Of a DNA stretch of 46,155 nt, positions 1 to 46,155 are shown one piece after another. Made by a program: the position numbers and the translations under genes. The notes under the pieces were generated by a model, which was given only the letters and a program-made list of their open reading frames with translations, ran no database searches and had not been told where the DNA came from. This DNA comes from Oscillospiraceae bacterium (GTDB lineage Bacteria; Bacillota; Clostridia; Oscillospirales; Oscillospiraceae). Positions within the stretch are counted from its first letter, which is position 1; the number at the start of each line of letters is the position of its first letter. The stretch covers positions 1 to 46,155 of the forward strand of contig JAFTVM010000077.1 of assembly GCA_017465745.1 (NCBI GenBank). The letters run 5' to 3'.

Positions 1-126
1 CAACGCCGAAGCCGATAACCAGTGCATCCAACAAAGCCGACTTGATACGGTACAGCCAGCGGGGGAGCCGGAGCCGAAAACGGCGGGAATAACGGCCCCT
101 GGGGCGGTGGAAGCACCTAGAAATCG

Positions 127-156
127 AACGCAACAAAATAAAAATTTTGTTGCGTT
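127..156. promoter_or_regulatory. 13-bp inverted repeat, possible operator or terminator
   Basis: Arms at 127-139 (AACGCAACAAAAT) and 144-156 pair perfectly around an AAAA loop. The right arm overlaps the -35 box of the integrase promoter, which suggests an operator. It could instead be a weak terminator for a gene ending left of the window, but the stem is AT-rich and has no T tract. Positions 1-126 hold no gene I can identify. A short open frame from base 2 to a TGA near 160 could be the tail of an upstream gene. Confidence 0.45.
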
Positions 157-178
157 TGGTTGAGGAATATGGTATAAT
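150..178 (+). promoter_or_regulatory. SigA-type promoter of the tyrosine recombinase gene
   Basis: A TTGCGT -35 box (150-155) is followed after 17 bp by TATAAT (173-178), with TG one base before the -10 as an extended element. The recombinase start codon is about 37 bp downstream. Called by eye. Confidence 0.55.
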
Positions 179-214
179 AAACCCAAATAAAGAATTTCGG
201 AAGGGGTTATTCCA

Positions 215-1213
215 ATGCAGCGATATTTAGATTGTCCGCAGATTTTGCGGGATTTTCTGGCGTACCATGAAACGATCAAGGGGCAGTCGCAGAAGACTAT
301 CTCTGAATACTATCTGGATCTGCGGATGTTCCTACGATTCATCAGACTGATGCGAAGCGAGATGCCCATCCAAACCCGGCTTGATGATATTTCCATCCGA
401 GACATCGATCTGGAATTTATCCGCCGGATCACAACATCAGAGGTATTCGACTTTCTTTCCTATCTTGCCAACGACCGAAATCCTAATCCGGATTCTGCGG
501 AACAGGAACTGGGAATCTCTGCATCCTCCAGGGCCAGGAAGCTATCTGCAATCAAATCCTTTTTCAAGTATCTGACAGTTCGAACCAAGCAACTGGCGGA
601 GAATCCGGTTGCCGATCTTGAATACCCGAAGCTGAGAAAAAGTTTGCCGAAATATCTGACGTTTGAGCAGTCTTCAGCACTTTTGAAAGCTGTTTCCGGT
701 ACCAATCAGAAACGGGATTATGCCATTCTGATGCTGTTCCTTAATTGTGGTATCCGCCGCAGCGAGCTGGTGGGACTGAACCTGACTGACGTGTATGAAG
801 ACAGGATCCGGGTGATCGGTAAAGGCAACAAGGAGCGTTTTGTCTATTTCGGCGCAGCATGCAGGAAAGCCATCGATGTATATCTGGATGAACGCAACAA
901 AAAAGTGCTGTCGGACAATCGCGCACTTTTTGGATCCCGGGACAATAACCGGATCAGCGTCTCTGCTGTCCATCGGCTGGTGAAAAAGGCATTGCTGCAG
1001 GCGGGACTTGATTCCACCCAATTTTCTGCCCATAAACTGCGCCATACAGCTGCTACAATGATGCTTTCCGGCGGCGTGGATGTCAAAACTGTCCAGGAAG
1101 TGCTTGGACATGAGAATTTGAACACCACGCAGATCTATACCCATATTGAGAATACAGAGCTAAAAATCGCTGCGGAGGCAAATCCTCTTTCTAAGCTTGA
1201 TTTTTCGGAATAA
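215..1213 (+). CDS. Tyrosine recombinase, XerC/XerD type
   Basis: This is a site-specific recombinase of 332 residues. The N-terminal ~115 residues form a SAM-like core-binding domain, followed by the catalytic domain. The catalytic residues are visible: Arg181 in CGIRRSEL, a Lys in VIGKGNKER, His273 and Arg276 in HKLRH, His299 in LGHENL, and Tyr308 in IYTHIE. Full length and an intact active site fit a housekeeping chromosome-dimer resolvase. The ATG at 215 follows a GGAAGGGG ribosome site. The gene lies outside the element in cotJC and belongs to a different recombinase family from the element's own serine recombinases, so I do not link them. XerC versus XerD cannot be decided from sequence alone. 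Confidence 0.9.
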   Translation: MQRYLDCPQILRDFLAYHETIKGQSQKTISEYYLDLRMFLRFIRLMRSEMPIQTRLDDISIRDIDLEFIRRITTSEVFDFLSYLANDRNPNPDSAEQELGISASSRARKLSAIKSFFKYLTVRTKQLAENPVADLEYPKLRKSLPKYLTFEQSSALLKAVSGTNQKRDYAILMLFLNCGIRRSELVGLNLTDVYEDRIRVIGKGNKERFVYFGAACRKAIDVYLDERNKKVLSDNRALFGSRDNNRISVSAVHRLVKKALLQAGLDSTQFSAHKLRHTAATMMLSGGVDVKTVQEVLGHENLNTTQIYTHIENTELKIAAEANPLSKLDFSE

Positions 1214-1276
1214 ATCGTGTAAAATGTCGAATGCAACCAATAGTTGACAGCAAATTTATGCGGAAAGTTGGATTAT

Positions 1277-1744
1277 ATGTCGATTGGAGAGAGAATCACA
1301 AACCTTCGGAAAGCCTGTGACCTGAGCCAGGGACAACTGGCGGCCATGATGGGCGTCAGCAGGCAGGCGATTTCCAAATGGGAAAATGATCAGACCAGTC
1401 CCGACACGCTGAATCTGATCAAGCTTGCCGAAGTTCTGGAAAGCGATGTCGCGTACCTTGCCACGGGAGAATCCACCGCCGTTACGGTTCCTGATCCATT
1501 TGTGATGACAGTCGTCAAGGAAGTCATCAAAGAAGTGGAAAAGCCCGTTGAGGTGGAAGTTGAAATTCCCGTCATCAAAAAAGTCGAAGTGGAAAAGGTT
1601 GTGGAAGTTGAACGGATCGTTGAGGTGGAAAAACCGGTCATCCGCCGCCGGATCCGCGTGAAATACAGGGATAACCCCATACACATGCTGATCCTGGGCG
1701 GCGGATGCTTCCTGATTGGGCTGATTCTGGGGCTGATCTTGTGA
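1277..1744 (+). CDS. XRE-family regulator with C-terminal membrane anchor
   Basis: The N-terminal ~65 residues form a Cro/C1-type helix-turn-helix (LSQGQLAAMMGVSRQAISKWEN). A strongly repetitive Val-Glu-Lys region follows, with repeats such as VEVEKPVEVEVE and VEVERIVEVEKP. The protein ends in a basic patch and one hydrophobic segment (MLILGGGCFLIGLILGLIL) that stops at the C-terminus. The protein therefore looks like a tail-anchored DNA-binding regulator with an extended charged linker. I chose the ATG at 1277, preceded by GGAAAG, over the upstream TTG at 1244 because the HTH domain begins directly after it. Its targets are unknown. It converges with radA 21 bp downstream. Confidence 0.8.
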   Translation: MSIGERITNLRKACDLSQGQLAAMMGVSRQAISKWENDQTSPDTLNLIKLAEVLESDVAYLATGESTAVTVPDPFVMTVVKEVIKEVEKPVEVEVEIPVIKKVEVEKVVEVERIVEVEKPVIRRRIRVKYRDNPIHMLILGGGCFLIGLILGLIL

Positions 1745-1765
1745 GCCCCTCCCCTGCCCTCAATT

Positions 1766-3127
1766 TTATAGCGCAGTCTCGATTGCTTCCCGGAGATTTC
1801 TGACGCGGTAAACCGTCAGGTCTTCGGGAATTTCCAATTTTTCGGAACCGTTTCTTGGGATAATGCACTTTTTGAACCCTAATCTTGCAACTTCTGACAG
1901 TCTCTGGTTCATATTGGAAACACTGCGGATCTCCCCTGTCAGGCCCACTTCACCGATGGCCACCAGATCATCGGAAATGACCTGATCCCGGTAAGATGAT
2001 GCCACCGCCAAAACCACCGGAAGATCCGCACCGGGTTCATCCAGCCGCAGGCCACCGATCACATTGATATATGCGTCGAAGACGTTCAGCTTCATGCCTG
2101 CCCGCTTCTCCGCCACTGCCATCAGCAGAACGGCCCGGTTGAAATCAAAGCCGTCGGCAGCCCGCCGCGGCACATTGAAGGTAGTCTTTGTCACCAGGGC
2201 CTGGACCTCTGCCAGGACCGGGCGGGTACCCTCCATGACGCAGGCCACACAGGTTCCGCTTGCACCTTCCGGACGTCCCTCCAGCAGCATCTGGGAGGGA
2301 TTCGGTACTTCAATCAGTCCCTTATCCGCCATTTCGAACACGCCGATCTCGTTGGTGGAGCCGAAGCGGTTCTTGGCGGCCCGCAGCAGCCGGTAGGAGG
2401 AATTTGGATCGCCCTCAAAATACAGGACGCAGTCCACCATGTGCTCGAGCACCTTGGGGCCGGCGATATTGCCGTCTTTATTGATGTGACCGACAACAAA
2501 GACCATGATACCCCTGCTCTTGGACATCTGCATCAGAGCCATGGTACAGTCCTTGACCTGGGAGACACTGCCGGGAGAAGATTCATTTTCCTCATTGTAA
2601 AGGGTCTGGATGGAATCAGCGATGAGAATATCGGGCTGCATCTGTTCCACGGCCTCAAGTATATCGGAAAGCCGGGTCTCGGACAGGATATACAGCTCAT
2701 CGGGGGCGACCCCCAGCCGCTGTGCCCGGAGCTTGAGCTGCCTCTCGCTTTCCTCACCGGAAACATAGAGCACTTTGCGGCCCATGCAGAGGCTGTCGCA
2801 GATTTGCAGCAGAAGCGTGGACTTGCCGATGCCGGGTGCACCGCCCACCAACACCAGGCTGCCTGCTACCGCGCCGCCGCCAAGGACCCTGTCCAGCTCG
2901 CCCATGCCGGTGGAAAACCGGATCTCATGGCCGGTATCCACATCCCGGATGCGCTGAGGTCTTCGGCTCATGCCGACAGGGGAAGATTTGGCCTTTCCCA
3001 CAGCCGTGGGCTTTTCGATATGCTCTTCCATGGTGTTCCATGCGCCGCAGGCAGGGCAGCGTCCCTGCCATTTTGGGGTCTCGTTGCCGCAGGCGGTGCA
3101 GAAAAATACAGTCTTTGTCTTTGCCAT
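1766..3127 (-). CDS. radA: DNA repair protein RadA
   Basis: RadA is a RecA-like ATPase that promotes branch migration and recombinational repair. The order is a N-terminal four-Cys zinc finger (CTACG...CPACG), a RecA core with Walker A GGAPGIGKST, the RadA signature KNRFGSTNEIG, and a C-terminal Lon-protease-like domain. At 453 residues it has the usual family length. The ATG at 3127 has an AAGGAG site upstream; the longer frame to 3145 would start within that site. It lies 35 bp downstream of cwlD on the same strand, so the two are probably co-transcribed. Confidence 0.96.
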   Translation of the reverse strand: MAKTKTVFFCTACGNETPKWQGRCPACGAWNTMEEHIEKPTAVGKAKSSPVGMSRRPQRIRDVDTGHEIRFSTGMGELDRVLGGGAVAGSLVLVGGAPGIGKSTLLLQICDSLCMGRKVLYVSGEESERQLKLRAQRLGVAPDELYILSETRLSDILEAVEQMQPDILIADSIQTLYNEENESSPGSVSQVKDCTMALMQMSKSRGIMVFVVGHINKDGNIAGPKVLEHMVDCVLYFEGDPNSSYRLLRAAKNRFGSTNEIGVFEMADKGLIEVPNPSQMLLEGRPEGASGTCVACVMEGTRPVLAEVQALVTKTTFNVPRRAADGFDFNRAVLLMAVAEKRAGMKLNVFDAYINVIGGLRLDEPGADLPVVLAVASSYRDQVISDDLVAIGEVGLTGEIRSVSNMNQRLSEVARLGFKKCIIPRNGSEKLEIPEDLTVYRVRNLREAIETAL

Positions 3128-3162
3128 GGGGTGTTCTCCTTGCATTTGTTTTCTACATTATA

Positions 3163-3879
3163 TCAATCATTTGTTTGCCCGTCAAGGAAATTGCTGAGCG
3201 TGGTACCGATAACCGCCGCGATTTTCTGCTGATAGGCGGGCATACGCAGAAGCACTTCCTCCCGGGGATTGGACAGGAACCCGCATTCGGCCAGAATGGC
3301 GGTGCATGATACGTTCTCCATCAGATAGATCCCGTCGGCGCGCTTGATTTGGCGCTGAATGCCCGGATTCAGCACGGTGCTGAAAGTATCCTGTATTTTT
3401 TTCGCAAGAGCTTCACTCTCCCCTGCTCCGTTGAAAAAAACCTGGACGCCGCTGTAGCGGGAATCCGAAAAGGTATTCTGATGGATGCTGATCAGGATCG
3501 GATCCTCTGTACTGGTGACGATCCGCACCCGCTCCCGCAGATCGGACACCTTTTTCTGGGCCAGGGTCGCTCCTGTTGTGTAGACGGAAATATCCGTGGT
3601 CCGGGTCATGCGGGTTTGATAGCCAAGCAGATGCAGCAGGTCGTTGAATTTCAGAGCAATGCTCAGGTTGATTTCACTTTCCTTTGCTCCAGTGCAGGAT
3701 ACCGCGCCGCCATCCTCTCCGCCGTGGCCGGCATCGATGATGATGATGTGGCTGCGATCCACCGGAATTTCCTGGGAAATGACTGTCACCGCTTCATTGC
3801 CGAGATAGGTAGCCGCCAGGAAGCAGGAGACCACCGCAAAATAGATCATCGCCTGTGAGACACATTTTTTAATGTTCAT
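3163..3879 (-). CDS. cwlD: N-acetylmuramoyl-L-alanine amidase, CwlD type
   Basis: This is a zinc amidase of the Amidase_3 family, 238 residues. An N-terminal membrane segment (about 10-28) would place it outside the membrane. Zinc and catalytic residues are visible: His in DAGHGGEDGG, Glu in SEINLSIA, His in SIHQNTFSD, and Glu in LAECGFLSN. In Bacillus, CwlD with PdaA makes the muramic delta-lactam of spore cortex; the small size, single amidase domain and neighbouring cotJ genes suggest the same role. GAGGTGAG precedes the ATG. The gene is divergent from cotJ across about 95 bp. Confidence 0.88.
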   Translation of the reverse strand: MNIKKCVSQAMIYFAVVSCFLAATYLGNEAVTVISQEIPVDRSHIIIIDAGHGGEDGGAVSCTGAKESEINLSIALKFNDLLHLLGYQTRMTRTTDISVYTTGATLAQKKVSDLRERVRIVTSTEDPILISIHQNTFSDSRYSGVQVFFNGAGESEALAKKIQDTFSTVLNPGIQRQIKRADGIYLMENVSCTAILAECGFLSNPREEVLLRMPAYQQKIAAVIGTTLSNFLDGQTND

Positions 3880-3912
3880 AAGCTCACCTCGTTTATTTCT
3901 ATGCGGATTTTC

Positions 3913-3939
3913 ACAGCAGATGAACGCACCGCATAGAAT
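3913..3939 (+). promoter_or_regulatory. Candidate mother-cell (SigE/SigK-like) promoter of cotJ
   Basis: CATAGAAT at 3932-3939 resembles the -10 of mother-cell sigma factors (SigE CATACANT, SigK CATANNNTA). An AC at 3913-3914 sits 17 bp upstream, the SigK-type spacing. Bacillus subtilis cotJ is known as a mother-cell sporulation operon. An inverted repeat TATGCGG (3900-3906)/CCGCATA (3929-3935) overlaps the -10. Called by eye only. Confidence 0.45.
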
Positions 3940-3974
3940 GACACGGAACGACAGTTCTGAAAGGAGGAATCACA

Positions 3975-4403
3975 ATGAACGCGAAAAAGAAAGGCAGCCA
4001 GGGCCGTTTGCCTGCCATGGCGCCCCTGGCCAATCCGTATGTTCCCTTTCAAATGGAGAATCCGCCCCGGTATGAGGCTGGAAAAGCCATCATCCGCGGC
4101 ACCCTGTATCCGGGACTGGATTTGCCATTCATGGGTCAAGTCAACAATCAGCCCCTGCCGGATACGCCCAAGGCAGCCCTGCAGACCCTTGCCTTTGCCA
4201 TCCAGGAGCTTGCCCTGTATTTGGATACCCATCGGGACGATAAGGATGCGCTGGAGCAGTACCGGGCATATCAGCAGATGTACCGCAAATGCATGGAAGC
4301 CCATCACCGCCAGATGACCCATCACCACGAGGGGCGCGAAGACGAATACGAGTGGCTCTGCGATCCCTGGCCCTGGGAATACGCTGCCAACAAGGAGGTG
4401 TAA
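3975..4403 (+). CDS. CotJA-CotJB fusion, spore coat protein
   Basis: This 142-residue protein joins two normally separate spore-coat proteins. Residues ~15-58 match the CotJA pattern (NPYVPFQ, then GTLYPGLDLPFMG). Residues ~65-136 match CotJB (LQTLAFAIQELALYLDTH, then the closing DDPWPWE-like CDPWPWE). Both signatures are complete and separated by a short linker, so the frame appears to be a true fusion and not a sequencing error. The ATG follows AAAGGAGG. It is two bases from cotJC, implying one operon cotJA/B-cotJC. CotJ proteins assemble into the inner coat with the Mn-catalase-like CotJC. Confidence 0.85.
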   Translation: MNAKKKGSQGRLPAMAPLANPYVPFQMENPPRYEAGKAIIRGTLYPGLDLPFMGQVNNQPLPDTPKAALQTLAFAIQELALYLDTHRDDKDALEQYRAYQQMYRKCMEAHHRQMTHHHEGREDEYEWLCDPWPWEYAANKEV

Positions 4404-4405
4404 CC

Positions 4406-4828
4406 ATGTTCGTATATAGCAAGAAGCTTCAGTATCCCGTGAAGATCGACCGTCCCAATCCCCGCCTGGCACGGATCATCCTGACCCAGTACGGCGGCCC
4501 AGACGGTGAACTGGGCGCCAGCCTGCGCTACCTGAGCCAGCGGTATTCGATGCCCTTCGATGATCTGAAAGGACTGCTGACCGATATTGGTACTGAGGAA
4601 CTGGGGCATTTGGAGATGATCGGCGCCATCGTTCATCAGCTCACCAGGAATATGAAGGATAAGCAGATGAAAGATCCTGCTTTTGCACCCTACTTCGTTG
4701 ACCATACCGCCGGTGTCTATCCTGCTGCGGCCTCCGGGACGCCCTGGAGCGCGGCTACCATGCAGGTCAAGGGCGATCCCATGGCGGACCTGGTGGAAGA
4801 CCTGGCGGCAGAGGCTAAGGTGCGATAA
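4406..4828 (+). CDS. cotJC: CotJC N-terminal fragment (gene interrupted by element)
   Basis: This is the spore-coat Mn-catalase-family protein CotJC, truncated to 140 residues against about 190 for the family. Residues 1-136 are typical CotJC, from MFVYSKKLQYPVK to EDLAAE. Glu35, Glu65 and His68 (TEELGHLEM) correspond to half of the dimanganese site. After Glu136 only AKVR and a stop follow, and the rest of the domain is missing. The missing part is at 31075-31263 in a compatible frame. The break coincides with GCAGAG (4808-4813), which recurs at 31069-31074. Alone this fragment lacks the last His ligand and should be inactive. AAGGAGG in the end of the previous gene serves as RBS. No terminator follows it. 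Confidence 0.93.
   Translation: MFVYSKKLQYPVKIDRPNPRLARIILTQYGGPDGELGASLRYLSQRYSMPFDDLKGLLTDIGTEELGHLEMIGAIVHQLTRNMKDKQMKDPAFAPYFVDHTAGVYPAAASGTPWSAATMQVKGDPMADLVEDLAAEAKVR
4808..4813 (+). other. Left attachment core (attL) of the cotJC element
   Basis: GCAGAG encodes Ala135-Glu136 of CotJC. The identical hexamer is at 31069-31074, also on codon boundaries. Crossover anywhere within it gives the same product. To the left is cotJC coding sequence; to the right is element sequence. Confidence 0.8.
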
Positions 4829-4910
4829 AGGGTACGATGCGAAAAGTGCATGTGCCGCAATGAATTTGTTTACGCTTTTACAGGGATGCGCGAGATACGG
4901 TGATGATCCG

Positions 4911-6467
4911 TTAAAACGCCCAAAAAATCGTAACCGGAACCTGTTTGGTTACCCGGTCACGGTGTCCGATTGCGATATGGTCAATGAGAATTTCTGTCAT
5001 CGCTGCGGTCAGAGGCATTTCGTTTACATAGCGTCCGATGATCTCGGCGCGGTTATCTGACTGGGCTTTTTCCCGTTCGATATCCGCCAGTCTCAGCCGG
5101 CATTGGGCGATCCGATCCTCGATCCGGGCGCTCTCGTTACGGAAGGATTCGGCCATGGCGGTATAGTCTTCCTGGCTGATCATTCCCGTTACCTTGTCTT
5201 TATAGAGCATCGCCATGGCTTCTGCACACTCTGCGAGCTTTTCCTGATGGATATTCTGCTCTTCCATTGCTTTTTCAGCCCGGAGCGTGAGCGCCGCAGA
5301 GAAATCGATGTTCCGGCTCAACTCCCCCATGTCCAGAAATTCACGCGAAAACTTGCGCAGTTCCCTGAGAACGATCTCTTCCAGCTCCAGAACCGGCATG
5401 AAACAGCCCTGGCAGGCGTCTTTGGAGATCAGTCGCGTGTTGCACTGCAGATAATGACGGTTATGATTTTTATGTGCCCGAACATGATAGCCGCAGTACA
5501 TGCAAACCACCTTTCCCGAAAAAGGATGGAACATTCCGGTATTTTCAAAGGGTCTGGCATTGGACTTTACTTTCCGCTGAACGCGGTCCCAAAGATCACG
5601 TGCAATGACCGGCTCGTGGGTGTTCTCCACACGGATCCATTTACTTTTGGGACGTGCTCGCAGCTGTCTGCATTTGTAGGACACACTTTCAGCCCTGCCC
5701 TGAACAAGATTTCCGATATATACTTCGTTCGTCAGGATATTTGCAATGGCAGAATACTTCCAAAGGGTATTCAGGTGACGCGTGGCTGTCTTGTATCGGA
5801 AGCCATGCAGGCGTTTGTATTCCGTGGGATTGGGCTCTCCGCGGTCATTCAGCATCCGGGCGATATAGGTTTTTCCGTATCCGGAAGCGAATAAGGTAAA
5901 GATCTCCTTCACCACTGCCGCGGCCTCCTCGTCAATGATCAGATGCCCACGCAGTTCGGGATCCTTTTTGTACCCATAAGGCGCAAAGGCGCCGATGTGA
6001 AACCCATGTTCACGCCGGCTGGTCAGGACGCTTCGAATGTTCTCGGACATATCTTCCAGGTACCATTCGTTGACCAGTCCGTAGATCTGACGGGATTTCT
6101 TGTTGCCTTTGTTGTCGGTATCTGCATGATCGACGATGCTGACAAAACGGATGCCCCAAATCGGGAACAGGCCGTGGATATACTTCTCAACCAGCTCCAG
6201 CTCACGGGTGAAGCGGGACTGGGTCTTGCAGAGGATGATGTCGAACTTCCTGGCCTTGGCATCTGCAATGAGACGCTTGAACTGGGGTCTGCTGCGGTCG
6301 GAGCCTGCGTAGTCATCATCGCTGTATATATCAAAAATTGACCATCCCTGTCCCAAGGCATACTGGATTAACATGGATTTTTGATTTTGGATACTGTTGC
6401 TGTCGTCATATTCATGAAGCTTGTTCCGATCTTCTTCCGAAAGACGGCAATAGATCGCTGCTTTCAT
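4911..6467 (-). CDS. Large serine recombinase A, SpoIVCA type
   Basis: This 518-residue recombinase has an N-terminal resolvase catalytic domain starting AIYCRLS, with nucleophile Ser10. A central recombinase domain follows, then a zinc ribbon (CMYCGY...CNTR...C) around residues 330-375 and a C-terminal coiled-coil-like region rich in Glu and Arg. Such enzymes cut and rejoin att sites with a 2-bp central overlap. Its stop is about 97 bp from the left core, an ideal place for the element's own recombinase. The ATG at 6467 follows AGGAGG; the longer frame to 6500 lacks this. It is 20 bp downstream of a second recombinase, presumably in one operon. Confidence 0.93.
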   Translation of the reverse strand: MKAAIYCRLSEEDRNKLHEYDDSNSIQNQKSMLIQYALGQGWSIFDIYSDDDYAGSDRSRPQFKRLIADAKARKFDIILCKTQSRFTRELELVEKYIHGLFPIWGIRFVSIVDHADTDNKGNKKSRQIYGLVNEWYLEDMSENIRSVLTSRREHGFHIGAFAPYGYKKDPELRGHLIIDEEAAAVVKEIFTLFASGYGKTYIARMLNDRGEPNPTEYKRLHGFRYKTATRHLNTLWKYSAIANILTNEVYIGNLVQGRAESVSYKCRQLRARPKSKWIRVENTHEPVIARDLWDRVQRKVKSNARPFENTGMFHPFSGKVVCMYCGYHVRAHKNHNRHYLQCNTRLISKDACQGCFMPVLELEEIVLRELRKFSREFLDMGELSRNIDFSAALTLRAEKAMEEQNIHQEKLAECAEAMAMLYKDKVTGMISQEDYTAMAESFRNESARIEDRIAQCRLRLADIEREKAQSDNRAEIIGRYVNEMPLTAAMTEILIDHIAIGHRDRVTKQVPVTIFWAF

Positions 6468-6487
6468 ATATTCCCTCCTGCCCAATG

Positions 6488-8038
6488 CTAGAATTGCCAA
6501 TGAATCTCCACCGGTGTGGTCTTTGATACGGGATCCCGTTTTCCAACCAGGATATGATCGATCAGAATATCAGTCATTTCTTTCGTCAGGTGCCGGGTTC
6601 CTGCGTACCGCCGGACAAGTAATTTTCGGTCGATCATCCCACCCAATGTGATGTCGATCCGGGCGATTTTCTCCCGGCATTGGATGATCTGCCGGGACAT
6701 CTTTTCCTGATCGGCACGGAACGCGGCAGATAGGTTCTGAAATTCAGATTCTGTGATGATTTTCTTGATCTTGTCCATGTACAGTCCCCGCAGACCAGCG
6801 GTAAGATCCTTGGATCTGCGGCGATAAAGGGCGATCTCTGACTCCAGCCGGGCACGTGTGGCTCTGAGATCCGGGTAAAGATCAATGCCATTTTCCAGTG
6901 CCTCCTGGTCCAGCAGCGCTTCTGAAAGCGCCTGCAGTTCGGCGGCAACGATGCGTTCCAGCTTCGGCAGAGAAATGGATGCACCGATGCAGGCGTCGGC
7001 CGATACGCTGTGGGTTTTGCATTTGTATCCGCGCTTCTGACCGTTCTTGGTGGAACACATGCGGTATCCGCAGTGCATGCATCGTATTTTACCGGAGAAA
7101 ATACCGGGCTGTCCGGTGCCGGTAGTCGCAGCCTTTTTGCGGATGAGAGACTGAACGTTGTCCCACAGCTGCCGGTCGATGATCGGCATATGGGTTCCCG
7201 GGACTGTGATCCACTGATCCCGGGGCAGATGTATTTTCTGCCGGGATTTATAGGAAGCAACAGCGGCTTTCCCCTGGACCATATTACCGATGTATACTTC
7301 GTTGGTCAGCGTCTGGCTGATTGTCGTGTACCCCCAGAGAGTCCTGACGGGTGTATTCCGGTTGCGTACCATGCCGTGGAGCCGCTTATACTCTGTGGGG
7401 GTTGGGATCCCCTTCTGGTTCAGAATTCTGGCAATTGCCTGCTTTCCGTGACCTTCTGCGTACAGTGTGAAGATCGTCCGGACAACGGAAGCTGCCTCCG
7501 GATCAATCAGCAGATGCCCCTTTTGATCCGGATCCTTCATGTATCCATAGGGCGCGAAGGAACCGATGTGCAGCCCCTTCTTCCGGCGGCTGGTCAGGAC
7601 GGACTTGATATTATCCGACAGGTCTTCCAAAAACCACTCATTGACCAGGCCGGTGATCTGCCTGGATTTTTTATTGCCGGTGTTATCCGTATCGGCATTG
7701 TCAACAATGCTGACAAATCGGATGCCGAGCCGCGGAAACAGGTCATGGATATAGGTCTCCACCAACTCCAGCTCCCGGGTAAACCGGGACTGGGTCTTAC
7801 ACAATACAATATCAAATAATCCGGCCCGGGCGTCCTGGATCAGACGGTTGAACGCCGGCCGGCACCGGTCGGAACCGGCATAGTCGTCGTCACTGTAAAT
7901 ATCGTATATCGTCCAGCCGTTATCGGAGGCATATTCCGCCAGCATGGCCTTCTGATTCTGGATACTGGCGCTGTCGTCATTTTCATGCAGCTTATCCCGG
8001 TCTTCATCAGAAAGCCGGCAGTAGATCGCTACCTTCAT
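6488..8038 (-). CDS. Large serine recombinase B, SpoIVCA type
   Basis: This 516-residue paralogue of the neighbouring recombinase has the same layout: AIYCRLS with Ser10, SDDDYAGSDR, the recombinase domain, a zinc ribbon (CMHCGY...CKTH...C) and a coiled-coil-like tail. The two differ throughout, so they are diverged partners and not a recent duplication. The pair might act as a heteromer or one might have lost function, but both keep catalytic motifs. I chose the ATG at 8038, because the stop of an upstream small ORF overlaps it as ATGA, implying translational coupling; the longer frame to 8083 runs over that ORF. Confidence 0.92.
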   Translation of the reverse strand: MKVAIYCRLSDEDRDKLHENDDSASIQNQKAMLAEYASDNGWTIYDIYSDDDYAGSDRCRPAFNRLIQDARAGLFDIVLCKTQSRFTRELELVETYIHDLFPRLGIRFVSIVDNADTDNTGNKKSRQITGLVNEWFLEDLSDNIKSVLTSRRKKGLHIGSFAPYGYMKDPDQKGHLLIDPEAASVVRTIFTLYAEGHGKQAIARILNQKGIPTPTEYKRLHGMVRNRNTPVRTLWGYTTISQTLTNEVYIGNMVQGKAAVASYKSRQKIHLPRDQWITVPGTHMPIIDRQLWDNVQSLIRKKAATTGTGQPGIFSGKIRCMHCGYRMCSTKNGQKRGYKCKTHSVSADACIGASISLPKLERIVAAELQALSEALLDQEALENGIDLYPDLRATRARLESEIALYRRRSKDLTAGLRGLYMDKIKKIITESEFQNLSAAFRADQEKMSRQIIQCREKIARIDITLGGMIDRKLLVRRYAGTRHLTKEMTDILIDHILVGKRDPVSKTTPVEIHWQF

Positions 8039-8169
8039 GGATTTGCTTTCAGACGTTCCAGGTGATTGATGAGACGGATCCATAGCTGGGTGTACTCATC
8101 CTTTGTGGGATACCTTCCATTTTTGAATACGTTGCGAACAGCGTTCCCGGGTGCAGAAGTTTTTTCCAT
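8035..8169 (-). CDS. Small 44-aa protein coupled to recombinases; candidate RDF
   Basis: A short ORF begins MEKTSAPGNAVRNVFKNGRY and ends LERLKANP. It has a good AAAGGAG site 8 bp upstream of its ATG. Its TGA overlaps the ATG of recombinase B (ATGA), so the two are likely co-translated. The sequence is basic with a helical-looking second half (YTQLWIRLINHLERLK). I do not recognise a family. Size, charge and position fit a recombination directionality factor such as SprB of the SPbeta phage, but that is inference. Confidence 0.7.
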   Translation of the reverse strand: MEKTSAPGNAVRNVFKNGRYPTKDEYTQLWIRLINHLERLKANP

Positions 8170-8199
8170 CCGAACATCTCCTTTCAAACAAGTCATACA

Positions 8200-8207
8200 A
8201 TCCTATG
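8200..8207 (-). promoter_or_regulatory. Possible mother-cell -10 element for the recombinase operon
   Basis: On the minus strand CATAGGAT lies about 30 bp before the small ORF start. It fits the CATANNNT -10 of SigE/SigK promoters. I found no convincing -35 at the right spacing, so this is weak. Confidence 0.25.
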
Positions 8208-8247
8208 CACACGAATCCACCTTCTTTCAGCCATCATCAAACAATAT

Positions 8248-8277
8248 GCGCCGCCGGTGTCGAATCACCGGCGGCGC
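8248..8277. repeat. Perfect 12-bp GC-rich inverted repeat
   Basis: GCGCCGCCGGTG (8248-8259) pairs with 8266-8277 around a six-base loop. Neither strand has a T tract, so it is a poor intrinsic terminator. It lies between the leftward recombinase operon and the rightward two-component promoter, where it may insulate transcription or serve as a binding site. Confidence 0.7.
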
Positions 8278-8319
8278 GAAGCCTTGGGTTTCTGCCCTTA
8301 GCTGGCTGTATAGATCCTC

Positions 8320-8348
8320 TTGCATTGCAGCACGGAACGGGCTATAAT
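8320..8348 (+). promoter_or_regulatory. SigA-type promoter of first two-component system
   Basis: TTGCAT (8320-8325), a 17-bp spacer and TATAAT (8343-8348) precede the response regulator gene by about 70 bp. Confidence 0.6.
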
Positions 8349-8417
8349 TTCTCTGATCACTGACACAAAATTTACACACATCCAGCCTACCATAAAGACA
8401 GAAAGGAGGCATGGGCC

Positions 8418-9089
8418 ATGAATATGAAGATCCTGATCGCGGAGGATGAACCCAGGCTGCTTGCTGTTCTCTGCGATTATTTCAGAAGCAAGGGAGATCT
8501 CCCCTTCCCCGCGAAAGACGGCGCGGAAGCCCTGGAACTGGCTGAGCGCGGCACCTATGACGGCGTCCTGCTGGACATCATGATGCCGAAAACAGACGGA
8601 CGTGTCGTTTGCCGCGCGCTTCGGAAATTTTCGGATGTGCCCATCATTTTCCTCACGGCGCTGTCCGACGAGGACGATAAACTTCTGGGATATGAGTTGG
8701 GCGCAGACGACTATGTTACGAAGCCCTTTTCCCTGGCAGTTTTGTACGCAAAGATCTCTGCACTGGTGAACCGGAGCCGTGGCAATGTCCTGACCGGGGA
8801 TCAGCTTACCGCTGGAGCGCTGCGTATGGTGCTCTCTTCCCAGGCTGTGTTTGTGGATGGAAATGCCGTCGCCCTGACGCCGAAGGAGTACTCCCTGCTT
8901 CTTTGCCTGATGCGAAACCGGAACATGGTGCTTTCCCGGGAACAGCTTCTGGTGAAGTGCTGGGGTTATGATTACGAGGGCGAGGCCCGGGCGGTGGACA
9001 CACACATCCGGCGCCTCCGGGACAAGCTGGGCGCCTGCGCAGCCATGATCAAGACGGTATACAAGACCGGCTACAAACTGGAGGTGTGA
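8418..9089 (+). CDS. OmpR/PhoB-family response regulator
   Basis: This 223-residue regulator has a receiver domain (residues 1-~115) with the acidic pair ED near residue 10, the phosphoacceptor Asp in LLDIMMP, Thr in FLTA and Lys in TKPF. A winged-helix DNA-binding domain follows (VALTPKEYSLL...VDTHIRRLRDKL). It is followed with a 3-bp frame overlap by a histidine kinase reading frame, and both run rightward from one promoter. AAAGGAGG lies 10 bp before the ATG. Its ligand and targets cannot be told from the sequence. Confidence 0.93.
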   Translation: MNMKILIAEDEPRLLAVLCDYFRSKGDLPFPAKDGAEALELAERGTYDGVLLDIMMPKTDGRVVCRALRKFSDVPIIFLTALSDEDDKLLGYELGADDYVTKPFSLAVLYAKISALVNRSRGNVLTGDQLTAGALRMVLSSQAVFVDGNAVALTPKEYSLLLCLMRNRNMVLSREQLLVKCWGYDYEGEARAVDTHIRRLRDKLGACAAMIKTVYKTGYKLEV

Positions 9090-9094
9090 ACGCT

Positions 9095-11053
9095 GTGAAA
9101 GAGAAAAAGAGAAAGCCCCGGACGGGGCGTGCGCTTACATGGCGGGTCGTGAGCCTGACGCTGGCGCTGTGGCTGGCGTGCATGGTGATCCTGACCTGGT
9201 GCGTCGCTTCGGATATGCGCATCCAGGTGAAGCAGAAGCTGCAGTTCTACATCAATAATGGAAATTGGATCTACCGCAGCGACAAAAGCTGGCATGGAGT
9301 GGCAGAACAGAATATGATCGACCATCTGGGCAGACCCTACATCTGGATCAATCTTGAGACGCTGCTTCCCTTTGCGGAAGGTCAAACCTTTGGTAACTAC
9401 ATCAGTTCCGATGACTGGATGTGGGGCAAATGGGATCTCTATTACGGCTTTGAGCCTGCCATCATCCATTATGACGAAAACGGCGATGAGATCATCCGCA
9501 CCGGCCATTATCTGACCTTTGACTACACCACCGCCGAACACTGGTCACAGCAAATTGTTGCTCCAACAGGGGTAAGCTACATCGCGCTGGACGAGATCCC
9601 CGGGGGTGCGGAACGTTTTGAACATATCCTATCCAATCACGCCATCGGTGATGTGGGCATGGGGATGCTGTATCCCCTCCTGCGGCTCACAGGATGGTTT
9701 GAGGAAAGTGAATTTCATCCCACTCTGATCGAGAACGGAGATTACATCAATTATCAGGGACAAGTCACGGATCTGGAGCAGCTTGCCGCCCTGGATACCC
9801 GGGGAAAGCTGGAATGGGAAACCATGCTCACCGCAGAAGTCCCGGAGGATCAGGAGCTGGTCACCATCTACGCCTTCGAGCCCGGCGGATACAATTGCAC
9901 GACCCGACCTGTCACGGTAAAGGGCGAAACCTTCGACACCCTGGCGGACTATCTGGATACCGCTCTGCGCAGTGAAAACCCCTTCTCCTACGAAAAACAC
10001 AGTCTGCTGGAAACCATTGTATTCTATTCCAGAACCCATACAGACGATCTGGGGCAATACCGCACCGCCGTGGCCATCCGGTGCGCGCCACTGCAATACG
10101 CGGTTTTGCGGCTGGTTTGGACCTATATCATATCCTTTGCAGTGGTTGCCTTGATCCTGTGGCGGATCCTGCGCCGGATCCGCCGGAATCTGACCGCGCC
10201 CCTGATGGAGATGGCCGGAGCTGCACAGCAAGGGTATCTGGTCAAGGCGTCCTCCGGCTGGGCAGAGCCTGCGGCCATCGAAGAATACTTCGTGGGAACC
10301 CATCAGACCCTGGCCGAGAATAAAACGGAAATCACCCGGCTCCGCACCGCCCTGGAGTACGCCCATGACGCCGAGGAAAACCGCAAAGCACTGATCTCCA
10401 ACATCACCCATGAACTGAAAACACCTCTGGCCATCATCCACAGCTATACCGAGTGCCTGCAGGAGGATATTTCTCCCGAAAACCGGGCGCAGTATCTTGC
10501 CACCATTCTGGAGGAAACCGAGCGGATGGACGCCATGGTCCTGCAAATGCTGGAGCTTTCCCGGCTGGAAGCCGGCAGGGTACGGCTTGCGACCGAACCC
10601 TTCTCCCTGCTGGAGCTGACAAACGCCATCGCAGAAAAACTGGAACCCCTGATGGCGGAGCGGAAACTGACGCTTTCCTATGGTCTTGCCCAGGATTTCG
10701 TGATGACAGCCGATGAGAGCCGCATGGGACAGGTCATTACCAATCTGCTGTCCAACGCCCTGAAATATACCACGGAGGGCGGCACCATCCGCATCCAGAT
10801 TTTCCTGACCAGGGGAACTGTCTGCTTGCGCATGACGAATACAGCGCCCCATCTTTCTGATGAAGCCCTCCACAAGGTCTGGGACAGCTTTTATCGGGCT
10901 GATTCCTCCAGACACACACCGGGCACCGGTCTGGGACTGGCGCTGGTGAAATCCATCATTGCCCTCCACGGCGGCAGCTGTACGGTTCGCAACACCGTCA
11001 TGGAGGATGGCCGGGACGGCGTGGAGTTTGGCTTTGAAATTCCCCTGAAATAA
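9095..11053 (+). CDS. Sensor histidine kinase
   Basis: This is the partner of the upstream response regulator. The protein of about 652 residues has a first membrane helix at ~15-38, a large extracellular sensor region of roughly 290 residues, and a second helix (LVWTYIISFAVVALILW). A HAMP-like linker, HisKA box (ITHELKTPL with the phospho-His) and HATPase with the GTGLGLALVKSI motif follow. The start is taken as GTG at 9095, which lies 10 bp after GGAGG; GTG at 9086 would be too close. The extracellular domain is not one I recognise. It ends before a bidirectional terminator. Confidence 0.9.
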   Translation: MKEKKRKPRTGRALTWRVVSLTLALWLACMVILTWCVASDMRIQVKQKLQFYINNGNWIYRSDKSWHGVAEQNMIDHLGRPYIWINLETLLPFAEGQTFGNYISSDDWMWGKWDLYYGFEPAIIHYDENGDEIIRTGHYLTFDYTTAEHWSQQIVAPTGVSYIALDEIPGGAERFEHILSNHAIGDVGMGMLYPLLRLTGWFEESEFHPTLIENGDYINYQGQVTDLEQLAALDTRGKLEWETMLTAEVPEDQELVTIYAFEPGGYNCTTRPVTVKGETFDTLADYLDTALRSENPFSYEKHSLLETIVFYSRTHTDDLGQYRTAVAIRCAPLQYAVLRLVWTYIISFAVVALILWRILRRIRRNLTAPLMEMAGAAQQGYLVKASSGWAEPAAIEEYFVGTHQTLAENKTEITRLRTALEYAHDAEENRKALISNITHELKTPLAIIHSYTECLQEDISPENRAQYLATILEETERMDAMVLQMLELSRLEAGRVRLATEPFSLLELTNAIAEKLEPLMAERKLTLSYGLAQDFVMTADESRMGQVITNLLSNALKYTTEGGTIRIQIFLTRGTVCLRMTNTAPHLSDEALHKVWDSFYRADSSRHTPGTGLGLALVKSIIALHGGSCTVRNTVMEDGRDGVEFGFEIPLK

Positions 11054-11084
11054 GAATGCCGTAAACCGCTTACCAAAACAAATG

Positions 11085-11111
11085 CCCCGCTGCAATTGAT
11101 TTGCAGCGGGG
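11085..11111. terminator. Bidirectional intrinsic terminator
   Basis: An 11-bp stem CCCCGCTGCAA/TTGCAGCGGGG with a five-base loop is followed on the plus strand by TTT. It separates the convergent histidine kinase and alanine racemase genes. Confidence 0.8.
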
Positions 11112-11118
11112 TTTCCCG

Positions 11119-12198
11119 TTAAATAAAACGCCTTTCGCAGGAAGTCAGCAGCAGATTGCCGCTCCACTCCACCCAGTCGCCGGGATGGATCTCCACGCCT
11201 GTTGCATCAAACAGCGTATACTGATTACCGATCCGTCCCAAAACCGGCAGCTTGTGACCGTGGAAGTCCACGCAGGGAGGGCTGCGCCACATTCTCAGCA
11301 CACGCAGAAGATACGCCGCCAGATCCCGCAGACGAAGTTTGTCCGGCAGCGTGGTCGTCCCGAAGCCGTCCTCCCGCCCCAGGGCAACCACTGCCGCTTT
11401 TGCACTGTGCTTCAGGACACAATAGCTTCCGTAGCCTGTTGTATCTCCCGGCTGCAGGTACTTCAGGTCCGCGACCCGTGCCTTGCACACGTGTACCGAT
11501 TCCAGCATCACCGGGGACGGCGCAAGCAGCCGTCCCACCAGGGCAGAGCCGATGCGCACCGCATCCAGCCGGGTTTCCGTAAACCGCAGGGCAGCGTTGC
11601 TGTTGGCAATGTGCCGGATGCCTACATTGTACCCTGCTGCCTCAAGGGCGTTTACTGCGCTGAGAAAACGCCGAAGCTGAATTTCGGTGTGCTGATATTC
11701 CTCCTCAAAGGAACAGGAGAAATGGGAGAAGATTCCCTCGAAGGAGAACCCCGCCAGCGCGTACAGCCACTCCAGCTGCGCGGTATCCGTCCACCGGATA
11801 CCGAATCGCCCCATACCCGTATCCACCGCCACATGGACCCGGATTGGATACTTGCCCGTAGAATCACTGTAAAACAATGCATTTTCAACCCCGGTCACCG
11901 TCAGGATCACATTGGCATCGATCATTCTCTTCAAAGTCTCTTCGTCTGCCACGGGACTCATCAGCAGAATATCCTCCTGAAAACCGAATTTCCGCAGCGT
12001 CAGGGCCTCCTCCGGCCGGGACACGGCGAACATGGTTACCCCGGCATCCGCCCAGGCCGCAGCCGCCTCTGCGATGGTGACGCCGTAGCCATCGCATTTG
12101 ACAACGCCGATCACCGGTACCCCCACTGCCTTACACACCGCGGCCGCATTGCGCCGCAGGGCGCGGCGGGAAATCTCAAGATGATTGGACTGGCACAT
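11119..12198 (-). CDS. Alanine racemase-family PLP enzyme
   Basis: This fold-III PLP racemase would interconvert L- and D-alanine for peptidoglycan. It has 359 residues, the usual Alr length. The PLP lysine lies in VVKCDGYG (the family has KANAYGHG). HVAVDTGMGRFG and the catalytic-Tyr region TTGYGSY are also present. The changed K-C-D-G-Y-G motif and cargo location suggest an accessory paralogue, not the housekeeping alr; serine racemase activity, as in VanT-type enzymes, is possible. The start at 12198 (ATG, AAAGGG upstream) is better placed than GTG 12207. Its promoter carries TGATGCA repeats shared with the nearby response regulator's promoter. Confidence 0.88.
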   Translation of the reverse strand: MCQSNHLEISRRALRRNAAAVCKAVGVPVIGVVKCDGYGVTIAEAAAAWADAGVTMFAVSRPEEALTLRKFGFQEDILLMSPVADEETLKRMIDANVILTVTGVENALFYSDSTGKYPIRVHVAVDTGMGRFGIRWTDTAQLEWLYALAGFSFEGIFSHFSCSFEEEYQHTEIQLRRFLSAVNALEAAGYNVGIRHIANSNAALRFTETRLDAVRIGSALVGRLLAPSPVMLESVHVCKARVADLKYLQPGDTTGYGSYCVLKHSAKAAVVALGREDGFGTTTLPDKLRLRDLAAYLLRVLRMWRSPPCVDFHGHKLPVLGRIGNQYTLFDATGVEIHPGDWVEWSGNLLLTSCERRFI

Positions 12199-12230
12199 AA
12201 AAAACACCCTTTCGTATCTGTCTTGCTGAC

Positions 12231-12286
12231 AGTATAACGAAAGGGTGCATCATGTTTCGCCTCAGTGGTGCATCAAAACTGCATCA
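12231..12286 (-). promoter_or_regulatory. alr promoter with phased TGATGCA repeats
   Basis: On the minus strand a TATACT -10 (12231-12236) has no good -35. Instead TGATGCA copies lie at 12246-12252, 12269-12275 and 12280-12286, plus a degenerate copy (TGAGGCG) at 12258-12264. Spacing is 11-12 bp, as in PhoB/OmpR-type binding sites that replace the -35 at activated promoters. The same repeat is upstream of the response regulator at 15172-15831. Confidence 0.7.
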
Positions 12287-13027
12287 TTCCGGGAAAGAGA
12301 CCCAGAAGGAGCCGGAACCGGTGACATAGAATTCGATGGCCGTCCTGCCGTATTCCGCGTTCTCGAAGAACAGGCCGCCGTAGAGCACTTCCTCATCCAG
12401 CTCCCCGTAATCGATGTTTGGCTCCACATTCTCCTGCTCGTCCAGAATGCCCAGCTGTCTCAGATAGATATGGACAAAAGCGTCCATGGTGGCGGCGTTC
12501 CGGGTCCAGACGCCATCCAGGGAGAATTCGCAGTAGCGGTCATAGCGGATGGAGAATATTTTCCCGGTCTCATCGTCCACATCCACCACAAGATTCTGGT
12601 AGGGATCGTTATCGTTGACAACGGTCACCGTCCAGAAGATACCGTAATGATCCGGGGCACCCGGATCAATGCAGAGCTTGGGCAGAGCAATCCAGGCGGT
12701 GTAATCAAACCAGTCGAAGATCCCGGCTTCGATGTATTCTGCCATCGCCGTTTCCACTGCCGCGTTGACGTCAGCTGTCGTCATGGCGGCTTCCCGCTCG
12801 GTGATGCTGATCATCTGCCCCCTGCGCAGCAGTTCAATTTTACCTGCGGTGGAAAGGCTCGGCTTTTCCTCGCCCATTTCCAGGGCGATGGAGGCCATAT
12901 CCTGGCTGCCGGACTGACTGGCGGTTTCCAGATCCATTACGGACGCTGCGATCTGCGGGAGCGATGCCCCAAATCCAAGCAGAGCCAGGGTCAGAAGAAG
13001 GATCAGCGCGTTTTTCAGCCTTCTCAT
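12284..13027 (-). CDS. Secreted or membrane-anchored protein, unknown function (paralogue 1)
   Basis: A 247-residue protein with an N-terminal hydrophobic segment (LILLLTLALLGFGASL) that looks like a signal peptide or anchor. The remainder is acidic and globular, with the pattern GIFWTVTV...VDVDDETGKIFSI near the middle and a beta-rich end (IEFYVTGSGSFWVSFPE). The upstream neighbour has the same pattern (GVFWMATL...DDETGHLLAV...DFYVDEYGFYTQFPD), so they are paralogues. It is last in an operon with a response regulator, kinase and the paralogue, joined by an ATGA overlap. A role in extracellular sensing for this system is inferred only from position. I know no named family. Confidence 0.82.
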   Translation of the reverse strand: MRRLKNALILLLTLALLGFGASLPQIAASVMDLETASQSGSQDMASIALEMGEEKPSLSTAGKIELLRRGQMISITEREAAMTTADVNAAVETAMAEYIEAGIFDWFDYTAWIALPKLCIDPGAPDHYGIFWTVTVVNDNDPYQNLVVDVDDETGKIFSIRYDRYCEFSLDGVWTRNAATMDAFVHIYLRQLGILDEQENVEPNIDYGELDEEVLYGGLFFENAEYGRTAIEFYVTGSGSFWVSFPE

Positions 13028-13773
13028 CCCGCGTTCACCCCCATGTCCGGGAATTGTGTGTAAAAGCCATATTCGTCCACGTAGAAATCCACATTGAGCT
13101 CCCCATAGACGGCGTCCCCGAAGCGGTAGCGTACAGCGATAGTATTTTCACCAACATATGCGCCATCCAGATCAGCTGTCACAAAAGGGGCGTAGGCAGC
13201 AAGACCCAGACTGCAAAAATACAGATCCGTAAAGACTTCGCGTATCTTTTCCCGCTCCGCTGCCGAAAACGCCCGGTCACCGGTGTAGCTGACCGCCAGA
13301 AGATGCCCGGTTTCGTCATCGATGGCAGCGTCAAACTGGGCGAAATTCTGATCGTCTCCGCTGATCAGGGTCGCCATCCAGAACACTCCGTTCACAGATG
13401 CATCAGAGGAAACGGTGGCCAGCATGCAGCGGCTTTCATACACGACGGCGTCAAAGGACGCCACCAGTCCGGCATCGATATACGTCTGCAAAATGTCATA
13501 GAACCGTGCTTCCGCTTCTTCCGCCGTCATGGATGCCATGGTATCGGATATTTCCAGACCGCCATCCATCAGGCTGATCCTGGCCAGCTCCTTCAAGGGG
13601 GAGGCCGCTTCCTCCCCTCGGATGTGCAATTGAATGTTTGACACGGTCTCATAGTGCGTCTGCCCAATGGCAGCACCGTCCTGGCAGACTGCGACCAGCC
13701 CCGGCAGGGCGGCACAGGCAGTGATGACGACTGCCGCCAGAAGCAGCAGCAGGATGTTTTTGCCTTTACCCAT
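13024..13773 (-). CDS. Secreted or membrane-anchored protein, unknown function (paralogue 2)
   Basis: A 249-residue protein with an N-terminal hydrophobic stretch (ILLLLLAAVVITACAALPGL). The ITAC segment could be a lipobox, which would make it a lipoprotein. The central GVFWMATLISGDDQ and DDETGHLLAVSYTGDR motifs match the next gene. Its start overlaps the histidine kinase stop by a few bases; ATG 13773 is preferred over GTG 13776. It is third in the regulator-kinase-paralogue operon. Confidence 0.82.
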   Translation of the reverse strand: MGKGKNILLLLLAAVVITACAALPGLVAVCQDGAAIGQTHYETVSNIQLHIRGEEAASPLKELARISLMDGGLEISDTMASMTAEEAEARFYDILQTYIDAGLVASFDAVVYESRCMLATVSSDASVNGVFWMATLISGDDQNFAQFDAAIDDETGHLLAVSYTGDRAFSAAEREKIREVFTDLYFCSLGLAAYAPFVTADLDGAYVGENTIAVRYRFGDAVYGELNVDFYVDEYGFYTQFPDMGVNAG

Positions 13774-15175
13774 CACGCTTCACCGCCTTTGCGTACAGTG
13801 TCACCGTGACGGTGGTACCCCTGCCCGGCTCGCTTTCAAAGCCGATGTGGCCGTTGTGGAGCTCGGCGATCTGGCGGCACAGGGACAGTCCCAGACCCGC
13901 GCCGCCCTGGCTGCGGGAACGGGCTTTATCCACCCGGTAAAAGGCTTCCGTAATTTTGGCCAGTTCCGCACGCTCCATTCCACGCCCCTGATCCATCACC
14001 CGGAACTCACAGCCGCCGGGAATGGATGCCGCCTGCACGGTAATCGTACCGCCATGGTCCATGGCCTTGGCGGCATTGTCCACCAGGTTGTACAGCAGAG
14101 ATTTCACCAGATCCGGTTCGAAGGCAACTTTTGTTTGCTGCGCCTTACAGAGCAGCCGGATATGCTTTTTCTCCATCACAGGAGCCATTGCCCGCTCCAC
14201 TTCGGATACGAAGCTGCCCAGCCAAACAGTTTTTGGCTTCATGCCGTCCTTTTGCAGCAGAAGCAGATCCAGCAGCTTAAAGGACAGTCGTTCCAGCCGC
14301 CGTCCCTCGGAGAAGATGTATTCCGCCGCCATCATCCGGGTGCTCTCATCCAGGCTGTCCTGGCGCAAAAGGTCAGCAAAGCCGATGATGGACGTCATGG
14401 GTGTTTTCAGCTCGTGGGCGAAGGCACCCATGAAGTTTTCCTGCCGCTGCATTTCCGATTCCAGACGGCTGATATTTTCCTGTAGCTTGTCTGCCATCAC
14501 GTCAAAATCCCGGGAAAGCTGGCCGAATTCGTCATGGGTGGTCAGCTTCGACCGGCGGGACAGATCGCCGCCGGAGATCTTCCGCACGGTGGCCGTCAGA
14601 TGCCGCAGGGGGCGCGTCAGCATGACAGCCAGCACAGCCGACGCCAGTACGCCGAAGAGCACCACCGCTGCGTATACCATCAGATACTGCCGCTGCTGGG
14701 TCTGGCGCAGCTCATACACATCCGAAAGGTCAAACCGGCCCATCAGCTCCAGCGCTGCATCCCCAGCCTGAATCATGCTCATAACCACCAGACCGTGACC
14801 GTAACTGTCCGTGACAGAGGTATAGGTGCACTGATCCGCTGCCGGAACGGGCATATCCAGTGCTTTATCAGACATGGTTCCGCTGCGGTACAGGGATTCC
14901 CCCACCGCTTTCAGGGAAAGGGCCTGCCAGCCGCCCATGTGCTGGCTTTCCATCTGCTGCAGGGCGTTGGTCAGGCTTTCGTAATCCGTCTGATCGCCCA
15001 AAGAGTTCAGCAGGTACAGGGTATTCTGCACGGATTCGAAGGAATCCAGCGCCGCCTGAGTTTCCTTGTCCAGTGACGCCTGAAAGGAAGTGGTGATCAT
15101 CAGCGTTCCGCCGATGCCGAAGGCAATGGCGATCAGCAGCGAGATGGTCACTGCCAGCTTCAGCCGATAGCTCAT
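13766..15175 (-). CDS. Sensor histidine kinase with HAMP domain
   Basis: This 469-residue kinase has a first membrane helix at ~6-30, an extracellular segment of about 140 residues and a second helix around 170-190. HAMP (MLTRPLRHLTATVRKISGGDL), the HisKA box FAHELKTPMTS with the phospho-His, and a HATPase domain with NLVDNAAKA and GAGLGLSLC follow. It overlaps the response regulator by four bases and the next gene by about eight, so four genes form one tight operon. The domain layout resembles BaeS/VanS-like envelope sensors; the signal is unknown. Confidence 0.92.
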   Translation of the reverse strand: MSYRLKLAVTISLLIAIAFGIGGTLMITTSFQASLDKETQAALDSFESVQNTLYLLNSLGDQTDYESLTNALQQMESQHMGGWQALSLKAVGESLYRSGTMSDKALDMPVPAADQCTYTSVTDSYGHGLVVMSMIQAGDAALELMGRFDLSDVYELRQTQQRQYLMVYAAVVLFGVLASAVLAVMLTRPLRHLTATVRKISGGDLSRRSKLTTHDEFGQLSRDFDVMADKLQENISRLESEMQRQENFMGAFAHELKTPMTSIIGFADLLRQDSLDESTRMMAAEYIFSEGRRLERLSFKLLDLLLLQKDGMKPKTVWLGSFVSEVERAMAPVMEKKHIRLLCKAQQTKVAFEPDLVKSLLYNLVDNAAKAMDHGGTITVQAASIPGGCEFRVMDQGRGMERAELAKITEAFYRVDKARSRSQGGAGLGLSLCRQIAELHNGHIGFESEPGRGTTVTVTLYAKAVKRDG

Positions 15176-15831
15176 ACGCCTCCCTCCAGTCGGTAGCCCA
15201 GTCCGTAGACGGGCCGGAGCTGTTCTTCCCAGCCGAGTTTTTTCTTCATCCGCTGGATGTGCAGCTCCACGGTGCGGGTCTGCTCCGGATATTCGCCGCC
15301 CCAGACCCGTTCGTAGATGGTCGCCTTGCTCAGTACCACGCCGGGATTCCGGGCGAAGAGCAGCAGCAGTTCATATTCTTTTCGGGTCAAGGGGATCTCG
15401 CCGCCGCCCCGGTTTACCTGCATGGACAGGGTATTGATCTGCAAATCGCCAATCCGCAGCGTCGTCTGCAGCTTGCCGTGCCGCCGCAGCACGCCATCAA
15501 CACGGGCAAGCAATTCGAGCACATCAAAGGGCTTGATAATATAGTCCTCCGCCCCCATCCGCAGTCCCTTCACCCGGTCGGCAACCGCATTCTTGGCAGT
15601 CAGGAAAATCACGGGGATTTCCGTAGACCGGATATAGTCCATCAGTTCAAATCCGTCGATACCGGGCAGCATAATGTCCAGCAGGATCAGGTCAAAGGTC
15701 TCCCTTTCAATTATATTCGCGGCCTCAAAACCGTCACAGGCGCAGACGCATTGATAGCCCGCCCGTCCCAGGGTCAGCCGCAGTAATTCGGCGATGGGCT
15801 TCTCGTCATCCACCGCAAGAATTCGGATCAT
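15172..15831 (-). CDS. OmpR/PhoB-family response regulator
   Basis: This 219-residue regulator has a receiver domain with DDE near residue 7, phosphoacceptor Asp in LLDIMLPG, Thr in FLTAKN and Lys in IKPFD. A winged-helix domain follows (IPLTRKEYELLLLFARNPG...VELHIQRMKKKLGW). The ATG at 15831 follows GGAGG by 8 bp; upstream Met codons to 15858 lie over that site. It heads a four-gene leftward operon. Direct TGATGCA repeats just upstream suggest autoregulation, and the same repeats before the alanine racemase gene suggest a shared regulon. Confidence 0.93.
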   Translation of the reverse strand: MIRILAVDDEKPIAELLRLTLGRAGYQCVCACDGFEAANIIERETFDLILLDIMLPGIDGFELMDYIRSTEIPVIFLTAKNAVADRVKGLRMGAEDYIIKPFDVLELLARVDGVLRRHGKLQTTLRIGDLQINTLSMQVNRGGGEIPLTRKEYELLLLFARNPGVVLSKATIYERVWGGEYPEQTRTVELHIQRMKKKLGWEEQLRPVYGLGYRLEGGV

Positions 15832-15858
15832 CGCAAACACCTCCATGATTACTACCAA

Positions 15859-15889
15859 AGTATATCATATCTGCATCACAATTGCATCA
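15859..15889 (-). promoter_or_regulatory. Autoregulated promoter with 11-bp TGATGCA repeats
   Basis: On the minus strand two exact TGATGCA copies (15883-15889 and 15872-15878) start 11 bp apart. A degenerate third (TGATATA) at 15861-15867 overlaps a TATACT -10 at 15859-15864. There is no clear -35, as expected for a response-regulator-activated promoter. Confidence 0.65.
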
Positions 15890-15899
15890 TCACAAAATT

Positions 15900-15928
15900 G
15901 CCCCCACTGCATTTGAAGCAGTGGGGGC
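15900..15928 (-). terminator. Intrinsic terminator of the first BlaR1-like gene
   Basis: An 11-bp GC-rich stem GCCCCCACTGC/GCAGTGGGGGC lies 10 bp past the BlaR1-like stop and is followed on the minus strand by AATTTTGTG. It separates this module from the two-component operon. Confidence 0.75.
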
Positions 15929-15937
15929 TGAACCGGA

Positions 15938-17998
15938 TTATTCTGTAATGGTGATTTGCAGCTGGCAGGAAGGTCCTTTTTCTTCAGGAAGCTGATCCGG
16001 GGACAGATAGAAAAGACCATTCACCGAGACTGTGTAGGTTCCGGCAGGCAGATGAAGCTGCGGATCCTGATAAAAGCTTTCCCAGAAATCTGCGTCAGAA
16101 TCGTTCACACTGTATCCGCCGGACTTGGCATACTCAAATCGGTACACCTCGCCCTTTTGCAGTGTGGTGCTGGTAAGAATATCATGCACCAGGCCACCGG
16201 AGTTAAAATCGCCGCCGTCTGAAAGGGAAAACGTGAGATAAGGATCTCCGTGCCAGATGGTGATCGTATCACCCGCCCCCTGATATTCCAGCGTGGCCCA
16301 GATTTTGATCTCATCGTCAGTGGTGTAGGTATCCTGATCGGCATAAAGCTTGATCTCAAAGCCATTGGCCATGGCGGAACTGCTGATGGTTTTGACGCCG
16401 AAGTATGCCGCAGCCTGGGCATAACATTCTTTGATCTGATTGTCGATATGGGCCTGGGTATCCGGCCAGACCAGCAGGGGAAATTTTGCCCGGATATCAT
16501 CGGCATAGTAAGCGCCGTCCCGGGGCTGCCAATATTCGGTCAGAACATATTCACCGGAATCAGTGATATAAAAGGTCAGCGCAACAGGAATGTGACTGCC
16601 GGACTCTTCGCGAAGAATACCGTTCTCAAGGGCGTATACGCAGTGATATGCAAGGCCATAGACCGTTACCGTATTTCTGTTCCCGTCCCTGGCAAGCTCT
16701 TTGAAGCTGGCTGTTTGGCAGAGACCTTCATGACTGCGGGAGTCATTGTGGTCGAGGATCCCCTGATGAATGGCCTCTTTCAGGGATGTCAGGTGCTTCG
16801 GCTGGGGTGCGTACATACTCATCATCGTATGTAATCCGGTATCTGGGTCAATCATGCTGCGGACGACCCAGTATTCACCGATCACACCTTCCAAAGCCTC
16901 GGTTCCCTCCGAAAACCAGATTGTCAGGTTTTCATCGCCGCATTGGAGCGTTATGTAGGCTCTTTCTTCCGCATCTGCTTGAATGGCATCGCCCATGCCG
17001 CTGTCCACAATGGTACCGCTGTACCAGATCATTCCATTATTTGCATCCTCGTCAGTGGGATCCGTCAGCAGGCAGACTGTCAGCACAGCACACAGGACAA
17101 CTGCAATGACCATTACCCAGATGGCAGGCTTTTTCCACTTCGATAAGTTACGGATGCGCCCACTGGGATCCCCTTCCCCGAAAGCAAGGGGCGTTCCTGC
17201 GATGATGCGCCGTCCGGTGGCCAGGGTCAACAGGGATGCAGCGTAATCGGCACGGATGCCAGATCCCATTTTGCGCACCACTGCCTCGTCGCAGCTCATC
17301 TCCATATCCTTCGATGCAAGGCTGAAAGCCAGCCAGACCAGCGGATTGAACCAATGCAGGCACAGAGCCAGAAAAGCCAGGAGCTTGACGATATGGTCAA
17401 AACGCCGGATGTGGTACTGCTCGTGGAGGATGATATAAGCGCGTTCCTTTTCGCTGAGATTGGAAGGCAGATAAATCTTCGGACGGACAAAGCCCACTAC
17501 AAATGGGGATTGGATGTCATCCGCAATCAGAATATTCTCACGAAGCGGAATAACCACCTTAAGCCGCCTGCGGATCTTCAGATACGAAATGATACTGCCC
17601 AACAGTATGATGCCCATTCCGGCGAGCCAAAGGATGGTCAGGTAGGCCGTTGGTTCAGCAGAACGTGATACCGTGACGACAACACCGTTGCTTTGCTCCA
17701 TCTGTTCCAACGCCTGCTGGTTCTGAATCCGGTCCGATGGCGTTTCAAATTCAAAATCCGGCAGAACATCGTTGATCTGCGAATGGCCGACGGGTGACAC
17801 TGCCGGAATGGCACTGACGGGACTGGGGATGGTCACAGGGAGCAGCAGCCGCAGCAGAACCACCGCCCACAGGACGTAGGAAAAAATCTTCGGTGCTTTT
17901 CGAAGGAGCAATCGGGCAGCCAGTACAACCAGAATCACAATGCTGGCGACAACGCTCATGTCCAGAACTTTCAGGAAGATTTGGATAAGCTGGTTCAT
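15938..17998 (-). CDS. BlaR1/MecR1-like M56 metalloprotease sensor
   Basis: A 686-residue membrane protein. Hydrophobic helices at ~8-32, ~40-58 and ~118-140 precede an M56 zinc protease domain with HEQYH at 192-196 and Glu238 in MSCDEAV. Another membrane helix lies at ~285-306. The following ~380 residues, outside the membrane in this topology, are not the usual beta-lactam-binding domain: no SxxK serine acylation motif is evident. The end (from about residue 575) is a beta-rich domain like proteinase-inhibitor or immunoglobulin-like folds. It pairs with the BlaI-type repressor 4 bp upstream. Known BlaR1 proteins sense a ligand and trigger BlaI loss; the ligand here is unknown. Confidence 0.88.
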   Translation of the reverse strand: MNQLIQIFLKVLDMSVVASIVILVVLAARLLLRKAPKIFSYVLWAVVLLRLLLPVTIPSPVSAIPAVSPVGHSQINDVLPDFEFETPSDRIQNQQALEQMEQSNGVVVTVSRSAEPTAYLTILWLAGMGIILLGSIISYLKIRRRLKVVIPLRENILIADDIQSPFVVGFVRPKIYLPSNLSEKERAYIILHEQYHIRRFDHIVKLLAFLALCLHWFNPLVWLAFSLASKDMEMSCDEAVVRKMGSGIRADYAASLLTLATGRRIIAGTPLAFGEGDPSGRIRNLSKWKKPAIWVMVIAVVLCAVLTVCLLTDPTDEDANNGMIWYSGTIVDSGMGDAIQADAEERAYITLQCGDENLTIWFSEGTEALEGVIGEYWVVRSMIDPDTGLHTMMSMYAPQPKHLTSLKEAIHQGILDHNDSRSHEGLCQTASFKELARDGNRNTVTVYGLAYHCVYALENGILREESGSHIPVALTFYITDSGEYVLTEYWQPRDGAYYADDIRAKFPLLVWPDTQAHIDNQIKECYAQAAAYFGVKTISSSAMANGFEIKLYADQDTYTTDDEIKIWATLEYQGAGDTITIWHGDPYLTFSLSDGGDFNSGGLVHDILTSTTLQKGEVYRFEYAKSGGYSVNDSDADFWESFYQDPQLHLPAGTYTVSVNGLFYLSPDQLPEEKGPSCQLQITITE

Positions 17999-18002
17999 GA
18001 TC

Positions 18003-18362
18003 TCACCCCCGCATCTGCTCGATCAGCTTCTGCAGTTCATCCACTTCCCTGTCGCTGAGTTTCTTCCTGGCGCCAAAGGCCGCCAGGAACGCCGGCAGGG
18101 AGCCGCCAAAGGTCTCCTCCACATACACTTCGCTGTTGCGTGCGTAGAATTCCCTCCGGGAAATCAGGGATGTGACGGTGCCGCCCTGGTTCTGAAAGAT
18201 CCCGCGGTCACACAGGCGCTTGAGTACCGTGAAGCAGGTAGTCTTTTTCCAGTGCAGGGCCCCCTCCCCCAGCTTGGAAAGCTGTCCGGAGGTCAGTGGC
18301 TCATTTTCCCAGATCAGGTCCGCAAATTTTGCTTCCGCTGTGCCCATTTTGTAGTCAGACAT
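18003..18362 (-). CDS. BlaI/MecI-family repressor
   Basis: A 119-residue winged-helix repressor. The DNA-binding half includes LIWENEPLTSGQLSKLGEGALHW and TVLKRLCDRG; the C-terminal half (GGSLPAFLAAF) forms the dimer and cleavage region typical of BlaI. Two CTACA-N3-TGTAG dyads flank the -10 of its own promoter, so it probably autoregulates. The next gene is its M56 sensor-protease. No beta-lactamase or PBP gene is linked. Confidence 0.92.
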   Translation of the reverse strand: MSDYKMGTAEAKFADLIWENEPLTSGQLSKLGEGALHWKKTTCFTVLKRLCDRGIFQNQGGTVTSLISRREFYARNSEVYVEETFGGSLPAFLAAFGARKKLSDREVDELQKLIEQMRG

Positions 18363-18378
18363 TGTGGTTGCCTCCGTT

Positions 18379-18429
18379 CTACAGATTGTAGTACACTTAT
18401 ATACTACAACATGTAGAATATCTTGTCAA
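18379..18429 (-). promoter_or_regulatory. blaI-1 promoter and paired operators
   Basis: On the minus strand TTGACA (18424-18429), a 17-bp spacer and TAGTAT (18401-18406). Two CTACA-N3-TGTAG dyads lie at 18379-18391 and 18404-18416, and a larger symmetry TTGTAGTA-N8-TACTACAA joins them at 18386-18409. They cover the spacer, -10 and start region, fitting repression by the BlaI-type protein. Beyond them, 18430-18497 shows nothing clear. Confidence 0.75.
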
Positions 18430-18497
18430 CGCAAATGCAGAAATCTTAATAAAGAATTCATAAGGGAAAGCGGAGAACTTCGGTTCGCCGCTAAATA

Positions 18498-21485
18498 TCA
18501 ATTATCTTCTGTACAGACGGTATAATGATCGATGGCAGCGCCTGTCACGGAGCTGGCCAGACTGCGCCACAGCTGCTCCCAGGTGTGGGTATTGTCATGG
18601 GTCAGCACGTAACGGCTGATATTCTTGTGTTCAGCCGATGTCACCAACGGGGTGCCGGAAACGGAGTATTTCATCAGGTACTCGTAGGTTCTTACATCAT
18701 CCTCCGTCCGCAGGACGAATTGTTCTCCGTCAAAGGACAACTCGTGGACATACAGTGCCGGATAATCCTGCCGGTAGGCTTCGTAGGTTGACGGAGCCGT
18801 CCTCTCCGGATCCAGTGTATGGTAGTGTGCCACATATACGAATCCGGGATCACCCTTTTGAGAGGACTCATAGAAAGCCTGCCATGTGTCCTCACCGCCG
18901 GTCAGTCTGCCGTCCTCCACAATGACATACCCTGCCTCCCGGGCAGCCTGGAGCGCTCCCTCCTCCGCCTGTCCGGACGGTGCGTATTCGCACAGCCAGG
19001 AAGAATTTGAGCCGGAAATCAGCAGCAGCTTCGTCTTGTCCGGGTATTCTCTCAGGGAGTAGACCTCCCAGACGATTCCCTCGATGTGGGTCTCCTCTGT
19101 GAAGGTGTCCAGGAGCCTGTCAGCAGTCACATTGGCAGGCTTCGGGTCGGTCAGTGAATAGCGGTAGGTCGCACCATTGATGGAGGTGAATAAGTACCCG
19201 GCGTATAACCCTCTGAGATTCGTCTGCGTGGGCTGCATGGCGGTCTGCTTTGGCTCCACATAGTAATGGATTCCGAAAGTATCCAGATCCTGAATGGCAG
19301 CCCGTCCTGCTTCCAGCGCAGTCTTGATGTCCTCAGAAGTGCCGTTATTGTAGGTGACCGTCACAAGGTGGCTGCGGATGCTTGCGAAGGAATATTCATA
19401 TTCCGCATCCTCATAGAAGACCTCCACAGCATCGTCAGTGGGAAGCTGCTCCGTCACTGTCCGATCCTCGATGCTGACGATGACGGGCTTGAACGCCCCG
19501 AAATCCATGGTCAGCTGCTTGCCGTCACCGCCACCGGCATCCGCCAGGATCAGCTTGCCGGTGGCCACCAGACTATCCTGATTCAAAGGCCAGCTGTTGG
19601 GAAAAGTGAATTGGTCACACAGAAGCGTTTCATCTTCCAGTCTGAGACTATAATCATAGCTTCCCCGGTCCCAAAGGGTGTATTCCCGACCGTTAACGTA
19701 GTCGTAAACCACCACATGGGTGTCGATCAGCCCGGAGCCAAAGCTGACGGTGGCACAGATCTCCGGGTAGCTGTCCCCGGTCAGGTCGGTGAAGAAAGCG
19801 TTCCAGATGGGCATACCCGTGATCAGGACGGTTTCGCCATGGTCATCCTCCGCCGTGATCTCAACACCATTACATCGGAATGTCACGCCGCCATATGCCG
19901 GATGGTCCATCTCCAGATCCATGGAAAAATCGTATTCATCCTCCATGACATAATCGAACCACTCCATCATCCCATAATCCACTTCCACATTGCCATCACC
20001 GTAAAACAGGTGGATGACTTCCTCCCCTGTTCCACGCTGACCGCCGCCTGCCACATCGTGAAGGGGCTGCAATTCCAGATGAATGAGCCAGCCGTAGATC
20101 TCCCCGGCGCCATTATCGGAATAGGTGATCAGACGCTCATAGTCGTCAGGGCTTCCCTCGTCCAACTGCGTGACGATGTACCCGTCCGCATCGGGGCACA
20201 TATCCCGGATGGCATCCTGGGGCAAAAATTGGAGCGCCTGGAGGTAGTGATAGAACAGGAAGATCCGGTCCTGCTTCGTCCATGCGGTGGGTTCCGTCAC
20301 ATAGAACTGCTCCTCCTCCAGGAACAGGCGAAGCTGGGCGCTGTATTCCTGCTGGTGGTCGTAATAGAAGAACCGGATGGCACCGGAATTCTCCAATTCG
20401 AAGTCTTCTTTCAGATGCAGATCGAAATTATCCCCGTTGACGTAGAGCTGGAAACCGTCATCGAGCCCTTCCATTTCCGCAATGGTGTCCACAATGAGCC
20501 GGGGATCCAGGTCTGCCACATTGCTGCCCTCCATGGGAAAATCACGGCTGGCTGCGGGATCCGTCAGAAAGCATACCGCCACAGCAATGCAGATCACCAC
20601 CGCCAGGACGATGACCCAGAAGGCGGGCTTCCTGTAGCTGAGCACATTCTTCACCCGCTCCTTCACGCCCACTTCCCCAAACGCCAGGGGACAGGCGGCG
20701 ATCATGCGGCGGCTGACGCTGCAAGAGAGCAGCGCCTGGGAATAATCCGCCCGCTGGTCGTGCCCCAGCTCCCGGATGACCTTCTCGTCACAGGCAAGCT
20801 CAATATCCCGGCACAGCAGGATATAAGCCACCCACATAAGTGGATTGAACCAGTGGACCGTCAGCAGCAGAAACCCCAGGGGCTTCCACCAGTGGTCTTT
20901 CCTGCGGATATGGGTCTGCTCGTGTGCGATGACATGGGACATATCCCTTTCGTTCATGCCATAGGGCAGGTAGATCCGGGGTCTGAAAATGCCCAGAACA
21001 AAGGGCGAGGGAATATGGGCGCTCTGGAAGATTCTGCCGTACAGCTTCGTAGCCGTGCGGACCCTGTGATGCAGGTATAGGCAGCTGACGGCGGTATAGA
21101 TGGACATGAGCGCCATGCCCATGATCCATACCCCGGCAATGACCGGGATCCAGATCTGCAGGGGATTGGCGCTTGCCATGGGTGCAGGAGCAAAGGATTC
21201 AGAAATGATGGGATTGACCATGCTGTTGATGGCGGGAATACCCGTGGTGATCTGCGGCGTCCGGTCCATCATGATATCCGGGCTGATCACTTCTGTGCTG
21301 GGGATCAGACTCAGGGCGCTCTCGATTGAGAAAGGGCACAGCAGCCGCACCGCCACGATGCCCCACAGCAGTACATGGACCCATCTGGGGGCCTTTTTCA
21401 GGCACAGCCGCAGGAGCAGCACAGCGAGGACCAGCCAGGTGGCGGCAATACTCATATTGACGATCTTCAGAAAGAGCTCAGTCAT
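18498..21485 (-). CDS. Large BlaR1-like M56 metalloprotease sensor
   Basis: A 995-residue membrane protein, much longer than ~600-residue BlaR1. Membrane helices are at ~8-30, ~36-52 and ~112-138. The M56 zinc site is HEQTH (188-192) with Glu234 in LACDEKV, followed by another helix at ~289-310 (VIVLAVVICIAVAVCF). The remaining ~680 residues are an acidic extracytoplasmic region that I cannot assign; it contains a segment like an integrin/FG-GAP-type protein (FTDLTGDSYPEICATVSFGSG). No penicilloyl-serine SxxK sensor motif is evident. It overlaps the upstream BlaI gene by 8 bp. The signal is unknown and probably not simply a beta-lactam. Confidence 0.87.
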   Translation of the reverse strand: MTELFLKIVNMSIAATWLVLAVLLLRLCLKKAPRWVHVLLWGIVAVRLLCPFSIESALSLIPSTEVISPDIMMDRTPQITTGIPAINSMVNPIISESFAPAPMASANPLQIWIPVIAGVWIMGMALMSIYTAVSCLYLHHRVRTATKLYGRIFQSAHIPSPFVLGIFRPRIYLPYGMNERDMSHVIAHEQTHIRRKDHWWKPLGFLLLTVHWFNPLMWVAYILLCRDIELACDEKVIRELGHDQRADYSQALLSCSVSRRMIAACPLAFGEVGVKERVKNVLSYRKPAFWVIVLAVVICIAVAVCFLTDPAASRDFPMEGSNVADLDPRLIVDTIAEMEGLDDGFQLYVNGDNFDLHLKEDFELENSGAIRFFYYDHQQEYSAQLRLFLEEEQFYVTEPTAWTKQDRIFLFYHYLQALQFLPQDAIRDMCPDADGYIVTQLDEGSPDDYERLITYSDNGAGEIYGWLIHLELQPLHDVAGGGQRGTGEEVIHLFYGDGNVEVDYGMMEWFDYVMEDEYDFSMDLEMDHPAYGGVTFRCNGVEITAEDDHGETVLITGMPIWNAFFTDLTGDSYPEICATVSFGSGLIDTHVVVYDYVNGREYTLWDRGSYDYSLRLEDETLLCDQFTFPNSWPLNQDSLVATGKLILADAGGGDGKQLTMDFGAFKPVIVSIEDRTVTEQLPTDDAVEVFYEDAEYEYSFASIRSHLVTVTYNNGTSEDIKTALEAGRAAIQDLDTFGIHYYVEPKQTAMQPTQTNLRGLYAGYLFTSINGATYRYSLTDPKPANVTADRLLDTFTEETHIEGIVWEVYSLREYPDKTKLLLISGSNSSWLCEYAPSGQAEEGALQAAREAGYVIVEDGRLTGGEDTWQAFYESSQKGDPGFVYVAHYHTLDPERTAPSTYEAYRQDYPALYVHELSFDGEQFVLRTEDDVRTYEYLMKYSVSGTPLVTSAEHKNISRYVLTHDNTHTWEQLWRSLASSVTGAAIDHYTVCTEDN

Positions 21486-21852
21486 TGTCCTCCCTCCTTC
21501 TGTAGCGGTCGATCATGGCCTGAACGGCATCGATCTCGTCCTTGGAGATCTTCTGATGCTTCGTAAAGGCGGCAATGAAGGCAGGCAGGCTGCCCTCGAA
21601 CTTCTTTTCCACGAATTCGTCGATCTCCGCTGCCTGGACCTGATCCTTGGAGACTAAACTCGTGACCACTGTGTTCTCATTTTTCAGTACGCCCCGCTGG
21701 GCCAGGCGCTTGATGATGGTGTAGGTGGTGGTGGGCTTCCAGCCCATCTGCTCCTGGCAGAGGCGAACCAGATCCTTACTTTTCACCGGCTCGTGCTCCC
21801 ACAGGATCAGGCATAAGCGATATTCGCTCTCATGTACCTTGGGTGTTTCCAT
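21478..21852 (-). CDS. BlaI/MecI-family repressor
   Basis: A 124-residue winged-helix repressor (LILWEHEPVKSKDLVRLCQE, then TIIKRLAQRGVLKNEN) with a BlaI-type C-terminus (FEGSLPAFIAAF). It is a paralogue of the repressor at 18003-18362. Two ACTCTAC-N4-GTAGAGT dyads sit in its promoter, a different sequence from the CTACA-N3-TGTAG sites of the other module. This implies separate DNA specificities for two adjacent systems. Confidence 0.92.
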   Translation of the reverse strand: METPKVHESEYRLCLILWEHEPVKSKDLVRLCQEQMGWKPTTTYTIIKRLAQRGVLKNENTVVTSLVSKDQVQAAEIDEFVEKKFEGSLPAFIAAFTKHQKISKDEIDAVQAMIDRYRRREDND

Positions 21853-21867
21853 TATTGCACCTCCTTT

Positions 21868-21922
21868 ACTCTACTGCGGTAGAGTCTATATATACTCTAC
21901 CAGAGTAGAGTTATCTTGTCAA
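21868..21922 (-). promoter_or_regulatory. blaI-2 promoter and paired operators
   Basis: Two identical 18-bp dyads ACTCTAC-N4-GTAGAGT lie at 21868-21885 and 21894-21911, centres 26 bp apart. On the minus strand TTGACA (21917-21922), 17 bp and TAGAGT (21894-21899) form the promoter, with the second dyad covering the -10. The layout mirrors the promoter of the other BlaI module. Confidence 0.8.
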
Positions 21923-21980
21923 CGCTTTTTCTGATTCTTTACAAAACCTTCAAAAGCCGCTGCCCGCAGCAATGCACATG

Positions 21981-22007
21981 CCCCGGAAATCGGCACGATT
22001 TCCGGGG
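21981..22007. terminator. Intrinsic terminator
   Basis: A 12-bp stem CCCCGGAAATCG/CGATTTCCGGGG with a three-base loop is followed on the plus strand by CTTTTCT. It lies just beyond the stop of the leftward AraC-like gene but has its T tract on the plus strand, so its direction is ambiguous. Confidence 0.65.
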
Positions 22008-22020
22008 CTTTTCTATATCC

Positions 22021-22923
22021 TTACTTTTTTGCGATGGGGAGCCAAAGCTCGCAGTAGCGGGAGTTGTTGAGCTTGTCGTTGCCCTCCTCCCAATACCAGT
22101 GGATCACGCCGATCTCCGGGGCGTCCCGCAGCTCGTAGCCGGATGTGGGAAGCCATTCGCTGACAGCCTTTCGCCGAAGCTCATCCTGGAGGGTTGTAGG
22201 ATACTCGCAACGTTCGGTTTCGCATACCAAATACTGGCCGGCAGGAATCTGCAGATGCTCATAGCTCTTTGCCACCTCACCAAGCTCCTGGTCGAAATCC
22301 GTGAGAATCCAGCCGGGAAGCTGATAGGCAAAGTAGAAGTCATAACCCTCCGGGGTGAAGTTGGTCAGCACCTGATAGGTCGTTTCGTGCTCTCTGGACA
22401 TACCCTCCAGAATGTACTGCAGCACGCGGTTCTCACAGGCAAAGTAATGGTCCTGGTCTTTCTTGTCGTTGGGAGAACCGGCAAAGCGCCGCTTATAGCC
22501 CGTCAGCTGCATCGCAGGTTTTTCTTCAATTCTGTAATTCATAATATTACCACCTTCCAAAGATACTTTGATGGACAGGCGGGAAAAGGATTTGAGCATC
22601 ACGCCGCTGCTGCGCGCCTGCGACGGTGTGATACCGTGGAACTTCTGGAACGCCTTGGCAAAGCTTTCCGGGTTGTCATAGCCATACTTGTAAGCCACAT
22701 CAATGACCTTTGCACGGGTATTTGCCAGCTCCGTCCCCGCCAGCGTCAGGCGGCGGCTGCGGATGTACTCACCGAGGGTGTGGCCGCAGAGGATGCTGAA
22801 TACACGCTGGAAATGGAAGGTGGAAGAAAAGCTCTCCCGGGCGATCTGCTCATAGTCCAGTTCCTCAGTCATATGATCTTCGATGTAATTGATGGCTTTT
22901 TGTATGCCGGTGATCCAGTCCAT
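22021..22923 (-). CDS. AraC-family regulator with GyrI-like ligand-binding domain
   Basis: A 300-residue regulator. Residues ~8-110 carry the two AraC helix-turn-helix motifs (YEQIARESFSSTFHFQRVFS and VAYKYGYDNPESFAKAFQKF). Residues ~128-300 form a GyrI/SOUL-like effector-binding domain ending YCELWLPI. The order resembles Rob and drug-binding activators such as TipA-like GyrI proteins, which respond to small hydrophobic or cationic compounds. AGGAGGGATC lies before the ATG. No efflux gene is adjacent, so the target is unknown. Confidence 0.9.
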   Translation of the reverse strand: MDWITGIQKAINYIEDHMTEELDYEQIARESFSSTFHFQRVFSILCGHTLGEYIRSRRLTLAGTELANTRAKVIDVAYKYGYDNPESFAKAFQKFHGITPSQARSSGVMLKSFSRLSIKVSLEGGNIMNYRIEEKPAMQLTGYKRRFAGSPNDKKDQDHYFACENRVLQYILEGMSREHETTYQVLTNFTPEGYDFYFAYQLPGWILTDFDQELGEVAKSYEHLQIPAGQYLVCETERCEYPTTLQDELRRKAVSEWLPTSGYELRDAPEIGVIHWYWEEGNDKLNNSRYCELWLPIAKK

Positions 22924-23012
22924 GTTGATCCCTCCTGTCGAGAATCAGTATAGCAGAGGCGGCCATAAAATGCCTGACATTGAATGCTATCATGTATCGG
23001 CTGGCAACGGTG

Positions 23013-23504
23013 TCAAAGCGTCAGCCGATACCGGGCGCCTTTCACGGTCTTTTCATAAGCCCGGAAGCCCATGCTTTCAAAGCACCGTCTGGAGCCCTCG
23101 TTCCAATTGTAGATCTCATTCACCAGCAGATGGCCGAAGCCCAGTTCCCTGCCCCGCCGGATCATCGCGGAAATGATCTTTCTGCCGATTCCCCTGCCCC
23201 GGTAACGGGGATCACCGATGACGATGGGCAGATCCTCCTGCCAGAAGGTCACGTCTCCGATCGGCTGATACGTACCGTTCTCCAAAATTTCGATGAAGTA
23301 CAGCTCTCCGGCATTGTTCAGATATTCATACATACCCTGGAGCCGTTCCATGGTATACAGATCGCGTTTGCCATCCACCAAATAGACGGTATCCTCGTTC
23401 TGATACCATTTCAGGGCGAAGTGGTACAAGCCATGATATTTCCGAAGCCGCAGGGTTTCATCGATCTGAATCACAGCAGGCTGTTTGATTCCTTGTATTG
23501 CCAT
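23013..23504 (-). CDS. GNAT-family N-acetyltransferase
   Basis: A 163-residue acetyltransferase fold. Motif A for acetyl-CoA binding is visible as RYRGRGIGRKIISAMI, and NEIYNWNEGSRRCFESMGF is the typical motif B end. The N-terminus (KYHGLYHFALKWYQNEDTVYLV) resembles aminoglycoside 6'-acetyltransferase-like or RimJ-like proteins acting on small molecules. Substrate unknown. It follows the small kinase gene by 11 bp on the same strand and likely shares its attenuated transcript. Confidence 0.85.
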   Translation of the reverse strand: MAIQGIKQPAVIQIDETLRLRKYHGLYHFALKWYQNEDTVYLVDGKRDLYTMERLQGMYEYLNNAGELYFIEILENGTYQPIGDVTFWQEDLPIVIGDPRYRGRGIGRKIISAMIRRGRELGFGHLLVNEIYNWNEGSRRCFESMGFRAYEKTVKGARYRLTL

Positions 23505-23515
23505 ATGAACCTCGA

Positions 23516-23956
23516 TTATCTGTCGAATTGTCTGTGGATCTTTTCAAGAATGGCATCCAGATCCGTTTCTGCGGACACCACATGGAGATCATGGGGCTGG
23601 GTATCGAAGCAGCCGTGTTTCTTCTCCAGCATGGCAGCAACGGGTGCGGGCAGGCTGCCGCGCATCCGCCGGGTGAAGCGGGATTTGATCAGTTCCAGAT
23701 CCGCCGTCACAAGGATACGCAGTGCGCCTTCCGGCAGCAGCGCCAGATGCTCCTTCTCAGAGATCACATAGATGATGTTCTCACCGTTGACCGCAGCGGT
23801 GAGTTTCTTTTGAAACATTACTTTGGCGAGATTTTCATTCTTGGCAAGGCGCAGGTAGTCCTTACCCGTAAAAACTTCGCATGGAAAGCTGGCGGCGATC
23901 TTCTGGGCAAGGGTGCTCTTGCCGGTGCAGCTTTCACCAAAAATTCCGATAACCAT
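23516..23956 (-). CDS. Small P-loop kinase/ATPase
   Basis: A 146-residue nucleotide-binding protein with Walker A GESCTGKST at residues ~7-15 and an arginine-rich lid-like region (KSRFTRRMRG). It has the layout of adenylylsulfate or cytidylate kinase-like AAA_18 proteins; substrate not identifiable. I chose ATG 23956, preceded by AAAGGAG. The frame stays open upstream to 24097 through a leader with its own possible start (MMDIHNTACGRR) and a terminator hairpin, so an extended leader-peptide fusion is possible. The next gene is an acetyltransferase, and such pairs can modify antibiotics or metabolites, but that is inference. Confidence 0.78.
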   Translation of the reverse strand: MVIGIFGESCTGKSTLAQKIAASFPCEVFTGKDYLRLAKNENLAKVMFQKKLTAAVNGENIIYVISEKEHLALLPEGALRILVTADLELIKSRFTRRMRGSLPAPVAAMLEKKHGCFDTQPHDLHVVSAETDLDAILEKIHRQFDR

Positions 23957-23994
23957 AATTCTCCTTTCTGTATCCGGGATTGTGGAATCCCTCC

Positions 23995-24119
23995 AAAACA
24001 AAAAATGGCGTAAGCAGAAGCTTACGCCATAAACATCGGATTCGAGGAAAAGGGCATGGCTTCTGCGTCCGCAAGCAGTATTGTGAATGTCCATCATGAA
24101 GCCAATTCCTCACTGAAAC
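23995..24119 (-). promoter_or_regulatory. Attenuator-like leader of the kinase-acetyltransferase operon
   Basis: On the minus strand the transcript leader contains a terminator hairpin: ATGGCGTAAGC pairs with GCTTACGCCAT (24005-24015 with 24020-24030) and is followed by TTTTTTGTTTT. An upstream GCAGAAGC (24058-24065) is exactly complementary to GCTTCTGC in the terminator, so an antiterminator can form instead. An open frame with a possible RBS starts at 24097 (ATGATG). This is the layout of leader-peptide attenuators of antibiotic-resistance genes or of a riboswitch. No known riboswitch class is recognised. Confidence 0.6.
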
Positions 24120-24126
24120 TGGAAAT

Positions 24127-24155
24127 ATCATAACACTGCAAGAAAGAATTGTCAA
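24127..24155 (-). promoter_or_regulatory. SigA-type promoter of the kinase-acetyltransferase operon
   Basis: A consensus TTGACA (24150-24155), 17-bp spacer and TATGAT (24127-24132) on the minus strand put the start near 24119, giving a leader of about 160 nt before the kinase ATG. Between this promoter and 24289, TGAAACC (24218-24224) could be an ECF-type -35 for the rightward sigma factor, but no matching -10 was clear. Confidence 0.75.
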
Positions 24156-24288
24156 ATGAAGATACAGCAGGCATCCGACTCCCTGATTTTGAGGTATTAT
24201 AAAAAATAAGCAAACAGTGAAACCATTTATCCTGTTTTTGAGATATGATAAGTGAAAGCAGCTTTCAATACAGAAGGAGTCATTTCCC

Positions 24289-24831
24289 ATGACAGAACAG
24301 ACGATGATCCGAAAAATGCGGTCCAGGGATCCGGCGGGGCTGGAAGCCCTGATGGACCGCTACATACCCTACGTGTCCGCTGTGGTATGGAATCTTCTTC
24401 GTTTTTCCATGCAGCCGGAGGATGCGGAGGAGGTTGTCTCCGACGTGTTTCTGGCGGCCTGGAATCAGGCGAAGGATCTGCAGTCCGGCAAGGTGAAAGC
24501 CTGGCTGGCGGCTGTGGCCAGGAACAAGGCAAAGAGTAAACTCCGCAGCATGGCCAAAGACCTTCCTCTGGAAGAGGATCTGCTGGAACTGCCCGGGCGG
24601 GACAGCCCGGAAACAGAACTTACGCAGACGGAGGAACGCTTCCTGGTGAACTGGGCAGTCAATGACCTGCCGGAACCGGATAAGGAGATCTTCCTGCGGC
24701 ATTACTACCATGCCCAGACCGTCCGGGAAATCTCGGAAGAAATGGCTCTGAAGGAATCGACCATCAAGACAAAGCTCCGCCGGGGCCGGGCGAAGCTGAA
24801 AGAAACGCTGACGAGGTGGGGTGCGATATGA
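24289..24831 (+). CDS. ECF-type RNA polymerase sigma factor
   Basis: A 180-residue sigma-70 family protein with region 2 (YIPYVSAVVWNLL...DAEEVVSDVFLAAWNQ) and region 4 (LPEPDKEIFLRHYYHAQTVREISEEMALKESTIKTKLRRGRAKLK). It lacks sigma 1 and 3 regions, as expected for ECF factors. The ATG follows AGAAGGAG. Its TGA overlaps the ATG of the next gene, a membrane protein with a cytoplasmic N-terminus, which is the usual sigma/anti-sigma arrangement. Confidence 0.92.
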   Translation: MTEQTMIRKMRSRDPAGLEALMDRYIPYVSAVVWNLLRFSMQPEDAEEVVSDVFLAAWNQAKDLQSGKVKAWLAAVARNKAKSKLRSMAKDLPLEEDLLELPGRDSPETELTQTEERFLVNWAVNDLPEPDKEIFLRHYYHAQTVREISEEMALKESTIKTKLRRGRAKLKETLTRWGAI

Positions 24832-25859
24832 AAAAGAACATTTCCGATCTGCTGGATGCATACGGCGATCCCAATATCAAACTGGAACAGGCAGCGCCCC
24901 TGTCCTCAGAAAGGATCAAGGAGCTGACCATGAGTAAGATCAAAGAAGAAAACGCGCCGAAGAAGCGGCGTATCACATTTCGTGTGATGATGGCTGCGGC
25001 TATCATCGTGACCCTGGCGGTGTCTGTCTTTGCGGCAGGCAGCGGCGCCGCGTGGTTTCAGGATTTCTTTGCAAAGCAGAGTCGTTCAGAAATGACGCAA
25101 AGCCAAATTGAATACATCCATAAAAATGCAGCGGAGCAGGCACAAAGCAAAAGCATCAATGGATATACCGTAACGCTGGATTCCTACATCACGGACGGAA
25201 GCACAACGTATGCCAAAATCAGGATCGAAATTCCGGAAACATCGGCGGTATCCGGCGGCAGTTTGACCTTCGAAGACGGCCCCTGGCTGATGAAGGATGG
25301 CGAACCCATTGGCGGTGCGTCCACAACCTGGAAGATGCTGGAATGGGACGAGGCTGCCCGTGCCGGGACTTATTTGCTGCGGTATCAGTTGATCCACGTA
25401 ACCCGGGGAGATGTCCAGACCGGAAACGTGGAATTGGTCATGACGAATTTGGTTTCCACCGATGACAGGAAAAACTATCTGGCGGAAGGAAGCTGGCAGT
25501 TTCAGGTGAACATCCCGGAGGCAGAGGTATTGGAACTGGGGGAAGAGTCCCTTGGGAAAGTGGAAGTCCGTACTGAGGAAGACGAAACCATCGAAGTGGA
25601 ACTTCTGCAGGCGGATATGACAGCCATGGGACTGCGGATCGAATTCCGGGAACCGGTCAATGATACGTTTTATTATTTGATGGGTGTGAAAGCCGTCCTG
25701 GGTGATGGGACAGAGGTTCTTCTGCGGGCGAAAACCTTCGGTGCAAGGGACTCGATCCACTGGATGTATCTGGAGCCTGAATCCCCCACGCCTTTGGAGG
25801 AAGTCATGTATGTAGAATTCCCCGGCGGGGCGCGGATTACTTTTAATATGGCAGAATAA
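24828..25859 (+). CDS. DUF4179-like anti-sigma factor
   Basis: A 343-residue single-pass protein. A cytoplasmic N-terminus (1-~52, containing KKRRITFRV) is followed by one membrane helix (MMAAAIIVTLAVSVFAA) and an extracytoplasmic domain of about 270 residues that is rich in beta strands. This layout is common for DUF4179-type partners of Clostridial ECF sigma factors. It overlaps the sigma gene by ATGA. It probably holds the sigma factor inactive until an envelope signal; the signal is unknown. Confidence 0.85.
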   Translation: MKKNISDLLDAYGDPNIKLEQAAPLSSERIKELTMSKIKEENAPKKRRITFRVMMAAAIIVTLAVSVFAAGSGAAWFQDFFAKQSRSEMTQSQIEYIHKNAAEQAQSKSINGYTVTLDSYITDGSTTYAKIRIEIPETSAVSGGSLTFEDGPWLMKDGEPIGGASTTWKMLEWDEAARAGTYLLRYQLIHVTRGDVQTGNVELVMTNLVSTDDRKNYLAEGSWQFQVNIPEAEVLELGEESLGKVEVRTEEDETIEVELLQADMTAMGLRIEFREPVNDTFYYLMGVKAVLGDGTEVLLRAKTFGARDSIHWMYLEPESPTPLEEVMYVEFPGGARITFNMAE

Positions 25860-25865
25860 CAAAAA

Positions 25866-25900
25866 GCCGCAGTTGGAGAATCAAAAGCTCCAACTGCGGC
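25866..25900. terminator. Bidirectional intrinsic terminator
   Basis: A 13-bp stem GCCGCAGTTGGAG/CTCCAACTGCGGC with a nine-base loop has AATTTT on the plus side and TTTTT on the minus side. It separates the anti-sigma gene from the leftward Cys-rich membrane protein gene. Confidence 0.85.
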
Positions 25901-25926
25901 AATTTTCAATTCGTTACGAAATCAAG

Positions 25927-26787
25927 CTATGCGCAGGCCGGATAATTTCTGAAAATCTGAGCCGTCCTGTAAAGGTAGACCAGCTTGACGATGCCGACAA
26001 CGGCGGTGCCGATGACGGATACCAGCATCGCGATGACACCCAGCAGCGGAAGGATCAGCATGACCACAATGCCGCCGATCATGGCGCAGAGCAGTCCGAT
26101 ATACCACTTCCACAGCTTTTCCCACTTTTCAGCCAGCAAATTGTCCACGCCGGTCAGGACAGCGGAATGTGCCATGCACTCATTGTACACGCCGAAAAAG
26201 CTGGCTGCGGAAGCAGGAAGGGAGATCAGCAGCGTCCAGGTCGGTGTCTCACCGCCTCCGGAGACGACGGCGATCAGGATGCTGGCAGCGTTGGCAATCA
26301 GGGAACAGATACCCGCCGTACGGTATCTCTCTTCCTCTGACGCCAGTTTCAGCAGAATGACGCCGTAGACAGTCAGCACGGTGACGTCCAGAATCATTCC
26401 CGGGATGTACAGTGCAGGCACCATTTCCACCGCCATCTCGTGGGTCATCAGACCGGCGATCTCATTGGGAATGATGAGCCAGAACAGGATCCACAGCCAT
26501 TTGCCCAGGACAGGCGCCCGTCCGGCGATGGCGGCTTTCCGCTGTTCCTCTGCCTCGATCCGCCGGATGCGGTATTCGGGTATGCTGTCACGGCCCCGCA
26601 GGGTGCCGCAGTTGACGCGCAGGCTGCAGGTGTCGCAGGTCTCGTGACTCTTGTTCCGGACGCATCTGGCAAGCTCACAATCCCCGCCAAACTGCCTACC
26701 GGGGCCGGCTTTACAGCCCGGACAGTTCAGGGTTTCTTTCTTGGCGCATTCGGCGCAGGTTTTGCCGCAATAGGTTTCAGCCATCAT
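25927..26787 (-). CDS. Cys-rich DUF3795-like membrane protein
   Basis: About 286 residues. The first ~70 carry many cysteines (CGKTCAECAKKETLNCPGC, then CELARCVRNKSHETCDTC), as in DUF3795-type zinc or Fe-S binding modules. A charged linker (RRIEAEEQRKAA) and about five hydrophobic helices follow, from WLWILFWLIIPNEIAGLM to the C-terminus. The combination suggests a membrane-bound metal or redox sensor, but the function is unknown. Two in-frame ATGs (26787, 26784) follow GGGGGAGGGG; the second has the better spacing. It is the last of three leftward genes. Confidence 0.75.
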   Translation of the reverse strand: MMAETYCGKTCAECAKKETLNCPGCKAGPGRQFGGDCELARCVRNKSHETCDTCSLRVNCGTLRGRDSIPEYRIRRIEAEEQRKAAIAGRAPVLGKWLWILFWLIIPNEIAGLMTHEMAVEMVPALYIPGMILDVTVLTVYGVILLKLASEEERYRTAGICSLIANAASILIAVVSGGGETPTWTLLISLPASAASFFGVYNECMAHSAVLTGVDNLLAEKWEKLWKWYIGLLCAMIGGIVVMLILPLLGVIAMLVSVIGTAVVGIVKLVYLYRTAQIFRNYPACA

Positions 26788-26807
26788 AATCCCCTCCCCC
26801 GTTGTTA

Positions 26808-27740
26808 TCATGCTTTGACGATCAGCTCATCGAGCTGTGCTTTCAGTCTGGCAAGCTCACTGTCAGCGGCAGCTTGCATCTGTTCCAGTTTCTCGATGGT
26901 GCGGGTGATCTTGCTCCTGGTGGAAGATACGGAATCATAGGACTGACTGATCCGGCTGCCTACCGCCCAGTCCGCAAAAAGGCCATCGAAGAAGTAGTCA
27001 GCAAACCGCAGGAAGCCGTCGATATTGACCTGGACATCTGATTGGATCTGGATGTCGGCAAGCTCGGTTTTGAAGCGTCTGAGTTTACTCTGAAGCTCGG
27101 AAACCAGATCCTGGGCGGAATCCAGATGGCTGTGCTTGGCAACGTGGGTAATGATACCGCCGCCTCCGATCAGGTCCCAGGTGTTCCAGTTATCAGCGCT
27201 GTTCAGCTCAGACAAAATCTGCTCTGCCGTTCCCCGGGCGCTGAGGCCGGCAGAGATGGCTTCCCGGATCTCCTTCTTTTGCGCTTCCAGCAGTGCGATC
27301 CCCTCTTCCAGGGTCAGGATTTGCTCCCCGGTCTCCGTGCCGGAGTCAGTCAGCTCCTTCCGCTTTTTCTCCAGGAGCCGGGTATACGCCTCTTCCGCGC
27401 TGCCGATTTCAGAAAGCTCAGCCAGGATCCGGCTGATGTCTTGTTCGATCCTCTGAATTTCCCCCTGGGCAGCATCCAGTTTGACCTTGGCTGCATAAGC
27501 TTCCTGACGCTCCTGATCCAGCTTATCATCCAGTTTGCCGATCACTGCGAAGAAATAATTGGATAGGCTTCTGCCCTCCAGCTTCTCCACATCCTCCTGC
27601 TCCTTCCGGAAGGCGACCCGCAGCGAGACCACCTTTCGCTCATATTCCCACTTCTGGGTGCGCAACTCTTTCAGCTTCGCCTCCAGCTGATGCTTTCCGG
27701 CAACTTTCTGCCGGAGCTGTTCCAATGTATTCTCACTCAT
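26808..27740 (-). CDS. Coiled-coil protein of unknown function
   Basis: A 310-residue, mostly alpha-helical, charged protein. Coiled-coil heptads dominate residues ~1-60, ~80-175 and ~270-310. A short conserved-looking middle (NTWDLIGGGGIITHVAKHSHLDSA) interrupts them; this GGGG-I-THxxKHxxLD pattern is seen in other Firmicute helical proteins of unknown role. No signal peptide or membrane helix. AGGAGG lies before ATG 27740. It lies 14 bp from the upstream gene for a membrane-anchored protein, suggesting an operon. Confidence 0.75.
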   Translation of the reverse strand: MSENTLEQLRQKVAGKHQLEAKLKELRTQKWEYERKVVSLRVAFRKEQEDVEKLEGRSLSNYFFAVIGKLDDKLDQERQEAYAAKVKLDAAQGEIQRIEQDISRILAELSEIGSAEEAYTRLLEKKRKELTDSGTETGEQILTLEEGIALLEAQKKEIREAISAGLSARGTAEQILSELNSADNWNTWDLIGGGGIITHVAKHSHLDSAQDLVSELQSKLRRFKTELADIQIQSDVQVNIDGFLRFADYFFDGLFADWAVGSRISQSYDSVSSTRSKITRTIEKLEQMQAAADSELARLKAQLDELIVKA

Positions 27741-27754
27741 ATCAGATCCTCCTC

Positions 27755-28675
27755 TCAATCTTTTCCGTACAGCAGATTTCCTGCACTGTCGTATATCGAT
27801 TCGCTGCCGTAGGCAGTTTCCGCATGGGCGCTGCCCTGCTGCTTCCAATAGTGGACCAGGATCCGGTGCGTGTAACTCAAGCTGTCCGTGGCTTCCAGAT
27901 AGATGGCCAGCTCGTCGCCTTCCGTCACTTTGTATTCCTTTTGGTATTCGTCACGGAAAAAGACACCCTCGGGATAGCTCGGATCTTTCAGCGCATCATT
28001 GGTGATATCTTCCCGGGTGATTTCCTCTCCGTTCAGCTCCGTGACCAATTCAAATTTTTCAAATCTGACCTTGGGGGTATATTTCGTGGGCGTGCAATCA
28101 ACGATCAGTGTTCCGTCCAGCGTATACTTGCCATCGGTGAATGTGCCGGAGCCGCTGATATCGCCGTGATACAGGCTGGGCAGATATTCGGTCCAGAGGT
28201 AATTGATGTAGATTTCGTCCAGATATTCGGTCTGGACACCATCGGCGGTGGTGATGGTCATCAGGACCTGCTGGTCCTCGGTAAAAAGGGCCACCGGAAG
28301 CAGACCGATGAAAGCATTGTCTTTTCTGGTAAGTTCCGTTTCCACATTGTCGCAGCGCACCCGGATCGTCATATCATCGGTAATGACCTTCGGGACGATT
28401 GTTATTGCGACATCGACTGTATGGAGCTCCGTGTTCAGGTCATGATACTCATATTCCGCACTGGATACGAGGCTTGCCTGTTGTTTCAGCTTTTCATCGA
28501 CATTGTCGTAAATGTAATCAATATTCTGCATTATCGATTGATATTGATTGTTCAGCTTACTTTCCAGACTGCTGACCTGAGATTCCAGACTGCCGATCTT
28601 ATAATAGCAGAACAACAAACCGATCACGAGCAATACGATGATGGTCAGCTGAAAATCCAATTTTTTCTTATCCAT
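27755..28675 (-). CDS. Membrane-anchored protein with coiled-coil stalk, unknown function
   Basis: A 306-residue protein with a basic N-terminus (MDKKKLDFQ), one membrane helix (LTIIVLLVIGLLFCYYKI), a coiled-coil stalk (LESQVSSLESKLNNQ, ~30-70) and a beta-rich domain of ~230 residues. It would project outside the membrane. No family recognised. First gene of a leftward three-gene set with the coiled-coil and Cys-rich membrane proteins. Confidence 0.78.
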   Translation of the reverse strand: MDKKKLDFQLTIIVLLVIGLLFCYYKIGSLESQVSSLESKLNNQYQSIMQNIDYIYDNVDEKLKQQASLVSSAEYEYHDLNTELHTVDVAITIVPKVITDDMTIRVRCDNVETELTRKDNAFIGLLPVALFTEDQQVLMTITTADGVQTEYLDEIYINYLWTEYLPSLYHGDISGSGTFTDGKYTLDGTLIVDCTPTKYTPKVRFEKFELVTELNGEEITREDITNDALKDPSYPEGVFFRDEYQKEYKVTEGDELAIYLEATDSLSYTHRILVHYWKQQGSAHAETAYGSESIYDSAGNLLYGKD

Positions 28676-28976
28676 CTGTTACCCCTCCCCCAATGTGTTT
28701 TATGGCTTACCCCAAACCATCTGTCTGCCTTTTCATCCTGCAATGAACGGCCCGTCATAGTCGGATCCATGACCATACTCTTTCCATATTGATTGTATCA
28801 TACCAGGGCATATCATACAATCGTAAGAATTCGTTGTTTACAGAAATTCCATATTTTAGAAATGTCATTTACTGAAGCCGCAGATCCATTCGGCGCATGC
28901 AAAGCCGGTGCACAATTTGTCACTTGCCGTCATATTCTGTTCCAGGCCCCTGTATGGGGCAGAAAGGAATGATCCT
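28676..28976. other. Intergenic region between divergent genes
   Basis: No gene in 301 bp. CATACAAT at 28814-28821 on the plus strand resembles a mother-cell sigma -10, but no -35 fits its spacing. AAAGGA at 28962 is the RBS for the VWA gene. Otherwise nothing clear. Confidence 0.4.
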
Positions 28977-30347
28977 ATGGCAATTACAAGATCCACAAAA
29001 GAATTAAGCACCACCGCCATCGATTGCGGCGGAACCTTTGACGTGATCCTGACACTGGGTGCGCAGCCGGAGATTACAGACAATCCAACGGATATTGTTC
29101 TGATCCTGGACCGGTCCGGCAGCATGACGCAGAGCCTCCCCGCCCTGAAAAATGCCGCCAATGTGTTCATCGACATCATCGAGGAATCCACTGACGGCGT
29201 CCGGGACGGAATTATCGGCGGCGGAAGCAGAATCGGGGTCGTCAGTTTTTCCAGCCAGGCTACCCAGGATACGCAGCTGATCACCTCCGTGGCGGCGCTG
29301 AAAGCATCAGTCAATGCGCTGAATGCGGGCGGAGATACCAATCATGCCGATGCATTCACCAAAGCCCTGGCGCTGTTTGATCCCCAGTCAGCCAATGCAA
29401 AAGTCATGGTTATGGTCACAGACGGCTTTACCACCACCGGTGGAGATGCCAATGTGGTTGCTTCTGCCGCCAAAGCAGCAGGCGTGAGCATTTATATCAT
29501 CGGCCTTTCCGGCAACGGCGGTATTGACGAAACGGCGCTGCGCCAGTGGGCGTCCCAGCCGGATACGGAATTCGTATCCATCGCCCCCAGCGATGCGCAG
29601 CTGGAGGAGATCTTTGGCCAGCTGGCTCAGACCATCGTAAGCCCCGGTGCCACCAATGTGGTCATCAACGAGTATCTGTCTGACTGCTTCCGAATTCTGT
29701 CGGTATCCACCCCCTCCAGGGGTACCGCCATGCTTGTAGATGAAAACCATCTGCAGTGGCTGATTCCCGAGCTGGGCGTTACCCAGGAGGAGGAGGCTGT
29801 CCTGCGCTTCACAGCGGAGCATCTGGGTGCGTGCAGCGGTCTGGTCAGCGTCAACGAATCCATCGATTATGATGACGCCCAGGGCAACACCCCTGACTTT
29901 GGTGATCCTGAGATTCTGGTAAACTGCGGTGATGTGGTGATCCCGGAGCCCTGTCCCCTGCCGGTCAGCATTACCATGGAGGGCTGCGAGGATGAAATTG
30001 AGATCGATGCCGGTGACGCTGTGCTGGAATCCCTGGGGCGGATCCTCAAGCTGGACGTGACCATTCCCAATGTCTGCCCCGGCAGACGTGTGGCACTGGC
30101 CGTTATCCTGACGGAGGAAGACGACGAGGGCAACGAATACCGCCGGGGCATGAAGACCCTGGTGATCCCCGCCCACGACGGGGAAAGCTGCCGGGATGTG
30201 ACGGTGCGCTGCATCCGCTTCGTCCTGCCGGAGGAGCTGGATGTGTCCGGCGACGCGGGCAGACTCTGCGACCAGCGCAATTTCAGAGTCCGTTTCATCG
30301 CCAACTATATCGACGCCGGCTTCACCTGCTGTACCCCTGATGACTGA
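28977..30347 (+). CDS. VWA-domain protein
   Basis: A 456-residue protein with no obvious signal peptide. A von Willebrand factor A domain covers ~35-215 with the MIDAS metal site DRSGSM near 47-52, a Thr in GGDTNHADAF and an Asp in VTDGFTT. A beta-rich region follows (ITMEGCEDEIEIDAGDAVLESLGR), with a Cys-containing end (FTCCTPDD). Relatives occur in other Clostridia as uncharacterised cell-surface or spore-associated proteins; that is memory, not a search result. It is the largest gene near the element's right end and ends at an intrinsic terminator. Confidence 0.85.
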   Translation: MAITRSTKELSTTAIDCGGTFDVILTLGAQPEITDNPTDIVLILDRSGSMTQSLPALKNAANVFIDIIEESTDGVRDGIIGGGSRIGVVSFSSQATQDTQLITSVAALKASVNALNAGGDTNHADAFTKALALFDPQSANAKVMVMVTDGFTTTGGDANVVASAAKAAGVSIYIIGLSGNGGIDETALRQWASQPDTEFVSIAPSDAQLEEIFGQLAQTIVSPGATNVVINEYLSDCFRILSVSTPSRGTAMLVDENHLQWLIPELGVTQEEEAVLRFTAEHLGACSGLVSVNESIDYDDAQGNTPDFGDPEILVNCGDVVIPEPCPLPVSITMEGCEDEIEIDAGDAVLESLGRILKLDVTIPNVCPGRRVALAVILTEEDDEGNEYRRGMKTLVIPAHDGESCRDVTVRCIRFVLPEELDVSGDAGRLCDQRNFRVRFIANYIDAGFTCCTPDD

Positions 30348-30360
30348 CAAATAACAGAGA

Positions 30361-30396
30361 AATCCGGTCTGGTGCGTTTATCAGGCCGGATTTTTT
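30361..30396 (+). terminator. Intrinsic terminator of the VWA gene
   Basis: AATCCGGTCTG (30361-30371) pairs with CAGGCCGGATT (30382-30392, one GU), followed by TTTTTTG, 13 bp after the VWA stop. Confidence 0.85.
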
Positions 30397-30474
30397 GTAT
30401 CAGAAAAAGAAATGTGAATTACTGCACAGTATCGGGAAAATACTAATGGCATCCAGCAAAAAGGAGTTGCCGCT

Positions 30475-30909
30475 ATGATTGAACAGGATACCATCCGGCT
30501 GCTGCGGGAGTGCGATGCCGGCATCAAAATGGGGATTTCTTCCATTGACGATGTTCTTCCCCATGTTAAAAGTCAAAAACTCAGCCAAACGCTCAGCCAT
30601 TGTAAGGATGAGCATGAACATCTGGGCAGCGAGATCCAGAAGCTTCTGTGCCGATACGGCGACAGCGGCAAGGATCCGAATCCGATCGCAAAGGGCATGT
30701 CCCGGATCAAAACAAACATGAAGCTTGGCGCGGCCGAATCCAATGCCACAATTGCCGATCTGATGACTGACGGCTGCAACATGGGTGTGAAATCCCTGAG
30801 CAAATATTTGAATCAGTATCAGGCCGCTGACGAGGCATCCAAAGATATCGCAAAGCGGCTCATCAGCATTGAGCAGCAGCTTGCCGCTGATGTACGCTGT
30901 TTCCTGTAA
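30475..30909 (+). CDS. Small helical-bundle protein, ferritin-like/DUF2383-type
   Basis: A 144-residue protein predicted to be nearly all helix. CKDEHEHLGSEIQKLL and the repeat-like KYLNQYQAADEASKDIAKRLISIEQQ pattern resemble ferritin-like PA2169/DUF2383 proteins, which form four-helix bundles. Metal binding is not certain. AAAGGAG precedes the ATG. It is the last gene before the right end of the element; 30910-31068 after it is non-coding. Confidence 0.75.
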   Translation: MIEQDTIRLLRECDAGIKMGISSIDDVLPHVKSQKLSQTLSHCKDEHEHLGSEIQKLLCRYGDSGKDPNPIAKGMSRIKTNMKLGAAESNATIADLMTDGCNMGVKSLSKYLNQYQAADEASKDIAKRLISIEQQLAADVRCFL

Positions 30910-31068
30910 TGGTGCATACGACGCGATGGAAGCTGCCTACCCTATCCTGATGTGTCTGACACAACCAGTTTGCGCCATCATTTTGCAAATAGAAAGTAAG
31001 ATTGCGTCGCAGGAAATGGATTTGCTGTCCTGTTTTGTGGGCTAAAAAGTTGTTTTATATTTCATTCA

Positions 31069-31074
31069 GCAGAG
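31069..31074 (+). other. Right attachment core (attR) of the cotJC element
   Basis: GCAGAG, identical to 4808-4813. The next codons CAA AAA GCA CGA GTG ACC continue CotJC after Glu136. To the left is non-coding element sequence without a start codon or RBS. Confidence 0.8.
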
Positions 31075-31263
31075 CAAAAAGCACGAGTGACCTACGACAA
31101 CATTCTCCGGCTCAGTGACGACCCTGATGTCAATGATGTCATCCGGTTCCTGCGGGAGCGGGAGGTGGTCCATTTCCAGCGATTTGGCGAGGCAATCGAA
31201 AAATTGCGGGAGAAGCTGGATCAGCGCAACGTATATTGCATGAATCCTGCCATCGATATCTAA
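31069..31263 (+). CDS. cotJC: CotJC C-terminal fragment (displaced 3' end)
   Basis: In frame from the core the codons read AEQKARVTYDNIL, then SDDPDVNDV, LREREVVHFQRFGEA and end in NPAIDI and TAA. This is the C-terminal third of CotJC (Bacillus CotJC has LREREIVH at this point). There is no start codon or RBS upstream, so it cannot be expressed alone. Joined after Glu136 of the 5' part it gives 198 residues. In that protein Glu136 and His169 stand 33 apart, the same spacing as ligands Glu148/His181 recalled from Lactobacillus Mn catalase, completing the site begun by Glu35, Glu65 and His68. It is followed 19 bp later by the operon terminator. Confidence 0.93.
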   Translation, partial: AEQKARVTYDNILRLSDDPDVNDVIRFLREREVVHFQRFGEAIEKLREKLDQRNVYCMNPAIDI

Positions 31264-31282
31264 CCTCCTGATCCCTGCAGAC

Positions 31283-31316
31283 GCCCCCGCTGCCGTAAAA
31301 AACAGCGGGGGCTTTT
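31283..31316 (+). terminator. cotJ operon terminator
   Basis: A 10-bp GC stem GCCCCCGCTG/CAGCGGGGGC with TTTT after it, directly beyond the cotJC 3' fragment. No terminator is seen after the truncated 5' part at 4828, so this was originally the end of the cotJ operon. An inverted repeat GCACGAT-TCCC-ATCGTGC lies further on at 31363-31380. Confidence 0.85.
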
Positions 31317-31385
31317 CAGATCCATCGGATTGCGGGCAAAGTATATCATTTCAGTATCAAGCGCACGATTCCCATCGTGCTTCAA

Positions 31386-31414
31386 TTGAACCCGGACCTG
31401 TAATGTGCTATCAT
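31386..31414 (+). promoter_or_regulatory. SigA-type promoter of the second ECF sigma gene
   Basis: TTGAAC (31386-31391), 17 bp, TATCAT (31409-31414), about 70 bp before the sigma gene. Confidence 0.55.
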
Positions 31415-31485
31415 AATAAAAATGCAATGTGCCATGCAACCGTGTTGGCGTTTTTCCGACTGGATAGGTACAGGAGGTGATCCAA

Positions 31486-32043
31486 ATGGATGACGCGAAG
31501 ATCATCGAGCTATACTGGCAGCGATGCGAGGCTGCCATATCAGAAACCCAAATCAAATACGGTAAATTCCTTTTCTCCATCGCCAACCGCATCCTTCCCT
31601 TCCGGGAGGATGCCCAGGAGTGTGTCAACGATACATATCTGGATGCATGGAATGCCATGCCGCCCACCCGGCCCAATATTCTCTCTGCCTTCCTCGGCAA
31701 GCTGACCCGGCGGATCTCCATTGACCGCTGGCGCTGCCTCAATGCCGAAAAACGGGGCGGCAGCCACGTGACGCTGGCACTGGAGGAGCTTGCCGGATGC
31801 ATCCCCGGAGAATCAGATCCGGCGGCGGAAGTGGAGGCGAAAGAGCTGGCCCAGGCCATCAACCGCTTTCTTGACGATCTGCCCCGTACCGAGCAGCAGG
31901 TCTTTGTCCTGCGCTATTTCCACCTGGCGTGCATCCAGGAAATTGCCGCGAAATTCAGCATGAGCAGCCCCAAGGTCAAATCCATGCTGCACCGAACCCG
32001 GAAAAAACTGCGCATGTACCTTGCAAAGGAGGGATACCGATGA
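31486..32043 (+). CDS. ECF-type RNA polymerase sigma factor
   Basis: A 185-residue sigma factor with region 2 (YGKFLFSIANRILPFREDAQECVNDTYLDAWNAMPP) and region 4 (LPRTEQQVFVLRYFHLACIQEIAAKFSMSSPKVKSMLHRTRKKLR). ATG 31486 is preceded by a near-perfect anti-16S match, AGGAGGTGATCC. Its stop overlaps the ATG of the next gene as ATGA, implying an anti-sigma partner. It lies outside the cotJC element. Confidence 0.93.
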   Translation: MDDAKIIELYWQRCEAAISETQIKYGKFLFSIANRILPFREDAQECVNDTYLDAWNAMPPTRPNILSAFLGKLTRRISIDRWRCLNAEKRGGSHVTLALEELAGCIPGESDPAAEVEAKELAQAINRFLDDLPRTEQQVFVLRYFHLACIQEIAAKFSMSSPKVKSMLHRTRKKLRMYLAKEGYR

Positions 32044-33425
32044 ACGCTGATATCTTGCTGGATGCATTCGGTCTGATTGATGACCGTTTTATCATCCCCG
32101 ATGAAAAGCCCCGTGTCATTTCCTGGCGAAGAAGTTTGACGGTTCTGGCAGCCGCGGTGCTGATGGCTGCAATGTGTGTTGGTACCGTCATGGCTGTCAG
32201 CGAGGATTTCCGTTCCTTTGTCTTTTCCATTTTCCGGATCGAAACGCCTGAACAGCCTCCGGCAGATGAAGAAACCCACCCCACTGAGGCGGGGCTTCAC
32301 AAAATGGATATCGTGAACATTGACGGCGAAGTGAATGCCTGGTATTTCTCCAGCGGCGGCTATGTGATGGCCTGCCAGGGTGGATTTTATACCAGCCAGT
32401 GGTCTGAAAACGGAACTGCTCCGGCTGATCCCGCCTTCTGGGAGATCACCTATGATGGCGCCAGAGAAGTGAAAAACACACGGGTGGACTTCCCTTTCAC
32501 TCACAGCGGCAAAACATTTCGGATCCTCTTCGACTATGCCATTCTGAACGGCAATCTATCCATTCGGGTATGGCCGGAAAGGCTGAACGAAAACCCGGTG
32601 GGCAACGGGTGGAACCTGGAGACCATCGGAAACCGCACCGATGCCGCTTTGCTGACTGTCCCGGTCTTATCCAATAATGACTATACCCATGACCTGTTCC
32701 TGCTGGACCTGGACACGCTGGAGGTCACGGAACTGATTACAGATACAATACAGCGCGGCGTGGCCGCGGACGGATACCGGGTTTCGGAGGATCTTCGGTA
32801 CAGTATCGTGACCGGTACGGATCTCCAGGCGGATAAATACGGTATCTGGCTGTACGATCTGCAGACGCAGAGCATGACCTCCCTGCCTGAAGCATCAGCG
32901 GCGGATGCCCGTTTCCTTGATCATAACACCGTTCTGTTCAGGCAGTATCTGGACCAGAACCACTTCAATATGGTGTTCCTGCACATCCCCACCGGAACCA
33001 AAACCGTCCTTCTGGAAAATGTCAGCAGCGGCGAATACAGAGCCATCCGGAGCCATCGGGCCGACGGCAGACACTGCCTGTTGTTCCGTGAGGATGGCAG
33101 CGTCGGTCTGATGGACTTCCGGACAAAGGAGATCCTGAAGCTCACCGGCCTGTCCGCCGAAAACCTGACCTGTGACGAAAGTCCCGACGGAAGCCATATC
33201 ATGCTGGGCGATAAGGATAATGACGGCTACACCAGTCTGGGCATCCTGGACCCTGAAACCGGTCTTCTCAAGTTGCTGGAGCGGGAAGTCAGTGGTTCCG
33301 AGTCCTTCGGGGGGTGGCTGGACAACGATACCCTGGTCATCACCGCCCATGATACGCCCGATTCAGATCTGCACTTTACCCCCGGTGATGGATATTATGT
33401 CTATGTATACCGCTTCTGCGAATAA
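32040..33425 (+). CDS. Putative anti-sigma factor with extracytoplasmic beta-propeller-like domain
   Basis: A 461-residue single-pass membrane protein. A short cytoplasmic N-terminus (1-~35) precedes one helix (SLTVLAAAVLMAAMCVGTVMAV). The ~400-residue outer part is beta-rich, with repeated blocks such as LLDLDTLEVTELI, LYDLQTQSMTSLPE, LHIPTGTKTVLLE and ILDPETGLLKLLE, typical of TolB/WD40-like propeller blades. Coupling to the sigma gene by ATGA suggests it controls that sigma in response to an envelope or carbohydrate signal. The next gene is a beta-galactosidase. Confidence 0.83.
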   Translation: MNADILLDAFGLIDDRFIIPDEKPRVISWRRSLTVLAAAVLMAAMCVGTVMAVSEDFRSFVFSIFRIETPEQPPADEETHPTEAGLHKMDIVNIDGEVNAWYFSSGGYVMACQGGFYTSQWSENGTAPADPAFWEITYDGAREVKNTRVDFPFTHSGKTFRILFDYAILNGNLSIRVWPERLNENPVGNGWNLETIGNRTDAALLTVPVLSNNDYTHDLFLLDLDTLEVTELITDTIQRGVAADGYRVSEDLRYSIVTGTDLQADKYGIWLYDLQTQSMTSLPEASAADARFLDHNTVLFRQYLDQNHFNMVFLHIPTGTKTVLLENVSSGEYRAIRSHRADGRHCLLFREDGSVGLMDFRTKEILKLTGLSAENLTCDESPDGSHIMLGDKDNDGYTSLGILDPETGLLKLLEREVSGSESFGGWLDNDTLVITAHDTPDSDLHFTPGDGYYVYVYRFCE

Positions 33426-33452
33426 AATCAGCGTCATATTCTTTATGGATGC

Positions 33453-33482
33453 TTGACAAACCTGACTTGCGCACATTATCAT
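33453..33482 (+). promoter_or_regulatory. Promoter of beta-galactosidase gene
   Basis: TTGACA (33453-33458), 18 bp, TATCAT (33477-33482), about 36 bp before the start. AAGGAG precedes the ATG. Confidence 0.55.
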
Positions 33483-33517
33483 ATCCATATATAACAAAAA
33501 TGAAGGAGAATTTCATT

Positions 33518-36316
33518 ATGCGCGCAAATCTGAACTGGCTCACTGATCCCACCGTATTTCGTGTGAACCGACTTGACGCACATTCTGATCACATCGCTTA
33601 CGCAACCACCGAGGAAGCCGCAAAGGGAAATACTTCCCTCCGCCAGTGTCTGGATGGTCAGTGGGCATTTCACTGGAGCAGACGCCCCGCTGACCGCCCA
33701 GCTGATTTCTGGCAGGAAGACTGGGATCTGAGGGACTTTGCTTCCATCAGGGTTCCCGGCCACATGGAGACCCAGGGCTATGGCCAGATCCAGTACATCA
33801 ACAAGCTCTATCCCTGGGACGGCCATGCTGAAATCCGTCCGCCTCAGATCGATATGGACTATAATCCCGTCGGCAGCTATGTCCGTGAATTCGACCTGGA
33901 TGAAGGCCTGCGGGGCAAGCGTGTCAGCATTTTATTCCAGGGTGTCGAATCGGCCTGCTATGTCTGGCTCAACGGCCATTTTATCGGCTACAGCGAGGAT
34001 ACCTTTACCCCTTCTGAATTCGATCTGACGCCCTACATCCGGGATACCGGAAACCGGCTGTGCGTGGAGGTTTACCACTACTGTTCCGGAAGCTGGCTGG
34101 AGGATCAGGACTTCTTCCGCTTCAGCGGCATTTTCCGCAGCGTTTACCTCTGTGCCAAGCCCGTTGTTCATGCAGATGATATTTGGTTCCGGACGAAACT
34201 GGACAGGGATCTGACCACCGGCCATATGCAGATCCGGATGAAGCTCAGCGGTGAGACCGAACGCGTATGTGTCCATTGCGCCATTGAGGGTCTGTTTGAA
34301 GGGATGCTGGAGCTGCGGGAAGAAGACGGCTGCCTGGTCAGTCAGAATTTTACTTTTGAGAATATCAACCGCTGGGATCACGGTACGCCGCACCTGTACA
34401 GCGCCACGCTGACGGTCCGCAGCGATGATGCCGTCGCGGAGGTCATTCCCTACCGCATCGGCTTCCGCCGCATCGAAATGGTGGATAAAATTATGTATAT
34501 CAACGGCGAACGGCTGATGATCAACGGCGTCAACCGCCATGAGTGGAATGCAGAAAGCGGCCGCTGCATCTGTGAGAAGGACATGCACGACGCCATGGAG
34601 ATCTTCCTGCGGAACAACATCAACGCCGTCCGTACCTGCCATTATCCCAACCGCACCGAATGGTACCACCTGTGCGACGAGAATGGTATCTACATGATGG
34701 ACGAAACCAACATGGAGACCCACGGCTCCTGGCAGAAGAATATGACTGTCGATCCCAGCTGGAACGTTCCCGGCAGCCGCCCCGAGTGGCACGACGCCGC
34801 CCTGGACCGTGCCAGGTCCATGTTCGAGCGGGACAAGAATCACGTTTCCATCCTGTTCTGGTCCTGCGGTAATGAGGCGTTCGCCGGACAGGCCATCGTG
34901 GATATGGCAAATTTCTTCCGCAGCGCCGATTCCAGCCGTCTGGTCCACTACGAGGGCGTCTACTGGCCCCGGGGCGTCGCCAACGGCACACCCACCAGCC
35001 CCCACTGGCGGCCTGAATATGAGACTGTCTCCGATATGGAAACCCGCATGTATGCCACCCCCGCGGAGGTACGGGAATACCTGGAAAACGACCCGCCCAA
35101 GCCGTATATCAGCTGTGAATACATGCACAACATGGGCAACTCCTTGGGCGGCATGGAGAGCTATGTGTCCCTGGCGGAGGAATTCCCCCTGTATCAGGGC
35201 GGTTTTATCTGGGATTATATGGATCAGGCCCTGTGGTACGAAAATCCCAACGGAAAGAAAGTTCTGGCCTACGGCGGCGACTTTGGGGAACGCCAGAGTG
35301 ACTACAATTTCAGCGGCAACGGCATCGTCACCGCCGACCACAAGCCCAAGCCCTGTATGCAGGAAGTGAAATACTGGCACGCGACACCGCAGCAGCGGGC
35401 AGCCCACGATGCTGCCAACGCCGCTGCAAAGGCATCCGCTGTCCTGCCCGATCCCAGAAACTGCAGCGCGCCCCTGCGCATCACCCACGGCGACGGCGCT
35501 CTGGGCGTCAGGGGTGACGGTTTTGAGATTCTCTTCTCCTACGGCCAGGCCGGTCCCGCCAGCCTGGTGGTAAATGGCAGGGAATGGATCTACCGGGCAC
35601 CTCGTCCAACCTTCTGGCGGGCCCCCACGGAGAATGACATAGGCTGCGGCTTCCCCCAGCGCAGCGCCATCTGGTCTGCGGTGGACGCTTATCAGACCTG
35701 CACCGGCCGGCAGGTTCTGACTGAGAACGAAAATGAAGTGTCCATCCGATACAGCTTCGGCGCAGCGGTGATGCCCGGCTTGAAGACAGATATCATCTAC
35801 ACGGTCCGCAAGGAAGGGACCCTGGATGTATCCGTCCGCTACTTCGGCGGTCAGGACCGGCCGCAGCTTCCTGTTTTCGGCCTGCGATTCCCCACTCCCC
35901 TGCCTCTGGACCGAATCACCTGGCAGGGTCTCAGCGGCGAAACCTATCCCGACCGGATGAAGGGTGGAAGCTTTGGGTTGCACAGCGAAGTGCCACACAT
36001 TGCGCCCTACCTGGTTCCCCAGGAGTGCGGCTGCCACATGGATACCTTCCATGCCAGCCTCCATCAGGATGATGCGGTTCTGACCATCGTCAGAAATGGC
36101 GCAGCTTTCGCATTCTCCGCTCTGCCCTATACCCCCCGGCAGCTGGAGGATGCCCTCCACGCCGAAGAACTGCCGGCGCCTACCCGTACCGTGGTGTCCA
36201 TCTTCGGTGCTGTCCGCGGCGTCGGCGGTATCGACACCTGGGGCAACGATGTGGAGCCAGCCTTCCACATTCAGGCAGACAAGGATATCGAACTGAATTT
36301 CCGGATCAACCTTTAA
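33518..36316 (+). CDS. lacZ: Beta-galactosidase, GH2 family
   Basis: A 932-residue GH2 enzyme that hydrolyses beta-galactosides such as lactose. Layout: jelly-roll N-terminal sugar-binding domain (1-~220), immunoglobulin-like domain, TIM barrel with acid/base Glu453 (SCGNEAF) and nucleophile Glu534 (ISCEYMHNMGN), then a Bgal small-chain-type domain at the end (DRITWQGLSGETYPDRM...). It is shorter than E. coli LacZ (1023). ATG 33518 follows AAGGAG. No signal peptide, so cytoplasmic. The adjacent Mgl importer and InlB-repeat membrane protein face it across a shared terminator and probably supply its sugars. Confidence 0.95.
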   Translation: MRANLNWLTDPTVFRVNRLDAHSDHIAYATTEEAAKGNTSLRQCLDGQWAFHWSRRPADRPADFWQEDWDLRDFASIRVPGHMETQGYGQIQYINKLYPWDGHAEIRPPQIDMDYNPVGSYVREFDLDEGLRGKRVSILFQGVESACYVWLNGHFIGYSEDTFTPSEFDLTPYIRDTGNRLCVEVYHYCSGSWLEDQDFFRFSGIFRSVYLCAKPVVHADDIWFRTKLDRDLTTGHMQIRMKLSGETERVCVHCAIEGLFEGMLELREEDGCLVSQNFTFENINRWDHGTPHLYSATLTVRSDDAVAEVIPYRIGFRRIEMVDKIMYINGERLMINGVNRHEWNAESGRCICEKDMHDAMEIFLRNNINAVRTCHYPNRTEWYHLCDENGIYMMDETNMETHGSWQKNMTVDPSWNVPGSRPEWHDAALDRARSMFERDKNHVSILFWSCGNEAFAGQAIVDMANFFRSADSSRLVHYEGVYWPRGVANGTPTSPHWRPEYETVSDMETRMYATPAEVREYLENDPPKPYISCEYMHNMGNSLGGMESYVSLAEEFPLYQGGFIWDYMDQALWYENPNGKKVLAYGGDFGERQSDYNFSGNGIVTADHKPKPCMQEVKYWHATPQQRAAHDAANAAAKASAVLPDPRNCSAPLRITHGDGALGVRGDGFEILFSYGQAGPASLVVNGREWIYRAPRPTFWRAPTENDIGCGFPQRSAIWSAVDAYQTCTGRQVLTENENEVSIRYSFGAAVMPGLKTDIIYTVRKEGTLDVSVRYFGGQDRPQLPVFGLRFPTPLPLDRITWQGLSGETYPDRMKGGSFGLHSEVPHIAPYLVPQECGCHMDTFHASLHQDDAVLTIVRNGAAFAFSALPYTPRQLEDALHAEELPAPTRTVVSIFGAVRGVGGIDTWGNDVEPAFHIQADKDIELNFRINL

Positions 36317-36325
36317 TCCATAGAA

Positions 36326-36353
36326 AAATGGCACCTCTTTCGAGGTGCCATTT
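36326..36353. terminator. Bidirectional terminator between lacZ and the mgl operon
   Basis: A 12-bp stem AAATGGCACCTC/GAGGTGCCATTT with a TTTC loop; A and T tracts on both sides. Confidence 0.85.
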
Positions 36354-36358
36354 CTATT

Positions 36359-36730
36359 TTATTCGCTTTCAGCTTCCCACCCGGCGTAGAGGGTGATGCT
36401 CTGGGAGATCTGCATGGTCTCGAAATTCCATTCGTAGGTGCAATTCTCATCGGAGTACCAGCCGGTGAAGCAGTAGCCCTCCCGTGTGGGAGGCTCCGGC
36501 TCGGGAATCAGGTCGGAATACATCATATCAGTGAGCATTGCAACATCGCTGCCGCCCCGGGAATCAAAGGTAACGGTGTAGCCGTTGTTGGCGATGCCGT
36601 AGATGATCAGGACGATCAGGAGGAGGATGCCCACGATGATAACCTTGTCCAGGGTCTTGACGGAGATCTTCACGTGCTTGTACAGCCCGCGGAAGCTGGA
36701 GGCGGGTTTCTTGGGAGTCTGCTCTTCCAT
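36359..36730 (-). CDS. Small membrane protein with one InlB B-repeat
   Basis: A 123-residue protein with a basic cytoplasmic N-terminus (~1-29), a membrane helix (VIIVGILLLIVLIIYGIA) and one InlB B-repeat (VTFDSRGGS..., PPTREGYCFTGWYSDENCTYEWNF, ITLYAGW). Such repeats are found in surface proteins and carbohydrate-system proteins. Following mglC by 3 bp, it is probably translated in the same operon. A role in sugar capture or transporter assembly is only inference. Confidence 0.82.
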   Translation of the reverse strand: MEEQTPKKPASSFRGLYKHVKISVKTLDKVIIVGILLLIVLIIYGIANNGYTVTFDSRGGSDVAMLTDMMYSDLIPEPEPPTREGYCFTGWYSDENCTYEWNFETMQISQSITLYAGWEAESE

Positions 36731-36733
36731 AAA

Positions 36734-37798
36734 TTACTTGCGAACCAGATACTTTCTCATATCGATGGCGCAGGCGACCAGGATGATCAGGCCCTTGACG
36801 ATGTACAGCAGGTTTGCATCGACGGACAGGAAGTTCAGGCCGACGAAGATCAGCTGCAGCAGCAGGACGCCGATGATGGCGCCGGAGACCTTACCGATGC
36901 CGCCGACGAAGGAGATGCCGCCGATGACGCAGGCTGCGATGGCGTCAGCTTCGTAGTTCAGGCCGGTGGTGGCGTTGACGGAAGCGATACGGGCAGCATC
37001 AAAGAAGCCGGTCAGGGAGTACAGCATACCAGCCATCATGAAGACCATGATGATGGTCTTGGTGACATTGACGCCGGAAACGTTGGCAGCATCCTCGTTG
37101 GAGCCGACGGCGTACATGTTCTTGCCGAAGGTGGTCTTGTTCCAGATGACCCAGACCACGAAGGCGATGATGAAGGAGTACAGCACATATCTGGGAACGG
37201 CAGTACCGTCGATGACGAACAGCTCGCCGACGACAAAGTCACGGTATTCCTTGCTCATGCCGGACAGGGTCTGCCCGGAGTTGGTGCCGAACTGCAGGAA
37301 CATCAGGACCAGTCCATAGACGATGAGCTGGGTGGACAGGGTGACGATGAAGGGATGCAGCTTGAACTTGGCCATGCAGAAGCCGTTGACGAAGCCAATG
37401 ACAGCGCCGATCACCAGAACAGCCAGCAGGGCGACCCAGATGGGCATGACAGCCAGACCGGGGAACAGCTTATTGGTGGTCAGCTGCAGGCCTGCGGCGA
37501 TACAGGCAGCCAGACCCACCTGACGGCCGGCGGAAATATCGGTACCGGCCAGGATGATGCAGCCGCCGACGCCCAGGGCGATGGGCAGCTTGGCTGCGGT
37601 CAGGTTGATGATGTTGATAATGGAAGCGGGAGACAGGAAAAGGGGCTTTTTGATAGCAATGAATACAACTGCGATGGCAATGATGATGAACATGGCGTTG
37701 TTCATCAGAGTATCCACGATGGCTCTGCTTCTGTCCTTGGGGGACATAGCCTTCAGAGCGTCCAGCTTGGAAGGCTTCTTGGTTTTCAGTTCAGACAC
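36734..37798 (-). CDS. mglC: Galactose/methyl-galactoside ABC transporter permease MglC
   Basis: A 354-residue integral membrane permease of the ribose/galactose (BPD_transp_2) family with about ten hydrophobic helices and the EAA-like ABC contact in the C-terminal half (NYEADAIAACVIGGISFVGGIG). Sequence features such as GTDISAGRQVG are typical. Start is GTG 37798 (MSELKTKKPSK), 7 bp after AAGGAGG. It follows mglA by 13 bp. Confidence 0.92.
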   Translation of the reverse strand: MSELKTKKPSKLDALKAMSPKDRSRAIVDTLMNNAMFIIIAIAVVFIAIKKPLFLSPASIINIINLTAAKLPIALGVGGCIILAGTDISAGRQVGLAACIAAGLQLTTNKLFPGLAVMPIWVALLAVLVIGAVIGFVNGFCMAKFKLHPFIVTLSTQLIVYGLVLMFLQFGTNSGQTLSGMSKEYRDFVVGELFVIDGTAVPRYVLYSFIIAFVVWVIWNKTTFGKNMYAVGSNEDAANVSGVNVTKTIIMVFMMAGMLYSLTGFFDAARIASVNATTGLNYEADAIAACVIGGISFVGGIGKVSGAIIGVLLLQLIFVGLNFLSVDANLLYIVKGLIILVACAIDMRKYLVRK

Positions 37799-37811
37799 GA
37801 TTATTTCCTCC

Positions 37812-39314
37812 TTAAGCAAACTTAGCGGCAAGGGTCATGATTTCTTCCTGAGTGGTGTTCTTGGCGTCCACTTCGCCGGCCAGACGGCCGCCGGACATGA
37901 CCAGGATCCGGTCACAGGTACCCAGCAGCTCGGGCATTTCGGAAGAGACCATGATAACGGTCTTGCCCTGCAGTGCCAGATTCTGGATCAGCTGATAGAT
38001 CTCGTACTTGGCGCCCACGTCGATACCACGGGTGGGCTCGTCCAGCAGCAGCACATCGGGCTCGGTCAGCAGCCAGCGGCCGATGATGACCTTCTGCTGG
38101 TTACCGCCGGACAGGCTGCGGATCTGCGTCTCCTGGTTGGGCGTCTTGGTACGCATGGCGTCGATGTAGTACTGGGTATCCTCCCGCTGGGACTTCTCGC
38201 TCAGCAGGGGGCCGAACTTCTTGTGACGCTTCAGGCTGGAAATAATGGTGTTCTCACGAATGTTGCGGACGCCGAAGATACCGGTGGCGCGGCGCTCCTC
38301 CGTCAGCAGTGCGAAGCCGTTCTTAATGGACTCGCCGGAGCTGCGGTTGCGGCAGGGCTTGCCCGCCAGGGTGATGGTGCCGGACTTGCGGGTACGGATG
38401 CCAAAGATGCTCTCCAGCACCTCGGTACGGCCGGAGCTGTCCAGACCTGCCAGGCCCAGAACTTCGCCGCGGCGGGCTTCGAAGCTGACATCTCTGACAT
38501 GGTTGTACATACCGGACAGATTCTCCACCTTCAGGAAGGTCTCACCGGGGGTATTGGTCTTGGGGGGGAACTGATTGGTCAGCTCACGGCCGACCATCAG
38601 GCGGATGATGTCGCTCATCTCCAGATCGTCTGCCTTCTCGGTGGCGATCCACTGACCGTCACGCATGATGGTGATCTCATCGGAGATGCGCTTGATCTCA
38701 GCCATCTTGTGGGAGATGTAGATGATGCCGCAGCCACGGTCACGGAGCATGTTGATGATCTGGAACAGGTGCTCAACCTCATTCTCGGTCAGAGAGGAGG
38801 TGGGTTCGTCGAAGACGATGACCTTGGAGTTGTAGGAAACAGCCTTGGCGATCTCCACCATCTGGCGCTGGGAAACAGGCATGGTGGACATGATGGTCTT
38901 GGGGTTGACGTGAACACCCAGCTCATCAAAGACCTTCATGGTGGCGTCGTACATCTTCTTCTCGGAAGTGAAGGGACCGGTTCTGGGGAAACGGCCCAGC
39001 CACATGTTGTCCATGACGTTACGCTTCAGGGCCTGGTTCAGCTCCTGGTGCACCATGGCGACGCCATTTTCCAGCGCTTCCTTGGAATTCTTGAAGTTGA
39101 CTTCCCTGCCGTCCAGATAGATGTGACCTGCGTCCTTGGTGTAGACGCCGAACAGGCACTTCATCAGGGTGGACTTACCGGCGCCGTTCTCGCCCATCAG
39201 CGCATGGACCGTACCGGCTTTGACCGTCAGGTTGACGCCGTCCAGAGCCTTGACGCCGGGGAATTCCTTGACGATTCCTTCCATGCGCAGCAGGACGTTT
39301 TCGTTGTTATTCAA
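37812..39314 (-). CDS. mglA: Galactose/methyl-galactoside ABC transporter ATPase MglA
   Basis: A 500-residue double ABC ATPase. The first domain has Walker [10 protein letters not shown] and Walker [10 protein letters not shown]. The second lacks a full Walker A ([11 protein letters not shown]) but keeps the signature LSGGNQQK and Walker [13 protein letters not shown], as usual for this sugar family. It powers MglC-mediated import. A good RBS lies upstream. The 169 bp separating it from mglB hold two stem-loops. Confidence 0.94.
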
Positions 39315-39361
39315 ATTATTCGCCTCCTGATTGGAAATATTGGGAATGCGGAATACAGCCT

Positions 39362-39462
39362 TTACAGGTTAAAGACATACTCAGGGGGTGACCTGGGCAC
39401 ATCCTTAACCTGTAACGGCGAGGGGATTTTGATACGGCAGCCGTGCTTGCGCACGGCTGCCG
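39362..39462 (-). ncRNA. Structured mglB-mglA intercistronic RNA
   Basis: Two perfect stems: TTACAGGTTAA (39362-39372) pairs with TTAACCTGTAA (39405-39415), and CGGCAGCCGTGC (39435-39446) pairs with 39451-39462 around a TTGC loop. The second lies 21 bp after the mglB stop without a T tract. Such hairpins commonly protect binding-protein mRNA and lower downstream expression. Whether it is a distinct ncRNA is unproven. Confidence 0.5.
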
Positions 39463-39483
39463 CGGATTGGGTAAGGTTATAGA

Positions 39484-40560
39484 TTACTCGCCGGTGTATG
39501 CGGAGTAGGGGATGTTCACACGCCAGGTGCCTTCCAGGTCGCCGTTGACGTTGTCGAAGGTGCCGGCGCCAGCGACCAGATTCTGAGCGATCTGGACAAC
39601 AGCGTTAGCCATGCCTTCTGCATCCTGCTTGATGGTACCGGTCATGGAACCGTCAGCGATCTTCTCCTTGGCAGCGTCGGTAGCGTCAACGCCGAAGACG
39701 GGGATGTACTTGCCGCCCTCAACATTGTAGCCGGCAGCCTGCAGAGCAGCGATGGCGCCCAGGCCCATGTCGTCGTTGTTGGCGATGACCAGCTCGACCA
39801 TGTTGCCGTTGGCCTCAGAGTACTGAGCCAGGATGGTCTGCATGTACTCCTGACCCTGAGCGGCGGACCATGCGCCGTTCTGGTCGACCAGGTACTTGGA
39901 AGCGTTTGCGTCGTCATAGAACTTCAGCGCGGGCTTGCCAGCGCCGGCCAGAGCAGCGTCAGCGTCCTCAACGCCGAACTGGGTACGGGCGTCGGCTTCC
40001 ATGTTGCCTTCCTGGCCCTTGAACATAACGTAGGAGATCTCGCCGTCGCCATTCAGGTCAACAGCGTCGTAGTTAGCCAGCAGGTACTCGCCGATCATAG
40101 CGCCCTGCATGTGGCCGGCCATGGTGTAGTCGGTGCCGACGTAAGCAGCCTTCTCGTAGGAAGAGACGATCTCCTCGGAGACGGAGCGGTTGAAGAACAC
40201 CAGGGGCAGGTCAGCGTTCTTAGCCAGGTCAACGATAGCCTGAGTGGCGTCGTCAGAAGAGGCGTCAACGATGTTGACGACCAGGCAGGAAGCACCGTTG
40301 GTGATGGCAGTCTGGATCTGCTCGGTCTGGGTGGTCTGGGAAGTGTTGCCGTCATAGTCGTGGTAAGCGACACCGGCAGCCTCGAAAGAAGCGTTCATAG
40401 CAGCGCGGACGCTGGACAGGTAGGTATCACCGAAGGTGTACCAGAAGACAGCGACTTCGCCGCCCTCGTTGTTGCCGCCGGACTCGCCGCCAGCCTCGCC
40501 ACAGGCAGCCAGGCTGAAGACCATGACCAGAGCAAGCAGCAGAGCAAGAATCTTTTTCAT
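39484..40560 (-). CDS. mglB: Galactose/glucose-binding lipoprotein MglB
   Basis: A 358-residue periplasmic-binding-protein-family lipoprotein. The signal peptide MKKILALLLALVMVFSLAAC ends in a lipobox Cys. The body is a type I sugar-binding fold, with the Ca-binding loop DLNGDGEIS typical of galactose-binding proteins, and sugar contacts such as VIANNDDMGLGAI. ATG 40560 follows AAGGAGG; the upstream frame to 40602 is untranslated. First gene of mglBAC; promoter at 40612-40640. Confidence 0.95.
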   Translation of the reverse strand: MKKILALLLALVMVFSLAACGEAGGESGGNNEGGEVAVFWYTFGDTYLSSVRAAMNASFEAAGVAYHDYDGNTSQTTQTEQIQTAITNGASCLVVNIVDASSDDATQAIVDLAKNADLPLVFFNRSVSEEIVSSYEKAAYVGTDYTMAGHMQGAMIGEYLLANYDAVDLNGDGEISYVMFKGQEGNMEADARTQFGVEDADAALAGAGKPALKFYDDANASKYLVDQNGAWSAAQGQEYMQTILAQYSEANGNMVELVIANNDDMGLGAIAALQAAGYNVEGGKYIPVFGVDATDAAKEKIADGSMTGTIKQDAEGMANAVVQIAQNLVAGAGTFDNVNGDLEGTWRVNIPYSAYTGE

Positions 40561-40906
40561 GTTTGTTTTCCTCCTTAAAAATGTTGGTGGAACGTATTCC
40601 ATCCTTTCTGAATTATACTGTAAATTGTTAAAATTGTAAATACCACGAAACCGAAAATCAGCTTGTTTTGATATTCTTAACTAAAATTTGTTTCATTTTC
40701 ATAAAATGAAAAAATGATTTTTGTTGATTTAGTCCAGAAGTTTCGTAGAATTTCGTATGCGCAGTGTTTGGATTTGAGATATCGGAACCAATCATATTCC
40801 GTAGTTTTGAACAAAAAGAAGAAGTTGCATCAATTTATTTTTGTGCAAACCCTTTACGAACTGCGGCAGGACTGTTATAATGTAGAAAAATGCGGAGGTG
40901 GTGTCC
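40561..40906. promoter_or_regulatory. Divergent regulatory region: mgl and EI-HPr-dha operons
   Basis: An AT-rich 346 bp. Leftward mgl promoter: TTTACA (40635-40640), 17 bp, TATAAT (40612-40617). A palindrome TTTCATTTT-CAT-AAAATGAAA (40691-40711) and direct repeats TTTCGTA at 40741 and 40751 look like regulator sites. A reverse copy (CGAAACC, 40646-40652) lies next to the mgl -35. No regulator gene is adjacent. Rightward promoter listed separately. Confidence 0.6.
40853..40881 (+). promoter_or_regulatory. SigA-type promoter of the EI-HPr-dha operon
   Basis: TTTACG (40853-40858), 17 bp, TATAAT (40876-40881), 25 bp before the ptsI-like ATG. Confidence 0.7.
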
Positions 40907-42520
40907 ATGAAGCGTGGTTTCGGACAATGTGTATTGGCTGGCACTGCGGCCGGACCGGTTGTGGTCTGGCGCAGAAGAACTGCTGTCCCTTCCCTGCCCT
41001 GCGGCGATCCGGCAGCGGAACAGTTGAAATTTGAAAACGCACGGAACACTGCCAGGCAGCAGCTGCAGGTGCTTTTCGATGAAGCAGCAAAGAGCGTGGG
41101 TAAAGAACAGGCCGCGATCATGGAAGTTCAGATGCTGATGCTTGACGACCTGGATTATCTGGAAGCCGTGGCAGCCGCCATTGCCTCCGGTGCATCCGCT
41201 GCTGATGCCGCCATGGCTGCCGGTGAGGAATTTGCATCGTTCTTCGCCGCCATGGACGACAGCTACATGAACGCCCGTGCCGCCGATGTACGGGATATGG
41301 CCGGACGGATCCACGATGTTCTCTGCGGCGGCGGCAATGGGCGGCTGCCCGAAGGAGAATTTCTGCTGGCGGCGGAGGACCTCGCCCCCAGTGAGACCAT
41401 TCAGCTGCCCACTGACCGGATCCTGGGCATTGTGACCCGGCAGGGATCCGCATCCAGCCACACCGCCATCCTCTGCCGCACACTGAATATTCCGCTGATC
41501 ATCCAGGCTGATCTCTCCCTGGATGATGCGGCGCAGGCCCGGATCCTTGCCATTGACAGTGAAAAATGGTACCTGGATCCTGACGAGCAGACGCTGGACC
41601 TTCTTCGTGAGAAACAGGCAGGCGCTGCCGGAGAAAGAGCCACCCTGGAAGCCTACCGGGGCCGGGAAAGTGTGACAAAATCCGGCAGACGGATCGCCCT
41701 CTGTGCCAATATCGGCAATCCGCAGGAAGCAAGGATCGCTGCGGGATGCGATGCCGAGGGCGTGGGACTGATGCGAAGCGAATTCCTCTATCTTGGGCGG
41801 AACCGCCTGCCCACAGAGGAGGAACTGTTCGAGGCATATAAAGAGGTTATTGAAATCATGGACGGCAAGGGCGTGGTGATCCGTACCCTGGACATCGGCG
41901 CCGACAAGCAGGCGGAATATCTGGGGCTGGATCCGGAAGAGAATCCCGCTCTTGGCCTGCGGGGACTGCGGCTTTGTCTGGAACGTGAAGATATCTTCCG
42001 CCCGCAGCTGCGTGCCATTTACCGGGCCAGCACACTGGGGGATATTCAGGTAATCTTCCCCATGGTCACTTCCGCATGGGAGCTGCACAAAGCCCGGCAG
42101 ATCTGCCGGGAAGTCCGCTCGGAACTGCTTGCGGAGGGTATCGAAGCCAAGGATATCCCCATCGGCATCATGATCGAGACGCCTGCCGCCGCGATTCAGG
42201 CCGCCGAACTGGCGAAAGAAGCGGATTTCTTCAGTGTCGGCACCAACGATCTGACCCAGTACACCCTGGCAGTCGACCGGCAGAACGCAGGCCTTGCCCG
42301 GTTCCACGATCCCTATCATCCCGCGCTGCTGGCGCTGCTGGAGCATATCGCACATGCCGCCAATGACGCCGGTATCTGGTGCGGCATCTGCGGTGAGCTT
42401 GGTGCGGATCCCGCCATGACGGAAACCTTCCTGAAGATGGGATATACGGAACTGAGCATGGCGCCCGGCTGCATCCTTCAGATCCGTAAAATCGTTTGCG
42501 AAAGCGAGGTATCAATATGA
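40907..42520 (+). CDS. PTS enzyme I (PtsI-like), dedicated to dihydroxyacetone kinase
   Basis: A 537-residue phosphoenolpyruvate-protein phosphotransferase. The N-terminal region contains a GSASSHTAI phospho-His site (family GG.TSH), followed by the C-terminal PEP-binding TIM barrel with RSEFLYLGR, GVVIRTLDIGADK and GIMIETPAA motifs. It is slightly shorter than PtsI (570). Its adjacent HPr and dhaKLM genes mean the phosphate goes from PEP to DhaM. In E. coli, DhaM itself carries HPr and EI-like domains; here these are separate genes. ATG 40907 follows GCGGAGG. Confidence 0.92.
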   Translation: MKRGFGQCVLAGTAAGPVVVWRRRTAVPSLPCGDPAAEQLKFENARNTARQQLQVLFDEAAKSVGKEQAAIMEVQMLMLDDLDYLEAVAAAIASGASAADAAMAAGEEFASFFAAMDDSYMNARAADVRDMAGRIHDVLCGGGNGRLPEGEFLLAAEDLAPSETIQLPTDRILGIVTRQGSASSHTAILCRTLNIPLIIQADLSLDDAAQARILAIDSEKWYLDPDEQTLDLLREKQAGAAGERATLEAYRGRESVTKSGRRIALCANIGNPQEARIAAGCDAEGVGLMRSEFLYLGRNRLPTEEELFEAYKEVIEIMDGKGVVIRTLDIGADKQAEYLGLDPEENPALGLRGLRLCLEREDIFRPQLRAIYRASTLGDIQVIFPMVTSAWELHKARQICREVRSELLAEGIEAKDIPIGIMIETPAAAIQAAELAKEADFFSVGTNDLTQYTLAVDRQNAGLARFHDPYHPALLALLEHIAHAANDAGIWCGICGELGADPAMTETFLKMGYTELSMAPGCILQIRKIVCESEVSI

Positions 42521-42774
42521 CAACATTCACCCACATCATCCGAGATCCCATGGGCCTTCACGCCCGCCCTGCCGCTGCGCTGGTGAAAGCCTGCGCCGCA
42601 TACCAGTGCGCCATCACTGTGGCCAATGGCAGCGCAAAGTGTGATGCCAAGCGGCTCATGGCTGTTATGCGCCTGGGGGCCAAGAACGGTGCGGAACTGA
42701 CCATTACCTGCGACGGTACAGATGAGGAAGCCGCCGCGGCCGGACTGCAGGCATTTCTGGCGGATAATCTGTAA
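42517..42774 (+). CDS. HPr-like phosphocarrier without regulatory Ser46
   Basis: An 85-residue HPr with the active-site His15 (MGLHARPAA) intact. Position 46, which is Ser in HPr regulated by HPr kinase, is Arg46 (AKRLMAVM instead of KSIMGVM). It can carry phosphate from EI to DhaM but should not be a target of HPr kinase. It overlaps the EI gene by ATGA. Dedicated use is inferred. Confidence 0.93.
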   Translation: MTTFTHIIRDPMGLHARPAAALVKACAAYQCAITVANGSAKCDAKRLMAVMRLGAKNGAELTITCDGTDEEAAAAGLQAFLADNL

Positions 42775-42834
42775 AAGGCAACATGTCAGTTGATTTCCGA
42801 TAAACCATACAATATGATATAGGAGGCAACAATC

Positions 42835-43824
42835 ATGAAAAAATTCATCAATCAGGTCGAAAACGTCGAACAGGAAATGCTCGAAGGTATTGCCAAGGCA
42901 CACCCCAATCACCTGAGAAAGCTTCCTGAATACACCGTGCTGGTGCGCAGCGAAAAGAAGCAGGGCAAGGTGGCTCTGATCTCCGGCGGCGGCTCCGGCC
43001 ATGAGCCTGCCCACGGCGGCTACGTCGGCAAGGGTATGCTGGATGCGGCAGTTGCCGGTGCTGTCTTCACCTCCCCCACCCCCGACCAGGTGGAGGCCGC
43101 CATCCGGGAAGTCGCCACCGACGCCGGCGTGCTGCTGGTCATCAAGAATTATACCGGTGACGTGATGAACTTCGAAATGGCCGCCGAAATGGCCGAGATG
43201 GATGGCATCCGCTGCATGCAGGTCATCACCAATGACGACGTTGCCGTTCAGGACTCCCTGTACACCACCGGCCGCCGGGGCGTTGCTGGCACCATCTTCG
43301 TCCATAAGATCGCCGGCGCCAAGGCAGAAGAGGGCGCAACGCTGGAAGAAGTCCACGCCGTTGCCGAGAAGGTCATCGCCAATGTCCGCACCATGGGCAC
43401 AGCCATCACCCCCTGCACCGTTCCCGCCGCAGGCAAGCCCGGCTTTGAGATCGACGAGGACGAGATGGAAGTTGGTATCGGCATCCACGGCGAGCCCGGC
43501 ACCCATAAGGAGAAGCTGACCCCCGTCAACGATATCGTTGACCACATGCTCTCCAAGATCCTGGCTGACATCGACTACACCGGCAGCGAAGTGGCCGTAC
43601 TGGTCAACGGCTCCGGCGCAACGCCTCTGATGGAACTGTACATTATTAATAACCGGGTCTCTGACGTTCTGGCGGAGAAGGGCATCAAGGTCTACAAGAC
43701 CATGGTTGGCAATTACATGACTTCTCTGGAAATGGCCGGCTTCTCCGTCAGCGTGCTGAAGCTGGATGACGAGTTGAAGGCCCTGCTGGATGCTCCGGCA
43801 GATACTCCTGCCTGGAAGGTCTAA
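42835..43824 (+). CDS. dhaK: Dihydroxyacetone kinase subunit DhaK
   Basis: A 329-residue subunit that binds dihydroxyacetone as a covalent hemiaminal on a histidine. That His is His218 in GIGIHGEPG. Phosphate comes from DhaL-bound ADP, itself rephosphorylated by DhaM. ISGGGSGHEPAHGG near residue 50 is the family signature. AGGAGG precedes the ATG. Confidence 0.96.
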   Translation: MKKFINQVENVEQEMLEGIAKAHPNHLRKLPEYTVLVRSEKKQGKVALISGGGSGHEPAHGGYVGKGMLDAAVAGAVFTSPTPDQVEAAIREVATDAGVLLVIKNYTGDVMNFEMAAEMAEMDGIRCMQVITNDDVAVQDSLYTTGRRGVAGTIFVHKIAGAKAEEGATLEEVHAVAEKVIANVRTMGTAITPCTVPAAGKPGFEIDEDEMEVGIGIHGEPGTHKEKLTPVNDIVDHMLSKILADIDYTGSEVAVLVNGSGATPLMELYIINNRVSDVLAEKGIKVYKTMVGNYMTSLEMAGFSVSVLKLDDELKALLDAPADTPAWKV

Positions 43825-43843
43825 TACATTAGGAGGAAACAAC

Positions 43844-44458
43844 ATGATCTCCACGAAGCAGTTACTTGACATCATCGCCCGGATGGCGGAAGTCATCCAG
43901 GAGAATAAGGATTTTCTGACGGAGCTGGATATGCCCATCGGCGACTCTGACCACGGCATCAACCTTGCCCGGGGCTTCCAGGCCGTCACCGCCAAGCTGC
44001 CCACCCTGGAAGGCAAGGACGCCGGCACCATCCTCAAGACCGTGGGCTTGACCCTGGTCTCCACCGTGGGCGGCGCCTCCGGCCCCCTGTACGGCACCGC
44101 CTTCATGAAGGCCGGCGCCAAGATGGCCGGCAAGCAGGAGCTGTCCATGGACGACCTGCTGATTTGCCTCCATGAAGCCGTGGAGGGCATCAAGATGCGC
44201 GGCAAGTCCACCACCGGGGAGCAGACCATGCTGGATGCCATGGTACCGGCCCTGGAAGCCATGAAGGCCGCCGCCGGCACCCCTGCCGAAGTTCTGGCCG
44301 CCGGACTGAAAGCCGCCGAAGCAGGTGTGGAAGCCACCAAGGATATGATCGCCACCAAGGGCCGCGCCAGCTATCTGGGCGAGCGCAGCCTGGGCCATCA
44401 GGATCCCGGTGCCACTTCCTTCACCCTGCTCTTCTCGGTCATTGCAAAGGCGGTCTGA
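43844..44458 (+). CDS. dhaL: Dihydroxyacetone kinase ADP-binding subunit DhaL
   Basis: A 204-residue subunit with GDSDHGINLARGF for Mg-ADP binding (Asp cluster) and the closing GERSLGHQDPGATS. It holds ADP as a permanent cofactor. ATG 43844 with AGGAGG. Tandem with dhaK (19 bp) and dhaM. Confidence 0.95.
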   Translation: MISTKQLLDIIARMAEVIQENKDFLTELDMPIGDSDHGINLARGFQAVTAKLPTLEGKDAGTILKTVGLTLVSTVGGASGPLYGTAFMKAGAKMAGKQELSMDDLLICLHEAVEGIKMRGKSTTGEQTMLDAMVPALEAMKAAAGTPAEVLAAGLKAAEAGVEATKDMIATKGRASYLGERSLGHQDPGATSFTLLFSVIAKAV

Positions 44459-44459
44459 T

Positions 44460-44840
44460 ATGGTAGGTATCGTAATCGTATCCCACAGCCAGAAAGTGGC
44501 GGAAGGTGTCGTGGAGCTGTGCAGGCAGATGGCTCCCGAAGTGCCCATCGCCGCAGCAGGCGGCCTGCCCGAAGGTGAGATCGGCACCGATTTCCAGCGG
44601 ATCTATGAAGCCGTGGAAGCTGTCGCCAGCCCCGACGGCGTTGCCATCTTCTTCGATATGGGCAGCGCCCTGATGACCACGGAGATGGTCATGGAGCAGT
44701 TTGAGGGCATCACCATCAAACTCTCCGACGCCCCCATTCTGGAGGGTGCCATTGCCGGTGCTGTCACCGCCTCCGTCGGCATGGATCTGGACGCCGTCCT
44801 GGAGGAAGCACACCAGGCCGTGGTCCTTCCCAAACTGTAA
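44460..44840 (+). CDS. dhaM: PTS-dependent dihydroxyacetone kinase phosphotransfer subunit DhaM
   Basis: A 126-residue EIIA-mannose-type domain with phospho-His9 in VIVSHSQKVAEG. It passes phosphate from HPr to DhaL-ADP. Single domain only; EI and HPr are encoded upstream. One base separates it from the DhaL stop. Confidence 0.94.
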   Translation: MVGIVIVSHSQKVAEGVVELCRQMAPEVPIAAAGGLPEGEIGTDFQRIYEAVEAVASPDGVAIFFDMGSALMTTEMVMEQFEGITIKLSDAPILEGAIAGAVTASVGMDLDAVLEEAHQAVVLPKL

Positions 44841-44851
44841 TCATATAAGCA

Positions 44852-44884
44852 CAGCCCCCGTTATGCAGGCCATAACGGGGGCTG
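44852..44884 (+). terminator. Hairpin at the end of the dha operon
   Basis: A 14-bp stem CAGCCCCCGTTATG/CATAACGGGGGCTG, 11 bp after the dhaM stop. T tail is weak (ATTCTG). Confidence 0.7.
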
Positions 44885-44926
44885 ATTCTGTGACGAAAAA
44901 AATAAAGAGGAAATATCATTTTTTAG

Positions 44927-44955
44927 TTGTTACTTCCTCGTTACTTTGGTATGAT
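44927..44955 (+). promoter_or_regulatory. SigA-type promoter of the aldo/keto reductase
   Basis: TTGTTA (44927-44932), 17 bp, TATGAT (44950-44955), 36 bp before the ATG. Confidence 0.65.
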
Positions 44956-44991
44956 GGAGGGGAACAAATCGTAAAAGAGGAGAATATACCC

Positions 44992-46128
44992 ATGATTTAC
45001 AGCAATTTCCAGGAAGAACAACTGTCCCTGCTGGGCTTCGGCACTATGCGCTTTCCCAAGCTTGCCGACGATTCCATCGATCAGGCACAGGTGGAGGAAA
45101 TGACCCGCTATGCCATCGACCACGGCGTCAACTATTTCGACACCGCCTGGTTCTACCACGGCGGCACCTCCGAGGTGTCTATCGGCAAGGCCCTGAAAGC
45201 CTACCCCAGAGAGAGCTTTTACCTGGCGGACAAATTCCCAGGCCATACCCCCATTCTGGAAGAAAAGGGCTCCGCTGCAGCCGTCTTCGAAGAGCAGCTG
45301 CGCCGCTGCGGCGTGGAGTATTTCGACTTCTACCTGCTGCACAATGTCTGCGAACGGAACGTGGACATTTTCACTGGTGATCAGTGGGGCATCATGGACT
45401 ATCTGAAGGAGCAGAAGCGCAATGGACGGATCCGTCACCTGGGCTTCTCCACCCACGCCGAGCTCCCCTGCCTGCGCCAGTTCCTGGCGGAGTATGGCCA
45501 GGATATGGAGTTCTGCCAGATCCAGCTGAACTATCTGGACTGGACCCTCCAGGATGCCAAGACCAAGTACGAGCTGCTGGGCGAGTACAACATCCCCGTC
45601 TGGGTCATGGAGCCTGTTCGGGGCGGCAAGCTCTGTGCCCTGAATCCCGACGAAGAAGCAAGGCTCAAAGCCATCGAGCCTGATAAGTCCATTGCCTCCT
45701 GGGGCTTCCGGTTCCTGCAGACCCTGCCCAACGTGAAGATGATCCTCAGCGGTATGTCCAACATGGAGCAGATGGCAGACAACGTCAACACCTTTGATAC
45801 CCGCGCTCCCCTGTCCGAGTCTGAGATGGGTCTGGTGCTGGACATTGCCGAGGGCATCAAAAATTCCGTTCCCTGTACCGCCTGCCGCTACTGCTATACC
45901 TGCCCCCTGGAGCTGGATATCCCTGCACTGCTTGCCATGTACAACGAGATGCGCTACGGCCACCAGCCCGGGATCCTGAAGCGCGTGGAAGAGCTGCCCG
46001 AAGAGAAGCGCCCCGCCGCCTGCATCGGCTGCGGCACCTGCGCCCAGAGCTGCCCCCAGAATATCGACATTCCCGGCGTCCTGAAGAACTTCACAGAAAA
46101 GCTCGAAAAATTGGCAGCCGCGCAATAA
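44992..46128 (+). CDS. Aldo/keto reductase with C-terminal 4Fe-4S domain
   Basis: A 378-residue enzyme with a (beta/alpha)8 aldo/keto reductase barrel (~1-285) and a ferredoxin-like tail. The barrel has GFGTMRFPK, NYFDTAWFYHGG (Asp and Tyr), the YLADKFP lysine and FYLLHNV histidine. The tail has two cysteine clusters, CTACRYCYTC and CIGCGTCAQSC. The family couples carbonyl reduction to an iron-sulfur centre. Location after dha suggests triose or glyceraldehyde reduction, but that is a guess. AGAGGAGA precedes the ATG. Confidence 0.9.
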   Translation: MIYSNFQEEQLSLLGFGTMRFPKLADDSIDQAQVEEMTRYAIDHGVNYFDTAWFYHGGTSEVSIGKALKAYPRESFYLADKFPGHTPILEEKGSAAAVFEEQLRRCGVEYFDFYLLHNVCERNVDIFTGDQWGIMDYLKEQKRNGRIRHLGFSTHAELPCLRQFLAEYGQDMEFCQIQLNYLDWTLQDAKTKYELLGEYNIPVWVMEPVRGGKLCALNPDEEARLKAIEPDKSIASWGFRFLQTLPNVKMILSGMSNMEQMADNVNTFDTRAPLSESEMGLVLDIAEGIKNSVPCTACRYCYTCPLELDIPALLAMYNEMRYGHQPGILKRVEELPEEKRPAACIGCGTCAQSCPQNIDIPGVLKNFTEKLEKLAAAQ

Positions 46129-46155
46129 TTTGATATTGTAAAACCGCCATCCCAA

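Follow-up and report, generated by a model that had tools for sequence, protein, structure and literature searches.

The window, by which we mean the whole 46,155-nucleotide stretch analysed (contig JAFTVM010000077.1 of the Oscillospiraceae assembly GCA_017465745.1), comes from a gut bacterium whose spore coat Mn-catalase gene, cotJC, is interrupted at codon 136 by a 26-kb island (Table 1). Codons 1 to 136 occupy positions 4406 to 4813, after which the reading frame stops at 4828; codons 137 to 198 occupy 31075 to 31260, and their stop codon ends at 31263. A distance of 26,261 bp separates the halves, which share one frame. Joined by script, they form a single 198-aa ORF whose junction reads ...DLAAEQKARVTYDN..., as in intact relatives. 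This ORF is homologous over its full length to uninterrupted CotJC copies and stands downstream of cotJA and cotJB. The host genome contains one match per half and also encodes SpoIVA.

The original prediction that cotJC is split, with halves in matching frame that share the hexamer GCAGAG, was confirmed: the hexamer occurs at both edges (4808 to 4813 and 31069 to 31074). By itself, the shared hexamer could be a coincidence. A single homologous protein running over two fragments cannot be chance. The same prediction described a 3′ part without a start or ribosome binding site (RBS) and with the operon terminator behind it, and this too held: the first in-frame ATG does not come before residue 192, no RBS was apparent by eye, and downstream lie a hairpin and a short T-run.

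Table 1. Features of the interrupted cotJ locus and its element, in window coordinates
Feature	Position	Strand	Basis
Sigma-K-type promoter of the cotJ operon, AC-N17-CATAGAAT	3913..3939	+	Sequence motif match only
Fused cotJA-cotJB gene, 142 aa	3975..4403	+	Pfam CotJA (17-52) and CotJB (68-135) in one ORF
cotJC 5′ fragment; homology as far as codon 136 (4813), with a stop after 4 further codons from the element	4406..4828	+	
attL, approximate: host B arm, core GCAGAG (overlap GA 4811-4812), element P arm	4785..4840	+	42 distinct attL compared
Intervening element, 26,261 bp, removable by excision	4813..31073		Halves joined in script
Large serine recombinase LSR1, 529 aa	4911..6500	-	Pfam Resolvase, Recombinase, Zn_ribbon_recom
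Large serine recombinase LSR2, 53.6% identical to LSR1	6488..8038	-	Pfam
Small conserved protein, 44 aa, candidate recombination directionality factor	8035..8169	-	Family alignment; function inferred
Small-ORF promoter-like site: GAAAGA (8228-8223), 15-bp spacer, CATAGGAT (8207-8200)	8200..8228	-	
Cargo: alanine racemase-like protein	11119..12207	-	Pfam; NCBIfam alr 165.3 bits, just below cut-off 168
Cargo: histidine kinase and response regulator	13766..15858	-	Pfam
Cargo: two pairs of BlaR1-type M56 peptidase and BlaI-type repressor	15938..21852	-	Pfam
Cargo: AraC-type regulator, GNAT acetyltransferase, proteins without confident family	22021..28675	-	Pfam
Cargo: VWA-domain protein and DUF2383-like protein (under its cut-off)	28908..30909	+	Pfam
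attR, approximate: element P arm, core GCAGAG (overlap GA 31072-31073), host B arm	31045..31100	+	71 distinct attR compared
cotJC 3′ fragment, codons 135-198 and stop	31069..31263	+	
Operon terminator, hairpin and short T-run, 3′ of the cotJC 3′ half	about 31283-31316	+	Read in sequence

The excised length presumes a crossover at the GA of codon 136, around which the element P arms form inverted repeats. Two large serine recombinases (LSRs) lie in tandem, and the LSR2 ATG overlaps the stop codon of the small ORF. The N-terminal motif YxRLS of LSR1 showed no variation among 21 aligned sequences. As expected of a skin- or gin-type element, the island encodes predicted serine recombinases, has a short core at both flanks and interrupts a sporulation gene that is restored exactly when its halves are joined. 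We rejected identity with the Ccr recombinases of SCC (CcrB, 104.8 bits against a curated cut-off of 900) and with XisF (91.8 bits against 375). Nor does the element qualify as a prophage, since none of the 17 element proteins scanned against Pfam and PHROGs matched a phage structural family at E ≤ 0.001; a tail-protein match for 30475 to 30909 was set aside at E = 0.017.

The arrangement recurs. A cotJC fragment broken at 136 was found in 71 of the 80 named loci of the LSR clade, and all 10 genus genomes that have a close LSR carry a cotJC fragment on the same contig. Among family loci, 15 of 18 at 52% identity or more were associated with cotJC, versus 0 of 9 at about 42%. Across 61 genus genomes, cotJC was split in 24 and not found in 17, many of these being incomplete assemblies. 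The search for uninterrupted relatives called for by the original prediction yielded one intact copy in each of a further 17, and none of the 61 showed an intact cotJC plus both fragments as separate conserved genes. When we joined same-genome fragment pairs, 20 of 21 read through the junction in frame (19 distinct genomes, L193 being G339 and L206 being G370); 17 rows gave a complete CotJC, and 3 continued into a second break near 176. The L191 pair was not restored because its N part is itself split. Further breaks lie near residues 33, 52 to 65 and 170 to 176. At codon 136, all 71 distinct 3′ sides restore Glu, and 35 of 42 attL sequences encode Asp on the N side. LSRs that are 99% identical occur in different genera, which, at the level of sequence, shows recent transfer. 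The recent insertions implied by this identity, which may not be harmless, weigh against an excision model.

Is the detached 3′ fragment still maintained? Pooled pN/pS for cotJC 3′ fragments was 0.118 in 9 split genomes, compared with 0.101 in 7 intact ones. In three close pairs with related LSRs, the nonsynonymous/synonymous differences in the 3′ fragment were 0/10, 5/13 and 9/14. Judged by these substitution patterns, the data show purifying selection on detached cotJC 3′ fragments.

In 74 of the 80 named loci, a small protein, typically of about 48 aa, is encoded upstream of the LSR at a distance of at most 400 bp. Its profile matched 76 of the 80; in two of these (L164 and L165) the match lies about 1.8 kb from the LSR. 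Because the profile was built from 53 aligned sequences that include the window copy, the E-value of that copy is no evidence. The protein has no convincing family in Pfam, NCBIfam or PHROGs, and its profile had no match in the elements near residue 65 (L091, L092, L102). One element (G054) lacks the small protein and has a short LSR. Position, size and promoter make the protein a candidate excision or recombination directionality factor.

We scanned 54 small-ORF upstream regions with promoter patterns fixed in advance, before the sequences were printed. A strict sigma-E pattern, tried first, matched 2 (shuffled mean, 0.67), and a loose one matched 24 (shuffled mean, 2.08; maximum, 6 over 60 shuffles). 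The sigma-K pattern matched 4 versus a shuffled mean of 0.35, and the sigma-A pattern none versus 0.22. A refined sigma-E-type pattern, set after viewing the sequences, was present in 50 of 75 small-ORF upstreams versus 18 of 1,158 control ORFs, for which the first M was taken as the start. Grouped by kinship, at least half of the members carried the motif in 16 of 34 groups at 55% identity and in 6 of 23 at 50%. The window's own site has the variant GAAAGA rather than ATA at −35, which counts against sigma-E control of its small ORF. GAAAGA-N15-CATA occurs in 5 of the 75 upstreams (the window and four relatives), in none of the 1,158 other ORFs and in none of 67 cotJA upstreams. These cotJA upstreams were collected by regex, some with doubtful starts, and 58 of the 67 contain the sigma-K-type site AC-N16/17-CATAnnnT. 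With a sigma-E-type site at the small ORF and a sigma-K-type site at the cotJ operon, excision would therefore precede expression. The SpoIIID consensus gave a weak signal (16 of 75 versus 122 of 1,158 controls); a SpoIIID-type regex matching 52 of 75 was derived from the same data and hence is not independent. By eye, the LSR in many relatives has its own sigma-A-like promoter, which also counts against the sigma-E model. Few sigma-E-like sites were seen among seven elements near residue 65, so the control model proposed here concerns the elements at codon 136.

The genes listed as restored by excision in spore formers are few: sigK, spsM, spoVFB, gerE and yabG (PMC10747680). The cotJC element is of this known kind (skin, gin, yin), with a new target and of a new family. 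Like gin in gerE of Bacillus cereus ATCC10987, it is a non-phage island of similar size (gin, 28.6 kb) with several serine recombinases, a short shared core (9 bp in gin) and a split mother-cell gene; gin is excised in sporulation with a further factor, GirX (PMC5595907). Target and host differ, and the three gin LSRs share about 22 to 26% mutual identity, well below that of the two here (PMC5595907). In Clostridioides difficile, the skin LSR is constitutive and a 72-aa directionality factor, CD1234, is under sigma-E and SpoIIID (PMC5025042). The cotJC element resembles that skin in pairing an LSR with a small protein, here a candidate factor behind a sigma-E-type site, and its excision would likewise restore a mother-cell gene. 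However, skin there is prophage-like and targets sigK (PMC5025042). Excision of SPbeta from spsM in Bacillus subtilis likewise rebuilds a spore envelope gene during sporulation, but SPbeta is an active prophage (PMC4191935). The yin element lies within yabG of Clostridium botulinum, with integrated and excised circular forms side by side in culture; it is prophage-like and has another target (PMC10747680). Finally, phi027 of C. difficile R20291 adjoins a cotJC-like Mn-catalase coat gene, but that gene (ORF 1465, 678 bp) lies downstream of attR and, in the passages concerned, is not described as split or reconstituted (PMC11222575, PMC12122855).

The att structure, the recombinases, exact frame restoration, recurrence in relatives and purifying selection can all be read from the DNA. 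We think it quite probable that this is a site-specific integrative island of the skin type, excised from the mother cell during sporulation. We infer the following course. A large serine recombinase would have brought the island into cotJC, using an attB that has codon 136 at its centre and GA as its overlap. In the mother cell, sigma-E would switch on the small protein together with LSR2 and LSR1; with the small protein serving as directionality factor, the recombinase would join attL to attR. The excised circle would disappear with the dying mother cell, and sigma-K would then transcribe the rejoined cotJ operon. The forespore would retain the island, which would therefore pass to the progeny while the spore still receives its Mn-catalase.

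Could the island instead be an ordinary integrative element that by chance has its attB within a conserved but dispensable coat gene, with CotJC lost and any excision incidental? Near-identical LSRs have moved between genera, and some relatives have no detectable cotJC. Moreover, C. difficile cotCB and cotD mutants are reported to have lowered catalase activity without a marked defect of the coat (PMC11222575), and mutation of CotJC in B. subtilis is said to cause no apparent defect (PMC12122855). Against such a loss, the 3′ fragments keep open frames under purifying selection in pairs with related elements, and a mother-cell-type site is conserved before the small protein. We consider this explanation unlikely. 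On comparative evidence, the skin-like reconstitution originally proposed is supported by in-frame rejoining, the cotJC-tied LSR clade, the small protein behind a sigma-E-type site and 3′ selection; together these speak for a skin-type element rather than simple inactivation.

It is very improbable that the two parts act as independent genes or assemble into a split protein: the operon start stays with the 5′ fragment and both fragments are conserved, but at the break the 3′ fragment lacks both a start codon and an RBS, and the 5′ tails vary from element to element. An assembly chimera is more improbable still. The host assembly does comprise 122 contigs with an estimated contamination of 7%, but a like arrangement occurs in other assemblies, including a one-contig genome (G424), and in the named strain Roseburia faecis M72 the N fragment adjoins an LSR.

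For skin-type excision of the cotJC island, the wider implication is that, cotJC being broken at least as often as intact in these genomes, programmed rearrangement could be commonplace among gut Clostridia, which travel between hosts as spores. We see an even chance that a still-mobile island family has made cotJC developmentally assembled across gut Clostridia, with several unlike recombinase lineages cutting at conserved motifs, some genomes needing two excisions to assemble the gene from three pieces (the third pieces are weak), a new small sigma-E-controlled protein timing the cut before sigma-K expression, and a sister recombinase lineage perhaps doing likewise to a second, PRK06851-like gene. 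The arrangement suggests how a mobile element can occupy a useful gene almost without penalty, by excising only in the doomed cell. The new recombinase family and the candidate excision factor family have a defined site, and cultured commensals with the element include Anaerotignum lactatifermentans DSM 14214, Roseburia faecis M72, Diplocloster modestus ASD4241 and Flintibacter muris DSM 110149.

The searches made revealed neither an excised junction nor a circle, which counts against the excision reading. The window's 25-base circle-junction pattern had no match in viral_contigs. The plasmid record OY725852.1, which has a close LSR, was ruled out as an excised circle, as it carries the cotJC 3′ fragment, and a single attP regex match in L243-L274 was judged spurious, lying inside a recombinase-like coding stretch. 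We also rejected derivation from a phage, as even the best-matching places among phage records were less than 60% identical. The LSR alignment did match 19 viral contigs, 6 of which contain a cotJC fragment.

An original prediction held that cotJC, the gene for a spore-coat Mn-catalase, is cut after codon 136. Reading the sequence bore this out: GCAGAG is present on both sides of the break, and joining the halves gives a single 198-aa ORF whose junction, AAEQKAR, reads as it does in uninterrupted relatives. The host genome holds one match per cotJC half and encodes SpoIVA. The intervening island is 26,261 bp long (GC 0.543, versus 0.533 and 0.569 in the flanks) and carries at its left end a tandem pair of large serine recombinases (LSRs) that are 53.6% identical to each other. 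Among the island proteins scanned, none matched a phage structural family at E 0.001 or better; a tail-protein match at E 0.017 was disregarded.

Features of the split cotJC locus and its island in the window
Feature	Coordinates	Strand	Remark
fused cotJA-cotJB	3975-4403		single ORF upstream of cotJC with Pfam CotJA and CotJB domains
cotJC 5' part	4406-4813		stop at 4828
LSR1	4911-6500	-
LSR2	6488-8038	-
small protein	8169-8035	-	stop overlaps LSR2 start
alanine racemase-like protein			island cargo
two-component system			island cargo
two BlaR1/BlaI-type pairs			island cargo
AraC and GNAT proteins			island cargo
VWA protein			island cargo
cotJC 3' part	from 31075

Close LSRs (E <= 1e-100) occur in 10 of 136 genus genomes, and in all 10 a cotJC fragment shares a contig with one. 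Across the family, 39 of 400 genomes have an LSR match. Where identity is at least 52%, a cotJC fragment lies within the fetched flank in 15 of 18 loci, and the other three have a split cotJC farther along the contig; at about 42% identity, none of nine loci has a fragment. Among the matches listed (at least 573 relatives), the fragment is broken at 136 in 71 of the 80 named-genome loci kept. The nine exceptions are L165, L166, L167, L178, L200, L205, L209, L210 and L232, of which L166 is apparently contig G099:C33, whose break falls outside the flank, and several others are interrupted by a contig end. The locus sets overlap (L163 is genome G513, L164 is G019 and L170 is G052). Hosts of the clade include Roseburia faecis, Anaerotignum lactatifermentans, Blautia sp., Diplocloster modestus, Clostridium fessum, Flintibacter muris and Faecalicatena faecalis. 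By these sequence comparisons, the LSR clade is tied to codon 136 of cotJC.

The sister clade, about 42% identical (family loci L154-L162), adjoins a 5'-truncated PRK06851-like gene in eight of nine loci. That gene is uninterrupted in genomes G218 and G263, and is possibly a second dedicated target. A sigma-E-like site, by a pattern chosen earlier on other data, lies some 180-280 bp upstream of the sister-clade LSR in six of eight loci.

Would rejoining rebuild the gene? Comparison of the attachment sites (42 distinct attL, 71 distinct attR) shows element arms that form inverted repeats, about TGCAATCATATAAGAACAAC, around the GA of codon 136. This codon is GAG (53) or GAA (18) on the C side and GAT (32), GAC (3), GAG (6) or GAA (1) on the N side, and a crossover at GA would give back Glu136. 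Joining at GA was computed for 21 same-genome pairs from 19 genomes, and 17 of the 21 joined rows yielded a complete CotJC of 198-208 aa. Three more (L182, and G339 listed twice) pass the junction and reach a second break near 176. In the L191 pair the N part carries a break of its own, so this pair is not restored.

Uninterrupted relatives, which the original prediction proposed to look for, exist: of 61 genomes drawn from the 136 of the genus and read by hand with att lists, 17 have an intact cotJC. The gene is split at 136 in 12 (G000, G006, G019, G024, G027, G029, G042, G043, G052, G054, G055, G057) and near 52-65 in 12 (G002, G009, G013, G015, G018, G020, G023, G034, G045, G047, G058, G059), a single piece underlying the call in G020, G023, G027, G029, G042, G043, G045 and G058 of these 24. 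G009 and G018 have a second split at 136, and the G015 stretch contains a TGA. G038 is mixed, G007 and G053 were left unclassed as a contig end falls at the core, and CotJC was not found in the other 17, many of them incomplete. Of the codon-136 islands on one contig, the smallest measures 2.8 kb (G054) and the largest about 46 kb (G019).

Among 32 chosen family genomes, further breaks lie near residue 33 (G201, G450), near 60-65 (G133, G157, G170, G191) and near 170-176 (G099, G339, G346, G404). Outermost pieces are weak in G099 (E 1.7e-4), G339 (E 8.5e-4) and G346 (E 3.2e-5); for G404 no match to the last piece was found. The gene is in three pieces in G099, G170, G201, G339 and G450; at L191 all three lie on one contig. 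Pieces on one contig have opposite orientations in G201:C1 (112357, 71980, 129685) and G450:C122 (19273, 2027), so excision alone would not rebuild cotJC there. Recombinases at the sites near 65 belong to lineages other than the codon-136 clade. The breaks are located at what we take to be metal-ligand motifs of Mn-catalases. The residue-65 site is occupied by a plasmid- or ICE-like element at L275 (Pusillibacter faecalis MM59, NZ_AP023421), where genes for mobilization, replication and partition adjoin cotJC residues 62-198.

Read from the core onward, the 3' fragments stay open (92 entries, duplicates included); L119, L132 and L186 give no usable fragment, and L198 and L215 show no stop within the stretch read. 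Pooled pN/pS was 0.118 (36 pairs, nine split genomes) versus 0.101 (seven intact), with synonymous sites largely saturated, and close pairs are more telling. Nonsynonymous and synonymous differences number 0 and 10 for L236/L239 (LSRs 98% identical), 5 and 13 for L229/L234 (92%) and 9 and 14 for L168/L234 (88%). Ratios are higher in more distant pairs, with dN 0.33 and dS 0.70 at the upper end. L163 and L170 differ by 1 nonsynonymous and 16 synonymous changes; their fragments are 98% identical as protein while their LSRs are unlike (60%), and islands may therefore replace each other at codon 136.

Of the 80 named loci, among the matches listed, 76 encode a small protein (about 48 aa), and in 74 of them it lies upstream of the LSR by no more than 400 bp. 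This protein has no convincing Pfam, NCBIfam or PHROGs family, and was not found in the nine 42% loci, nor in L083, the smallest island (2.8 kb), whose LSR (4158-5348) has just 396 aa and lacks C-terminal residues. We regard this protein as a candidate recombination directionality factor (RDF). The Clostridioides difficile skin(Cd) element has a 72-aa RDF controlled by sigma-E (PMC5025042).

A loose sigma-E pattern, fixed before the sequences had been displayed, matched 24 of 54 upstream regions (mean 2.08, maximum 6 in 60 shuffles), and a strict one matched 2 of 54. The refined ATA-N16/18-CATAnnnT is found in 50 of 75 distinct small-protein upstreams, which are mutually related, in 18 of 1158 control ORFs and in 1 of 67 cotJA upstreams; AC-N16/17-CATAnnnT is found in 5, 22 and 58, respectively. 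At least half of the members carry the motif in 16 of 34 groups at 55% identity and 6 of 23 at 50%. In the window and in four relatives its place is taken by GAAAGA-N15-CATA (0 of 1158 controls). By eye, the LSR has a separate sigma-A-like promoter in many relatives.

LSRs from Anaerotignum lactatifermentans, a Roseburia MAG and Blautia sp. An249 are 99.0-99.6% identical, with CotJC N parts 53-76% identical (the Blautia piece has 76 aa); those of Diplocloster modestus and Clostridium fessum are 99.8% identical, with CotJC at 72%. By these comparisons, the islands are mobile at present and not only old relics. Sequence searches found no excised junction or circle. In G038, a contig end with intact cotJC (L116) and a contig starting at the att core (L117) overlap by 89 identical bases. 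This could reflect a sample that contains both the integrated and the empty state; a mixture of strains explains the overlap equally well.

Searches of the open-licence literature brought up no paper on a split and restored cotJC. The nearest case is phi027, with a cotJC-like gene downstream of its attR. Six (L255-L260, IMG/VR) of the 19 viral contigs carrying a related LSR hold a cotJC fragment.
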